Origin: a virus
Length of the DNA: 46,246 nt
IMG/VR virus record: IMGVR_UViG_3300023097_000007
Span: 1-46,246 of that record
Strand: one strand, 5' to 3'
Shown: in pieces, positions 1-46,246 of the stretch
How the letters are laid out: each line of letters opens with the position of its first letter
How positions within the stretch are numbered: the stretch's first letter is position 1
Made by a program: the position numbers and the translations under genes
The notes under the pieces: generated by a model
The model's input: only the letters and a program-made list of their open reading frames with translations
Databases searched by the model: none
Told to the model about the DNA's origin: nothing

Positions 1-136
1 TAGGTGATGGTTTTGTTACTCTAGAAAGGATTGAACAAAGTAAAATACACGGAAATTCAATAGGACAGCTTTCTAAATGGATGCAAGATTCTGGATACCC
101 ATTTTTTATTGAGGTTTTGTATTACAACCATGTAGG
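1..136. repeat. Terminal direct repeat, left copy (contig closes on itself)
   Basis: Bases 1-136 equal 46111-46246 except for one base (G at 10, A at 46120). The overlap lies inside one continuous reading frame, so joining the ends restores an intact gene. This is expected from an assembled circular or circularly permuted phage genome and implies a unit length of about 46,110 bp. The mismatch changes an Asp codon (right copy) to Gly (left copy) and may be strain variation or an end error. A true short terminal redundancy cannot be excluded. Confidence 0.9.
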
Positions 137-407
137 AAAGAAACTTCCGCAAAGCGCCTTGAGTTACCTTCCGACAGGAGAATGTATAGAATATTTGCCA
201 ATACTCATAAATGTCCGTTTTTCTGACGAAGGCAGTAATCATTTGGTCGGAGGTAAAATATCAAAAGATGGGACTTTGTATTTATATGATAGCCTTAATA
301 AAGAAATGATTACAACAACACTGAAAAGGATAAATAAAATGTATCATCATGTATATGGGCTATTTTTATTTTGCGGAGTTGATACCGGCAGTTATGCATT
401 TATTTAA
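1..407 (+). CDS. C39/papain-like cysteine protease candidate, 3' part (gene crosses the contig ends)
   Basis: This is the C-terminal part of a 156-residue protein whose start is at 46047; the frame is open from base 3 to the TAA at 405-407. The joined protein has a Gln-Lys-Glu-Ser-Tyr-Gly-Cys-Gly stretch near its N-terminus (Cys11), a Asn-His pair (His102) and a Tyr-Asp-Ser motif (Asp118). That order and spacing suit the Cys-His-Asp triad of a small papain-fold peptidase of the C39 type. The fold call is an inference from the motifs; no substrate can be named. It is the last gene of a run of small early genes (43.9-46.2 kb) and is followed 29 nt later by another small gene. An internal ATG at 81 would lose the Cys and is unlikely to be the start. 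Confidence 0.6.
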   Translation, partial: GDGFVTLERIEQSKIHGNSIGQLSKWMQDSGYPFFIEVLYYNHVGKKLPQSALSYLPTGECIEYLPILINVRFSDEGSNHLVGGKISKDGTLYLYDSLNKEMITTTLKRINKMYHHVYGLFLFCGVDTGSYAFI

Positions 408-436
408 CCCAACTATTAACCAGTAATACTTTAATT

Positions 437-616
437 ATGGAAAGAGAAACAGGATATTATTGGGTAAGTAGAGGCAAGGACGTGAATTTTAAAGACAACC
501 CTTACTTCATTGCGATTTATATCGCGCCATTTAAAATTTGGCGATTATGTGGTGATTCTAATGATTACGCAGATTGCTATTTTGACAGAATCAAAGAAAA
601 AAAACTAAAACCTTAA
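437..616 (+). CDS. Small hypothetical early protein (59 aa)
   Basis: This short frame begins with ATG at 437 after an A/T-rich stretch and ends with TAA at 614-616, filling the gap between its neighbours on the same strand. The protein is rich in aromatic residues at its start (Gly-Tyr-Tyr-Trp) and ends in a Lys-rich tail. A hydrophobic middle (Tyr-Phe-Ile-Ala-Ile-Tyr-Ile-Ala) is too short and mixed for a confident membrane helix. I do not recognise the family. It sits 10 nt before the zinc-finger gene and is probably co-transcribed with it. Confidence 0.6.
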   Translation: MERETGYYWVSRGKDVNFKDNPYFIAIYIAPFKIWRLCGDSNDYADCYFDRIKEKKLKP

Positions 617-626
617 AAAAATAATC

Positions 627-1253
627 ATGTCAGAACAAATAACAGAACAACAAGCAGCAAACGATTGGTGGAATTCACTTAACGAGCCTATACAATTCGA
701 TTGCCAAGTAAAGTATTTTGCCGGTACCGTATGCCCTATAAGACCTGAATCAATACTTTTAATCTATCGAAAAGAAGTTATTGAACCGTGGACATATTCA
801 ATTAGGGAAGATGAGGCCGACGATTTGTGTTTAAAATATTTCGGCACTAAAAGTAAAGAACTTACAAATGAGCAAATATTTTCAGTTTATCACCGTGAAG
901 TATTGGATAAAGAAACAGGCCCGAAAACATTAGGTTATAAATGTCCAGAAAATCACATAGAGTGCCCTACCTGTAAAGGATTCGGAATGATTAACAATAC
1001 CGATTACCTTGCATGTTGGAGATGTAGCGGTTATGGCTTCGTAAATCAGCAAGTCACAGCTAATCACAGCAATAATATGGAAGTGAAAACGGCTGAGGAA
1101 ATCCTAAATGAGTATTTCCATCCAAAAACAACACCAATTATTACAAAAAAGGCTATTTTAAATTGTATGCACGAATTCTCCAACCAACAAACCCAATCAC
1201 TTTTACAGGAAATGGAAGCGTTAAGATTGGAAGTATTAAGTTTACAAAAATAG
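627..1253 (+). CDS. Early protein with DnaJ-like zinc finger
   Basis: The protein has 208 residues. Residues 112-137 carry two CxxC knuckles with glycine-rich followers (Cys113/116 and Cys130/133, in the pattern CPTCKGFG then CWRCSGYGF), as in the CxxCxG zinc-binding repeats of DnaJ. The part before (1-105) is acidic and aromatic with no family I can name. The C-terminal 50 residues contain a Met-His-Glu-Phe motif in a predicted amphipathic helix, which I have seen in many small early proteins of Bacteroidota phages. A metal-binding early protein is likely; its partner is unknown. It lies just upstream of ninG. Confidence 0.7.
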   Translation: MSEQITEQQAANDWWNSLNEPIQFDCQVKYFAGTVCPIRPESILLIYRKEVIEPWTYSIREDEADDLCLKYFGTKSKELTNEQIFSVYHREVLDKETGPKTLGYKCPENHIECPTCKGFGMINNTDYLACWRCSGYGFVNQQVTANHSNNMEVKTAEEILNEYFHPKTTPIITKKAILNCMHEFSNQQTQSLLQEMEALRLEVLSLQK

Positions 1254-1280
1254 AAGAAGAGTATTTAATAATAAATAAAA

Positions 1281-1856
1281 ATGGCAAAATGTAAATATTG
1301 CAAATCAAAATATGAACAAAGGTATAATTCCTTTGAAGATGCTTGTTATGAATACGAATGCCAAGAAAAATCAAAGCAAACGAAGATTGACAAGTCAAAA
1401 GAAAAACAATCGCTTAAAGCCGTTAATTTGAAGTTGAAATCAATTCAGAGAAACACACCAATAAGAAAAGTCAGCAAAACATCATTAAAGGCTCTCGAAA
1501 AAGAAGCAAGGGCAATATTTCAGGAATACATCAGGTTACGAGATTCTGGATTACCTTGTATCAGCTGCAATGAAAAACGCAAACTTTCCGGTGGTCATTA
1601 TTTCAAATGTGAGATATATTCAGGATTGATTTTTAACGAAACGAATTGCAATGGACAATGTGACCAATGCAATATTTTACAGGATGGTAATTTACCAGGA
1701 TACAAAAAAGGATTGTTTGAAAAATATGGCGAAGAAAAAGTAATTAAGTTAATCCAAAGTAGCGATTCAAATCGGCAATATAAATTTACTCGTAAAGAGT
1801 TAATCGCTAAAAAAATTCAATACGAATTGAATATTAAAGAAATTTTAGATAAATGA
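1281..1856 (+). CDS. ninG: NinG-family recombination protein
   Basis: This 191-residue protein matches the lambda NinG (Rap) family in length and motif order: an N-terminal Cys pair (Cys4/Cys7), a basic linker, the segment LRDSGLPCISC (Cys93/Cys96), a Gly-Gly-His-Tyr (His106) and a downstream Cys cluster (Cys123, 127, 130). These would bind zinc in an HNH-like core. Lambda NinG is a structure-specific nuclease that promotes RecA/Red-dependent recombination of branched DNA. The gene overlaps the next one by 4 nt (ATGA), so the two are translationally coupled. The annealing protein and exonuclease it would serve lie at 38-40 kb. Confidence 0.88.
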   Translation: MAKCKYCKSKYEQRYNSFEDACYEYECQEKSKQTKIDKSKEKQSLKAVNLKLKSIQRNTPIRKVSKTSLKALEKEARAIFQEYIRLRDSGLPCISCNEKRKLSGGHYFKCEIYSGLIFNETNCNGQCDQCNILQDGNLPGYKKGLFEKYGEEKVIKLIQSSDSNRQYKFTRKELIAKKIQYELNIKEILDK

Positions 1857-2491
1857 GAAATAGAATTTTAATAAGCCTTTTTGATAGAACTGGAAACTGG
1901 TCTAGACCTTATTCCGAAAATGGATGGACGGTAATAAATATCGATATCCAAAACGGAATTGACATTTTAACATGGAACTATAAAAATTGGTACCAAAATC
2001 AAATAAATGACAATTCAGTAATGCCAGAAGTGATTGTTTTATCGGCGCAGCCATGCGATGTGTTTGCATTGTGCGGGAATAAACATAAAGAAAAAAGAAA
2101 AGCATCAGGAGAATTTGATTTAGGAATGAAATTAGTTGAAAAGACAAAAGAAATTATTGATTTTTTCGATGATTTACGAGTTTTAAAATGCTTTGCGATT
2201 GAGAATCCAATGAGTGATATTCATACTCATAACGCATGGATGGGTAAACCAAAGCAAAAATTTAATCCTTGCGATTTTGCAGGATACGATCCGGTTCCAG
2301 AGAATAGTCAGTACAATAAAAAAACTTGGCTTTGGGGAAATTTTAATACGATGGAAACAAAATATTTAGAGCCTAAATTTAAAGAATCTCCAATATGGAA
2401 AAACTTCGGGGGACGGTCGTTAGCAACAAAAAACGCACGTTCGATAACTCCGCTTGGATTCGCATATGCTTTTTACGAATCTAATCATTAA
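1853..2491 (+). CDS. Small C5-cytosine DNA methyltransferase-like protein
   Basis: The 212-residue protein shows a shortened C5-methyltransferase pattern: an N-terminal Leu-Phe-Asp-Arg-Thr-Gly segment for AdoMet binding, a Ser-Ala-Gln-Pro-Cys motif with candidate catalytic Cys68, a Ile-Glu-Asn-Pro motif (ENP, 117-119), and near the C-terminus a Thr-Pro-Leu-Gly-Phe-Ala segment resembling motif X. At about 210 residues it is much shorter than typical 300-400 residue enzymes and has a small target-recognition region. It may methylate phage DNA against host restriction, or be a divergent member with another use. Its start overlaps the ninG stop (ATGA). Confidence 0.75.
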   Translation: MRNRILISLFDRTGNWSRPYSENGWTVINIDIQNGIDILTWNYKNWYQNQINDNSVMPEVIVLSAQPCDVFALCGNKHKEKRKASGEFDLGMKLVEKTKEIIDFFDDLRVLKCFAIENPMSDIHTHNAWMGKPKQKFNPCDFAGYDPVPENSQYNKKTWLWGNFNTMETKYLEPKFKESPIWKNFGGRSLATKNARSITPLGFAYAFYESNH

Positions 2492-2506
2492 ATCTAAAAA
2501 GATATC

Positions 2507-2827
2507 ATGAAACCATGTGAAAACATCTACCAAATAGCAAAAGATTGGTGCTCTAAAAGATACTCGCCTTTTACAAGTGACGATTTTAAGAATTACTTTT
2601 TAAAAACGTACATGCCACCACGTAATCCAAATTCATTCGGGGCAATTTTCATGTATTTGTCGATGAATGGATTAATTCGTGACAACGGCATAATGGTAAA
2701 AAGTAGATTTCCTGCAGCAAAATGTCGTAAAATTACCCAATGGATTTCAAAAGAATATTCAGAAAAGCAACAGAAAAACAGAAAAATAACACAGTATGAA
2801 ATAAATTTCTCCAAATATAATATATAA
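2507..2827 (+). CDS. Hypothetical protein, possible winged-helix (106 aa)
   Basis: The protein begins with Ile-Ala-Lys-Asp-Trp-Cys and continues with a pattern of short helices (Phe-Thr-Ser-Asp-Asp-Phe, then Ala-Ile-Phe-Met-Tyr-Leu, then Gly-Leu-Ile-Arg-Asp-Asn-Gly). This resembles the small winged-helix-like proteins that often sit beside NinG genes in phages: a domain asking whether DNA is open, ending in a basic tail. That resemblance is from memory of the pattern only. The C-terminus is Lys/Gln rich. It starts 16 nt after the methyltransferase and probably belongs to the same operon. Confidence 0.6.
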   Translation: MKPCENIYQIAKDWCSKRYSPFTSDDFKNYFLKTYMPPRNPNSFGAIFMYLSMNGLIRDNGIMVKSRFPAAKCRKITQWISKEYSEKQQKNRKITQYEINFSKYNI

Positions 2828-2900
2828 AAATTAAGGACGAACAGAACATGCAATAATGCTGTTTAATATTCCAATGCCAAAAATTAATTAAGAATGAGTA

Positions 2901-2923
2901 ATTTAGCTGAAACATAGCTAAAT
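2901..2923 (+). promoter_or_regulatory. Inverted repeat covering a start codon
   Basis: ATTTAGCT (2901-2908) and AGCTAAAT (2916-2923) are perfect complements separated by 7 nt. The right arm ends inside the ATG at 2922-2924, so an RNA hairpin would hide the start codon and the region before it. It could be a translational switch or, as DNA, a protein-binding palindrome. Confidence 0.5.
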
Positions 2924-3158
2924 GAAACCTATAATCCACAATAACTGCCAACTATTTACATATAACTTAAAAACTTTTGAATTTGGCACCATTGATTCTG
3001 AAAATGTTTTAGTAGAAAAAGCATTTTGGAAAGGAAAGCAGTTTTTCGATTACCGACAAAAAAATGGAAACACGGATTTATTGATTGTAAACGCAATGAA
3101 TATAAAAAAAGCCGCGGCAAAAATGCTAATTCTAATAGAAATGAGGGATTCAAAATGA
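2922..3158 (+). CDS. Hypothetical protein (78 aa)
   Basis: An ATG at 2922 opens a 78-residue frame that ends in TGA at 3156-3158, overlapping the next gene's ATG by 4 nt. That coupling is the main support for it being real. The C-terminal half has a hydrophobic helix-like stretch (Asp-Leu-Leu-Ile-Val-Asn-Ala-Met) and alanine/lysine-rich residues. No family is recognised. A 23-nt inverted repeat overlaps the start codon, suggesting controlled translation. Confidence 0.55.
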   Translation: MKPIIHNNCQLFTYNLKTFEFGTIDSENVLVEKAFWKGKQFFDYRQKNGNTDLLIVNAMNIKKAAAKMLILIEMRDSK

Positions 3159-3469
3159 AAGATAAATTTATAAGACATGAGGTTTATACGATATATGATT
3201 CAAAAGTAAATCATATAAGAGACATTCCAGAAGAAGAAATGTCGCGATATAAATTCTTTAGCGATGGAACCGGAAGATTGCTAACTAAAACAAAATATAA
3301 TTTTCAAACTATGGAAATAGGTGATTATAAGGAGTTTTTAAATGTAAGTAGATATTACAGGTCAATCGTCATGCAGGCTGCGAGATATTGGATTGAACAA
3401 AATAAACTGAATTGGAAGTTTACTGCATGCAGAAAATTAGATAAAATATATTTAACACGAATAAAATAA
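3155..3469 (+). CDS. Hypothetical protein (104 aa)
   Basis: I chose the ATG at 3155 rather than the in-frame upstream ATG at 3026, because 3155 gives an ATGA overlap with the preceding gene and avoids a long Lys/Arg-rich artefact. The protein has no motif I recognise; it contains a Phe-Phe-Ser-Asp-Gly-Thr-Gly turn and an aromatic helix near Tyr-Trp-Ile-Glu-Gln. It is followed 14 nt later by another small gene on the same strand. Confidence 0.6.
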   Translation: MKDKFIRHEVYTIYDSKVNHIRDIPEEEMSRYKFFSDGTGRLLTKTKYNFQTMEIGDYKEFLNVSRYYRSIVMQAARYWIEQNKLNWKFTACRKLDKIYLTRIK

Positions 3470-3483
3470 AACCAAATTTAATT

Positions 3484-3729
3484 ATGACAAATATAACGCC
3501 CGTAAAAGCAAATGACCTGATTCAAGGCAATATTTATATACTCTCAAGGAATCCATGCACAGAAGATAATGGAATATTTATAAAACAAGACGGAATTCAT
3601 TGTTTCTTTGAAGTAACAGGGATAGAGCCTAAAAAAACAAAACTATACCGAGTAAAAGTTAATTCATACGGTTTACTCGCCCCCTTTGTAATAGTAAACG
3701 GAAGGACTTTAGCTGTTTTTGAAATTTAA
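3484..3729 (+). CDS. Hypothetical small beta-rich protein (81 aa)
   Basis: The 81 residues alternate hydrophobic and polar positions, suggesting a small beta barrel (Leu-Ile-Gln-Gly-Asn-Ile-Tyr-Ile-Leu near the start, Ala-Pro-Phe-Val-Ile-Val near the end). This opening resembles small early phage proteins of the SH3-like kind, but no family can be assigned. It stands at the end of a small-gene run and just before the large coiled-coil gene. Confidence 0.6.
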   Translation: MTNITPVKANDLIQGNIYILSRNPCTEDNGIFIKQDGIHCFFEVTGIEPKKTKLYRVKVNSYGLLAPFVIVNGRTLAVFEI

Positions 3730-3776
3730 CCTTAAAATGATGATATAGCCAAATTTAAAAAATAAAATTAAATAAC

Positions 3777-5204
3777 ATGAAAGAAACAGCAGTAGAAAAA
3801 GTAATCGGCACTAGAGAGGTTTCGGTTACTAGAAAATCAGTTAAAGAATTGATCGGGAATTCCGAGGGGACGTTGGTAAACGTAGATTTCGTGGAGGTAA
3901 AAAAGAACCTGGAAGCGTTGGTGAAAAAGCATAAAGCTGAAGTTACGAGAATCAGTAGACTAAAAGACCTCAGCCCTGAGGACGTAAAGAAAGCGGAAGC
4001 CTTAATGAAGGAACACCGCGACAATAGATACGCCCTCCAAAATGTCCGCGATCATAATTCATCGGTTTTGGCTTCTGTAAGCAAAACGCACAAAGCAGAA
4101 ATCGAGAAGGTGATTGAAATTGTCCGAAATCCGGAAAATATTATACTTGGGGCGTTGGAAGCGCATAAAGAGCGTGAAAGAGCTATTCAGGAAGAAATAG
4201 ACAGGGAAAATGAGAAGCGAAAATATTTGCTTCAAAAAGCAGTCGAAGATTCAGAAGATGTATTAAAGGAAATCATCAATAAATTTACTGATTACCGGAG
4301 CAAGGAATCTATTGTAAATGAATTTCAGACAAAAATATCAGAACTTATGGGCAGCATTCAATCCGACGATTACACATCTGCGTTTGAATTTATGACTGAA
4401 AGATTATCAGATGATTTACAGTTGAAAATTGACGATCTGAAAGTGAAGTTCGACCGCGACGAAGCGCAACGTCTCCAAAGAATTTCTGACTTGAAATCAT
4501 CCCGTATGGAGAAACTATTCGATTACAATACCAAATACAAAGGAGAAAAACCATTGGGCGAATTGAGTACAAACGAATGGACCGAGATTTTGACAACAGC
4601 AATTTTAGAGTTCAGGGGCGCGGAATTGGAATCTATGGGATTTTCGGACACTCAGAAAGGCGGCGCAAGAGAATTTTTATGCGAGAATGGAAATAAAGTA
4701 ACTGTTGAACATGATAGAATGGTCGGATATGATGATGCCGAATGGGAAGCAGAAAAACACGAAATAGGACTTTTTATTGATAGCAATAAAGCTAAAGAAG
4801 TAGCAGATATCGAAGTATCTGAACAATTTGATCAACAAGATACAGGAGACGAACACGTGCCGTCAGAAGTTGACGCTCAAAAGGCGCAGGCCGAAACATT
4901 AGCAGAAAATCACGGAGATACAGAAGATTTCGTGAAATATCAACCAGAAGAAGAATTTTCTGCAAAAGAAGTGAAATCAGACGATTTAAACGATATTTCG
5001 GTGACAGATGAAGAAAGTGTCGGCTATAATGAAAAATCACTGGAAAACCTCGCTCCTGACGTTGCGCAGATTTACAAATCATTAAAATCACTTTCGACAT
5101 TTAATAAAATTGGATTGGCTATCAATTCTCCGGAATGGGAGCAGGCAATAAAAGAAGCTGACAGGGTTTTGTTTTTATTTGAAATGAAAAATAATATTGT
5201 TTAA
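3777..5204 (+). CDS. Large coiled-coil protein of the DNA-metabolism module (475 aa)
   Basis: Residues 1-270 are strongly charged and heptad-like, predicting a long alpha-helical coiled coil. A compact segment follows (about 270-345, with Thr-Asn-Glu-Trp-Thr-Glu-Ile-Leu), then an acidic Asp/Glu-rich stretch (about 345-420) and a short helical end. Its size and place beside recombination genes resemble the DUF1351-type proteins found next to phage annealing proteins, but I cannot confirm that family. The base composition is somewhat richer in G+C than its neighbours. Co-directional genes at 5221, 5736 and 6081 follow closely. Confidence 0.75.
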   Translation: MKETAVEKVIGTREVSVTRKSVKELIGNSEGTLVNVDFVEVKKNLEALVKKHKAEVTRISRLKDLSPEDVKKAEALMKEHRDNRYALQNVRDHNSSVLASVSKTHKAEIEKVIEIVRNPENIILGALEAHKERERAIQEEIDRENEKRKYLLQKAVEDSEDVLKEIINKFTDYRSKESIVNEFQTKISELMGSIQSDDYTSAFEFMTERLSDDLQLKIDDLKVKFDRDEAQRLQRISDLKSSRMEKLFDYNTKYKGEKPLGELSTNEWTEILTTAILEFRGAELESMGFSDTQKGGAREFLCENGNKVTVEHDRMVGYDDAEWEAEKHEIGLFIDSNKAKEVADIEVSEQFDQQDTGDEHVPSEVDAQKAQAETLAENHGDTEDFVKYQPEEEFSAKEVKSDDLNDISVTDEESVGYNEKSLENLAPDVAQIYKSLKSLSTFNKIGLAINSPEWEQAIKEADRVLFLFEMKNNIV

Positions 5205-5220
5205 TTTTAAAAAGTAAATT

Positions 5221-5736
5221 ATGAAAATTACCGTACAAGTAGATTTATCGGAAATGTATTCCGAAGATGATGAACAAAGCTTTAACAGTCAAATATTAGA
5301 TTCCATTGCCTATGAGGTAAAATCTAAAGTCATGACTGATTTTAGAAACAAAGGTTTTGAAGTTGTAGAGCAGTCTGCGAGACAATTAATAAATACAGAT
5401 TTTGAAAAAGAAATTGAAACAACCGTTAAAAATATTTTTGACTTTAAAGTTGTTAGAGATGGAAAAACATATAAGCAACTAGTTGAAGAAAAAATATCTA
5501 CCAATACTTATTTTACCGACGCGGGACGTGCTGAAAAATGGATTAATAGCATTTTAGACCCTTTGCAAGGAAAAATTATAGATGCAGTTAAGTCCGAGGC
5601 TATAAAAATAGGTCAAGAACTTTCAAACAGGTATGATTTGCTTTTCGCATCTCAGCTTGTGGCAAAAATGAATGAAGCCGGACTTTTAAAAGAAGATGTG
5701 GCAAATCTATTGCTACCTAAAAAAGAAGAACAGTAA
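5221..5736 (+). CDS. Hypothetical protein (171 aa)
   Basis: The protein begins with a beta-like segment (Lys-Ile-Thr-Val-Gln-Val-Asp-Leu) followed by mixed helices rich in Lys, Glu and Asp; no catalytic motif is visible. The stop TAA shares its last A with the ATG of the next gene (TAATG at 5734-5738), which shows translational coupling. It is one of three small genes between the coiled-coil protein and the DUF3127 protein and may assist DNA processing. Confidence 0.7.
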   Translation: MKITVQVDLSEMYSEDDEQSFNSQILDSIAYEVKSKVMTDFRNKGFEVVEQSARQLINTDFEKEIETTVKNIFDFKVVRDGKTYKQLVEEKISTNTYFTDAGRAEKWINSILDPLQGKIIDAVKSEAIKIGQELSNRYDLLFASQLVAKMNEAGLLKEDVANLLLPKKEEQ

Positions 5737-6068
5737 TGGGAAAGTCAACTATAACAGATTTACCGAAAGATATTCAGGCGGTAGTTCCTAATTTCAAGGA
5801 AAACGCCGCTATAATGGAAATTATCAGACAGGCACAAGCGGGAGAGTTTCACGATTTTAAAAACACTACCTATGTTTGTGGGAAAGTAGCGCTAGTTGAA
5901 ATGCTACAAGAGACCAATGAGCCCAAATTAATTTCAATTGCCAAAGCAGTGGTTAATGGAGAATATGACGAAAGTCCAGACGAAGAAGATAAAGCCATGA
6001 TGAAAAAAGATTGGTTAGACGATGGAGGGACAGAGGAACAATACAAAAAGCTATTCGGCGAACAATAA
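5736..6068 (+). CDS. Hypothetical acidic protein (110 aa)
   Basis: The start overlaps the upstream stop (TAATG). The protein has an N-terminal helical part with one Cys (Tyr-Val-Cys-Gly-Lys-Val-Ala) and a C-terminal strongly acidic half (Asp-Glu-Ser-Pro-Asp-Glu-Glu-Asp). I do not recognise the family. It is coupled to the 171-residue gene before it and precedes the DUF3127 gene by 12 nt. Confidence 0.68.
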   Translation: MGKSTITDLPKDIQAVVPNFKENAAIMEIIRQAQAGEFHDFKNTTYVCGKVALVEMLQETNEPKLISIAKAVVNGEYDESPDEEDKAMMKKDWLDDGGTEEQYKKLFGEQ

Positions 6069-6080
6069 TAAAAAATAAAT

Positions 6081-6359
6081 ATGCAAAAAGATATACAAAT
6101 AACAGGAATCATTCATTTAATAGGTAAAACAGAAAATATAGGTTTAAATAATTTTAAAAAAAGACTTTTGGTTGTAGAAACAATAGAGGAATTTCCGCAG
6201 AAAATCCCGATAGACTTTGTAAAGGAAAAAACAATTTTACTCGATTATTTCAAATATGGCGAAAAAGTTTGTGTTTCCATCAACCTCAGAGGAAATGAAA
6301 GCAATGGGCGTTGGTTTTTGCAAGCGCAGGGTTGGAAAATATCTCACTCCGCAATATAA
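6081..6359 (+). CDS. DUF3127-like OB-fold single-strand DNA-binding protein
   Basis: The 92-residue protein follows the DUF3127 pattern: an opening strand with Ile-Thr-Gly-Ile-Ile, a Phe-Lys-Lys-Arg segment, a strand Leu-Leu-Val-Val-Glu-Thr ending near Pro-Gln-Lys-Ile, a Tyr-Gly-Glu-Lys-Val segment and a final Asn-Gly-Arg-Trp-Phe with a Gly-Trp-Lys-Ile strand. DUF3127 proteins are small OB-fold proteins of Bacteroidota and their phages, thought to act like SSB. It closes the early operon and probably supports the annealing protein and exonuclease at 38-40 kb. The family assignment is by pattern recall. Confidence 0.75.
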   Translation: MQKDIQITGIIHLIGKTENIGLNNFKKRLLVVETIEEFPQKIPIDFVKEKTILLDYFKYGEKVCVSINLRGNESNGRWFLQAQGWKISHSAI

Positions 6360-6408
6360 TAAACTCTAAATTTTTTTCATAAAATAGAATTTCAATATAA
6401 ATAAGACA

Positions 6409-6416
6409 TATATTTG
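6409..6416 (+). promoter_or_regulatory. Putative Bacteroidota promoter (-7 box)
   Basis: TATATTTG fits the TAnnTTTG core used by Bacteroidota sigma-ABfr. No clear TTG element was seen upstream. It lies about 35 nt before a terminator-like hairpin and about 100 nt before terS, giving a short leader transcript. Confidence 0.5.
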
Positions 6417-6451
6417 TAACTCATGATGTTTATTGTTTTTAGATTTTAGGG

Positions 6452-6480
6452 AAGCCTTGTAGAAATATGAGGCTTTTTGC
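6452..6480 (+). terminator. Intrinsic terminator or attenuator before terS
   Basis: AAGCCT (6452-6457) and AGGCTT (6470-6475) pair around a 12-nt loop and are followed by a T run. It ends the early operon and lies between a promoter core (6409) and terS, so it may also attenuate that transcript. Confidence 0.65.
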
Positions 6481-6502
6481 TGTTTATTATTCAATGTTTT
6501 TA

Positions 6503-6510
6503 TACATTTG
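6503..6510 (+). promoter_or_regulatory. Putative promoter just before terS
   Basis: TATACATTTG (6501-6510) contains the TAnnTTTG core five bases before the ATG at 6515, which would give a leaderless message. The same ten bases recur at 7291-7300 before another gene. Confidence 0.5.
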
Positions 6511-6514
6511 CTTC

Positions 6515-7180
6515 ATGGCAAAGAACGTATTAACAACATTTGAAGAAGCATTTGCACAAAAATATGCAAGGAATCCAGATGCAACAGCAGCATTTAGGGC
6601 ATCAGGATATTCTTTTAAGAACATGAAGCCGGAAACGCAGTGGCAACAAGCTTCAAAGATTTTGAATCGTCCTAAGGTATCGGCAAGGATAAAAGAACTT
6701 CAGGACATATCAAAAAAGGTAGCTTCCAAAAAATTTGAAATTGATTCGGAAGAAATCATCCGTCACCTGGATATTTTAAGAAAAGCACGAATCGATGAAT
6801 ATGTTGAATACAAGACGGTTGAAATTCCTGTCACAAGACATACAACTGTTACAACTGGAACCGGAAAGAACAAAGTCAGTACAACAAATACTGAAACATT
6901 CATCAAGGAAGAAGTACAATTTGTATTCAAGCCGTGGGATGATCTCACAGATGAGCAAAAGATGGCTATAGAATCAGTTAAGCATGGGAGGTATGGTATA
7001 GAGCTTAAACTACATGGAAAGCACTGGTCTATAGATATGCTTAATAAGCACCTTGGATTATACGAAAAAGACAACCGCCAAAAGACTACTGAAATTAATA
7101 ATGAAATTGACATGTCTAAGATGTCAACTGAAACATTGCAGGCCATTGCTGAGGCTTATGTGAAGCCTGATATAATTTAA
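6515..7180 (+). CDS. terS: Terminase small subunit
   Basis: I place the start at ATG 6515 (221 aa) because the upstream ATG at 6467 would add 16 hydrophobic residues encoded by promoter and terminator sequence. The N-terminal half has the usual TerS layout: a phage terminase_2-like helix-turn-helix (Phe-Ala-Gln-Lys-Tyr, then Asn-Pro-Asp-Ala-Thr-Ala-Ala-Phe-Arg-Ala-Ser-Gly-Tyr, then Ala-Ser-Lys-Ile-Leu-Asn-Arg-Pro) followed by a helical segment with Val-Ser-Ala-Arg-Ile. The C-terminal part is helical with a Thr/Lys-rich insertion around residues 100-130. TerS binds packaging DNA and activates TerL. Five other genes separate it from terL. Confidence 0.85.
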   Translation: MAKNVLTTFEEAFAQKYARNPDATAAFRASGYSFKNMKPETQWQQASKILNRPKVSARIKELQDISKKVASKKFEIDSEEIIRHLDILRKARIDEYVEYKTVEIPVTRHTTVTTGTGKNKVSTTNTETFIKEEVQFVFKPWDDLTDEQKMAIESVKHGRYGIELKLHGKHWSIDMLNKHLGLYEKDNRQKTTEINNEIDMSKMSTETLQAIAEAYVKPDII

Positions 7181-7270
7181 GTAACTATATATCCATTCAA
7201 CCTAAATCCCAATAAAATCAATCTGTTTTAAATTATTTTACAAAATAAATTAAATATTTTGCTTTAGCAC

Positions 7271-7300
7271 TTGTTTATTACAAAATAAGTTATACATTTG
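7271..7300 (+). promoter_or_regulatory. Bacteroidota promoter
   Basis: TTG (7271-7273), 19 bases, then TACATTTG (7293-7300) match the TTG/TAnnTTTG consensus with good spacing. The start site would lie near 7306, just before the gene at 7334. Confidence 0.65.
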
Positions 7301-7333
7301 TATGTAGAAATGAAACAACAAAAATTAGAAACC

Positions 7334-7597
7334 ATGAGCAAATATTCAAAAACACCGAAAATGACACAAGTTGAAAAATTAGCTTTTTACAATGAAAACG
7401 GTTATTTTTTCGGAACAACTCCAAAAGCAACAATAAGCGGAAAGGGAGATTTCAAAGCGATGTTAGAAGTTGATGTTAAAGCTATCGCAGATGCGGAATA
7501 CAAACAAACTGTAAAATTGGTTGACGATAACATCGCCACTAACTGCGGCTATACAGAAGCCGAAATGAGTACAAAAAGACAAATGAAAAACCTTTAA
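7334..7597 (+). CDS. Hypothetical protein (87 aa)
   Basis: In-frame starts exist at 7298 (inside the promoter), 7310 and 7334. I favour 7334 because 7298 precedes the likely transcription start. The 87-residue protein is basic at the N-terminus and contains a Gly-Tyr-Phe-Phe-Gly-Thr-Thr segment and an acidic-to-alanine-rich helix (Val-Asp-Val-Lys-Ala-Ile-Ala-Asp-Ala-Glu). No family is recognised. It heads a group of four small genes with its own promoter between terS and the exonuclease, so it is likely an accessory gene. Confidence 0.6.
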   Translation: MSKYSKTPKMTQVEKLAFYNENGYFFGTTPKATISGKGDFKAMLEVDVKAIADAEYKQTVKLVDDNIATNCGYTEAEMSTKRQMKNL

Positions 7598-7608
7598 TAT
7601 TTAAATTT

Positions 7609-7764
7609 ATGAAAACGTACGTAAACACAGTAATTGTCAATGGAGTAAAGTATACCAACACCGTTGAAGCATCAAGCTACAAAGAGGCACTTAAAATCCA
7701 AAAAGAACGTAAACACAAGTCTAAAAACACATTTGAGGGGGCGTTAACATTAGCTTCTAAATAG
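7609..7764 (+). CDS. Hypothetical small basic protein (51 aa)
   Basis: A short frame from ATG 7609 to TAG 7762-7764, preceded by an A/T-rich stretch. The protein starts with a beta-hairpin-like segment (Val-Asn-Thr-Val-Ile-Val-Asn-Gly-Val) and continues with a Lys-rich helix (Lys-Ile-Gln-Lys-Glu-Arg-Lys-His-Lys). The stop overlaps the GTG start of the next gene by one base (TAGTG), supporting both. Confidence 0.55.
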   Translation: MKTYVNTVIVNGVKYTNTVEASSYKEALKIQKERKHKSKNTFEGALTLASK

Positions 7765-7955
7765 TGCCATTCATCATTTTAGACAAAAAATCTAACAAGC
7801 TTCGACTTTTCGGTTCTTTGCCTGTAATGGTTTCCGAAATTGATTTGGATAAATCAAAATTAGAGTATCATTTCAGTAGAAAAAAAGAATTGGAATTTGA
7901 AAATGAAAAATATAGAATCGCTAAAGTAGAATTAGAAAGAGGCGGCAAAAAATAG
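7764..7955 (+). CDS. Hypothetical small protein, GTG start (63 aa)
   Basis: The frame opens with GTG at 7764, overlapping the preceding TAG by one base, and runs 63 residues to a TAG stop. The N-terminus is hydrophobic and beta-like (Phe-Ile-Ile-Leu, then Leu-Arg-Leu-Phe-Gly) and the C-terminus basic and acidic mixed. Function is unknown. It ends 6 nt before the exonuclease start. Confidence 0.5.
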   Translation: MPFIILDKKSNKLRLFGSLPVMVSEIDLDKSKLEYHFSRKKELEFENEKYRIAKVELERGGKK

Positions 7956-7961
7956 CGGATT

Positions 7962-8513
7962 ATGACTAAAGGATTTATCGACATAGAAACAGGCGGATTC
8001 AGCATAGACAAAAATGGCGTCTGTGAAATTGCCATTGTTGCAGTTGATGCAGCAATGAATGTGGTGGATGAATATCATCACCTGATTAAACCGTATACCA
8101 GACCATGCGGAATTGAACTAGTTTCATATAAAGATGATGCTATGGCAATTAATGGTCTGACTGTTGAAAAGCTGATGGATGAAGGTGTACCGGTAGAATT
8201 TGCCATGGCTTCACTGCATGATTTTGTGGTCACACATAAGATTCAACAGTTAATCGGTCACAATATCGCCATATTTGACATGCCAAGGATCAATTATTTA
8301 ACCGGAAGATTTGGAAATGCAGAAACATTTGTTGGCATTCCGCTTGAATGCACACTTAAAATGGCAAGAAACCAGATGCCCAGTGCCGTTTCACATAAGC
8401 AGGAAGACCTACTGAAGGCGCTTGGCATCCCAAATCCTGCATCACACACAGCCCTAGGCGACTGTTATGGTAATATTTCCCTGTGGAAACATCTAACAGG
8501 ATGGAAACCGTAA
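7962..8513 (+). CDS. DnaQ-like DEDDh 3'-5' exonuclease
   Basis: All four DEDDh positions are visible in this 183-residue protein: Asp7 and Glu9 in the Asp-Ile-Glu-Thr-Gly-Gly motif, Asp106 in the segment Gly-His-Asn-Ile-Ala-Ile-Phe-Asp, and His162 and Asp167 in the segment Ser-His-Thr-Ala-Leu-Gly-Asp. This is the complete metal-binding set of RNase T/DnaQ-type 3'-5' exonucleases, so activity is expected. Its role could be DNA repair, trimming of ends, or nucleotide scavenging. It sits, unusually, between terS and terL. The G+C content seems higher than its AT-rich neighbours, so it may be a later arrival. Confidence 0.85.
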   Translation: MTKGFIDIETGGFSIDKNGVCEIAIVAVDAAMNVVDEYHHLIKPYTRPCGIELVSYKDDAMAINGLTVEKLMDEGVPVEFAMASLHDFVVTHKIQQLIGHNIAIFDMPRINYLTGRFGNAETFVGIPLECTLKMARNQMPSAVSHKQEDLLKALGIPNPASHTALGDCYGNISLWKHLTGWKP

Positions 8514-8548
8514 TTAACGAAAGAAGGTTATAATATAAAAACGACATC

Positions 8549-8830
8549 ATGAAATTCAATGCAAATCATCCTTATAGGATAATTAATTTATTATCCATTA
8601 ACGGGAACAGGTTTAAGATACAACAAAAAACAAGATTTTGGTTGTTTGGAAGATATGGTGATTGGAATGACATAACTATAAAAAAAAGCATCTCCAGGAA
8701 CTCCACTATCTATTTTAAAAGCAAGAAAGAAGTTATGGATTTCATTGATTTAAAGTTTAAAGAAAATGAATCAACAGTTGCTGAATTTGTTGTTTATGAC
8801 AGTAATCATGATATAAACCCAGATTGGTAA
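8549..8830 (+). CDS. Hypothetical protein (93 aa)
   Basis: The 93 residues include an aromatic core motif (Phe-Trp-Leu-Phe-Gly-Arg-Tyr-Gly-Asp-Trp) and alternating basic/hydrophobic segments. This resembles small single-domain proteins of the WYL-free beta type but no family fits. The stop is at 8828-8830 and terL begins at 8832, so they are almost certainly co-translated. Confidence 0.6.
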   Translation: MKFNANHPYRIINLLSINGNRFKIQQKTRFWLFGRYGDWNDITIKKSISRNSTIYFKSKKEVMDFIDLKFKENESTVAEFVVYDSNHDINPDW

Positions 8831-8831
8831 A

Positions 8832-10337
8832 ATGACTTCAACCGTGCCAATTCCAAAATATAACGAAGTAATTGCTGAATTATGCAAAAGGTCATTGTAC
8901 ATATTCGTAAAGGAATTTTGGAACACAATTATAAAAGATAAATTTGAAGATAATTGGCATATAGAGTATTTATGTGATGAAATACAACTTGTGTACGATA
9001 AACATGTTTTTAATAGATCGCCTCACATTAGTAATGAAAAATGGTACAATGGAATCATAGATGACATTCAGATAAATCTAATCGTAAATATTCCGCCTGG
9101 AACTTCAAAAAGCACCATAGCATCCAGAATGGCACCGGCTTGGATGTGGGCTATTGATGATACGAAAACCCTTATAAGTAATACCGTATCATCATCAAAC
9201 GCCACAGAATTCGCCCAAGCTTCTGTGGATATAATCAATTCAGAAAAATATAAAGCATATTTCCCACAGGTAGAGATTAGATATGGGGTTTCCGCAAAAA
9301 CATTTTATCAATCTAAAAATGGCGGTGTAAGATATTCATTTACAACAAAGGCCGGAGGAACAGGAAAGCACGCTCATATTATTTCAGACGACGATTCAAT
9401 GGACTACAAGATGGCAACCAGTCCGGCTGAGGCAAAGTTAGGAAGAGCTGGATTCAGAGCATTGCAAACGCGTAAAAAAGATAAAAGGAAAACCCCTTAC
9501 ATCGGAATATCTCAAAAATTATCAAACCTTGACAATTCAACAAATGCACTTAAAGTTTATAATGGATTTGTAAAACATATATGTCTCCCTGCAGAAAACA
9601 TATATAAAAATATCCAACCACCTGAACTTGAAAAATATTATGTGGATGGACTTTTAGATCCAAAAAGATTAAATAGGGAAGTTTTACATCAGCAAAAAAT
9701 GGGACTTACCGAAGATTCCAAGCCAATATCAGACATCGATTATAATATTCAATTTAATCAAGCTACTGAAACAGGGGAATCATTGCTTTATTCAAAATTA
9801 AACTTTGTTCCTGATTTGCCATCTAATAGAGACGGAGTAATTCGGTTTTCATTTACTGACGTTGCCGATACCGGCGCTGATTACTTTGCGACTATATTCT
9901 GCGAAATCAATCAATCTAAGATTTATGTATATGATATAATATATACTCAGGAGCCATCTAATAATACATCGGGGAAAATAAAAGCAAAAGTAGAAATGCA
10001 CGGCAGCATGATAAATAAAATAGAAACAAATAATCAAGGATCTGTTTTTGTAACTTTAATGCAACAAATGGGAGTATATGTTGACGGATATTATAGTTCA
10101 GGGAATAAGCAACAAAGAATATCTGCATGGGCGCAGTTTTCATCTTTTGTTTATTTCTTAACGCCGATGTCTAAACCGTATCACACAAACGAATATAATC
10201 AAGCGATAAAACATATCCAGGCTTATCCAAAAACAGGAACTGCAGATGATGGGCATGATGATATTGAAGATGCATTTACTGAAATGCTTAGATATTTTTA
10301 CACTAATTATAGATCATTATTTACAATGATAAATTAG
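8832..10337 (+). CDS. terL: Terminase large subunit
   Basis: The 501-residue protein carries both TerL domains. The ATPase has a Walker A-like loop Pro-Pro-Gly-Thr-Ser-Lys-Ser-Thr (residues 88-95) and a Walker B region Ile-Ile-Ser-Asp-Asp-Asp-Ser (183-189). The RNase H-like nuclease has the Phe-Thr-Asp-Val-Ala-Asp motif (D343/D346), a mid-strand Glu398 candidate and the terminal Gly-His-Asp-Asp-Ile-Glu-Asp-Ala motif (D476/D477). TerL drives DNA into the prohead and cuts it. The order terS, accessory genes, terL, portal is conventional. A strong terminator lies between it and the portal gene. Confidence 0.95.
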   Translation: MTSTVPIPKYNEVIAELCKRSLYIFVKEFWNTIIKDKFEDNWHIEYLCDEIQLVYDKHVFNRSPHISNEKWYNGIIDDIQINLIVNIPPGTSKSTIASRMAPAWMWAIDDTKTLISNTVSSSNATEFAQASVDIINSEKYKAYFPQVEIRYGVSAKTFYQSKNGGVRYSFTTKAGGTGKHAHIISDDDSMDYKMATSPAEAKLGRAGFRALQTRKKDKRKTPYIGISQKLSNLDNSTNALKVYNGFVKHICLPAENIYKNIQPPELEKYYVDGLLDPKRLNREVLHQQKMGLTEDSKPISDIDYNIQFNQATETGESLLYSKLNFVPDLPSNRDGVIRFSFTDVADTGADYFATIFCEINQSKIYVYDIIYTQEPSNNTSGKIKAKVEMHGSMINKIETNNQGSVFVTLMQQMGVYVDGYYSSGNKQQRISAWAQFSSFVYFLTPMSKPYHTNEYNQAIKHIQAYPKTGTADDGHDDIEDAFTEMLRYFYTNYRSLFTMIN

Positions 10338-10361
10338 GAAAATAAAAATAAATAGTCAAAA

Positions 10362-10393
10362 TTGCGAAACTTATAAAAAAAAACATATTTTTG
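10362..10393 (+). promoter_or_regulatory. Bacteroidota promoter before the head operon
   Basis: TTG (10362-10364), 21 bases, then TATTTTTG (10386-10393) fit the TTG/TAnnTTTG consensus. The expected start near 10400 begins a structured leader that ends in a strong terminator just before the portal gene. Confidence 0.6.
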
Positions 10394-10399
10394 TATTGA

Positions 10400-10507
10400 A
10401 TTATACGTGTGAAGATGCACGTAACTGAATTTTTTAAGATGCTGCACCTAAAAAATATTAACATGGCTCTTTCCGACATAATTTTCGGAGAGAGCCATTT
10501 ATTTTTA
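10400..10507 (+). ncRNA. Structured leader RNA before the portal operon
   Basis: Between the promoter and the portal start lie three stems: ACGTG/CACGT (10405-10409/10418-10422), ATTTTTTA/TAAAAAAT (10429-10436/10449-10456), and the terminator below. The transcript would be about 108 nt and ends 6 nt before the portal ATG. This is the layout of an attenuator or a short sRNA. An 8-9 nt loop-to-leader pairing, as in the leaders at 30.9 and 32.1 kb, is not seen here; only a short AATTA/TAATT pairing is possible. Confidence 0.5.
10463..10507 (+). terminator. Strong intrinsic terminator between terL and portal
   Basis: ATGGCTCTTTCCG (10463-10475) pairs over 13 positions (one G-T) with CGGAGAGAGCCAT (10486-10498) around a 10-nt loop, followed by a T-rich run. 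The portal ATG is at 10514, leaving no room for a promoter, so portal expression needs readthrough of this hairpin or antitermination. Confidence 0.85.
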
Positions 10508-10513
10508 ATGTAA

Positions 10514-11701
10514 ATGAGTTTTATAGGTGATACAATAAGATATTTTACTCCGGAAAAAAGGAGGGCATATATTGCAGGGCAATCCGTGAAAATGGAGATC
10601 GACAGTTTCGACATAGGATTTCATAATGCGACAAAATACGGAATAGAAGAAAAATTTGTAAAACTGTCAAAACAAACATTCATTTTAAATGACGTTATAG
10701 GAAAAATTTGTAAGACATTCTCAAAAGCAGAATTTTTATCTGATAATGAAAATGATATGCTTATCGAAAAGCTTAATAAGCCAAATAAGAAACAGTCACG
10801 TCAAGAATTTTTAAAAGAGTTTGCGTATTATATAAAAGCATCTGGATGGGTAGTTGTTTGGAAACGGTATGAGTCGGTAGGTAATTTCAAGACGATGGAA
10901 TTAATATCTTTAAATCCGGATTATACAGAATTCGGTAAAGATGGAAATATCAATTCTGAATATGAAAATGAGTGCCATGCAATTGATAAAGAGGATTGCA
11001 TTGTATTTTATGACTCAACTAGACAAACTAATGGTAAAGGGGATTCTGTAATATTGCCGCTGAAAAGCCAGATATACAACATAATGACTTCTCAGGTAGC
11101 AAAATCTATTCAAATAGATAATTCAGGAACCACGATAGTTTCGCCAAAAGTAAGTGCGCATTCTAATTCAGTTGACGAGGGACTCAATTCGATGATACAG
11201 CAAGAGATTCCTGGGCTTAAGACGCAGAAGCAGGAAATGGAGGAAAAGCTTGGGTCAAGAGGGCTTTATAATAGGATAATAGTAGCATCAAAAGGGTTAG
11301 ATGCCGTAAATTTATCTGCACAGCTTAACGAGGTTAATTTTGATGATAAAGTTGAAGCAGATAAATTGGCAGTGTTTGGGGCATTTAATTTCCCCCCAGA
11401 ACTGAGTCCTTACGGTAAGGATCCTAAATATGAGAATCTGGAACTTGCCGAACTATCATTGGTAGAATTAGAAATATTCCCGCTAGCAGAAAGCTTGGTG
11501 ATTACATTAAATCAGGAATTTTCGAAAGAAGGAAATATAAGAGTAAGTTTTAATCATCTGAATTGTATGAGCGTAGTTGAAAGCAGGATTCAAAAGACAA
11601 ATACTGAAACTATAAATCAATATACGACTATTCTAGAAAATGGTGGAATCACGGTTGATCAATATAAAAGAATACTGAAAGACAAAAAAATAATACCATG
11701 A
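10514..11701 (+). CDS. Portal protein (HK97-type)
   Basis: The 395-residue protein lies between terL and the prohead protease, the expected place for a portal, and has the expected size. Visible features include the central wing/stem pattern with Leu-Lys-Ser-Gln-Ile-Tyr-Asn-Ile, a Gly-Ser-Arg-Gly-Leu-Tyr-Asn-Arg segment, the Phe-Asn-Phe-Pro-Pro-Glu-Leu motif (the family's Gly-Ile/Phe-Pro-Pro element), and a C-terminal Ile-Gln-Lys-Thr-Asn-Thr-Glu-Thr-Ile-Asn segment with Thr-Val-Asp-Gln-Tyr. The portal ring is the DNA entry channel and connects to the neck proteins. Its stop overlaps the next ATG (ATGA). Confidence 0.88.
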   Translation: MSFIGDTIRYFTPEKRRAYIAGQSVKMEIDSFDIGFHNATKYGIEEKFVKLSKQTFILNDVIGKICKTFSKAEFLSDNENDMLIEKLNKPNKKQSRQEFLKEFAYYIKASGWVVVWKRYESVGNFKTMELISLNPDYTEFGKDGNINSEYENECHAIDKEDCIVFYDSTRQTNGKGDSVILPLKSQIYNIMTSQVAKSIQIDNSGTTIVSPKVSAHSNSVDEGLNSMIQQEIPGLKTQKQEMEEKLGSRGLYNRIIVASKGLDAVNLSAQLNEVNFDDKVEADKLAVFGAFNFPPELSPYGKDPKYENLELAELSLVELEIFPLAESLVITLNQEFSKEGNIRVSFNHLNCMSVVESRIQKTNTETINQYTTILENGGITVDQYKRILKDKKIIP

Positions 11702-11802
11702 AAAAATCTCAAGAAAAAATAGACAAGGATCAAAAAGAACAATTGAAAAAAGATCGACAAGAGAAGATTGACAAAGACAAAATTATAAAAAAAAATGATT
11801 AA
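11698..11802 (+). CDS. Tiny lysine-rich protein (34 aa)
   Basis: A 34-residue frame starts in the portal's stop overlap (ATGA at 11698) and ends inside the protease gene (TAA at 11800-11802; the next ATG is at 11795). The product is nearly all Lys, Asp, Glu, Gln and Ile, a highly charged helix. The double overlap argues that it is translated; it could instead be a spacer of no function. No family is recognised. Confidence 0.4.
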   Translation: MKKSQEKIDKDQKEQLKKDRQEKIDKDKIIKKND

Positions 11803-12613
11803 AGTTTTAGAATTTCCGAACAAAGAATTTAATTCAAAAGACGAATTATTTAAGGCTTTGATTGATAACAAATCCAAGATTATTTCTTTGAAAAAATCAA
11901 TGGAAAAAAAAGCCGATTCAATCAGTTTTTATTATTCAGATGATCATACCGAAAAAGGTATAGTTACTAAAGCAGAATCCGGAAATGATACAGATCCAAG
12001 CGAATTAAACGTAAAAGTTGTAATAAACACAACAAATCTGCTAGATAGCCATGGAGATGTTCATATTGATGGAATATGGAAAAAAACGCTATCGGACAAT
12101 TCTACTTTTCTGCATCTGCAGGAACATGATAAAAGCTTTGACAAAGTTATTGCGGATGATGCAAAAGGATACGTAAAATCAATGGACTGGACAAAACTAG
12201 GACTCAATTTTGAAGGGAAAACTCAAGCATTAATATTCGACAGTGTTATATTAAAAAAACGGAATGAATTTATGCTTAACCAGTATCAAAACAAATGGGT
12301 TAAAAACCATTCAGTTGGGATGCGATATGTGCAAATGCACCTTGCTATAAATTCAGAAGCCGAATGGAACAAAGAGGAAAAAGAAGTCTGGGATAAATAT
12401 TATCCGGTTATTGCAAATAAAGAAGCCGCAGATCAAAAAGGATATTTCTGGGCAGTAACAGAAGCAAAAATAATAGAGGGTTCGGCAGTCGTATTTGGAA
12501 GCAATTACGCAACTCCAACCCTGGAAGACAATAAAGAGGAGCCGGCAGAGGCCACTCCTAAAAATGAGCCGTCAAAAGACACTCTAACAGAAGTAAAAAG
12601 GAGAAGAAACTAA
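11795..12613 (+). CDS. Prohead protease (HK97 type, U35-like)
   Basis: The 272-residue protein has the layout of an HK97-like prohead serine protease: a beta-rich centre with Leu-Leu-Asp-Ser-His-Gly-Asp-Val-His, a Leu-Gln-Glu-His-Asp motif (candidate catalytic His111), and a His-Ser-Val-Gly-Met motif (candidate catalytic Ser173), then Glu-Gly-Ser-Ala-Val-Val-Phe-Gly-Ser before an acidic/basic C-terminal tail. It is expected to clip the capsid N-terminal delta domain and itself. It lies directly before the major capsid gene. The assigned Ser/His pair is inferred by analogy. Confidence 0.85.
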   Translation: MIKVLEFPNKEFNSKDELFKALIDNKSKIISLKKSMEKKADSISFYYSDDHTEKGIVTKAESGNDTDPSELNVKVVINTTNLLDSHGDVHIDGIWKKTLSDNSTFLHLQEHDKSFDKVIADDAKGYVKSMDWTKLGLNFEGKTQALIFDSVILKKRNEFMLNQYQNKWVKNHSVGMRYVQMHLAINSEAEWNKEEKEVWDKYYPVIANKEAADQKGYFWAVTEAKIIEGSAVVFGSNYATPTLEDNKEEPAEATPKNEPSKDTLTEVKRRRN

Positions 12614-12631
12614 CTATTAAAAAAATCAAAA

Positions 12632-13963
12632 ATGTTCGTAAAGAAAACACAAACAGAGATTGATGCAATGAGCGCGCCGGATGCGGATAAATATTTCGCT
12701 GAAAAAGAGGCTCATGATGCATTGCAAATCAAAACGCTAATTGATGATGCGGTAGGCAAAGGAACAGAGGGCTTAGTGCTTCAGGATACTGTTCATGGTA
12801 TCGTAAAAACGGCAGTCGAAACGGCTACAAAAGATTTGTCAGACACGATTGAAGAGCAGGGAAAAACGCTCGCTAAATTGAAAGAAAACAAAGGTGTTAT
12901 GTCTAAGCCTGATTTCATGGATTCGTTCAAGGAACAGTACGATGCACTCGCAAAAGATGGGGAATACTCCATAAAAGGAAGCGAAAAAGTATCAATCGAT
13001 GTCACAAAAGTAACCATTTCTACTGACGTTCTTTCGGTAGACGCAGTAAGTTCCGGAGCATTCCCGGCTGCAGGATCAACTCAAGCTATAGGAGCCGGAG
13101 TAAGAACTGTAATGGCTCAGAATATTGGATTTGCGACATACCGTAAGCCTTATTCGCCTATTATGGAAGTGGTAGATGTAATGCCATTGGATAACTCTAC
13201 ATTACTTGTCATTAATGAAACGGTAACAGGAGACGCGGCTATTACCCCGGAATGTACGCTGAAACCAATTGTGAAATTAACGTACGCCACTCAGGAACAA
13301 TCAGCTGACCCGGTAGCGGCGGAATGGGCCACTACTACAAAATTACGCAGGTTTTATCCTATGATTGCCAACAGAATGCAAGCAAAGGTAGCTGAATTGG
13401 TAATGGATAAAGTTCCGGCCGCAGTTCTGGCATCAGTTGTTGCCGGAGGTACAGCTTTTACTGCTAACGCTGCGCTTGCCATCAACGACAATCCGAATGA
13501 TTACGATGCCATTGGTGCCGTTATCGCGCAATTGGAGAACCTTGGATTCGTTCCAAACGCAATTATCCTAAACCCTATCGCTTACAGAAACATGATCCAA
13601 GACAAGGGAGAAGATGGAACTTACAACTTATGGAACGGAAATGCAATTTCTTTGGTAGGAGATTATGGTCTGTACTGGGGAGGTCGTGTTATCAGATGGG
13701 TACTTGACCCTACGATTGCCGTAGATTCCTTTATTGTAGGTGATTTGATTCAAACCGTAAAAGTTGGATTGGATAATGAATTGCTGTATTTCGAAACTGA
13801 CGGACGTACAGATGCCGCTGCAACAACAGCATCAGGTTTGTCAAGAAATATCAGGACACACGTTTTAGAGCGGTTTGTTGTTACAATTATTCCAACAGCC
13901 ACTCGAATCGGCCTGGTTAAAGACACATTTTCGAATGTAAAAACGCTTATTACGGCGGCTTAA
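12632..13963 (+). CDS. Major capsid protein (HK97 fold)
   Basis: At 443 residues the protein is longer than a mature HK97 capsid subunit. The N-terminal ~130 residues are charged and helical, a delta/scaffold domain the protease would remove. The remainder is beta-rich and Gly/Ala-rich, with the sequence around Phe-Ala-Thr-Tyr-Arg-Lys-Pro-Tyr-Ser-Pro, a central Leu-Asn-Pro-Ile-Ala-Tyr-Arg-Asn (typical of capsid A-domain segments) and a C-terminal Val-Thr-Ile-Ile-Pro-Thr-Ala-Thr-Arg strand. Position after the protease strongly supports it. A hairpin follows the stop. Confidence 0.92.
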   Translation: MFVKKTQTEIDAMSAPDADKYFAEKEAHDALQIKTLIDDAVGKGTEGLVLQDTVHGIVKTAVETATKDLSDTIEEQGKTLAKLKENKGVMSKPDFMDSFKEQYDALAKDGEYSIKGSEKVSIDVTKVTISTDVLSVDAVSSGAFPAAGSTQAIGAGVRTVMAQNIGFATYRKPYSPIMEVVDVMPLDNSTLLVINETVTGDAAITPECTLKPIVKLTYATQEQSADPVAAEWATTTKLRRFYPMIANRMQAKVAELVMDKVPAAVLASVVAGGTAFTANAALAINDNPNDYDAIGAVIAQLENLGFVPNAIILNPIAYRNMIQDKGEDGTYNLWNGNAISLVGDYGLYWGGRVIRWVLDPTIAVDSFIVGDLIQTVKVGLDNELLYFETDGRTDAAATTASGLSRNIRTHVLERFVVTIIPTATRIGLVKDTFSNVKTLITAA

Positions 13964-13969
13964 TAAAAA

Positions 13970-13993
13970 ATCCCCCGATTAATTTCGGGGGAT
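13970..13993. terminator. Hairpin after the capsid gene
   Basis: ATCCCCCGA and TCGGGGGAT pair over 9 bases around a 6-nt loop. On the plus strand the hairpin is followed by AACTTAT, without a T run; on the minus strand it is followed by T residues. On the capsid mRNA it may act as a 3' stabiliser or processing site rather than a terminator. Confidence 0.55.
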
Positions 13994-14019
13994 AACTTAT
14001 AACTTAAAAAGTAAAAAAA

Positions 14020-14283
14020 ATGGCACAAGCTAAAAAAACAGAAGATTCTACAGAAAACAACGAGGCAAGGGGATTGGTACTTGCGTATATGAAAGAACAA
14101 GGCGCGAAAAGCAAAAAACAACTATCCGAAGGAGGAAAAGAAGTGGTTTTAAGTCTGACTAACACAACAAATGTCAGGTTTACGAAAGACTTTGGATTGT
14201 ATTTGAAGGAAGGCATGGAGCAAGAAGTATCAGACCAGGCGTTTGCTATTTACGATAAAGCCGGAGTAATCGAAAAAGTTTAA
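14020..14283 (+). CDS. Hypothetical head-associated protein (87 aa)
   Basis: The 87-residue protein begins with a Lys/Glu/Ser/Thr-rich disordered stretch and continues with a compact mixed helix-strand part (Val-Val-Leu-Ser-Leu-Thr-Asn-Thr). The position between the major capsid protein and the connectors suggests a head decoration or head-tail completion protein, but no family is recognised. It ends just before the GTG start of the next gene. Confidence 0.6.
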   Translation: MAQAKKTEDSTENNEARGLVLAYMKEQGAKSKKQLSEGGKEVVLSLTNTTNVRFTKDFGLYLKEGMEQEVSDQAFAIYDKAGVIEKV

Positions 14284-14285
14284 GG

Positions 14286-14933
14286 GTGATAATCAACAGC
14301 ACATATTTTAGAAATAAACCGTTGCAAATTCCTAACAGTATTGAGCAGCCGTCAATTCAATCTAACGCACTTACATCTATAGGTGAACTAGATTTATTTA
14401 TTTCTAAAATGGAATATGTGTTGTTGGTAAATGCCTTAGGGTATGTACAATATTCGGAATTAATTTCACAATTTAATCCGGATGGCACATTAATAAATTC
14501 GCCTATACAAAAATGGGCCGATTTAACCAATGGGAAAACTTTACCCGATGGCAGAAGATGGAGTGGATTGAGGTTTGAAGTAGGGAATAATAAAATAAGT
14601 TTAATAGCCTATTATGTTTTTTACAATTTCAAACTTCATGATGAAACGACATACACGACGGTAGGAGAAGTAAAACCAGAAGCAGAAAATGCAATTTCAG
14701 TAAGTCCTGTAGCTGTGCTTACAGCGAGGTGGAATGAATTCATTTCGATGTATCAGGGGCGTAATTTAGACATACATCCTTATATTTGGAATAACTTTTA
14801 CTATAATTGGGGCGAATCATGTCATAAAAATATTTCTAACATTTCATTATTGGATTACTTATTGGCTTATCCTGAAGATTACGATGTGAAGTTTTTTACA
14901 ACATACGAAACTAAAAACATCTGGGGAATATGA
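14286..14933 (+). CDS. Probable head-tail connector (215 aa, GTG start)
   Basis: The frame opens with GTG 2 nt after the upstream stop and overlaps the next ATG by 4 nt (ATGA at 14930). The pattern of a long helical domain with Ala-Leu-Gly-Tyr-Val-Gln-Tyr, then Trp-Ala-Asp-Leu, Lys-Thr-Leu-Pro-Asp-Gly-Arg-Arg-Trp, and aromatic strands, together with its place after the capsid, fits the Bacteroidota head-tail connector proteins of the DUF6712 kind. I cannot confirm the family by eye. It would sit in the neck between portal and tail. Confidence 0.55.
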   Translation: MIINSTYFRNKPLQIPNSIEQPSIQSNALTSIGELDLFISKMEYVLLVNALGYVQYSELISQFNPDGTLINSPIQKWADLTNGKTLPDGRRWSGLRFEVGNNKISLIAYYVFYNFKLHDETTYTTVGEVKPEAENAISVSPVAVLTARWNEFISMYQGRNLDIHPYIWNNFYYNWGESCHKNISNISLLDYLLAYPEDYDVKFFTTYETKNIWGI

Positions 14934-15457
14934 GGAATCTGATAGTCATAGAAGAAGTTTTGTCAGAAGTTTTCCTGCAGATGCCAGAAAGGCAAACTGG
15001 ATTCAAGCCTGTTTATAAGTGGGGAAACCAATTCCACTTGATAAAGCAGTTGACATTGTTTAAGAAAAACAATAAAAGCGCATATCCTTTAATATATCAG
15101 ACTTCTACACAAAGCACTCAAGATACTGCCAGACATGAAGCCACGACTAATTTAGTATTGGTGATATCAACGGTAAACAAGGATATATCTTTAACCAATG
15201 AACAAAGATGGGCTATGAGTTACAGAAACGTCCTTTATCCGGTAGTTGAAGATGTGGTGGCATGTTTTAAAAGGGCTGGAGTATTTAATTGGGATGGTAT
15301 ATTCAAAATTTCAGAATTTCCAAATTTTGGAGATGATAAAGAAAATTATACAATTGAGATTTGGGATGCAATAATGTTCGAAACGACAATTACAATAGAA
15401 GTAAAAGCAAATGGAGATCCAAAATGCATAAATAAAAATATTTTTAAAAATGTCTAA
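14930..15457 (+). CDS. Probable tail-completion/neck protein (175 aa)
   Basis: Coupled to the connector by an ATGA overlap. The 175-residue protein has an alternation of beta strands (Leu-Val-Leu-Val-Ile-Ser, Thr-Ile-Glu-Ile-Trp-Asp, Thr-Ile-Thr-Ile-Glu-Val) and helices that recalls tail-terminator proteins, and it precedes the probable major tail protein as such proteins do. No diagnostic motif is visible, so the assignment is from order and shape only. Confidence 0.5.
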   Translation: MRNLIVIEEVLSEVFLQMPERQTGFKPVYKWGNQFHLIKQLTLFKKNNKSAYPLIYQTSTQSTQDTARHEATTNLVLVISTVNKDISLTNEQRWAMSYRNVLYPVVEDVVACFKRAGVFNWDGIFKISEFPNFGDDKENYTIEIWDAIMFETTITIEVKANGDPKCINKNIFKNV

Positions 15458-15593
15458 GAAAACAAAATTACAGGAATATCAGGTTTTGAAAGTATTCACA
15501 GGCGAAAAAATATATAACCTCACGGATAAATTATTGCTCGATCCAAAAAAAGTAACAACAAAACATTTAATAACTAATAAATTCATAAAATGA
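15450..15593 (+). CDS. Small basic protein between neck and tail genes (47 aa)
   Basis: The ATG at 15450 lies inside the end of the neck gene and the stop TGA overlaps the next ATG (ATGA at 15590), so the frame is doubly coupled. The product is Lys-rich with a beta-like centre (Tyr-Gln-Val-Leu-Lys-Val-Phe). No family is recognised. Confidence 0.5.
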   Translation: MSKKTKLQEYQVLKVFTGEKIYNLTDKLLLDPKKVTTKHLITNKFIK

Positions 15594-16525
15594 ACACAAT
15601 TGCAGAAATTTTTAACCTCATTGACTGTGGATCTTCTGGGGTCATAGGTACCGGACTGGCGGCATGCAGTTTCGACCTTAACAATCCGTCAACAATCCTT
15701 CTTGTGCCTAAAGGAACTAAGATGGCTCCGAACTTTGTATTTTCTTTGGCAAATATTCAAGAAAAAATACAAACATCTGGATGGGTCGTCTTACAAGGTA
15801 TCACTGATTTTGTAGACGGAACGCCGGACAACGATCGTAAGACTTACGCAAGCACCGGAAATATGCGAACAATGCTTAAGCATCCATATTTGTGGACATT
15901 CACGACCGACAACGGAATTAACTTTTTCAAGGCGCTTACATATCTCGACGGCAACAATCAATGGGACATTATTGTTTTTGACACCGAAGGCAATGGGATT
16001 GCATCTTTGGACAAACAAGGCAATGGTCGCGGACTTAACATGGGAATGTTTGATACCGGTAAATATGTTATCGGGAATGACCACATGCAATCTTTCACAG
16101 TGCAGGTAAATCGTCAAAATTTTGACAAAACCGTATGTGCTATAGAAGGAAGCAATTTGGATTTTGTCCCGGCCGACGACCTTGATGGATTTAACGATGT
16201 AACTATAACACCATCTCCATTAGCCACTACAGCGACAGCTCTTGTGTTTAAAGCTATGCTTATTGATAATACACATTTACTTGCCGGTGCAGTTGATGCA
16301 AATTTCAGAATTACCAGACTAAGGGCAGGAACAACTACAGTTTCGACTCATACCGGATTGAGTTATACTACAAATCCAGGCTATATAACAACGACTTTAG
16401 GCGCGGCGGCAGCTTCTGGAGACGTGTATACAATTGAAACATGGGATCCGACTCTTTCTGTTGAAATCATCAACATCGACGGAATTCTTTACAAAGGACC
16501 ACAGGTAACAGTTATTGTAACATAG
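15590..16525 (+). CDS. Probable major tail (tube) protein (311 aa)
   Basis: The 311 residues are beta-rich with many Gly, Asn and Thr, and include segments such as Leu-Val-Pro-Lys-Gly-Thr-Lys and Phe-Thr-Val-Gln-Val-Asn-Arg-Gln. The position at the end of the head-neck genes, its size and a strong terminator just after the stop fit a highly expressed major tail protein. The C-terminal ~110 residues have a Thr/Ala-rich repeat-like part, possibly an added surface domain. This is inferred from order; sequence motifs do not prove it. Confidence 0.55.
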   Translation: MNTIAEIFNLIDCGSSGVIGTGLAACSFDLNNPSTILLVPKGTKMAPNFVFSLANIQEKIQTSGWVVLQGITDFVDGTPDNDRKTYASTGNMRTMLKHPYLWTFTTDNGINFFKALTYLDGNNQWDIIVFDTEGNGIASLDKQGNGRGLNMGMFDTGKYVIGNDHMQSFTVQVNRQNFDKTVCAIEGSNLDFVPADDLDGFNDVTITPSPLATTATALVFKAMLIDNTHLLAGAVDANFRITRLRAGTTTVSTHTGLSYTTNPGYITTTLGAAAASGDVYTIETWDPTLSVEIINIDGILYKGPQVTVIVT

Positions 16526-16552
16526 CAGAAATTAATTAATAAACCTTAAAAG

Positions 16553-16584
16553 GCGAAAGGAACACAATGCCTTTCGCTTTTTTT
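16553..16584 (+). terminator. Intrinsic terminator after the probable tail protein gene
   Basis: GCGAAAGG (16553-16560) pairs with CCTTTCGC (16570-16577) around a 9-nt loop and is followed by seven T. It ends the head/neck/tail-tube transcript. Confidence 0.85.
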
Positions 16585-16595
16585 AATTTAAAAAA

Positions 16596-17036
16596 GTGGG
16601 ATATTCAATAGAAAATTTTATTTATGATCTTGAAAGGTTAAAGGTTTCATTACCTACTGAAGCAGAACGATTAATAAAAGGAGAGCTTAAGGAGCAAATA
16701 ATAGATTTAAATAGAGAAGATCAATTATTTAATCAGGGAATAGATAGTAATGGAAAATTTTTAGGATATTATTCAAGCTTTACAATAATGGAAAAAAAAC
16801 AGAGGGGACTACCATATAACAGGACCACTCTTTTTGATTCCGGGGATTTTTACAATGGATTTGATTTATTGATATCAGAAAATTCAATTAGGTTTTTTAG
16901 TAGAGACTCAAAAACACTACTTTTACAGGATAAATATGATAGTGGTATATTTGGATTGATAAAAAGTAATGCCGAAAAAATGAATTATATGTTGCTCGCT
17001 CCAAAATTAGAAGAATTCATAAGAAAATCTATTTAA
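16596..17036 (+). CDS. Hypothetical tail-completion protein (146 aa, GTG start)
   Basis: The frame begins with GTG at 16596. The protein has the pattern Pro-Tyr-Asn-Arg-Thr-Thr-Leu-Phe-Asp-Ser-Gly-Asp-Phe-Tyr-Asn-Gly-Phe followed by a beta segment (Ser-Ile-Arg-Phe-Phe-Ser), which resembles neck or tail-completion proteins of HK97 gp10 type, where Leu-Phe-Asp-Thr-Gly is frequent. This is a pattern impression. It begins 11 nt after a terminator and ends 1 nt before the next gene. Confidence 0.5.
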   Translation: MGYSIENFIYDLERLKVSLPTEAERLIKGELKEQIIDLNREDQLFNQGIDSNGKFLGYYSSFTIMEKKQRGLPYNRTTLFDSGDFYNGFDLLISENSIRFFSRDSKTLLLQDKYDSGIFGLIKSNAEKMNYMLLAPKLEEFIRKSI

Positions 17037-17037
17037 G

Positions 17038-17691
17038 ATGAAAAAAGATAAAGCCTTAATTTCAAAAAAAGAATATTATGATAGCATAGATACTATGCCA
17101 TTGTATAACTTTGACAGATATACCGCTACACGCGATTATTCTTGGTTTTGGATAGGTTTTACAGGAAAAGAAACCAAACTCACAGATAATGAAATTGAGG
17201 ACGTAAAAGTCATTGAAAACGCATTAATGGAGGAGTACTTCATTAGAATTGACGATTCTGTGTTGATTTCAAAAATGCGTAAATTGGCGCAAATAGACTC
17301 TTTGATTACGAAATATAAAGTAGTACATTCTTTGATAGAAATAATGTGGTCCGGATTTCCGAGCACCATAGAAGGAGAGGAAATGAGACAACAATTTATC
17401 GAAACATTGTCATCTGCAGGTTATGAAATGCCAGTTTTTAATTCCCCGGATGGTGATAAAGAAGAATTAAAAAAAATAGCATCAAAATTAGAGGCTTTAA
17501 AAAACAAAATAAGAATTATAGAAGCAGGATTAAAAGAAGATGGTAAAAAAGAATCCACGGATATAAATAGGCAACTTCAAATAGCAACCAGAGCACTTGA
17601 TTATAAATTTATGCTTAAATCAAAAGAAATATCAGTCGGCGAATGGATTGGTATTTGTAAAGATTTAAAAGATCTTTCCAAAAAAAATTAA
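17038..17691 (+). CDS. Hypothetical helical protein, possible tail assembly chaperone (217 aa)
   Basis: The 217 residues are predominantly helical and charged, with an N-terminal aromatic part (Tyr-Ser-Trp-Phe-Trp-Ile-Gly-Phe). It lies between the tail tube and the tape measure, where assembly chaperones are normally encoded, but no slippery frameshift site was seen. The stop (17689-17691) overlaps the stop of the convergent minus-strand gene: the four bases TTAA at 17688-17691 serve both. Confidence 0.45.
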   Translation: MKKDKALISKKEYYDSIDTMPLYNFDRYTATRDYSWFWIGFTGKETKLTDNEIEDVKVIENALMEEYFIRIDDSVLISKMRKLAQIDSLITKYKVVHSLIEIMWSGFPSTIEGEEMRQQFIETLSSAGYEMPVFNSPDGDKEELKKIASKLEALKNKIRIIEAGLKEDGKKESTDINRQLQIATRALDYKFMLKSKEISVGEWIGICKDLKDLSKKN

Positions 17692-20294
17692 TTCAATAGT
17701 GAGGATAGCGCATCTGAAAATGCCACAACATCATTATAAGATACCCCATTTATTGTTATTCTACTATATACGGTTAAATTTATCAATGGAATATCCAACA
17801 CATCAAACAATTGAACATAATCATTATTGACAGAATAATGATCGATTATAATTGATTCCTCATTGTATCCAGATTCCTTTATTCTCATCTCACCGTCTTC
17901 AATCAGAATTTCAATGAAATCAGACTCTTGTTTTATTTCCCCAGTTCCGATAAGATAACCGTTAATCCATTCCATGCCTGCCTCTGTCGGATATACTTTT
18001 CGCATTCTTTTATATTTATCGGAAACTCTAATATACCCCCTTAATTTGGTAATATCGTCCATAAGCTGTATTGCAGCATCAAAATAAATTGGTATTTTGA
18101 AATTTATTATTTTGTCAGTAATTATTTTTGGTGCCAGTTCAGATACAATTATTGGATTTAATTCAGCTATTCCATCAACTACTAACGGGACATTATTAAT
18201 AAGTTTTTTTACCGTAAATTCTCCTTCTTCGCGATTAGCAGCAATACTATGAAGATATGATGACCAACCTGGGCGGAGAAGATTATGTTTTATGGTATAA
18301 TTAAGATTTGCGTATGTTTCAGGGCGGGATATTCCTGTAATACTAGAAAACCCTTCATTGGTTCTTGTCTGAAATAGAACATCAGTTAAAGGATAGTTGA
18401 ATGTCACAATAGCCGTTCCATCGAAATCAGGATCAGCGGATATTGGGACAAGTTCCAATAAAGTAGCGCTATGTTGTAATACTCCATAAGTCCCGATATT
18501 TTCTCCGGTAGTTATAGAAACCGTATCACCATTTTTAAAACCCAATAATAGCCATGATAATGTAGAATCATTGTCGGCGGTATAGGATAATATTTGTAGG
18601 ATAGCTATTTCCGTACCTGGATTTAATACACGCATCTCAAACGACGCATAAATGGTTTTTATGGTTCCTTCTTCAATCGGCACAACTTCAAATATGGCAA
18701 CTTTATCATCTGTATCTAATGAAGTGCTTTCCTTATTCGCGGCCAACCGCATTGTTTCAATGAGATTTGGGTCGCGTATTTTTTTTATGGACACGTCAAG
18801 TTTATCATTCTGGAATTTGTTTGGAGTTTGTATCTCCATTTGAGTATGCACTGAATCAACTGTATTTAAACTATCCTTATTCTGCTCATAATTATCATAT
18901 CCGAAACTAATTTGTTGTATCTTAAACCTGTCATTTTGCCGTTCTTCATAATCGACATCAGGATCCATGTTTGAGGCAAATAACTCGATATTTTGATAGA
19001 AATTTGGAAAAGTACCAATAAATATACCAGAATCAGTTATTTGGTAATCTGCACAAAATTCCATTAAATCAGATGCTTCATCTTTCCATGTGAAATAAAA
19101 AGGTTGATCGTTTCTTTGCCTCATTAGATTTCCATTTGAAACGTACTGCATTCCTAATTGTCCATCATCTTCAAATTCTGGAGCATCTAAAGGGATTCCT
19201 GTAAGTGATTTAATACCTTGCCTAAGGTAATCAACATATGGTACAGAATAAGTCACCGTGTCAATAGCAGTAGAAGTAGCTGATATTTTAACGTCCATGC
19301 TTTCGTTATGAATGGATTGTTCTTCTAGGCCGCCGCCGGTGACCCTAAAATAAATCCAAATAAATTCACCCTTTCTAACTACCGGAATTAAAATACTGGA
19401 AGATGGATTAAATGCATTTCCATCTCCAGAACGAGTCTGTAAATCATAATTAACAGATTCAGATGTGTCGGTACTTACACCAACTTTAACCCTCAGCGTT
19501 ACATTGCTACTTCCAGATAAAAGAACAACATTTATATTAGTAATGTCAATAGTTACAGCAGTTAGTTCATTTTGCGCATATACATAAGGAAATTCGTCAG
19601 GATTACCTTTTCCAGGAATAAAAGAAAGAGTATCGTTTATTCCAAAAGTTACAACAGCGCTAGAAAAATTGAATTGTGTTGGATCATCAAAAAAATCATT
19701 TCTTCCACCTTCTGGAATAGTTGTTTTCCATTGTGATACTTGAAAGTCAGATTTAGCTTTTAGAAGTATTTTTGTAGGTGTAAGCGGAATTATTTCATTT
19801 CCATCATTATCTTTATCTGAAAATACATCAACAGGAATTTCTTTAAGACGGTCAAGTTTAGCTCTCAATAAATCCTGAACAACCGAGCATGAAAATATAT
19901 ATATTCCGTCTGTAGTCGCTTCGGGTGCATTTATAAGTCCTGAAACAAAATCATTCCCATTTCTTGAAACGATTAATTCAACTTCCATTTCTCCACCACA
20001 AAGACTCCAGGCTTCAATAAGTAAATCTAATCTATGGGTAAGATGACTCATGACAGTTCCATTGAGTAGAGAATAAGGATTCATTGATGGCCCAGCCACA
20101 TAATTTGTAAATTGTAAATCGATTTCTTCGGCACCTATGGTTTTATCTCTTCCGAATCTGTTTGGCGGCTGTTTTATTTTATCGGAATATGCATCAGCCT
20201 TAATCGGTTCGGCTATTTCAACTCGACCGAATGATGGATTTTTAAAGTTAAGAAACCATTGTATTTCGCCTGTATATATAGGATTATCTGCCAT
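17688..20294 (-). CDS. Large distal tail/baseplate protein (868 aa)
   Basis: An 868-residue beta-rich protein rich in Asp, Ser, Thr and Asn with no transmembrane segment; the 230-400 region has several strand pairs (Val-Thr-Leu-Arg-Val-Lys-Val, Gly-Glu-Phe-Ile-Trp-Ile-Tyr-Phe). Its size and its place in the same operon as the tape measure suit a tail tip or baseplate hub protein. No enzymatic motif is recognised. It lies on the minus strand, 4 nt after the TIGR04255 gene in the direction of transcription, so it now depends on transcription through that gene. The stop overlaps the convergent plus-strand gene. Confidence 0.6.
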   Translation of the reverse strand: MADNPIYTGEIQWFLNFKNPSFGRVEIAEPIKADAYSDKIKQPPNRFGRDKTIGAEEIDLQFTNYVAGPSMNPYSLLNGTVMSHLTHRLDLLIEAWSLCGGEMEVELIVSRNGNDFVSGLINAPEATTDGIYIFSCSVVQDLLRAKLDRLKEIPVDVFSDKDNDGNEIIPLTPTKILLKAKSDFQVSQWKTTIPEGGRNDFFDDPTQFNFSSAVVTFGINDTLSFIPGKGNPDEFPYVYAQNELTAVTIDITNINVVLLSGSSNVTLRVKVGVSTDTSESVNYDLQTRSGDGNAFNPSSSILIPVVRKGEFIWIYFRVTGGGLEEQSIHNESMDVKISATSTAIDTVTYSVPYVDYLRQGIKSLTGIPLDAPEFEDDGQLGMQYVSNGNLMRQRNDQPFYFTWKDEASDLMEFCADYQITDSGIFIGTFPNFYQNIELFASNMDPDVDYEERQNDRFKIQQISFGYDNYEQNKDSLNTVDSVHTQMEIQTPNKFQNDKLDVSIKKIRDPNLIETMRLAANKESTSLDTDDKVAIFEVVPIEEGTIKTIYASFEMRVLNPGTEIAILQILSYTADNDSTLSWLLLGFKNGDTVSITTGENIGTYGVLQHSATLLELVPISADPDFDGTAIVTFNYPLTDVLFQTRTNEGFSSITGISRPETYANLNYTIKHNLLRPGWSSYLHSIAANREEGEFTVKKLINNVPLVVDGIAELNPIIVSELAPKIITDKIINFKIPIYFDAAIQLMDDITKLRGYIRVSDKYKRMRKVYPTEAGMEWINGYLIGTGEIKQESDFIEILIEDGEMRIKESGYNEESIIIDHYSVNNDYVQLFDVLDIPLINLTVYSRITINGVSYNDVVAFSDALSSLLN

Positions 20295-20298
20295 AATT

Positions 20299-21009
20299 TT
20301 AGTATTCTGGATTTAGTGTTTTGATGAAATCCTCTTTTAATAACCCAAAAAAAAGTTTTTTTAATAGCTCGTGTGCTTTGTTTACACAAATTGTAATTTG
20401 TCCATGATTCAAACTTTCAGAAATAGATACATCAATATCTATTAAGTGTCCTTGTTCTTCATCGCTGTCAAATATACTTTCTGTAATATTATTTTTTAAT
20501 CGTAACAACAAATCGTAACCGTCACTCTTAATTTTACTCGTATATGATATGAAATCATTTTTTTGCACTTCCATACCAATATTCATTGAGGGCACGTGAT
20601 TAATTACTGAACTGAAATCTTCAACATTAAATCTAGATTGATATCTGACACCTATACGTTCAATTTGCTCAATTACTCCAGCACCTAATATTAATTGTAG
20701 TATTTCATTAAAAAAACCATAATAATTTTCCCACAATTGATATTCCGTAAGATTCTCAAAACTTATAAAATTTTCATTAAACGAAATCGAATAGTCTGTG
20801 TTTGAAAAAATATAATCTGGGTAATATTTTAATTCCGCATGCTTTGCCCGTAATTCTTTAGGCAGTGTTGCATTTTCAAAATCGGGTAATTTATCGGATA
20901 ATTTACCGAAAAATAATTTAAATATTGTATTACATTCTTTATCAGTCTTAAACCTGATTTCAATTGTTGAGCTAACCAAAGGGTTAGGCGTAATTTTTTT
21001 TGGATACAT
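20299..21009 (-). CDS. TIGR04255 family protein (moron candidate)
   Basis: I place the start at ATG 21009 (236 aa); a GTG at 21012 precedes it. The protein has the family's markers: near the N-terminus Asn-Pro-Leu-Val-Ser-Ser-Thr-Ile-Glu-Ile-Arg-Phe, in the middle Glu-Arg-Ile-Gly-Val-Arg-Tyr-Gln-Ser-Arg-Phe, and the end Phe-Ile-Lys-Thr-Leu-Asn-Pro-Glu-Tyr. TIGR04255 proteins are sporadic, of unknown function, and often lie near mobile or defence-like genes. It sits between tape measure and tail gene, is preceded by its own minus-strand promoter and a bidirectional terminator, and is a typical moron. Function (for example superinfection exclusion) is a guess. Confidence 0.75.
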   Translation of the reverse strand: MYPKKITPNPLVSSTIEIRFKTDKECNTIFKLFFGKLSDKLPDFENATLPKELRAKHAELKYYPDYIFSNTDYSISFNENFISFENLTEYQLWENYYGFFNEILQLILGAGVIEQIERIGVRYQSRFNVEDFSSVINHVPSMNIGMEVQKNDFISYTSKIKSDGYDLLLRLKNNITESIFDSDEEQGHLIDIDVSISESLNHGQITICVNKAHELLKKLFFGLLKEDFIKTLNPEY

Positions 21010-21028
21010 CACTATATTTAAAGGGGTG

Positions 21029-21036
21029 CAAAAATA
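21029..21036 (-). promoter_or_regulatory. Minus-strand promoter for the moron and tail gene
   Basis: CAAAAATA on the plus strand reads TATTTTTG on the minus strand, matching TAnnTTTG. The start near 21022 would be about 13 nt before the ATG. No convincing TTG was seen upstream. Confidence 0.45.
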
Positions 21037-21283
21037 CTTCTTTAATTCTTAAATTAAACCATTAGTTATAAACAAATATAAATAATAAAATAGACGAAAT
21101 GTGCATTTTGGCCGATGAAATGCATAATATTGCTTTTTGTGTTATAAATATATGTATAAATTCGTAGTCATATACTTTTAAAATGGAAATTATTAACAAA
21201 AACGATTGAAATAACTATCTGATTAATAGCGATTACTATTTGTAAAACTTAATTAAAACCACAATTTTCAGGACCGGTCATAA

Positions 21284-21318
21284 AAAAAGAGAACCGATTG
21301 GTTCTCTTTTTATTTTTC
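21284..21318. terminator. Bidirectional terminator between the tape-measure side and the moron
   Basis: AAAAAGAGAACC and GGTTCTCTTTTT (12 bp) flank a 4-nt loop. T runs lie on both sides, so it can stop transcription in both directions. On the minus strand it would end transcripts coming from the tape-measure gene before TIGR04255 and the 868-residue tail gene. Confidence 0.8.
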
Positions 21319-21357
21319 TTATTTCATTATCCTTTCTCGGCAAAAGTAAGCTTGAAT

Positions 21358-21579
21358 TTACCGTTTGTCAGAGAGGACATTGTTGAATGCGATGAGACAT
21401 CGGTTCAGGTATAAGGATAAGAAGGTTGAACGGTGGATGCACATAAAGGTTTATGTTCAGATTACGACCACCATATAGTAAATCATGCAAGGAAGCAATA
21501 TGTTAACTTGGACAACCTGGAAATTCATAACAATACGCCAATCGGTGAGCATTCGGCTTTTGTGCCATCAAAACTGTAG
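21358..21579 (+). pseudogene. Decayed transposase remnant (IS1595/ISXO2-like)
   Basis: In one plus-strand frame two pieces survive: at 21382-21411 a Val-Glu-Cys-Asp-Glu-Thr-Ser that recalls the Asp-Glu-Thr start of the DDE core, and at 21439-21576 a stretch with Ser-Asp-Tyr, then His-His-Ile-Val-Asn-His-Ala and Tyr-Val-Asn, then His-Asn-Asn-Thr, as in the C-terminal core of ISXO2-like transposases. Stops (21412, 21577) and a large internal deletion break it. The nearby terminator at 21284-21318 may belong to the remnant. Terminal repeats were not found. Confidence 0.45.
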
Positions 21580-21716
21580 ACGCAAACGGGAAAAATAAGC
21601 AGGTTGATTTTATCAGGTTTTCTGAAATCAATGGTAACGTTAAAAGATTATCTGGAATATCTGATTTTGATATACTCATTGATACGGTCTTAAATTATAA
21701 TCCAAAAAAGAGGTAG
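21576..21716 (+). pseudogene. Short unassigned coding fragment
   Basis: A 46-residue open stretch ends with TAG at 21714-21716 and reads like a real C-terminus (Val-Asp-Phe-Ile-Arg-Phe-Ser-Glu, then Asp-Thr-Val-Leu-Asn-Tyr-Asn-Pro-Lys-Lys-Arg). It has no start codon and overlaps the end of the transposase remnant. It is probably the tail of another broken gene in this accessory patch. Confidence 0.3.
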
Positions 21717-21799
21717 TTAATACTTATTTCCAGAAAAAAGTACTTTTAAAGTAACTAAACATTCTCGCATTTTACTAAAATTATATCATATTTGGTTCT

Positions 21800-22204
21800 T
21801 TAATTAATGTACATAGCCTTGTCAAATGTTGCGATATTATCAACACTAGCATAAGCATTAGCTTTTATTACATGTTTCATCACGCTTTTAAAAAAATCCT
21901 CCTTCCAAGGCACCCCTCCCTGCTTAACTTCAGCTGTATTGAATGCTATTGTATGCATTTCAACATGCCAATAGTTCAAACATAATGGGTCGTGCACAAT
22001 TTTAACTACTCCAGAAACTTCATAAATCATTTGATTTGGATTTCTAGGGTCTTTTACAGCCTGTAATGCCCCCCCTCCTACTTTTTGCTCAAAGTCACGA
22101 ACTGTTTTTGCGGTCTCTTTAGTATAAGGGTAGGTATAAGGAAAATGTACCCCATCGATTAAATTGGCATGCAAATAAATTGATAAGTGATTATCGCATT
22201 TTTC
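21800..22204 (-). pseudogene. Start-less ORF in frame after the tape-measure stop
   Basis: The minus-strand frame is open from immediately after the tape-measure stop (TAA at 22207-22205) to 21800, in the same frame as the tape measure. No ATG opens it; the first usable start is TTG at 22174 (124 aa). Residues before that TTG (Cys-Asp-Asn-His-Leu-Ser-Ile-Tyr) read as natural protein, so the true N-terminus appears lost. Contents include Gly-Val-Val-Lys-Ile-Val-His-Asp-Pro and a Trp-His-Val-Glu-Met-His-Thr. Options are a truncated gene, TTG initiation, or stop readthrough. No family is recognised. Confidence 0.45.
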
Positions 22205-24898
22205 TTACCTACTATGAATATTTGTTTTTATAAAAGTAGAATTATTCATGGATATTTTCCTCATGCCATCACGAATTACATAAGTTTCGAGTCCTTTTTT
22301 ATCTAATTTCATTTCTATTCCTGGTTGGTTGGATATAGCTGAAACAATCCTGTTTATTTGGTCGTCGGACATTCCGGCGGATGAAGTTGAGTTAGGCATG
22401 TTAGAAAATTTCCTGAAAGCCATATTTATCCCATTTTTACCCATATATCCAGAGAGCCACTCGTTGAAAGCCCATTGATCGGGAGTAAATATTTGAGTTC
22501 CGGCGGGAGCATTCATTAAAACATCACGCCCAGACGGCTGTATTACGTTACCTGTTGGGGTTACGATTGTTTCGCGGTAGTTGGTTCCACCACCGTCATT
22601 CACCATCATTAAACCACCTTTATGCACCCCACCGTCGAAAAACCTTGGGACTTCTTGAGATGCTACGATTCCGGCCTCAACCAATCCGATTGCGCCTACA
22701 GCAATAGATAAAGGTATATTTGGTAATGCTGCAACAACCGCTTGAGCAGTGTCGATTAAGATATTGAAAATAGCAAGTTGCTTTTTAGATTTAGCTTCTC
22801 GATTTGCAATGTCTCGTTTTCTGTCTTCGTATTGTTTTTGGATAGATTCCTGAGCAGAAGTTGATTCTCCGGCAAATTTTATACTTACATCCTTTTGTCT
22901 TTCTAATCTATCGTATTCTGCATTAAAGTTTTCATCTGATGCTCCTGATATAAATTTAAAAGCCTCTTGCGCTGATTCAGTGATAGCTAAAAAAGTAGCC
23001 TGGAAATTTTCGCCGAATCCAGAGATTTCTTTATTTAATATTTTAAACAGAGTTCCGAATCCGTCAATTCCTTTAAACGTATCAATGTATGATTTTATTG
23101 AATTTCCATATTTTTGGAAATCTTCTATTTTTTTCTTTATATACGCAGCCTCTTTTGCGTCACCTGCGTCTAATGCTTGTGCATATTGTTCAGTTAAATC
23201 TCTAAATGTAGCCTTTTGCGTTTCAGATAAATATTGCACATATCCTTGATGTTTTTCCCCTAATGAGTCCACATATCCGTATGCTTCGTCAAATTCTTTT
23301 TTAATGTCTTCAGATAATTCCGCGATGTATTTTTTATCACTTATATCAAAGCTTCCGTCAAATTCTTTATTTATTTTCAACTTTACATCTATGCCTTTTT
23401 CTGCGGTTTGTTGAAGTCCTTTTAATATGACCTCTAAAAGGTTGATTTGATTTCCTACCGTTCCATATATTTCGCCATCGTAATCTACGCTATCGCGGAA
23501 TTTTTTTAACGCTTCTATTTGCGCCTCAATGGCTTTTATGGAAGACGAAGAATAATCGTCAACCGCCTTTTTCTGACTTTCCCCCCTTGTTTTTATTCTG
23601 TCTGCCTCAAGTTTTGCTGATTTACCGTATAACTCTTCTTGTGCCTTCAACAATAAATCATCCTCTTTTAAGCTCGCCTTTAAGAATTCCTTTAACCTTT
23701 TTTCGGCTTCTGCCTTCTGAAACTTAGCTATCGCCCTGTTTTCTTCGGCAGTCTTTTTAATTGTAATTCCCGGTGATGCGTCATTTCTTGAATTTGTTAT
23801 GCTTTCTGATGCAGCAGCATTTATCGAACGTTCATCATAAAGCGCAATTGTTTCCCTTATTTTTAATTCCTTTTCAAATCGTTCTTGCGCCCTTTTTTCT
23901 AATTCATTTTGTACTGCCTTTGCCCTTGAGCTGTCAAATATAGCGTCTCTTAAAGCTAAATAAGAATCTTTTGCCTTACCGTTTCTAATTATTTCATCAT
24001 CAATATTTGCAAAATATGAAGGATATAGCTCTTGTAATTTGTTAACGGCTTTTTCTCTTTGTGCTATGGATAGGTTTACATTGGTTGCAGTTTTATAAAG
24101 TATATCAAGTTTCCCGATTTCATCACCTGCCAATTTATTGCCTTCCTTAATGGCGTTGTTTAAGTCATTTCTGTTTTCCGCCAACGTTCTGATACCTTTA
24201 TTTGCCCCTGCGATATTTTTTACTAAATCTATAATAGCTTCCGAAGCTGCGCCGATCAATCCTGCAATGCCTATTCCAGGTATTAATATAGCCAACTGTC
24301 TTAGCCCTGAATATGCGCTTGCAAACCCTTTGCTTAAACTACCTGAATAATTACCTACATTCCTTTGAAAATCACCAACAACAGCATCAGCGGACTTAAT
24401 ACGGTTTCCAAAGTCGTTAGCATCTTTTACCGCCTGTAATGTTTTGGGGTGTGTTTCACCCAATGCAATGGCATAATCTTTTGCTTGTTTCTTAAGTATC
24501 AGCAATTGTGCGGAAGCGCGGGCGTAAGCGCCACCTAACAAAGTGTTGGCTCTTATATTTCTATCAGTTTCAGCCCTTAGTATTTGATTGGCTACGGAGT
24601 TTTCTCGCGTTGCTGATGTATTGCCTCTAGTGGATGTTGTCGACTTGCCTTGCGATTGAATAATAGCATTATATTTTTGCTGAAGTTCAGTAAGTGCCGC
24701 GCTTTGGGCTTTGATACTTGCCGTTAATGCCGCATTGTTTGTTTGTTGCCCGCTTAATCCAGCGGGGCTTGAAACGCTGCCCTTATTATTAGATAATACT
24801 TTATTTGCTAGTGTTATTATTTCTTTAAGATTCGCAATGATATTTGTTGTTTCTTTTTCTAATTGCGATAAGACGGTAATTTCTACATTATTTGCCAT
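22205..24898 (-). CDS. Tail tape measure protein (897 aa)
   Basis: An 897-residue protein with long heptad-like helical stretches (residues 1-190 and 240-660), a hydrophobic segment near 200-230 (Leu-Ile-Pro-Gly-Ile-Gly-Ile-Ala-Gly-Leu-Ile-Gly), a second hydrophobic patch near 720-755, and a Gly-rich end with the motif Phe-Phe-Asp-Gly-Gly-Val-His-Lys-Gly-Gly followed by Asn-Asp-Gly-Gly-Gly. This is the usual tape-measure architecture. It sets tail length and helps DNA entry. It is on the minus strand, opposite to the head genes, preceded by a small membrane protein gene. Confidence 0.9.
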   Translation of the reverse strand: MANNVEITVLSQLEKETTNIIANLKEIITLANKVLSNNKGSVSSPAGLSGQQTNNAALTASIKAQSAALTELQQKYNAIIQSQGKSTTSTRGNTSATRENSVANQILRAETDRNIRANTLLGGAYARASAQLLILKKQAKDYAIALGETHPKTLQAVKDANDFGNRIKSADAVVGDFQRNVGNYSGSLSKGFASAYSGLRQLAILIPGIGIAGLIGAASEAIIDLVKNIAGANKGIRTLAENRNDLNNAIKEGNKLAGDEIGKLDILYKTATNVNLSIAQREKAVNKLQELYPSYFANIDDEIIRNGKAKDSYLALRDAIFDSSRAKAVQNELEKRAQERFEKELKIRETIALYDERSINAAASESITNSRNDASPGITIKKTAEENRAIAKFQKAEAEKRLKEFLKASLKEDDLLLKAQEELYGKSAKLEADRIKTRGESQKKAVDDYSSSSIKAIEAQIEALKKFRDSVDYDGEIYGTVGNQINLLEVILKGLQQTAEKGIDVKLKINKEFDGSFDISDKKYIAELSEDIKKEFDEAYGYVDSLGEKHQGYVQYLSETQKATFRDLTEQYAQALDAGDAKEAAYIKKKIEDFQKYGNSIKSYIDTFKGIDGFGTLFKILNKEISGFGENFQATFLAITESAQEAFKFISGASDENFNAEYDRLERQKDVSIKFAGESTSAQESIQKQYEDRKRDIANREAKSKKQLAIFNILIDTAQAVVAALPNIPLSIAVGAIGLVEAGIVASQEVPRFFDGGVHKGGLMMVNDGGGTNYRETIVTPTGNVIQPSGRDVLMNAPAGTQIFTPDQWAFNEWLSGYMGKNGINMAFRKFSNMPNSTSSAGMSDDQINRIVSAISNQPGIEMKLDKKGLETYVIRDGMRKISMNNSTFIKTNIHSR

Positions 24899-25060
24899 GA
24901 TTCATAGGTTACCTGCAACTTCACAGGCTTTAAAAATTATTTATGTAAAAATATAAAAAATATAACTACATTTGATATTATCTTTGGTACGTATCCATTT
25001 CTTTACACCGGATTTTTATGGAATTTATTTTAAACATGTCGCCTAACAATACACTGGATA

Positions 25061-25483
25061 TCACGCCCAGGAAAACAGAACCAATACAAGTAATGAAGAG
25101 ATGTAGAAAACGAGGGCGGCGGTCTTTAATAAATCGTACGGCTTATCGTTGGCGACATACTTCCTGGCTATGGAAGTGTTTTCCTCCAACTGTTTGTTTA
25201 CATCTGTCAAAATCAGTGAGTCAATCCGATTTATTACTCGTACTTCGCCATAAAGGAAAATTAGAGAGCAAAGGATTGCGAGTACGAGTAATGTGGTTAG
25301 CATAGAAAAGCAGAAGTGTTTTAGATTGCCCATTTTATCTGTATCGCTCAAAGAGACAATAATTCCAAGAAAGCCAACAGATATGGTTACTATGTTTCTT
25401 AAGAAGCCTGCTTCTTTTTCTCTTGCTATTTTGGTAATAGCATCGAGTTGTGAAATGATATTACGATATAAATTTTCTTCCAT
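25061..25483 (-). CDS. Small membrane protein (140 aa)
   Basis: The 140 residues hold a charged N-terminus, a hydrophobic segment around residues 28-45 (Ile-Val-Thr-Ile-Ser-Val-Gly-Phe-Leu-Gly), a second at about 60-82 (Thr-Leu-Leu-Val-Leu-Ala-Ile-Leu), and a C-terminal one ending in Leu-Val-Leu-Val-Leu-Phe. A 95-residue ORF on the opposite strand (25018-25305) is considered a shadow. The gene precedes the tape measure on the same strand. A holin, a superinfection-exclusion protein or a SLATT-like protein are possible. Confidence 0.55.
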   Translation of the reverse strand: MEENLYRNIISQLDAITKIAREKEAGFLRNIVTISVGFLGIIVSLSDTDKMGNLKHFCFSMLTTLLVLAILCSLIFLYGEVRVINRIDSLILTDVNKQLEENTSIARKYVANDKPYDLLKTAALVFYISSLLVLVLFSWA

Positions 25484-25490
25484 AGAGATT

Positions 25491-25619
25491 ATAAATATTA
25501 TTTTTTCGTATATAAACAGGTAGAAACTACCCTATAAATATCATTTTTTCGTATATAAATGGGTAGAAACTACCCTATAAATATTATTTTTTCGCATATA
25601 AACAGGTAGAAACTACCCA
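25491..25619. repeat. Three tandem 43-bp repeats with a central palindrome
   Basis: Units start at 25491, 25534 and 25577. Each holds GGTAGAAACTACC (5-bp arms, 3-nt loop), followed in units 1 and 2 by a TATAAATA stretch. The units differ at only a few bases. They lie between the start of the minus-strand membrane gene and a divergent plus-strand gene at 25843. They are most like operator repeats or iterons; no spacer structure or cas gene supports CRISPR. The rest of the 25620-25842 gap is AT-rich and I see only the promoter below. Confidence 0.85.
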
Positions 25620-25824
25620 TAAGATAAACTTTTAATTCAATCAGGTTCAACGGAAACTCATATCTTTAAATAGGACTACAGCCAACATGGGAGGTGGCAA
25701 AAATACAAATATGATAAGTTTTAGAATTATCGCTGTAAACAACTTATACTTGCCAACAGTATTTATACCATAGAATCGATGGTTTAAAATACCAAAAGAA
25801 TGATGTAAATGTATAGAAAAATAT

Positions 25825-25832
25825 TATATTTG
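25825..25832 (+). promoter_or_regulatory. Putative promoter of the distal tail operon
   Basis: TATATTTG matches the TAnnTTTG core 10 bases before the ATG at 25843, giving an almost leaderless message. No clear TTG was seen upstream. Confidence 0.5.
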
Positions 25833-25842
25833 CTTTGTCAAA

Positions 25843-27027
25843 ATGAATAAAATGATTGATTACGCTTTTATAAGGTTGAAAAAAACGTTTGCAGAAGCAA
25901 GGGAAATGGATGACCCAAAACAAGCTACGCGACCATATTTTAATTCAATATTTGGAACTCCATACGAATCTTATTTAGCCATAACCAACAGCGATGTAGA
26001 TATTATATTTGACAATGATTTTAGGGTTGAGGTTATCGACTGTAAAGAAAAAGTTTTATATGATATTACTGAATTTACAGAAATAAGACAATTTAGCAAT
26101 TCGGTAACAGGGATAAAAAATATAGCTTTTGAAATTTTTAAGTTTCCAGAATATGTAGGGGTTTCATATTTAAAATTCACCCATACGACAGGGTCAGAAA
26201 AATTCTATTCAAATCCAATATACATTACGTCGGAAGAAAGTGAGTTAAGAAGCACTTTAAGACTAGTTTATAAATCCTATGGGTATTTTTCAGGAGTGGA
26301 CTATAAAAATTCTAATTATTTTCAAACAATAAGATTAAAGGGAACGCTTCTAAGTCCATCAGACCCCAGGGAAAGCAAAACATATATAACTTATTCCGGT
26401 TCTGAGTATTCATTTAATCCAGTTCTACAATATCAGAAAAATGTGATTTTTGAGGATATGACAGAGTTGTCTTTTTTGGCTCTAGATGCAGCAATTTCAA
26501 ATGATATTGTATATATTGACGGATATCGAGTCACCAATAAGCCGCAATTAAAATCAGGAGAAATGCAAGGGCAAAGCAATACTTTTGATGTAACGGCAAC
26601 TTTAGCGATAGACAAAAATCAAAAATTTATCGATGAACCACAATTATGGATAAAATTTGCAATACTATCACTTTTTCCAAAAGGAGCTATAAATTCATCC
26701 GGATTGACAGAATCGCCAATAGCTGTTTTCAATAGAAATGTGACTTTAGATCCATATGGTAAATTGTATCTATATAAAGAAAACGGAGAACTTGTAGGGT
26801 CTTACGATATAATGATTTATGGAACTAACGGATTTACAACCAATGAGATTTTATCAGATATGGTAAGTGAAAATGGAAGTTATTATTTCAATATTCTTTT
26901 TGGGTCAGTTAAATCTATATATAATGAAAATATAGCTATATCGGATAATACTACATGGAAATTTACAATTGGAGAAGGAGACTTTATAAATACGGATTGG
27001 GATTCTAACGACTTTTTAACAAATTAA
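25843..27027 (+). CDS. Distal tail / baseplate structural protein (394 aa)
   Basis: The 394-residue protein is beta-rich (for instance Lys-Val-Leu-Tyr-Asp-Ile, Val-Gly-Val-Ser-Tyr-Leu-Lys-Phe) with many Asn, Ser and Thr. It lies at the head of the plus-strand fibre operon, downstream of the inverted tape-measure block, where tail tip and receptor-binding proteins are expected. An in-frame ATG at 25852 is an alternative start. No domain family is recognised. Confidence 0.6.
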   Translation: MNKMIDYAFIRLKKTFAEAREMDDPKQATRPYFNSIFGTPYESYLAITNSDVDIIFDNDFRVEVIDCKEKVLYDITEFTEIRQFSNSVTGIKNIAFEIFKFPEYVGVSYLKFTHTTGSEKFYSNPIYITSEESELRSTLRLVYKSYGYFSGVDYKNSNYFQTIRLKGTLLSPSDPRESKTYITYSGSEYSFNPVLQYQKNVIFEDMTELSFLALDAAISNDIVYIDGYRVTNKPQLKSGEMQGQSNTFDVTATLAIDKNQKFIDEPQLWIKFAILSLFPKGAINSSGLTESPIAVFNRNVTLDPYGKLYLYKENGELVGSYDIMIYGTNGFTTNEILSDMVSENGSYYFNILFGSVKSIYNENIAISDNTTWKFTIGEGDFINTDWDSNDFLTN

Positions 27028-27031
27028 AATT

Positions 27032-27472
27032 ATGTCAACAAAAACACAAGTACAAGCAACAATAGACGCAATAGCTGATGGCGAATTGAACACAGCTTTA
27101 GAAGCTAGAACAGCGTGGCAAATAATTGCTGATGAATTATATACAGCACCGATAAAAGAACAATCTTCAGGAGTCAAAACAATCACAAATAATACCAATG
27201 CAAACATTTCGTATGAAATTGTTTTCAGAAAAGTAGGGAATGTTGTCTTTGTAAATGGAAACATAAAAAACACATCAGGTTCAGCCATAAGCAACCAAAC
27301 AGCTTTTAATATTACGAATTCCGTTTATTATGCCAGAACTGGATTTGATGCAATGATAACAGGAGACACAGCGACAAGGCTTTCGGCAAGTGGGAATGTT
27401 TTTTATATTTTAAATTCAATCGCCGCCGGCGCATTTTTTTATTTTAATGCTTCATACATAACCAACGACTAA
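27032..27472 (+). CDS. Short tail structural protein (146 aa)
   Basis: The N-terminus is a short helical head (Thr-Gln-Val-Gln-Ala-Thr-Ile-Asp-Ala-Ile-Ala-Asp-Gly) of a kind seen at the start of several Flavobacterium-phage tail proteins, followed by a beta-rich Asn/Ser/Thr-rich body. It probably attaches to a baseplate by the head. Stop and next start overlap by one base (TAATG at 27470-27474). Confidence 0.55.
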   Translation: MSTKTQVQATIDAIADGELNTALEARTAWQIIADELYTAPIKEQSSGVKTITNNTNANISYEIVFRKVGNVVFVNGNIKNTSGSAISNQTAFNITNSVYYARTGFDAMITGDTATRLSASGNVFYILNSIAAGAFFYFNASYITND

Positions 27473-27957
27473 TGTTTCAAATAAGAAAGAAAACGGAATT
27501 CATTTGGACGCATATCGACGATGTTGTCGGAGCAGATTATATTTTATCTAAATTTTATTTCAAGACAGATAACGAAAACTTTCAGATAATAGAACGCGGC
27601 GGATCTAGACGGCTGATATATCCAATATCAGACATCATTGTATACGATGATACATCTGGAGGAACTTCTTTTGTCTTTGCAAATCAAGTTGAATTATCTG
27701 AAAAATTATATGAACTTAATTATCCAGGTTTTGATTATATTTCTGGAGGCGGTGGGTCTGGAAACAGTTATAAAACCATTAGAATTGAATGGAATGGAAC
27801 AGATACAGTTACTGTCCCATTGGGATATATTGTAGATTCTGTTTTAAACGCAAATGATCCATCATCCGAAGTAAGTACTGATGTCTCTGGAACAAACCTA
27901 ACAATAGGAGTCGGCGCGGAAGAGGGCCAAGTATTATTAATTTCGGGTCACTATTAA
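27472..27957 (+). CDS. Tail structural protein (161 aa)
   Basis: Overlaps the previous gene by one base (TAATG). The protein has a beta-rich first half with Trp and Phe, then a Ser/Gly hinge (a run of four Gly), and a C-terminal small domain of strands (Thr-Val-Pro-Leu-Gly-Tyr-Ile-Val). It is likely part of a tail fibre or a fibre adaptor. No family is recognised. Confidence 0.5.
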   Translation: MFQIRKKTEFIWTHIDDVVGADYILSKFYFKTDNENFQIIERGGSRRLIYPISDIIVYDDTSGGTSFVFANQVELSEKLYELNYPGFDYISGGGGSGNSYKTIRIEWNGTDTVTVPLGYIVDSVLNANDPSSEVSTDVSGTNLTIGVGAEEGQVLLISGHY

Positions 27958-27969
27958 AAAATCACAAAT

Positions 27970-30354
27970 ATGAAAAAAATCACATTTTTATTTATTCTCA
28001 TGTCTTCTTTTTTAAATGCTCAACAAAGAAGCGAAAAAGGATTTACAACATTGCCGACAGGGGTAAATATGTTACAATCAGCAATCATACAATTTGATTC
28101 AACAACTAAAGGCATGATTGTTCCGAGAATGACAACTACTCAGAAAAATGCAATCGCTTCTCCGGCGACATCGTTATTGGTTTTTGATACCACTTTAAAT
28201 AAATATACATTTTACAATGGTTCAATATGGACTGTATTGGCGCTTAATACGGATATTCCTTGGACACAAACAGGAAACAATATTCGAAACAATAATATTG
28301 AAAATGTTGAAATACAGTTGAATACTGGATATTTCTGTAATTTTTTAAACAGCGGAGGAACTGTAAAGGCGTATGTAGACCATAATGGGCAATTTTTATC
28401 AACATCTGCAGTAATTTCACCACTATACAAAGGTGGCCCTGGTGGAATACCATATTTATTAACGACTACAACCGGAGGGACTTATGGGAAATGGGAAATA
28501 TCACCATCATATTATCCCTCAGGGTATACGCCTGACGCTACACCTGAAAGATTGGTTATGCTTAAAGAAATAACGGGCTCAGGAGGTTCAGGGGGGTATG
28601 TATTAAATAATGGAAACCCTGTAGATGTTGATTTAAACAATAAAGATTTAACTGGGGTTGAAAACCTATATGTGGAAGATATGCTTTCCGTTGGCGGAGA
28701 TATATCATCAGCGGGTAATTTATCCGTAACCGGGACAGTAACATCACTATTAAATATAAGATCGGGTGAATCATTACAGGTTTATAACCCTGCGGAGGTG
28801 GATTATAATTCAATAAGCGGTACGGATACAGGTTTTAAGTTTGAATCTGCGGGCGTAACGCCGACTTATTCTATTGATTTGATAAATTTAGGGGCTGATG
28901 TAAATAGAACCATGGCCAATGTTGCAAGTGGAACAGAGGTAGTAAGCGTAAATACTAAAACGGCCAATACATCAGGAAATATTACTTTAAATCAGGATGA
29001 TGTATTGGATGGAACAACATTCAAACAGTATTCAAATACAGAAAAAACAAAATTAGCGGGTTTGGATAACTCAAACTTGTTGCACACTACAGGAAATGAA
29101 ACCGCTTCTGGAATAAAAACATTTTCAAACGGCACAAATCAACCATCAACTACTTATTCGGGTACGGCATCACCTGCTTATGCCCAAGGAAAATTAGTTT
29201 ACGATACGGATAACGAATCTATGACATTTTACAATAATGATTCCGCCATAGGTTTACAAGTAGGTCAAGAAGACTGGATTCGGGTAAAAAATGTTTCAGG
29301 CTCAACAATTACGAACGGTCAGGCGGTTTATATTAATGGATCGTCAGCAGGTTTACCAACAATTGCACTTGCCCAAGCAAATTCAGGCACTACAACTGTA
29401 GGAGTTGGACTTACAACTGAATCCATTGCCAATAATGCAATCGGATATGTGACGGCTTTAGGAGTTGTACATGGTTTAAATACTTCTGGATTCTCAGTTG
29501 GTGCAGTTTATATTTCAGCAGTGACACCGGGCGCGCTTACTCAAACTGCGCCGACATCGCCAAATTACCGTTATAGAGTTGGATTTGTTACTATGGTAGA
29601 TGCGGTAAACGGAACTGTTCACGTAACACCATCTACTGCATCACTTGGAAATGGAACATCTAACCAAGTAGCAGGGATAAACAGCGGTGGAACGGCACAA
29701 GAATACAAGTCAATTTTAGGGACTTCAGCAAGGATTGATGTGAATAATACTGCAGGAGCGATTACAGTAGACTTGTCATCAACGTTAGAAGCTCTTTTAT
29801 CAAAGAAAGCAAATACAGTAGATGTTAATAACGCATCCAGTACTTCTGCAAATGTAAGAACGTTGGTAAATGATGAAACCGGGGCGGGATTATTAGTATT
29901 TAACGACGCTCCTACTTTTGCTACGGCATTTACAGTCACTACAGGAAACGCAAATAATCTTATGTCTACCAATGGTGGTAATCTTGGAAATGCAATGACA
30001 TACGTACGGACAACGACTTTAGGCGCGGATCCAGGTACATATAGTATAACTCCTATTGCGGGTTCAACTCAGGTAAGTAATTTTTTATGGTCATTAGCCC
30101 CATATACAGCAAGCGCAACACTTGATTTCCCAAACACATCATCGGGAACAAGTTCAGATTTAACAATAACAGTAACCGGGGCCGTAGCAGGCAAACCAGT
30201 TTATTTAGGAATTCCTAATGCCGCGGTAAATGCTAATAGTTCATATAGTGCTTGGGTATCTGCAACCAATACAGTTACAGTAAGATTATTGGTAGTAGGT
30301 GTATCTGCGGTAAATCCTGCGTCAGCTTCATTCACAGTAAATGTGTCAAAATAA
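27970..30354 (+). CDS. Secreted adhesin-like tail fibre protein with signal peptide (794 aa)
   Basis: The protein starts with a Sec-type signal peptide: Met-Lys-Lys, a hydrophobic run, and Leu-Asn-Ala before Gln-Gln (cleavage likely after Ala17). Next comes Lys-Gly-Met-Ile-Val-Pro-Arg-Met-Thr and Tyr-Asn-Gly-Ser-Ile-Trp, a pattern frequent in secreted Bacteroidota surface proteins. Then follow ~600 residues of Gly/Thr/Ser/Asn-rich repeats and a Gly-Asn-Thr-type C-terminus. A long trimeric fibre with a bacterial-type secretion signal is unusual for a virion protein. Likely it is a receptor-binding fibre gene derived in part from a host adhesin. Confidence 0.65.
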   Translation: MKKITFLFILMSSFLNAQQRSEKGFTTLPTGVNMLQSAIIQFDSTTKGMIVPRMTTTQKNAIASPATSLLVFDTTLNKYTFYNGSIWTVLALNTDIPWTQTGNNIRNNNIENVEIQLNTGYFCNFLNSGGTVKAYVDHNGQFLSTSAVISPLYKGGPGGIPYLLTTTTGGTYGKWEISPSYYPSGYTPDATPERLVMLKEITGSGGSGGYVLNNGNPVDVDLNNKDLTGVENLYVEDMLSVGGDISSAGNLSVTGTVTSLLNIRSGESLQVYNPAEVDYNSISGTDTGFKFESAGVTPTYSIDLINLGADVNRTMANVASGTEVVSVNTKTANTSGNITLNQDDVLDGTTFKQYSNTEKTKLAGLDNSNLLHTTGNETASGIKTFSNGTNQPSTTYSGTASPAYAQGKLVYDTDNESMTFYNNDSAIGLQVGQEDWIRVKNVSGSTITNGQAVYINGSSAGLPTIALAQANSGTTTVGVGLTTESIANNAIGYVTALGVVHGLNTSGFSVGAVYISAVTPGALTQTAPTSPNYRYRVGFVTMVDAVNGTVHVTPSTASLGNGTSNQVAGINSGGTAQEYKSILGTSARIDVNNTAGAITVDLSSTLEALLSKKANTVDVNNASSTSANVRTLVNDETGAGLLVFNDAPTFATAFTVTTGNANNLMSTNGGNLGNAMTYVRTTTLGADPGTYSITPIAGSTQVSNFLWSLAPYTASATLDFPNTSSGTSSDLTITVTGAVAGKPVYLGIPNAAVNANSSYSAWVSATNTVTVRLLVVGVSAVNPASASFTVNVSK

Positions 30355-30379
30355 ATATTAACCAATTAATTTAAATATT

Positions 30380-30856
30380 ATGCCATTAACAGCATTTTTA
30401 TCTACACCATCAAGAGCTGACATGTACGGCTACGATGGGCAACAGGACACGCAACAACTCCAATGTTATAACGAGTTAGAACAATGGAGATTTGATGCAA
30501 ATAGTACGGCATCAGATAATGGATTGACCGTAATTAAGCCTACAAGTATTTTATTGACAGATCCTGGGAGATGGGTTTTTCAATATAAAATGCAAAGCAA
30601 AAAACAAGAGACGTTTTCAGGTATATCGAACAGCTCAGGAAATTTTACTGTTACTTTTGCATCCGCATACCCATCGTCACCGGACATACAGCCAGCAATA
30701 ATTAATCCAACGGATACTCAAACTATAAGAATTACAGCAATATCTACAACCGGATTTACTGTTAATGTAAGAAATAGAGCCGATGTTATCGGACTACTTC
30801 CAACTTATTCTAATGTAAATGGAGCATCAGTAAGTGTTTTAGTTACACAAAGATAA
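30380..30856 (+). CDS. Tail fibre tip / receptor-binding domain protein (158 aa)
   Basis: The protein has an N-terminal short segment with Gln-Gln-Asp-Thr-Gln-Gln-Leu, a Gly-Arg-Trp-Val-Phe motif and a C-terminal domain of regular short strands rich in Thr, Ile, Asn and Asp (Thr-Val-Thr-Phe, Thr-Ile-Arg-Ile-Thr-Ala). It looks like a small H-type-lectin-like or fibre-tip domain, and it follows the long fibre gene. The assignment is from shape and position. Confidence 0.5.
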   Translation: MPLTAFLSTPSRADMYGYDGQQDTQQLQCYNELEQWRFDANSTASDNGLTVIKPTSILLTDPGRWVFQYKMQSKKQETFSGISNSSGNFTVTFASAYPSSPDIQPAIINPTDTQTIRITAISTTGFTVNVRNRADVIGLLPTYSNVNGASVSVLVTQR

Positions 30857-30887
30857 TTGACAGAATTTTACAATAATTGTATTTTCA

Positions 30888-30918
30888 TTTGCATATTAAA
30901 ATATTTTCATTAAATTTG
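30888..30918 (+). promoter_or_regulatory. Bacteroidota promoter of the KilA-N leader
   Basis: TTTG (30888-30891), 19 bases, then TAAATTTG (30911-30918), the best match to the TTG/TAnnTTTG consensus in the window. Transcription should start near 30925. Confidence 0.75.
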
Positions 30919-30924
30919 CTCTAT

Positions 30925-31047
30925 CAATTACGGGCGTGAGAATCCTAATTGAGTTTAGGATTTTCCAAAAGCCCGTAACCGGATCAAAAAGAAAGACATA
31001 ATCTCCTTAACCGAATCTCACGCCCGGTTAAGGAGTTTTCTTTTTAG
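30925..31047 (+). ncRNA. Attenuator-like leader RNA upstream of the KilA-N gene
   Basis: The RNA can fold in two ways. Fold A: stem TTACGGGC/GCCCGTAA (30928-30935/30971-30978) enclosing AATCCTAA/TTAGGATT (30941-30948/30955-30962), then the terminator CTCCTTAACCG/CGGTTAAGGAG. In fold B, GGCGTGAGA (30933-30941) pairs with TCTCACGCC (31016-31024) in the terminator loop. A third option pairs TAACCGG (30976-30982) with CCGGTTA (31024-31030), which would break the terminator. The three are partly exclusive, as expected for a switch. The 31146 gene lies beyond it. All pairings are perfect and were counted base by base. Confidence 0.65.
31003..31047 (+). terminator. Intrinsic terminator ending the 30.9 kb leader
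   Basis: CTCCTTAACCG (31003-31013) pairs with CGGTTAAGGAG (31025-31035) over 11 bp, loop 31014-31024, followed by TTTTCTTTTTAG. The loop is complementary to 30933-30941. Confidence 0.85.
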
Positions 31048-31145
31048 ATAAACTATCTCAAGAAAATTTGTTTAAACAGTATTCAGGCAAAAAAATCATC
31101 TTACAATTGCAAAAAATCAGTGATAATTTACTAAATGTTTAAAAT

Positions 31146-31808
31146 ATGATAACATCAGTTGTTATGGTTCGTAAAATGGGTAGCTTTGATGTGCTACAAC
31201 GGACAAAAGACGGTTACTTTGACGCTAACGCATTATTGTTAGCATGGAACGTAAGACCTCAAAATGGGCGTAGACGTATGGATGAATTTTTAAAGGCCAA
31301 AAAAACCGTTGAGTTTATGGAAGCTTTAAATGAGGAAATTCAGTCAGAATCCAATGGTGAAAAATCACCTCAGGCTTTTTACGAAAAAAAGTCTCGCCTA
31401 ACATCAAAAGGAAATACAAAAGGAGAAATGTGGATGCACCCATATTTGTTTATTGACTTTGCGATGTGGGTAAATCCTAAATACAAAATATCAGTTATTA
31501 AATTCGTTTATGATGAATTGATAAAAAGTAGAACTGATGCAGGAGATAATTATAAAACGCTTTCTGCGTCCATCGTAAAATTGAAAGGATATTCGTTTCA
31601 GGAAGTCGCTATTGCCTTACAATGGATTGTATACGGAACTACCGGTAAAAATTTACGACAAACCGCCTCTGAGGAACAATTACGAGAATTGAACGATATT
31701 CAAACTAAATTGGCTTTTGCAATCGACATGGGTTACATCGGAACTTACGACAATCTTCTGAGTGAAATGCGCAGAATTTATAATAGAAAATATAAATCAC
31801 TTAAATAA
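31146..31808 (+). CDS. KilA-N domain protein
   Basis: The 220-residue protein has a KilA-N-type layout: Leu-Gln-Arg-Thr-Lys-Asp-Gly-Tyr-Phe-Asp-Ala-Asn near residue 20, a helical stretch, then Met-His-Pro-Tyr-Leu-Phe-Ile-Asp-Phe-Ala-Met-Trp-Val-Asn-Pro (near 97) and a helix ending in Asp-Glu-Leu-Ile-Lys-Ser-Arg. KilA-N domains are DNA-binding domains common in phages and large DNA viruses. The C-terminal part is helical. It starts about 100 nt after the leader terminator, and no other promoter core was seen in between, so its expression likely depends on readthrough. Confidence 0.8.
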   Translation: MITSVVMVRKMGSFDVLQRTKDGYFDANALLLAWNVRPQNGRRRMDEFLKAKKTVEFMEALNEEIQSESNGEKSPQAFYEKKSRLTSKGNTKGEMWMHPYLFIDFAMWVNPKYKISVIKFVYDELIKSRTDAGDNYKTLSASIVKLKGYSFQEVAIALQWIVYGTTGKNLRQTASEEQLRELNDIQTKLAFAIDMGYIGTYDNLLSEMRRIYNRKYKSLK

Positions 31809-31814
31809 GAAATC

Positions 31815-31961
31815 ATGAAAACAAAAATTGAAATCATGCCGCAATTCGCTTTAGCAATTGTGTTCGCGAAAAAGGAGTGTCACATTGGATTATTTTTCAT
31901 TTTAGTTACGATTACATATCCGAAAAGAATTAAGCCGGTAATTGCTATTAAATGGGTTTGA
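31815..31961 (+). CDS. Possible small hydrophobic protein (48 aa)
   Basis: A short frame directly after the KilA-N stop (ATG 31815, TGA 31959-31961). It has a hydrophobic stretch (Ile-Gly-Leu-Phe-Phe-Ile-Leu-Val-Thr-Ile) and a basic end, which would fit a single-helix membrane peptide. It may also be a chance frame. The A-rich start region is acceptable. Confidence 0.35.
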   Translation: MKTKIEIMPQFALAIVFAKKECHIGLFFILVTITYPKRIKPVIAIKWV

Positions 31962-32030
31962 AAAATAGTCTTTGACGATGTTTTAATTACTGAGCAATAA
32001 TATAAGTAAAACACATTTTTATCACATTTA

Positions 32031-32062
32031 AAAAGCACAATGTAAAAGTTGTGCTTTTTTTA
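32031..32062 (+). terminator. Intrinsic terminator after the KilA-N operon
   Basis: AAAAGCACAA (32031-32040) and TTGTGCTTTT (32049-32058) pair around 8 nt and continue into a T run. It separates the KilA-N transcript from the next promoter, which overlaps its T run. Confidence 0.8.
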
Positions 32063-32063
32063 T

Positions 32064-32071
32064 TATATTTG
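32064..32071 (+). promoter_or_regulatory. Putative promoter of the second attenuator-like leader
   Basis: TATATTTG matches TAnnTTTG. A TTG at the usual distance is not clear. The expected start is near 32078. Confidence 0.5.
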
Positions 32072-32077
32072 TATCGT

Positions 32078-32180
32078 TGTTGTGCGGCAACATAAAAGAA
32101 CATAGTGAGTTAATTAATTTAATTTCACCGAGAAACCCCTTATAAAGCCGCACACTTTTTGAGGGGTTTTCTCATTTTAA
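32078..32180 (+). ncRNA. Attenuator-like leader RNA before the 32.2 kb operon
   Basis: TGTGCGGC (32081-32088), near the inferred 5' end, is perfectly complementary to GCCGCACA (32147-32154) in the loop of the terminator at 32130-32173. A middle hairpin (GTGA/TCAC arms at 32105-32128) lies between. The ATG at 32192 follows the terminator by only about 18 nt, so the gene cannot have a separate promoter between them. Together with the similar leader at 30.9-31.05 kb it forms a two-member RNA family in this genome. Confidence 0.6.
32130..32180 (+). terminator. Intrinsic terminator/attenuator just before the gene at 32192
   Basis: GAGAAACCCCT (32130-32140) pairs with AGGGGTTTTCTC (32162-32173; one bulged T) around a 21-nt loop that carries GCCGCACA. 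A T-rich run follows. Confidence 0.75.
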
Positions 32181-32191
32181 ATAAACTACAT

Positions 32192-32545
32192 ATGGACAAT
32201 GAAACATTTGAATCTAAAATGATGTCAGAATTCGCAGAAGATGAAAAAAAATATTATGATAAAATTCAAAGAAGAAACGAGAGATTTTTAAATGCTATTC
32301 TAAGAAGAATTTCCATATATAAATTCAATCAGCTTAAAGACTTTATATTTGAAAGCGGAAATGTAGAGATAACTGGCATTGTAAGAAGGCATAAAGTTTC
32401 AGGAGATAAACAATCAGAGTCACCTTTTTGGTTCAAGCATATATTTATTACACAAAGAACTGGATATGTGTGCGATGATTACTCAGGAACAATATTTATT
32501 CCAATCACAGAAAAACACTTTTTAAAATTTGAATATAGTTGTTAA
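32192..32545 (+). CDS. Hypothetical protein (117 aa)
   Basis: The start is set at ATG 32192, because an earlier in-frame TTG (32159) lies inside the terminator. The protein is charged and helical in its first half (Glu-Asp-Glu-Lys-Lys-Tyr-Tyr-Asp-Lys) and mixed afterwards, with one Cys in Tyr-Val-Cys-Asp-Asp-Tyr. No family is recognised. It heads a run of small genes under the attenuator-like leader. Confidence 0.6.
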   Translation: MDNETFESKMMSEFAEDEKKYYDKIQRRNERFLNAILRRISIYKFNQLKDFIFESGNVEITGIVRRHKVSGDKQSESPFWFKHIFITQRTGYVCDDYSGTIFIPITEKHFLKFEYSC

Positions 32546-32566
32546 AACATTTTTAATTATGAAATT

Positions 32567-32833
32567 ATGAAAGAAAAAGAGCAAGAGACATTTTTTTTTA
32601 CTAAATATATCCTTGATTTAGTTGCATTCGGAGGATTATCTGATGAAACTTACGAAATAAATAAGATGTTTGCATTAATGGATGTTGACGGAAAAATAGA
32701 ATTACTTACTAATTTAAAAAAAGAAATGTTTTCAAGAAGTAAAAATATTCTCAACGAAGAAATAAAAAAATTACAGACAATAAAAAAAGAAATAGAAAGA
32801 ATGAATAAATATATATTCCCGTTATTAAAATAG
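32567..32833 (+). CDS. Hypothetical helical protein (88 aa)
   Basis: The 88 residues contain a hydrophobic first third (Phe-Phe-Phe-Thr-Lys-Tyr-Ile-Leu) and a Lys-rich coiled helical second half. No family is recognised. It follows the previous gene after 21 nt and ends 6 nt before the next ATG. Confidence 0.55.
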   Translation: MKEKEQETFFFTKYILDLVAFGGLSDETYEINKMFALMDVDGKIELLTNLKKEMFSRSKNILNEEIKKLQTIKKEIERMNKYIFPLLK

Positions 32834-32839
32834 TCATTT

Positions 32840-33214
32840 ATGAAAACCTACAAAATTATTACGGAAGGAATTACAAACATTGTAACCTGCGAAACTTTAA
32901 TTGTCGAACCAAACGGACGTACTTTTTTCAAAACCGTAGATAAAATTGTCCATATTGCACCACAATTTGCATCAATAAATAATGTATGTTTTGAAAATAA
33001 AATATTGAAGGAATTAGAAAATTTAAGTGACGACATTAAATCGGATTATTATAAAATATTAAACCGAGTTGAAGAGTTTGAAGAAGCCGAAAAAGGCACA
33101 TCGTATTCTGAGATACATTTGGCATGGAGATTTAAACTCGGTGCAATAAACGAAATTTCAGCTAAATTGAGAAAACTTATTGAAAATAAAACTGCTGAAT
33201 TACTAAACCAATAA
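32840..33214 (+). CDS. Hypothetical protein (124 aa)
   Basis: The first 50 residues form strands (Tyr-Lys-Ile-Ile-Thr-Glu, Leu-Ile-Val-Glu-Pro-Asn-Gly) and the rest a charged helical region (Lys-Glu-Leu-Glu-Asn-Leu-Ser-Asp-Asp-Ile). No family is recognised. It lies in a tight array of small genes and ends 2 nt before the next ATG. Confidence 0.6.
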   Translation: MKTYKIITEGITNIVTCETLIVEPNGRTFFKTVDKIVHIAPQFASINNVCFENKILKELENLSDDIKSDYYKILNRVEEFEEAEKGTSYSEIHLAWRFKLGAINEISAKLRKLIENKTAELLNQ

Positions 33215-33216
33215 AT

Positions 33217-33366
33217 ATGAAATACAACAGAAAACATACTCCGGACAAAATCACAAATCATTTAGCTTGGTTAATTGCAAACTGTTTGGCCTGCTTTATT
33301 TTAGGATGCGCTTTACTTGTGAAGATTTATTTTGTATTACAGGTAATTGATAAAAGAAATATTTAA
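33217..33366 (+). CDS. Small single-helix membrane protein (49 aa)
   Basis: ATG at 33217, TAA at 33364-33366. A basic N-terminus (Lys-Tyr-Asn-Arg-Lys-His) is followed by a hydrophobic stretch of about 22 residues with three Cys (Trp-Leu-Ile-Ala-Asn-Cys-Leu-Ala-Cys-Phe-Ile-Leu-Gly-Cys), then a Lys-Arg end. The N-in topology predicted by the positive-inside rule suits an inner membrane peptide. Function is unknown. Confidence 0.6.
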   Translation: MKYNRKHTPDKITNHLAWLIANCLACFILGCALLVKIYFVLQVIDKRNI

Positions 33367-33408
33367 TAAATAAAACCTCGATCGTATAGGTAAAATCTAA
33401 TTTAAAGT

Positions 33409-33537
33409 ATGGAAAATACAATAGGTTTTTGGAGACATAAATGTTCCATGCAAAGGATATCTGGTCACAATTATTGCTTTATGAGCGTTGAAAATAAAAA
33501 AAATTATGAATGGGTAATTATTAAGAAAATAGATTAA
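33409..33537 (+). CDS. Small hypothetical protein (42 aa)
   Basis: ATG 33409 to TAA 33535-33537. The product has His, Cys, Trp and Lys scattered through 42 residues (Trp-Arg-His-Lys-Cys, His-Asn-Tyr-Cys-Phe). No clear domain. Only the A-rich start region and its position between co-directional genes support it. Confidence 0.35.
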   Translation: MENTIGFWRHKCSMQRISGHNYCFMSVENKKNYEWVIIKKID

Positions 33538-33588
33538 ATCCAGGACAGCCGACACCCTGATAAAGTAGGCAAACAAAAAACTAATATT

Positions 33589-33867
33589 ATGAATTGGAAA
33601 GAACTAAAAGATTTTTGTAACAATTTACCTGACTCTGAATTATACAAAAAGGTAATGCTGTGGCGTGAAGAAGACGCCATAACTGATGTATCAGCCTTCC
33701 AATTAGAGGAAGACCAATATATCAGTGAATATTCAGAAGATGGATGTTTTTCTGAATCAGTAGCAAATGAATTTATAAAAAATGACCCAGAAGATTACCC
33801 TAATGGAATACTGGATTTTGAAAAAGTATATGACAAAGGACACCCTGTTTTACATGAAAATTTCTAA
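33589..33867 (+). CDS. Small acidic early protein (92 aa)
   Basis: The protein opens with a Met-Asn-Trp-Lys-Glu-Leu-Lys-Asp-Phe-Cys-Asn motif. I have seen this opening (Trp-Glu-Leu-Lys-Glu-Phe-Cys) in many small Bacteroidota-phage proteins. It continues with an aromatic strand Val-Met-Leu-Trp, then an acidic body. Function is unknown. Short upstream spacers at 33541-33577 and 33873-33912 share the bases AGCCGA and AGTAGGCAAACA. Confidence 0.6.
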   Translation: MNWKELKDFCNNLPDSELYKKVMLWREEDAITDVSAFQLEEDQYISEYSEDGCFSESVANEFIKNDPEDYPNGILDFEKVYDKGHPVLHENF

Positions 33868-33923
33868 TCAATAAGCGCGGAAGCCGAAAAGCGAACGAGT
33901 AGGCAAACATCAAACACATTTTT

Positions 33924-34254
33924 ATGAAAAAAGTATTTTTTATTGCAATGGCGGTTTTTGGAATTGCAATTTATTCATGCTCAGACGATCAAATTAAAGT
34001 AAAACCGACCGAAATACGAACATCTTACAGACTTGGTCACGAATGAGTGGACGCAATGCAATTCAGGTGATACGCAATATGGGTGATGTAAAATCTATTC
34101 GGACGGAAATGGAAACTTTATGAAATCAACTTTTTCATTGATGCCGTTTCCAATACATTGGCCTCAAATGTCGTATGGTTCTGAAACTATAGACGATCAA
34201 AAATGGTACTGGGAAACCCAATGGGTAACGAGTTGCACGCCGGCATCAAATTAA
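33924..34254 (+). pseudogene. Broken lipoprotein gene
   Basis: The start encodes Met-Lys-Lys, a hydrophobic run and Ile-Tyr-Ser-Cys-Ser-Asp-Asp, a lipobox with a typical Bacteroidota signal peptide, but the frame closes after about 40 codons. A shift of one base near 34020 opens a second frame, which continues with Asn-Glu-Trp-Thr-Gln-Cys-Asn-Ser-Gly-Asp and then, after one in-frame TGA (34084-34086), reads 55 further residues (Gly-Asn-Gly-Asn-Phe, Trp-Tyr-Trp-Glu-Thr-Gln-Trp) to TAA at 34252. A secreted ~110-residue lipoprotein broken by one frameshift and one stop fits best; two sequencing errors are an alternative. Confidence 0.6.
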
Positions 34255-34270
34255 AAATATATAAACAGAT

Positions 34271-34303
34271 AAAACCCGACATTAATGTGTCGGGTTTTTT
34301 ATT
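34271..34303 (+). terminator. Intrinsic terminator after the broken lipoprotein gene
   Basis: AAAACCCGAC (34271-34280) and GTCGGGTTTT (34289-34298) pair over 10 bp around 8 nt, followed by T. It closes the 32.2-34.25 kb small-gene array and precedes the lysis genes. Confidence 0.85.
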
Positions 34304-34347
34304 TAAAATAATTTACTACATTTATACCAATTAAAAATAAAGCAATT

Positions 34348-34590
34348 ATGACAAATAGAAAAGTAGAGTTTGCAACGAAATCAGCTTTGGCAAGCAGAAC
34401 GCCTGAATTTTGGAAAAATGTGTTTAAAGGAACGGTAGTCGTCACCTCGGTGGCTACATTTATTTTGGCCGCAGACCCAACTATCGATCCAAACACCGTT
34501 ATCAGAATAGGGGTATATATGAAAGGGTTGGATATGCTTGTATTGGGATTTTCCAGATTATTCGGAGTAACCGTGGAAGGTATTAAATAA
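34348..34590 (+). CDS. Small membrane protein, holin-like candidate (80 aa)
   Basis: The 80 residues have a basic start, the segment Arg-Thr-Pro-Glu-Phe-Trp-Lys-Asn-Val, a hydrophobic helix (Gly-Thr-Val-Val-Val-Thr-Ser-Val-Ala-Thr-Phe-Ile-Leu), and a second hydrophobic stretch near the end (Met-Leu-Val-Leu-Gly-Phe). This matches the size and lay-out of small holin-like or tail-associated membrane proteins at the head of flavobacterial-phage lysis cassettes. It is the first gene after a terminator and leads towards the endolysin. Confidence 0.55.
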   Translation: MTNRKVEFATKSALASRTPEFWKNVFKGTVVVTSVATFILAADPTIDPNTVIRIGVYMKGLDMLVLGFSRLFGVTVEGIK

Positions 34591-34607
34591 TCTTAAATTA
34601 AAATAAA

Positions 34608-34733
34608 ATGAATGAAAAAGTAACAATAGAAAGAGAAGCAACAGAAGAAGAACAAAGGGCAATTCAGAAAGCCAGGGAAATATTGGATGCCGCCGGATTG
34701 GAACTTATCGGCACCCGACCGAAAAGAAGATAA
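34608..34733 (+). CDS. Small charged protein in the lysis region (41 aa)
   Basis: ATG 34608, TAA 34731-34733. The product is a short Glu/Arg-rich amphipathic helix (Glu-Glu-Gln-Arg-Ala-Ile-Gln-Lys-Ala) ending in Arg-Pro-Lys-Arg-Arg. The stop overlaps the next start (TAATG at 34731-34735), which supports translation. The function is unknown. Confidence 0.5.
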   Translation: MNEKVTIEREATEEEQRAIQKAREILDAAGLELIGTRPKRR

Positions 34734-35056
34734 TGAAACGCTTATTATACATAGCGACCGTAATAGTATTAGTTGATTATTTATTTTGGGAGCAAATGGA
34801 AATATTTTTAGGATTTCAGGTTTTCGAAATACTAAAGGCTTTATTTTTATGGATGCTATGTATTTTTATTTTCATGCAAAACAGGAAATCATTCATCTGC
34901 TTTTTTCTATTTTGCGCATCGCTCAACGATTTAGTAGACGAAGTAACAGGGAATTGGGATAAATTGTATCTTAGCGAAGCATTTTTGATATTAATATTGC
35001 CTTTACTTTGGGCGCTCAAAACACAAATAAATGTTAGAAAAGATACAAGGGACTGA
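34733..35056 (+). CDS. Membrane protein with three segments (107 aa)
   Basis: Hydrophobic segments at about residues 4-22, 31-58 and 80-95 (Leu-Leu-Tyr-Ile-Ala-Thr-Val-Ile-Val-Leu-Val; Leu-Phe-Leu-Trp-Met-Leu-Cys-Ile-Phe; Leu-Ile-Leu-Ile-Leu-Pro-Leu-Leu) with a basic C-terminus. It is coupled to the preceding gene (TAATG) and overlaps the next gene by 26 nt. Position in the lysis cassette suggests a holin or accessory membrane lysis protein. Confidence 0.6.
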   Translation: MKRLLYIATVIVLVDYLFWEQMEIFLGFQVFEILKALFLWMLCIFIFMQNRKSFICFFLFCASLNDLVDEVTGNWDKLYLSEAFLILILPLLWALKTQINVRKDTRD

Positions 35057-35387
35057 TTGGTTGCCGACCTTTATTAAAATATTTATTCCAGCTTTCGTAG
35101 GTGTTGGTATAAAAATAGCAATCGAAATGAAAAAAGACAAAACAAAAGTATCGCTGATAAACATAGTACTTTCTATGTTCATAGGAATAAGTGGAGCGTG
35201 GCTTTTGTCAGGAATGATAGAGGATATTTGTGCATTGCATTACGTTCCTGCAGTTATAGCCTTAGTAGCAATTATTTCAGATAAAATAGGGGAATTTATA
35301 ATTTACAAATTAAATATCGACGTTTTTCTTACGGCTTTAGTGAACAATGCATTTATATTTGTAAGCAATACATTCAAAAAACAGTAA
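35031..35387 (+). CDS. Holin-like membrane protein (118 aa)
   Basis: Three hydrophobic stretches (Ile-Phe-Ile-Pro-Ala-Phe-Val-Gly-Val-Gly; Ile-Val-Leu-Ser-Met-Phe-Ile-Gly-Ile-Ser-Gly-Ala-Trp-Leu-Leu; Ile-Ala-Leu-Val-Ala-Ile-Ile-Ser) flank charged loops, which suits a class I holin or LydA-like holin. It starts inside the upstream gene and ends 1 nt before the endolysin. A holin-endolysin pair is the natural reading. Confidence 0.65.
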   Translation: MLEKIQGTDWLPTFIKIFIPAFVGVGIKIAIEMKKDKTKVSLINIVLSMFIGISGAWLLSGMIEDICALHYVPAVIALVAIISDKIGEFIIYKLNIDVFLTALVNNAFIFVSNTFKKQ

Positions 35388-35388
35388 A

Positions 35389-35886
35389 ATGACACCTGAA
35401 CTATTTGTTAAAACATATCTTCCGGAAGCAAAAAAAGTGGAAGCCAAAACCGGGTTTCATTATTTGATTCCTTTAACTCAATCTGCTCTTGAAGGTGATT
35501 GGGGTCGAAAAATGCCAGGTAATAATCCTTTCGGAATAAAAGATACTGACGGCGTAAACGGGAATGAGCAACTGATAACTACAACTGAATACCTGAGTAC
35601 GTCCAAAGCGAAATTTCCTGTGATTTTAAAAATAGTTAAAGCGGGGAAATTATTCAAATACACCGTAAAGGACTGGTTCAGAAAATACCCAAGTATTGAA
35701 AAAGCATTTGAAGACCATGTAAACTTTTTCATGACAAATAAAAGATATTCAGAAGCAGTAAAGTTCAAAAATAATCCAGAAAGATTCTTTGAAGAAATAT
35801 CAAAAGCAAAATATGCCACAGCTCCGGATTATGGAACTACTTTGAAACTCGTAATGAAATCAGTAATCAAAAGACTTCCAAAATAA
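35389..35886 (+). CDS. Endolysin, GH73-like N-acetylglucosaminidase
   Basis: The 165-residue protein shows the GH73 layout: an opening Ala-Lys-Lys-Val-Glu, then Pro-Leu-Thr-Gln-Ser-Ala-Leu-Glu-Gly-Asp-Trp-Gly (candidate catalytic Glu35), Pro-Gly-Asn-Asn-Pro-Phe-Gly-Ile-Lys, a central Phe-Arg-Lys-Tyr-Pro-Ser, then Asn-Lys-Arg-Tyr-Ser and a final Lys-Tyr-Ala-Thr-Ala-Pro-Asp-Tyr. It would hydrolyse glycan bonds of peptidoglycan. There is no signal peptide, so it needs the holin-like proteins upstream. A terminator follows at 35923. Confidence 0.88.
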   Translation: MTPELFVKTYLPEAKKVEAKTGFHYLIPLTQSALEGDWGRKMPGNNPFGIKDTDGVNGNEQLITTTEYLSTSKAKFPVILKIVKAGKLFKYTVKDWFRKYPSIEKAFEDHVNFFMTNKRYSEAVKFKNNPERFFEEISKAKYATAPDYGTTLKLVMKSVIKRLPK

Positions 35887-35922
35887 CACGACCGTTCCGC
35901 AAGTCGATTAGTACGGTTCTAC

Positions 35923-35959
35923 AAAAAGCCTGTCCTGCCAAAACAGAGACGGGTTTTTT
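35923..35959 (+). terminator. Intrinsic terminator after the endolysin
   Basis: AAAAAGCCTGTC (35923-35934) pairs with GACGGGTTTTTT (35948-35959) over 12 positions, two of them G-T/T-G. It ends the lysis transcript. A small hairpin (ACCGT/ACGGT) lies just upstream. Confidence 0.8.
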
Positions 35960-35976
35960 ATTTCATAATAAAATCA

Positions 35977-35984
35977 TATATTTG
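35977..35984 (+). promoter_or_regulatory. Promoter of a short leader or small RNA
   Basis: TATATTTG with the surrounding AATAAAATCATATATTTGC (35967-35985), a 19-base sequence repeated exactly at 36095-36113 and 43905-43923. Transcription should start near 35991. Confidence 0.6.
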
Positions 35985-35990
35985 CCCCAC

Positions 35991-36060
35991 TTACTGCCTA
36001 ACAGTAAATTGTTTTTTTGTTCTTAAAACCCGATTGTCACGAGTCGGGTTTTATTTTTTA
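35991..36060 (+). ncRNA. Short leader or small RNA with two hairpins
   Basis: TTACTG/CAGTAA (35991-35996/36002-36007) and a terminator AAAACCCGA/TCGGGTTTT (36025-36033/36044-36052) with a T-rich run give a ~70-nt RNA. A second promoter copy follows within 45 nt, so the RNA could end before the 36135 gene and be a separate small transcript. No loop-to-leader complement was found here. Confidence 0.5.
36025..36060 (+). terminator. Intrinsic terminator of the short RNA
   Basis: AAAACCCGA and TCGGGTTTT pair over 9 bp around 10 nt and are followed by ATTTTTTA. Confidence 0.75.
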
Positions 36061-36137
36061 CAAAAAAATTAAACAAAAACCACATTTCGCATTAAATAAA
36101 ATCATATATTTGCGTTAAACAAAAATCATATATCGTG
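36057..36137 (+). repeat. 81-bp promoter repeat, copy 1
   Basis: These 81 bases recur at 43867-43947 with two mismatches (36081 and 36126). Each copy holds a TATATTTG promoter core and the GTG start of the gene that follows, so two operons share one control sequence. Recombination between the copies could delete or duplicate the 7.8 kb between them. Confidence 0.9.
36105..36112 (+). promoter_or_regulatory. Promoter in the 81-bp repeat, before the gene at 36135
   Basis: TATATTTG (TAnnTTTG) with a start near 36119 and a GTG start at 36135. The third copy of the shared 19-base core is at 35967-35985. Confidence 0.6.
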
Positions 36138-36347
36138 GAAGACAACGAAGAATTTAGCGAGATAGCAATACTCAAAAAAGAATTAGAAGATTTAAAGACT
36201 AAAATCACTTCTATTAAAGAAGTAGCTAATAATTTGGAGATATACGAAGAAATGGCCTCGTTTAAAGTATCAGGGATTAATTTGAACCAATCAAAAACAT
36301 ACGTTTCAACCAGAGAAAGACTTTATCGTAAAATAAATGAATTATGA
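36135..36347 (+). CDS. Small coiled-coil early protein (70 aa, GTG start)
   Basis: The frame opens with GTG inside the promoter repeat. The product is a heptad-like helix rich in Lys, Glu, Leu and Ile (Ile-Leu-Lys-Lys-Glu-Leu-Glu-Asp-Leu) with a polar C-terminus. The stop overlaps the next ATG (ATGA at 36344). No family is recognised. Confidence 0.55.
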   Translation: MEDNEEFSEIAILKKELEDLKTKITSIKEVANNLEIYEEMASFKVSGINLNQSKTYVSTRERLYRKINEL

Positions 36348-36469
36348 AAAGATCATTAAAAAAATATTTAAATGATGACCGGGTAGGTATGATATCTATT
36401 TTGTTGGTTGTAATTTATGGAGTTTCTATTTTAACTCTTTCAATTATCATTGTGCTTGTTTCCTTATAA
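36344..36469 (+). CDS. Small single-helix membrane protein (41 aa)
   Basis: ATG 36344 overlaps the previous stop. A basic start (Lys-Arg-Ser-Leu-Lys-Lys) leads into a long hydrophobic stretch (Ile-Leu-Leu-Val-Val-Ile-Tyr-Gly-Val) running to the C-terminus. It is a tail-anchored or single-pass membrane peptide. Confidence 0.6.
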   Translation: MKRSLKKYLNDDRVGMISILLVVIYGVSILTLSIIIVLVSL

Positions 36470-36500
36470 ACCTTTAAATTAATAATTTATACCAGAACAA

Positions 36501-36797
36501 ATGGAGACAAAACAGGATTTAGATAATATTTGGGACGCTTTCAGTAAAATGTCAGATTCATTACATAATGCGGCTGAATTTAACACCATAAGTCAAGAAG
36601 TGAGCAGGATTGAAAATTCTTGCGGCTCGTGTAATAAATGGATGACGAAACAATGCGAAAGGGAAAAACATCACAAGGTTTCGTGCGGAGAGATAAAATG
36701 TAATGATTTTGACATTTCCAGTTTGACCCAATTGACATTAAATAAAAAATACGAAAGGATTAATTCATTAAAAGAAATTATAAACAAAACGCAATGA
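36501..36797 (+). CDS. Cysteine-rich early protein, metal-binding candidate (98 aa)
   Basis: Residues about 40-70 contain Cys-Gly-Ser-Cys-Asn-Lys, then Cys-Glu-Arg-Glu-Lys-His-His-Lys-Val-Ser-Cys-Gly-Glu-Ile-Lys-Cys. This spacing suggests one or two zinc sites. The N-terminal part is a helix. The stop overlaps the next ATG (ATGA at 36794). The function is unknown. Confidence 0.6.
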   Translation: METKQDLDNIWDAFSKMSDSLHNAAEFNTISQEVSRIENSCGSCNKWMTKQCEREKHHKVSCGEIKCNDFDISSLTQLTLNKKYERINSLKEIINKTQ

Positions 36798-36898
36798 CCA
36801 CAAACGAAGCTAAAGAGAACGCTATTAAAACGGCATACGGAGAGTTTTGGGGACTCTTGAAGGATAAAGTGAATGAAGATGGGCAAATTGATAGTTAA
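36794..36898 (+). CDS. N-terminal fragment of a split paralogue (34 aa)
   Basis: The product begins Met-Thr-Thr-Asn-Glu-Ala-Lys-Glu-Asn-Ala-Ile-Lys-Thr-Ala-Tyr-Gly-Glu and is clearly similar to the first 30 residues of the gene at 45132 (Lys-Ala-Asn-Ala-Ile-Lys-Val-Ala-Tyr-Gly-Glu). It ends in TAA at 36896-36898; the frame then continues open into the 36902 gene. It is either half of a gene broken by one nonsense codon or a real short protein with a coupled partner. Confidence 0.5.
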   Translation: MTTNEAKENAIKTAYGEFWGLLKDKVNEDGQIDS

Positions 36899-36901
36899 AG
36901 G

Positions 36902-37204
36902 ATGGTTCCAGACAAGGTTATTTTAGAATCATTGGCTCTTGGTTATTTAGATTACGGAAGTGGTTACTATTGGTTTCCTTTAGCCATTAGTAGGATATCT
37001 CACAACAACGGCTGGATTAAAATAGAATCAGAGGAAGATTTACCTAAAAACGAAGGTCAATATTTTGTTTATTCTAAAATTGATTATGGAAAAGGATTCC
37101 GCATTGATATTTTTACCGGGCGGTTATCCAATACTTTTGAAAACGGTAAATTTATATTTACGCATTACCGACCAATAATCAAACCACAACCTCCAATATA
37201 TTAA
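36902..37204 (+). CDS. C-terminal part of the split paralogue, DUF551-like (100 aa)
   Basis: This frame is the continuation of the 36794 frame beyond the TAA. Its second half (Asn-Gly-Trp-Ile-Lys-Ile-Glu, Leu-Pro, Tyr-Phe-Val-Tyr, then His-Tyr-Arg-Pro-Ile-Ile-Lys-Pro-Gln) matches the C-terminus of the 45132 gene and resembles the DUF551 pattern of phage proteins (Trp-Ile-x-Val, Leu-Pro, then His-Trp-x-Pro-Leu). The last 33 nt (37172-37204) are identical to 45546-45578. The function is unknown. Confidence 0.6.
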   Translation: MVPDKVILESLALGYLDYGSGYYWFPLAISRISHNNGWIKIESEEDLPKNEGQYFVYSKIDYGKGFRIDIFTGRLSNTFENGKFIFTHYRPIIKPQPPIY

Positions 37205-37218
37205 ATAAAACCTAAATT

Positions 37219-37449
37219 ATGACACCAAAAGAAAAAGCCTTAGTAATTCACCGGGATATATTTTCAATAACTCCTGAGTGGATGGATGATTTAGAATGTG
37301 CTGAGTTTGTAAATAAATGCGCATTGCTTGCTGTTGGCGAATTAATAAAAGAAGCCTCTGATAAGTTTACAAATTTAAGATTCTCCGGATGTAGATTAAC
37401 CGATAAAGAATATTGGGGAGAAGTCAAAAAAGAAATTGAAAAGTTATAA
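37219..37449 (+). CDS. Small helical early protein (76 aa)
   Basis: The 76-residue protein is helical with an acidic first half (Glu-Trp-Met-Asp-Asp-Leu-Glu-Cys-Ala-Glu) and a hydrophobic helix (Ala-Leu-Leu-Ala-Val-Gly-Glu-Leu-Ile). No family is recognised. It lies in a tightly spaced early operon. Confidence 0.6.
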   Translation: MTPKEKALVIHRDIFSITPEWMDDLECAEFVNKCALLAVGELIKEASDKFTNLRFSGCRLTDKEYWGEVKKEIEKL

Positions 37450-37463
37450 AAAAAAGAAATAAT

Positions 37464-37697
37464 ATGAGACTTATAATAATATCAATAGGAATTATTTTTA
37501 TAACTGTTTATTTGATTGGATTTAAGATTTTTCAAATTTGGTGTATTCTATTTTTACTGATTTGGCATTTTAGATTTGAAACAAAGGAATTTTACAGGAT
37601 ACAAGCAAATAGAGTTCTATTTGTGATAGGCAATGAAACGTACGATTATGATACAATAAAAGAATATTATAAATCATTTTATTATGAAAAAAACTAA
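37464..37697 (+). CDS. Small membrane protein (77 aa)
   Basis: Two hydrophobic stretches in the first 45 residues (Ile-Ile-Ile-Ser-Ile-Gly-Ile-Ile-Phe-Ile; Ile-Leu-Phe-Leu-Leu-Ile-Trp) precede a soluble Tyr/Glu-rich tail (Tyr-Asp-Tyr-Asp-Thr-Ile-Lys-Glu-Tyr). It could be an anti-host or superinfection-exclusion factor; this is only a guess. It overlaps the following 58-residue gene by 14 nt. Confidence 0.55.
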   Translation: MRLIIISIGIIFITVYLIGFKIFQIWCILFLLIWHFRFETKEFYRIQANRVLFVIGNETYDYDTIKEYYKSFYYEKN

Positions 37698-37860
37698 TGA
37701 AATTTTCAGGAATTTTAACGTTAACAGGATGAACCAGATTATAGGGAAATATCCGAGAATTACAGAGATATCAAAATTAGTGAAACCGATAAATTCAGAT
37801 GCTAAAAATCCAGATTTCGATTTACCACTTTCAAAAATTTACAAGGAATTTAATAATTAA
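37684..37860 (+). CDS. Small hypothetical protein (58 aa)
   Basis: The ATG at 37684 lies inside the end of the membrane gene and the frame runs 58 codons to TAA at 37858-37860. The product is mixed and Asn/Lys-rich (Phe-Asn-Val-Asn-Arg-Met-Asn-Gln, then Pro-Asp-Phe-Asp-Leu-Pro-Leu). The overlap and the A-rich upstream region are its only support. Confidence 0.4.
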   Translation: MKKTNEIFRNFNVNRMNQIIGKYPRITEISKLVKPINSDAKNPDFDLPLSKIYKEFNN

Positions 37861-37872
37861 CTAACAATAAAT

Positions 37873-38301
37873 ATGAAATATATTATAAAAACGAAAATTA
37901 AAAGGGAAGAATGGAATGACGCAAATCCTGAAAAAAAACCAATGACCGAAAGAAGATTGGCGAAGATAGCAGGTATATCTAACGTTACAATTTCAAATCT
38001 AGGTAATATTGAAAAAGCGCCTAAATGGATTGAAAGAATTGTTAATTTTGAAGCAATAGTCCCATCAAATTTTATGAGTTTCATTAAGATTGAAAACGGC
38101 GAATATTCAATAGATTTGAAAGAACTTAAAAATCAGATTGGAATAAAATACAAAGACAATAGGATTCCTACGAATGCCGAGATATTAAAACAGGCAGGGT
38201 TTGCCGGTGTAGTTGCGCCTACAGGAAAATGGATTGAAATAACATATAGAATCTGTAAGGCTTTGGATTGTAACCCGAGTGACATAATTATATTGGCCTA
38301 G
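37873..38301 (+). CDS. Helix-turn-helix protein with two HTH segments (142 aa)
   Basis: Residues about 24-44 (Met-Thr-Glu-Arg-Arg-Leu-Ala-Lys-Ile-Ala-Gly-Ile-Ser-Asn-Val-Thr) form an HTH-like pattern, and the C-terminus ends in Arg-Ile-Cys-Lys-Ala-Leu-Asp-Cys-Asn-Pro-Ser-Asp-Ile, which is the HTH_26/XRE Cro-CI-type ending. A linker of Lys/Glu/Ile-rich sequence connects the two. It may be a transcriptional regulator of the early operon. It ends TAG and the annealing protein gene begins 2 nt later. Confidence 0.6.
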   Translation: MKYIIKTKIKREEWNDANPEKKPMTERRLAKIAGISNVTISNLGNIEKAPKWIERIVNFEAIVPSNFMSFIKIENGEYSIDLKELKNQIGIKYKDNRIPTNAEILKQAGFAGVVAPTGKWIEITYRICKALDCNPSDIIILA

Positions 38302-38303
38302 AT

Positions 38304-38960
38304 ATGAGAGAGAGAAAACCAGATATAAACATTGAAGTAGAAAATTTGTTACAGCAAATTAAAGAAATAAAAACAAATGATGATTTGTTGAAATTATTAG
38401 ATAATGACCCTCCTTCGGTATGGGTGAAAACTCACCCGAATATTCCAGGTCATAAGTTTCTTCCAATTGACAAAGTGGAATTCTTGCTTAGACAAATATT
38501 CAAATTAAATTATAGAATTGAAGTGTTGAGCACTTCAACATTATTTAACGCAGCTTCGGTAACAGCTAGGGTTCACTATAGGGAATTCGACGCGCCGAAT
38601 AATTGGTTGAGTCACGACGGAACCGGAGCAGATGCACCAACCTTAACCGAAAACAATAGATACACACCATATAGCGTATCTGCCGCTCTTCCAACGGCGA
38701 AAACTTTGGCTATAAAAGATGCATGCGATCACTTTGGAAGATTATTTGGATCAGACCTTAACAGAGCAAATACAATTCCAAAGGAAAACACTAAACTATC
38801 AACAGATCAATTGCATGACGAAATTTCAGCAATGTTCATTGAAGTGGAAGCAAAAATACCATCTGATAAATTCGTCCATTATAAACGAATAATAGACAGA
38901 AAGGAAACCAATAGTTACACCAAACTATATGCTTCTTTATCACTACTTAAAAAAATTTAA
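38304..38960 (+). CDS. Rad52/Sak-like single-strand annealing protein
   Basis: The 218-residue protein shows a Rad52-superfamily core: Trp-Val-Lys-Thr-His-Pro then Pro-Ile-Asp-Lys-Val-Glu-Phe-Leu-Leu-Arg-Gln-Ile-Phe (helix), a strand with Arg-Ile-Glu-Val, Val-Thr-Ala-Arg-Val-His-Tyr-Arg-Glu, a Gly-Thr-Gly-Ala turn, and Ala-Leu-Pro-Thr-Ala-Lys-Thr-Leu-Ala-Ile-Lys-Asp-Ala-Cys-Asp-His-Phe-Gly-Arg-Leu-Phe. The function would be single-strand annealing in recombination and repair. The YqaJ/Exo-like nuclease is two genes on. The C-terminal 60 residues are a variable helical tail. Confidence 0.8.
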   Translation: MRERKPDINIEVENLLQQIKEIKTNDDLLKLLDNDPPSVWVKTHPNIPGHKFLPIDKVEFLLRQIFKLNYRIEVLSTSTLFNAASVTARVHYREFDAPNNWLSHDGTGADAPTLTENNRYTPYSVSAALPTAKTLAIKDACDHFGRLFGSDLNRANTIPKENTKLSTDQLHDEISAMFIEVEAKIPSDKFVHYKRIIDRKETNSYTKLYASLSLLKKI

Positions 38961-38963
38961 ATT

Positions 38964-39416
38964 ATGGAACTTATTAAAAACATAAAAAAAGATAAGATTA
39001 GGATTGCACAAAATAAAAATCCTGTCCCTATGGATTTGTTTTTATCTTTTTTAACTGTACCTGTTATTCGGAATTTTAATAATTTAGGAAATCATACAAA
39101 TTGGACGGAATTTAGGAATGATGAACATGAATTGATCATAACAGGAGGAGTGTGTAATGGTGGACATTGGCTTGATAATATCCAATATGGATACAAGATG
39201 GATAACCAACATAATAATTGGGTAAATCCTTTTTACCTATGGGATATTATTACAGATTCTGGAAAATCATTTTTCCTTGATTATTATAAATTTGAATTGG
39301 AAGCAGAAGTTACGGCATCAAAAAACCAAATGAACTATTTTAAAGAAAAACTCCGGATTGAAACCGAACACTTCAATAAAATATCTACAGAATTTGCAGA
39401 GTTAAAAAACATTTGA
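38964..39416 (+). CDS. Hypothetical protein (150 aa)
   Basis: The protein has an Asn/Trp/Gly-rich first part (Asn-His-Thr-Asn-Trp-Thr, Gly-Gly-Val-Cys-Asn-Gly-Gly-His-Trp) and a C-terminal coiled helix (Glu-Ala-Glu-Val-Thr-Ala-Ser-Lys-Asn-Gln). It lies between the annealing protein and the nuclease and may assist them. No family is recognised. Confidence 0.6.
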   Translation: MELIKNIKKDKIRIAQNKNPVPMDLFLSFLTVPVIRNFNNLGNHTNWTEFRNDEHELIITGGVCNGGHWLDNIQYGYKMDNQHNNWVNPFYLWDIITDSGKSFFLDYYKFELEAEVTASKNQMNYFKEKLRIETEHFNKISTEFAELKNI

Positions 39417-39441
39417 TTTTAACAAATAATTATAATTTATT

Positions 39442-40269
39442 ATGGCTTTAACAAATAAAAGAACAGGAAGAATTTCTTCAAGCGAAGGCGCCGTTGCTTT
39501 AATGTCAAATGGCAAAGCAAATGACGAACCAGGAGCGCCATTTTATACTTACGTTGATGAATGTATAATGGAAAGGTTTTTTCAACACAGTTTGGAAAAC
39601 TCAGTTGACGTACTCGCTTTTTCGTGGGGAAAGTTATGTGAGAAAATTGTACACGAACTTCTCCCAGAGGAATATCAGTTTCATTCAGACATTACTTATG
39701 AGCATCCAAAATATCCTGAATGGGTTGGAACTCCGGATGGCAGCAAGGAAAAGGAAAGGCTATTGAAAATAGTTACCGAAACAGTAACCGATACAAAATG
39801 TCCGCTCACTCGAAAGTCATTTTATCAATTCATACACCATCTTTATGATTTTGATATGGAGAAAATGACCATCACAAAAAAAGCTAAAATCGACGGAAAG
39901 GAAATTATGGACCGCATTCGTTTCGGTTATATTGATGAAAAAGGATATAAACATGCAGCGCACAAGGATGGTGAGAAATTTTACTGGCAACTTGTCTCGA
40001 ATGCTTGTATTATGGGCGCAAGATTCGCTGAACTAATTGTTTTCATGCCTTACTTTGAAGATATTGAAACGATAAAAGAGTGGAACCGCAGTTTGCCGTC
40101 AGACGAGCAATCATGGCTTATTGAAAGAGCAAAGGACGGTGAGCTACCATATATCTACAAAGAAACTGGAATTGAACGCGTAAATATCATCAGGTTTGAG
40201 GTTCCGGAGGAAGATAAAAAGAAATTAGAGATGAGGGTAAAATTAGCTATTGAACTCATCAACAGATAA
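39442..40269 (+). CDS. YqaJ/lambda-Exo-like recombination nuclease
   Basis: In this 275-residue protein the nuclease core is seen as Trp-Val-Gly-Thr-Pro-Asp-Gly (metal ligand Asp), then Glu-Thr-Val-Thr-Asp-Thr-Lys-Cys-Pro (the D/E-x-K element), a helix with Lys-Ser-Phe-Tyr-Gln-Phe, and Tyr-Trp-Gln-Leu-Val-Ser-Asn-Ala. This is a PD-(D/E)XK nuclease of the lambda-Exo/YqaJ type that degrades one DNA strand to expose single strands for the annealing protein. The N-terminal His/Asn-rich part is unclear. It lies two genes after the annealing protein. Confidence 0.82.
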   Translation: MALTNKRTGRISSSEGAVALMSNGKANDEPGAPFYTYVDECIMERFFQHSLENSVDVLAFSWGKLCEKIVHELLPEEYQFHSDITYEHPKYPEWVGTPDGSKEKERLLKIVTETVTDTKCPLTRKSFYQFIHHLYDFDMEKMTITKKAKIDGKEIMDRIRFGYIDEKGYKHAAHKDGEKFYWQLVSNACIMGARFAELIVFMPYFEDIETIKEWNRSLPSDEQSWLIERAKDGELPYIYKETGIERVNIIRFEVPEEDKKKLEMRVKLAIELINR

Positions 40270-40300
40270 ACCGGAATAGATATTTTTAAATACTACAGAA

Positions 40301-41029
40301 ATGGCGCAAGGTAAAAAAGGAGTTGTTGTTTATGCCGATTGGATTCACAAATTTGAAGAGCTAGAAGACGATGAGGCCGGAAGGCTAATAAAGCATTTTT
40401 TTAGGTACATTAACGACCTTAATCCTGTTGCTCCTGATAGGACTACTAAATTAATGTTTATAGACCTTGAAAATTGCTTAAAACGTGATTTAGTAAAATG
40501 GGAACAACGCGCAGAACGTAGTAGAGAAAATGGTAAAAAAGGAGGAAGACCAAACGAAATAAAAAACCCAGAAAAACCCAGAAAAACCCAACAGGTTATT
40601 TTAAAACCCAGAAAACCTGATAGTGTTACTGTTAATGTAACAGTTAGTGATAATGTAAATGAGAATGATATTCTTTTAAAAAAAGAAACAAAACCTAAGA
40701 TATTTGTGTTCAAGAATGCATTGATAAATTACGGTTTTGAAAAAAAGTTAATAGAAGATTGGTTGATAGTTAGGAAAAATAAAAAAGCCTCGAATACAGA
40801 GACGGCTTTTAAAGCATTTATTTCAGAAATAGAAAGCCGGAATTCCAATATAAATGAAATGCTTAAAATATGTGTTGAAAAAAGTTGGAGCGGATTTAAA
40901 TATACATGGGTCGATAACCTTAAAAATGATAATGATGGAATCACAAAAAAACCAGGAACAGGAACTACAAATGCTGAGTTTAAACAATCCGCAGTCGATG
41001 AAGTTGCTAAACTGTTTGGCAGACAATAA
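40301..41029 (+). CDS. DUF6291-like replication protein (242 aa)
   Basis: The N-terminus (Lys-Lys-Gly-Val-Val-Val-Tyr-Ala-Asp-Trp-Ile, Leu-Glu-Asp-Asp-Glu-Ala-Gly-Arg-Leu-Ile-Lys-His, Leu-Lys-Arg-Asp-Leu, then Asn-Gly-Lys-Lys-Gly-Gly-Arg-Pro) matches the DUF6291 pattern common in Bacteroidota phages next to replication genes. The middle is a Lys/Pro/Thr/Val-rich linker coded by short repeats (40562-40676); the C-terminal part has a helical domain with Trp-Ser-Gly-Phe-Lys-Tyr-Thr-Trp. It is probably a helicase loader or initiator. The next gene starts inside its end. Confidence 0.6.
   Translation: MAQGKKGVVVYADWIHKFEELEDDEAGRLIKHFFRYINDLNPVAPDRTTKLMFIDLENCLKRDLVKWEQRAERSRENGKKGGRPNEIKNPEKPRKTQQVILKPRKPDSVTVNVTVSDNVNENDILLKKETKPKIFVFKNALINYGFEKKLIEDWLIVRKNKKASNTETAFKAFISEIESRNSNINEMLKICVEKSWSGFKYTWVDNLKNDNDGITKKPGTGTTNAEFKQSAVDEVAKLFGRQ
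40562..40676 (+). repeat. Iteron-like repeats inside the replication gene (origin candidate)
   Basis: The block starts with three direct copies of a ten-base AAAAACCCAG-like unit (40562-40591) and a related one near 40603, then a small palindrome TGTTAC...GTAACA and repeats of TAATGTAAATGA kind around 40625-40665. Iterons within an initiator gene are the arrangement seen in lambda O, so an origin here is a reasonable inference. The coding sequence is kept open through the repeats. Confidence 0.4.
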
Positions 41030-41645
41030 TGACATTGAGTTAATTGTTTTGGAAAAAAACCTTAACCTGTCGAAAGCTATCGATGGATTAAAAATATATA
41101 AACTTGAAAAATACGTAGGCGAAATTCCTACGATAACGGCAATTTGTTATTTGATAAATAGATTTAATTCAAATTTCAATGTTGGTAAATCACTAACTCC
41201 GGCACAATCGGCATTATTGGCCTCGGATATTGTAGAAAAATACCCATACGAAACCATTGAAGATATTGTTTTAATGTTTAAAATGGTAAGACAAGGCACA
41301 ATTGGGGATGGAAAAGATTACAAATTAGATGGTCAAAACGTAATGACAAAATGGATCCCTCAATATTTGGACATGAAATATGAACAATTAGAGAGAGACA
41401 AAAAAAGGGAAGTAGCGGAAATGAATAGCATGACTTCTGATAATTCAGTCCAGATATATTATAAAAAATTACGCGAAAAAAAAGCAGCAAAAGAAAAAGA
41501 CGAACAAATACGATCAGATATTGATAAAATGGTTTTGAATATGGACATGCAAATGCTAGAAGACACAATTACAGATTGGAGTTCAAAACCTGAAATGAAA
41601 AATTATATTGATTATTTGAAGAGAAAAAGACAAGTTATAAAATAA
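40971..41645 (+). CDS. Hypothetical replication-associated protein (about 224 aa)
   Basis: In-frame starts at 40926, 40932, 40935, 40971 and 40998 all lie inside the previous gene; 40971 (Met-Leu-Ser-Leu-Asn-Asn) or 40998 is most likely. The protein has a helical first half (Pro-Thr-Ile-Thr-Ala-Ile-Cys-Tyr-Leu), a Leu-Thr-Pro-Ala-Gln-Ser-Ala-Leu-Leu-Ala segment and a Lys-rich end. I suspect the DUF6633-type group seen near phage replication genes, but this is not certain. Confidence 0.5.
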   Translation: MLSLNNPQSMKLLNCLADNNDIELIVLEKNLNLSKAIDGLKIYKLEKYVGEIPTITAICYLINRFNSNFNVGKSLTPAQSALLASDIVEKYPYETIEDIVLMFKMVRQGTIGDGKDYKLDGQNVMTKWIPQYLDMKYEQLERDKKREVAEMNSMTSDNSVQIYYKKLREKKAAKEKDEQIRSDIDKMVLNMDMQMLEDTITDWSSKPEMKNYIDYLKRKRQVIK

Positions 41646-41674
41646 AAAAATATTAAGAACATAAAAACAAAAAC

Positions 41675-43861
41675 ATGAATAAAAATTATAATGAATTTTT
41701 AGAAACCAAACGAAAAACATTTTTGGAGTCAGGTTTTAAAGTAGCAGAAAACAAATTAAACCCAAAACTGAAAGACTTTCAAAAATTTGGAGTTATGGTT
41801 GCATTGCAAAAAGGGCGTTTTGCTTTCTTTTTCGATTGTGGTTTAGGTAAAACATTTTCTCAATTAGAATGGTCAAAACAAGTATCTATCAAAACAAAAA
41901 AACCTGTTATTATTTTAGCACCTCTGGCGGTGGTTGAACAAACTAAAGAAGAAAGCATAAAGTTTGGGATTGAAATAGATTGCTTTGATATTAACAATTA
42001 TGAACAATTACACAATTTGGATTTGTCAAAATATGGGGGGTGCGTTCTTGATGAGAGTAGTATTTTAAAAGGTAAAGATGGTAAAACATCCGATTTAATA
42101 TTATCATCTTTTAAAAATTTTCATTATAAACTGTGTTGCACTGCCACGCCGTCACCTAACGATCATATGGAATTAGGACAGCATAGCGAATTTTTAGGAG
42201 GAATGTCTTACGCAGAAATGTTGGCCATGTTTTTTGTTCATGATGGTGGAGAGACTTCAAAATGGAGATTAAGGAAGCATGCAAAAGATGCATTTTGGAA
42301 ATATGTAGCAAGTTGGAGTATCGCTATTGACAATCCGGCAACACTTGGATTTAATTCTGATGGATACGACTTACCTGAGATAGAATATATTGAACATATT
42401 ATAAAAATGGAAAATGATAGCAGTAATCTTTTCGGAGATGTTTCTGTTTCAGCAACAGAGTTACACAAAGATTTAAATAAATCTTTTGATAAAAGAATTC
42501 TAAAAACATTAGAATTAGTTAATTCAAATAACAATCAATGGATAGTTTGGGGGCTGAAAAATTCTGAAACTGATGCAATATCAAAACTATTAGATAATGC
42601 TGTTAATGTTCAAGGATCTGACAAAGCAGAATGCAAAGCAAAAAACTTAAATGGGTTTTCAAAAAATGAATTTAAAACACTTGTCACAAAAACATCTATT
42701 GCTTCATTTGGAATGAATTATCAACAATGTAGTCAAATGGTATTCATGTCCTATGATTTTAAATTTGAACAATTTTATCAAGCAGTAAGACGGTGCTATA
42801 GATTTGGGCAAAAACAAAAAGTCACAATACATATATTAATACCGGAAAGCCAAACAAATGTAAGAGCGTCAATATTGGAAAAAGAAAAACAACATTTTGA
42901 ACGTATTCGAGAAATGTCAAAATATTCAGCACAAACTAATTATAAATCATCTAAATCAAAATTTATGATACCATCCAAAGAGATTAAAACAGACGATTAC
43001 CATTTAATAAATGGAGATTGTGTACAGGAAATAAAAAAATTAAATGATAATTGCGCAGATATAATTGTGTTTTCACCTCCATTTGCAGAATTGTACGTTT
43101 ATAGCGATAAAGAAGAAGATATGGGAAATGTATCTGACTATAAACAATTTGAGCATCATTTTAAATATCTCATACCAGAATTAAAAAGAACACTTAAGCC
43201 GGGCCGTATATGTGCCATACATTGTATGGACCTACCAATCCAAAAAGGGAAAGAAGGCTATATAGGTTTGCGTGATTTTTCAGGAATGTTAATAGACTGG
43301 TTCCAGGATCAGGGGTTTATTTATCATGCCCGTACAACAATATGGAAAAACCCTGTCACAGAAATGCAAAGAACAAAAGCATTGGGATTATTGCATAAAA
43401 CAATAAAAAAGGACTCAGTAATGAGCCGTGTTGGTATACCAGATTATATTTTGTTTTTCAGGAATGAAGGAGACAATGAAATACCGATAGCCCATCAAGA
43501 TAAAGATCCAAGTCAATTAAATTATTTACCGGTTGACCTTTGGCAAAAATACGCATCTCCCGTATGGATGGATATCGATTACGGAAGAACTTTACAATAT
43601 CGATCTGGCCGTGACGGTAACGATGAAAAACACATTGCGCCATTACAATTAGATACTATAGAAAGAATATTGCATTTATATAGTAATGAAGGAGATACTG
43701 TTTTAAGTCCTTTCGGTGGTATTGGATCAGAAGGTTTTTCGGCTATTAAACTAAATCGTAAATCAATTAGCATAGAACTAAAAGAAAGTTATTTTTCGCT
43801 AAACTCGGCAAATCATAAAGCTATAGTCCAAGAAAAAAAATCTACATTAACATTGTTTTGA
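41675..43861 (+). CDS. SNF2-type helicase fused to a DNA methyltransferase (728 aa)
   Basis: Residues 1-430 form a helicase: Walker A Asp-Cys-Gly-Leu-Gly-Lys-Thr (54-60), a Asp-Glu-Ser-Ser in place of DEAH (126-129), motif III Thr-Ala-Thr-Pro-Ser (156-160) and motif VI Gln-Ala-Val-Arg-Arg-Cys-Tyr-Arg-Phe-Gly-Gln (369-379). Residues 440-715 form an amino-methyltransferase: Asn-Gly-Asp-Cys, catalytic Ser-Pro-Pro-Phe (467-470, as in N4-cytosine or N6-adenine enzymes) and the AdoMet motif Leu-Ser-Pro-Phe-Gly-Gly-Ile-Gly-Ser (677-685). Both modules look intact. Substrate and target bases are not known. It could modify replicating phage DNA. Confidence 0.85.
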   Translation: MNKNYNEFLETKRKTFLESGFKVAENKLNPKLKDFQKFGVMVALQKGRFAFFFDCGLGKTFSQLEWSKQVSIKTKKPVIILAPLAVVEQTKEESIKFGIEIDCFDINNYEQLHNLDLSKYGGCVLDESSILKGKDGKTSDLILSSFKNFHYKLCCTATPSPNDHMELGQHSEFLGGMSYAEMLAMFFVHDGGETSKWRLRKHAKDAFWKYVASWSIAIDNPATLGFNSDGYDLPEIEYIEHIIKMENDSSNLFGDVSVSATELHKDLNKSFDKRILKTLELVNSNNNQWIVWGLKNSETDAISKLLDNAVNVQGSDKAECKAKNLNGFSKNEFKTLVTKTSIASFGMNYQQCSQMVFMSYDFKFEQFYQAVRRCYRFGQKQKVTIHILIPESQTNVRASILEKEKQHFERIREMSKYSAQTNYKSSKSKFMIPSKEIKTDDYHLINGDCVQEIKKLNDNCADIIVFSPPFAELYVYSDKEEDMGNVSDYKQFEHHFKYLIPELKRTLKPGRICAIHCMDLPIQKGKEGYIGLRDFSGMLIDWFQDQGFIYHARTTIWKNPVTEMQRTKALGLLHKTIKKDSVMSRVGIPDYILFFRNEGDNEIPIAHQDKDPSQLNYLPVDLWQKYASPVWMDIDYGRTLQYRSGRDGNDEKHIAPLQLDTIERILHLYSNEGDTVLSPFGGIGSEGFSAIKLNRKSISIELKESYFSLNSANHKAIVQEKKSTLTLF

Positions 43862-43866
43862 AAATA

Positions 43867-43947
43867 TTTACAAAAAAATTAAACAAAAACAACATTTCGC
43901 ATTAAATAAAATCATATATTTGCGTTAAACAAAAAACATATATCGTG
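43867..43947 (+). repeat. 81-bp promoter repeat, copy 2
   Basis: Equal to 36057-36137 except for two bases. It holds a TATATTTG promoter and the GTG start of the gene at 43945. Confidence 0.9.
43915..43922 (+). promoter_or_regulatory. Promoter in the 81-bp repeat, before the gene at 43945
   Basis: TATATTTG, identical in context to 36105-36112. The likely start is near 43929 and the GTG start follows at 43945. Confidence 0.6.
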
Positions 43948-44391
43948 AAAACATTAACTTTAAAGACGGGCAAAGCCATGGAAGTATTATGTCTGGCTTT
44001 GGAGATTTCTTCAAAATCATTGATCGACAAAGTTATTGATGGACTTGATGATTTAGGATGTATCGAAAACCATTTCACCGACGCCGGACAGACTGTAAAA
44101 GAAGTTTTGGAAAAATCAAATATTCCTCTATGGGAATTTGTCACTGTTATTGGCTTGCCGTATGTTACCGGAGATATTATGAAAATGATTGGTGAAATTT
44201 TACTGTGGGGAGATGCTGACCAATGTCCAGAATGCGGAAGCGAGATTATTATCACCAACGATGGATTCGATGATTTTGAATGGGAAGAACACCGATGTGT
44301 GAATCACAATTGCGGTTATTCTACAACTACGGAGCCTGATTTTGACACAATGAAAGGCGGTAAGGATTACAATGCAGATTTTAATATTTAA
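43945..44391 (+). CDS. Zinc-ribbon-like early protein (148 aa, GTG start)
   Basis: The protein begins in the promoter repeat with GTG. The C-terminal half contains Asp-Gln-Cys-Pro-Glu-Cys-Gly-Ser (first zinc knuckle), an acidic strand, and Arg-Cys-Val-Asn-His-Asn-Cys-Gly-Tyr (second knuckle), making a zinc ribbon. The N-terminal half is helical. It heads the last early operon, which is co-directional through the contig end. Confidence 0.65.
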   Translation: MKTLTLKTGKAMEVLCLALEISSKSLIDKVIDGLDDLGCIENHFTDAGQTVKEVLEKSNIPLWEFVTVIGLPYVTGDIMKMIGEILLWGDADQCPECGSEIIITNDGFDDFEWEEHRCVNHNCGYSTTTEPDFDTMKGGKDYNADFNI

Positions 44392-44401
44392 AACTTAAAA
44401 A

Positions 44402-44847
44402 ATGAACTCACTCACATTAGAAGAACTGTCCTGTTATATGCCTTGGAAAATACAATTGAGAATAGAAGAAAATTATTTGCGTTATACTTCGGTCAGAAGT
44501 TAATTTGTAATGCGACTCATAGTGTTCAAAATTTTACTGTTGATGGTTTTAATTTAGTTGCTGGTAGCCATAAGGATGATTATTTAGAACTACGCCCATT
44601 ATCATCTATAACGGATGAAGAATCGATTGAAATAGGAAGATTAAATGGAAGTTTCGACGAGCCCCCGTTTAGTTATAGTACAACCATACAAGCGGTGAAA
44701 GAATCATTACTTGAAGTTTTTAAGTTGGACAATTTTAATATGCCAATTCACACTATTGATTACCTGCGTTCGAAAGGCTTCGCAATCCCGTTTAACGGCT
44801 TATCCGTCGAAAAACAGATAGAATACGGATGGATAAAACTAACCTAA
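44402..44847 (+). pseudogene. Frameshifted early gene (or programmed shift)
   Basis: Frame A: ATG 44402 reads Met-Asn-Ser-Leu-Thr-Leu-Glu-Glu-Leu, Tyr-Met-Pro-Trp-Lys and stops at 44501-44503. Frame B is open from before 44402 to 44847 without an ATG (TTG at 44443) and carries Leu-Glu-Leu-Arg-Pro-Leu-Ser-Ser-Ile-Thr and Gly-Phe-Ala-Ile-Pro-Phe-Asn-Gly-Leu-Ser. A family common in flavobacterial phages begins as frame A and ends as frame B, so one indel, near the A-rich stretch about 44463-44475, has split the gene. Sequencing error, decay or programmed frameshifting are possible. Confidence 0.55.
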
Positions 44848-44859
44848 CCAACAGAAACC

Positions 44860-45120
44860 ATGAAACAAAACAGCGCTATACAAAATGCAATTGAGAAAAT
44901 GGAATTAAATTTATATCATAACCCTGTATCACAAAGATGCAACGATATGGATGACGCAATGAGATACGCAATTAAAATCCTTAAAGAAGCATTACCGGAA
45001 GAAGAAATGCAGATTAAAGAAGCTTTTGAAATTGGATTCCGAAATGGAATATTAATTCCGCATAAAATAAATAAAACATCGTTAGACTACTTCACCGAAA
45101 CATTCAATACTAACGATTAA
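44860..45120 (+). CDS. Small early protein (86 aa)
   Basis: The 86-residue protein has two helices (Ala-Ile-Gln-Asn-Ala-Ile-Glu-Lys-Met; Ala-Met-Arg-Tyr-Ala-Ile-Lys-Ile-Leu-Lys-Glu-Ala) and an end with Lys-Glu-Ala-Phe-Glu-Ile-Gly-Phe-Arg-Asn-Gly. The Glu-Ala-Phe-Glu pattern recurs in small early proteins of these phages. The function is unknown. Confidence 0.6.
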   Translation: MKQNSAIQNAIEKMELNLYHNPVSQRCNDMDDAMRYAIKILKEALPEEEMQIKEAFEIGFRNGILIPHKINKTSLDYFTETFNTND

Positions 45121-45131
45121 AGATAAAAATC

Positions 45132-45578
45132 ATGATCAACACAAAAGAATCTAAAGCGAACGCTATTAAAGTAGCATATGGAGAACATTGGCAAACCGTT
45201 GAAATGGAAGTAGACGAAAACGGATGGTTTTCTTCTGGAACAACCGACCGGCAAGTTTTTGAACATCAATTACGTTCAATTGGGATAGATGCATCTATGA
45301 TAGATCAAAAAGGTGTTTTAGACCCTGTTACCTGGAACAAAACAAAATTCATGCGCCCTAAGTCATTACGAGGCATTGAAGACAACAACGGATGGACTAA
45401 AATAGAGACTAATGCAAGTAATTTACCTAATGAAATGGGTGATTTTTTCGGTCTTTTTCCAGATGGTACAATTTCCTGTTTTTGGTTTAATCCAGACGAT
45501 AATTTTGACATCGATTTGTTCACAAATGAACTGACCCATTATCAGCCAATAATCAAACCACAACCTCCAATATATTAA
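45132..45578 (+). CDS. Early protein, intact paralogue of the 36.8-37.2 kb split gene (148 aa)
   Basis: The protein joins the two parts that are separated at 36794-37204: an N-terminal Glu-Ser-Lys-Ala-Asn-Ala-Ile-Lys-Val-Ala-Tyr-Gly-Glu and a C-terminal domain with Asn-Asn-Gly-Trp-Thr-Lys-Ile-Glu, Leu-Pro, and His-Tyr-Gln-Pro-Ile-Ile-Lys-Pro-Gln-Pro-Pro-Ile-Tyr (DUF551-like). Its middle has Asp-Ala-Ser-Met-Ile-Asp-Gln-Lys-Gly-Val-Leu. The last 33 nt equal 37172-37204. Confidence 0.65.
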   Translation: MINTKESKANAIKVAYGEHWQTVEMEVDENGWFSSGTTDRQVFEHQLRSIGIDASMIDQKGVLDPVTWNKTKFMRPKSLRGIEDNNGWTKIETNASNLPNEMGDFFGLFPDGTISCFWFNPDDNFDIDLFTNELTHYQPIIKPQPPIY

Positions 45579-45590
45579 CACCTTTTAAAA

Positions 45591-46040
45591 ATGGAAAACA
45601 ATAATCAGAATACAAAATTAATCGGGATGGTTGAATTTGTTATTAACCTTTCAGAGAAAATCAACTTTTGCAATTCAGCAAACATTAGCCTAAAAGCATT
45701 AGGGTTTGATAGAATAACTAATTACGCCAAATTTCTTTCAAAAGAATTAAAGTTGAGTTATTTCATTCCCTGTACATTGGATGGTGTGCCGTTGAAAGAG
45801 CCTGAAAAATTTAAATATTTTGACTATCTTAATCCAAAAGGCATGGATGATTGTATAGATTATTTTGAGGCACAGCAACGAGTGTTGTTTAGCGGGTGGA
45901 ATATTTCAAATGACAAAAAATACATAGTTTCCGGAAACAATTGGATTGGAATAAGTTTTAAAAAGCTTAAAACTGTTGAAAGACTCGTAAAATACGATTT
46001 AACCCTCACCAATTCAGCTTTAAAAGAAATATTTAATTAA
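45591..46040 (+). CDS. Hypothetical early protein (149 aa)
   Basis: The 149-residue protein is mixed helix and strand, with Asn-Phe-Cys-Asn-Ser-Ala-Asn and Ala-Leu-Gly-Phe-Asp-Arg-Ile in the first half, Phe-Ile-Pro-Cys in the middle and Trp-Ile-Gly-Ile-Ser-Phe near the end. No family is recognised. It precedes the junction-crossing protease gene by 6 nt. Confidence 0.6.
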   Translation: MENNNQNTKLIGMVEFVINLSEKINFCNSANISLKALGFDRITNYAKFLSKELKLSYFIPCTLDGVPLKEPEKFKYFDYLNPKGMDDCIDYFEAQQRVLFSGWNISNDKKYIVSGNNWIGISFKKLKTVERLVKYDLTLTNSALKEIFN

Positions 46041-46046
46041 AACGAT

Positions 46047-46246
46047 ATGAAATACATACAAAAAGAATCTTACGGATGCGGATTATATGCCGTAGCAAAC
46101 GCAATAAATTTAGGTGATGATTTTGTTACTCTAGAAAGGATTGAACAAAGTAAAATACACGGAAATTCAATAGGACAGCTTTCTAAATGGATGCAAGATT
46201 CTGGATACCCATTTTTTATTGAGGTTTTGTATTACAACCATGTAGG
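46047..46246 (+). CDS. C39/papain-like cysteine protease candidate, 5' part (gene crosses the contig ends)
   Basis: The ATG at 46047 opens the 156-residue protein that continues at base 137 after joining the ends (overlap 46111-46246 = 1-136). This part encodes Met-Lys-Tyr-Ile-Gln-Lys-Glu-Ser-Tyr-Gly-Cys-Gly, where Gln5 could form the oxyanion hole and Cys11 the nucleophile of a C39-type peptidase. The rest is described at 1-407. Confidence 0.6.
   Translation, partial: MKYIQKESYGCGLYAVANAINLGDDFVTLERIEQSKIHGNSIGQLSKWMQDSGYPFFIEVLYYNHV
46111..46246. repeat. Terminal direct repeat, right copy
   Basis: Same as 1-136 but with A at 46120 in place of G at 10. Confidence 0.9.

Follow-up and report, generated by a model that had tools for sequence, protein, structure and literature searches.

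Promoter-to-terminator leaders in the window

When a phage places a promoter, a short leader and a terminator in front of several of its genes, are these genes under common control, and what would recognise the leaders? We addressed this question in a 46,246-base virus record, analysed over its full length and referred to here as the window, whose promoters are of the Bacteroidota type and to which the Flavobacterium phages tant8-1 and FL-1 are distantly alike. Using a pattern scan and folding, we located TAnnTTTG promoters exactly at 6409, 10386, 30911, 32064 and 35977, each with a strong terminator-like hairpin at most about 125 nt behind it. A scan of both strands yielded seven strong promoter-to-terminator leaders (these five, one at 43915 and one on the minus strand), whereas 200 block-wise dinucleotide shuffles contained 0.175 on average and never more than 2; the layout thus occurs well above chance.

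An earlier note on this DNA had described the five sites as one repeated architecture. The promoter and the terminator are indeed present at all five, but the uniformity breaks down in detail: only the leaders at 30911 and 32064 additionally carry a 5′ segment (X) that is complementary to the terminator loop (X′), over 11 and 8 nt, respectively, while those at 6409, 10386 and 35977 resemble neither each other nor this pair. A strong terminator and an X/X′ match of at least 7 nt were never combined in any of the 200 shuffles of the window. We defined a member of the architecture as a promoter with X near the 5′ end and X′ in a terminator loop within approximately 170 nt, the match spanning at least 7 nt with at least 3 G/C. 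By this definition 30911 and 32064 are members and the other three sites are not.

The three remaining sites, all on the plus strand, differ in how they relate to the gene that follows. The terS leader (6409–6484) consists of a promoter, a short leader and a terminator, with a longest X/X′ match of 4 nt; the listed terS ORF start at 6467 falls inside the hairpin, and the likely start is the ATG at 6516. The portal leader (10386–10508) contains a promoter, two 5′ hairpins and a strong terminator, its X/X′ match is AT-rich and 6 nt long, and the portal ATG at 10514 is located 12 nt past the end of the terminator. Both look like ordinary leaders. We found no relative of TerL among viral contigs, and a single distant phage match to the portal protein among the relatives searched. 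The third site (35977–36056) comprises a promoter, a small hairpin and a terminator, with an X/X′ match of 3 nt. It is probably not the leader of the gene at 36135, since that gene has its own promoter at 36105, within an 84-bp block that is duplicated (36057–36140 and 43867–43950, 96% identity) and fronts two different genes (36135 and 43945). For the 35977 element, a short transcript standing by itself is more likely than a leader of this gene.

Two leaders complementary to their own terminator loops

Both members, which we call elements A and B, lie on the plus strand. The element A promoter (30911–30918, −7 box TAAATTTG) was identified by the pattern scan. Sequence and folding predict a 5′ hairpin at 30928–30978, formed by TTACGGGC (30928–30935) with GCCCGTAA (30971–30978) and enclosing an inner hairpin, AATCCTAA...TTTAGGATT. 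Segment X (CGGGCGTGAGA, 30931–30941) is the exact complement of segment X′ (TCTCACGCCCG, 31016–31026), which lies in the loop and the first two stem pairs of a predicted intrinsic terminator (CTCCTTAACCG / AATCTCACGCC loop / CGGTTAAGGAG, followed by a T-rich tract; 31003–31045), giving an 11-nt perfect X:X′ complement. The gene behind element A (31146–31808) encodes a KilA-N domain (Pfam PF04383); KilA-N genes of this type are rare in chromosomes, with one found in 398 genomes.

In element B, the promoter (32064–32071, −7 box TATATTTG, pattern scan) is followed by segment X (TGTGCGGC, 32081–32088), which overlaps the loop of a 5′ hairpin (GTTG/CAAC, 32076–32092). Segment X′ (GCCGCACA, 32147–32154) is located in the loop of a predicted intrinsic terminator (GAGAAACCCC ... 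GGGGTTTTCTC, 32130–32173), and X and X′ form an 8-nt perfect complement. The ATG of the next gene (32192–32545) is positioned 18 nt past the terminator stem; it encodes a 117-aa protein with no assigned function, for which we found no relative among viral contigs. The cores of X and X′ of both elements have no further match anywhere in the window, including a third copy of X at a start codon, and neither leader contains a minus-strand TAnnTTTG promoter.

Recurrence of the architecture in related phages

Since a first loose repeat detector returned mostly noise, we used a promoter-anchored detector with permutation controls instead. In a scan of 1.6 Mb of related Bacteroidota phage DNA it identified 24 members with a score of at least 32, as compared to none in three shuffled copies. 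The X sequence is different in each of the 24. X is located close behind the promoter in most members and often within a hairpin loop, and X′ is consistently found in the terminator loop. In an unbiased test on 1.14 Mb of related phage DNA, we took each promoter followed by a terminator no more than 170 nt away (177 leaders) and asked whether the leader's first 45 nt match its terminator loop over 7 nt or more with 4 or more G/C. In 18 of the 177 the leader matched its own loop. Swapping the loops between leaders 100 times gave 0.4 such matches on average and never more than 2, and the same-sense control gave 0.

For element A, presence in relatives, a check proposed in the earlier note, was borne out: roughly 13–15 of 63 KilA-N loci carry the X/X′ layout. 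Upstream of these KilA-N relatives the layout is the same and the letters are different, with pairs such as GTCAGAGC/GCTCTGAC, GTGGAACG/CGTTCCAC, GTGAGAGC/GCTCTCAC, CTTCCAG/CTGGAAG and ACTTCACTCC/GGAGTGAAGT, among others. The leaders L002 (GTCAGAGC/GCTCTGAC) and L004 (GTGAGAGC/GCTCTCAC) differ by a single, compensated C/G change. The isolated Flavobacterium phage FL-1 (KY421186) accounts for two of the 24 members, at 3691 and 18920, and a Bacteroides LoVEphage provides a weaker case (7 nt) upstream of Rha-KilA genes. Because KilA-N was the main search query, the association of members with particular genes is biased.

In 14 of the 24 members the start codon of an ORF of at least 50 aa lies no more than 60 nt, and mostly 7–24 nt, past the terminator, as compared to 26% at random positions. 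This spacing leaves no room for a separate promoter, suggesting that in these 14 members the gene can be reached only by read-through. In about 10 of the 24, the terminator is not immediately followed by an ORF start. A match of at least 6 nt to the start codon was found in none of the 22 compact members. Three candidates were dropped as false positives: L006 and L039, which come from the same contig group and contain a different, nested hairpin, and L040, which is a simple hairpin.

The members that lack a directly following ORF show a 300–450-nt non-coding, highly folded stretch before the next ORF, which in several cases is a KilA-N or antirepressor gene. We observed such stretches in the LoVEphage (locus L085, minus strand, just after 29809), in L057, in L093 (3800–4200) and in L075, L095, L100, L103, L109 and L131. 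In the LoVEphage and L057 the stretch contains a tRNA-like piece (GTAGGTA...GGGGTTCGATTCCC...TGCCTAC). The related phage contig L100 carries a permuted tmRNA gene at 5383–5730 (Rfam RF04321, ARAGORN).

A three-site version in Riemerella phages

Searching at the DNA level with the leader region of FL-1, we came upon Riemerella phages (RAP44, CRP5, CRP12 and PT03), whose leaders precede a small gene together with an antirepressor gene (ANT/KilAC domain with Rha or AntA). In these leaders X is located at the 5′ end and measures 15 nt, X′ within the terminator hairpin complements it perfectly, and the small gene has its start codon overlapped by a third X copy. We read five specificities (TGTTCAAACAAGAGC, TGTTAATCCAAGTGC, TGTTAAACCATCGTG, TGTACAATCAAGGGC and TGTTCAAAACCCGTG), and CRP5, RAP44, PT03 and CRP12 each possess two leaders of different specificity (both copies examined). 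An exact 21-nt pattern taken from a Riemerella leader had no match in viral contigs.

The Riemerella leaders allowed us to assess covariation directly. Among seven distinct leaders, X and X′ are complementary in 77 of 77 paired cells, and so are X′ and the start-codon site (77 of 77). Seven of the 11 pairs have changed on both sides and none on one side only, a result as high as this was obtained in 0 of 500 shuffles, and sliding the alignment by 1–3 columns lowered the pairing to 18–49%. The first residues of the small protein, as read from the start codons, vary along with the RNA (MLIQ, MFKQ, MYNQ, MLNH and MFKT), which points to selection acting on the RNA. Most comparisons gave no support for a faster evolution of the three sites relative to the remainder of the Riemerella leader.

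A model for self-complementary leader RNAs and its alternatives

Since what is conserved is a complementarity that is oriented with the transcript and ends in a terminator, the acting agent is most likely RNA. We put at about an even balance of belief the reading that A (30911–31045) and B (32064–32173) are self-complementary leader RNAs of one architecture, each with a specificity private to it, and that they control the following gene through attenuation or antisense pairing. Transcription would begin just upstream of X, and most transcripts would probably end at the terminator, releasing an RNA of approximately 100 nt, with the gene behind reached by read-through only. X would be transcribed first and X′ only shortly ahead of the terminator's 3′ arm, and pairing between them could therefore interfere with the hairpin or shape it. 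From the loop, X′ would pair with the X of its own RNA, and potentially with that of a second copy, and this pairing would determine the outcome for the downstream gene. With X′ bound by X, over 8–12 bp in a loop that is often equally short, the terminator hairpin would be strained or delayed; when X is occupied by a second leader RNA, or by the 5′ hairpin itself, the terminator would work. Any leader RNA would pair perfectly with further copies of the same leader but with none of the other leaders. Because occupancy of X would set termination, as in antisense-controlled attenuators, copies of the short RNA could regulate their own operon with private specificity. In the Riemerella version, where X′ also complements the antirepressor operon's start codon, the target would be translation; given the absence of the start-codon copy of X from the window and from the compact members, this mechanism may not carry over to the window.

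More tentatively, and short of an even balance, we suggest that Bacteroidota phages possess an undescribed class of self-targeting leader RNAs. Here the terminator loop would be antisense to the 5′ end of the transcript itself, and in part of the phages also to a start codon, providing each antirepressor, KilA-N or accessory gene with a private RNA lock and thereby an RNA-based immunity specificity.

A purely intramolecular switch, in which a loop-loop contact between X and X′ within one transcript tunes termination or RNA stability (in response to polymerase speed, a chaperone or a nuclease) with no action in trans, is a rival that we regard as rather unlikely. Proximity does favour pairing within one RNA, and neither X nor X′ has another site in the window. 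However, fully paired loops of 7–11 nt, as seen at 30911 and in L075 and L114, hardly fit an intact terminator, and such a switch leaves unexplained both the different letters of each copy and the start-codon copy of the Riemerella phages. The leaders could instead be free-standing small RNAs with targets elsewhere, in mRNAs of the host or in other mRNAs of the phage, and the gene next to them would be incidental. That a promoter and a terminator delimit a transcript of about 100 nt fits this picture, as do the 10 of 24 members without an immediately adjacent ORF; we nevertheless consider it improbable, as most members have a start codon directly behind the terminator and the matching target in the Riemerella phages is precisely the adjacent start codon.

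It was also suggested in the earlier note that a single antiterminator, host factor or phage protein governs all five leaders. While five promoter-terminator leaders do exceed chance, the sites have no common sequence or structure, three of the five have no X/X′, one is probably not the leader of its gene, and where X/X′ is present its letters are private to the copy. The difference of X/X′ in every copy (24 of 24 members, and two versions per Riemerella phage) favours a private, self-directed specificity over a shared protein factor, making a single regulator very improbable. The further suggestion of a family of small RNAs comes close in two cases, 30911 and 32064, which represent an RNA architecture that recurs in related phages, and fails for the three sites that lack the feature. 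Finally, X and X′ could be inverted operator repeats in the DNA, bound by a protein and looped. DNA looping would suit inverted repeats downstream of a promoter as well, but this reading is barely credible: the letters are wholly different between copies in the same genome and between close relatives while the complementarity stays exact, and the segments keep to RNA loops, X′ consistently to that of the terminator and X often to that of a hairpin.

Relation to known RNA systems

To our knowledge, control of phage antirepressors by short loop-loop antisense RNAs is known mainly from the enterobacterial phages P1/P7 and P22. In plasmid attenuators of the pT181/pIP501 kind a 5′ segment pairs with an arm of the terminator stem, and there is also a separate countertranscript. 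The leaders described here share with them a nascent 5′ segment that would compete in terminator formation and a private specificity, but differ in that the pairing is with the terminator loop rather than the stem and in that no opposite-strand promoter was found within the 30911 and 32064 leaders. HK022 put and lambda nut are likewise phage RNAs near a promoter that affect termination downstream; they rely on RNA polymerase or a protein recognising a conserved sequence, whereas no conserved sequence was found in the present leaders.

The c4 RNA of P1/P7 is a short RNA heading an antirepressor operon that blocks a translation start through complementary segments in RNA loops, with immunity specificity set by sequence differences (PMC12197685). 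The Riemerella version follows the same logic as c4 (RF01695), its leader encoding a complement of the antirepressor-operon start region, which the window and the compact members lack. In contrast to c4, the leaders here carry the antisense segment as the loop of an intrinsic terminator with its partner at the 5′ end of the transcript, the host phylum is another, and the window copies have no start-codon target. The c4 covariance model gave no cmscan match in the window (also at E up to 1) or at the member loci. The small sar RNA of P22 restricts the synthesis of antirepressor by pairing at the start region of ant (PMC12197685). For the leaders described here, X′ and its target are located on one strand and in one transcript. 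The sar RNA, by comparison, is transcribed from the opposite strand.

None of the Rfam families matches the window elements or the members that were tested, and the part of the literature on skipping-rope, kissing-loop and antirepressor RNAs in Bacteroidota that we covered contained no description of them. Both sequence-based searches and searches for nested RNA structures would miss the architecture, because neither its letters nor nested pairs are conserved. The architecture may therefore work like the leaders of P1 c4, P22 sar or pT181 without being a member of any of these groups, and a new class is a possibility. If so, antisense RNA control of antirepressors would have a widespread counterpart of different anatomy in Bacteroidota phages, the fast-changing and perfectly paired X/X′ sets would offer orthogonal RNA regulators that are ready to use, and immunity groups would be predictable directly from sequence.

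Other features of the window

A cmscan search of the window against Rfam returned only the DUF805b motif at 33874 above the gathering threshold, and no family at the five sites. The motif (33874–33905) is located just before a small lipoprotein-like ORF, and its GTAGGCAAAC end recurs at 33565–33574 before the ORF at 33589, as if the two had a 5′ UTR or translation element in common. In the intergenic region before the promoter at 25825 we observed three 43-bp tandem repeats (25490–25622) built of GGTAGAAACTACCC hairpin units. The ORF at 41675–43861 encodes a 728-aa protein in which a helicase is fused to an N6/N4 DNA methylase domain.
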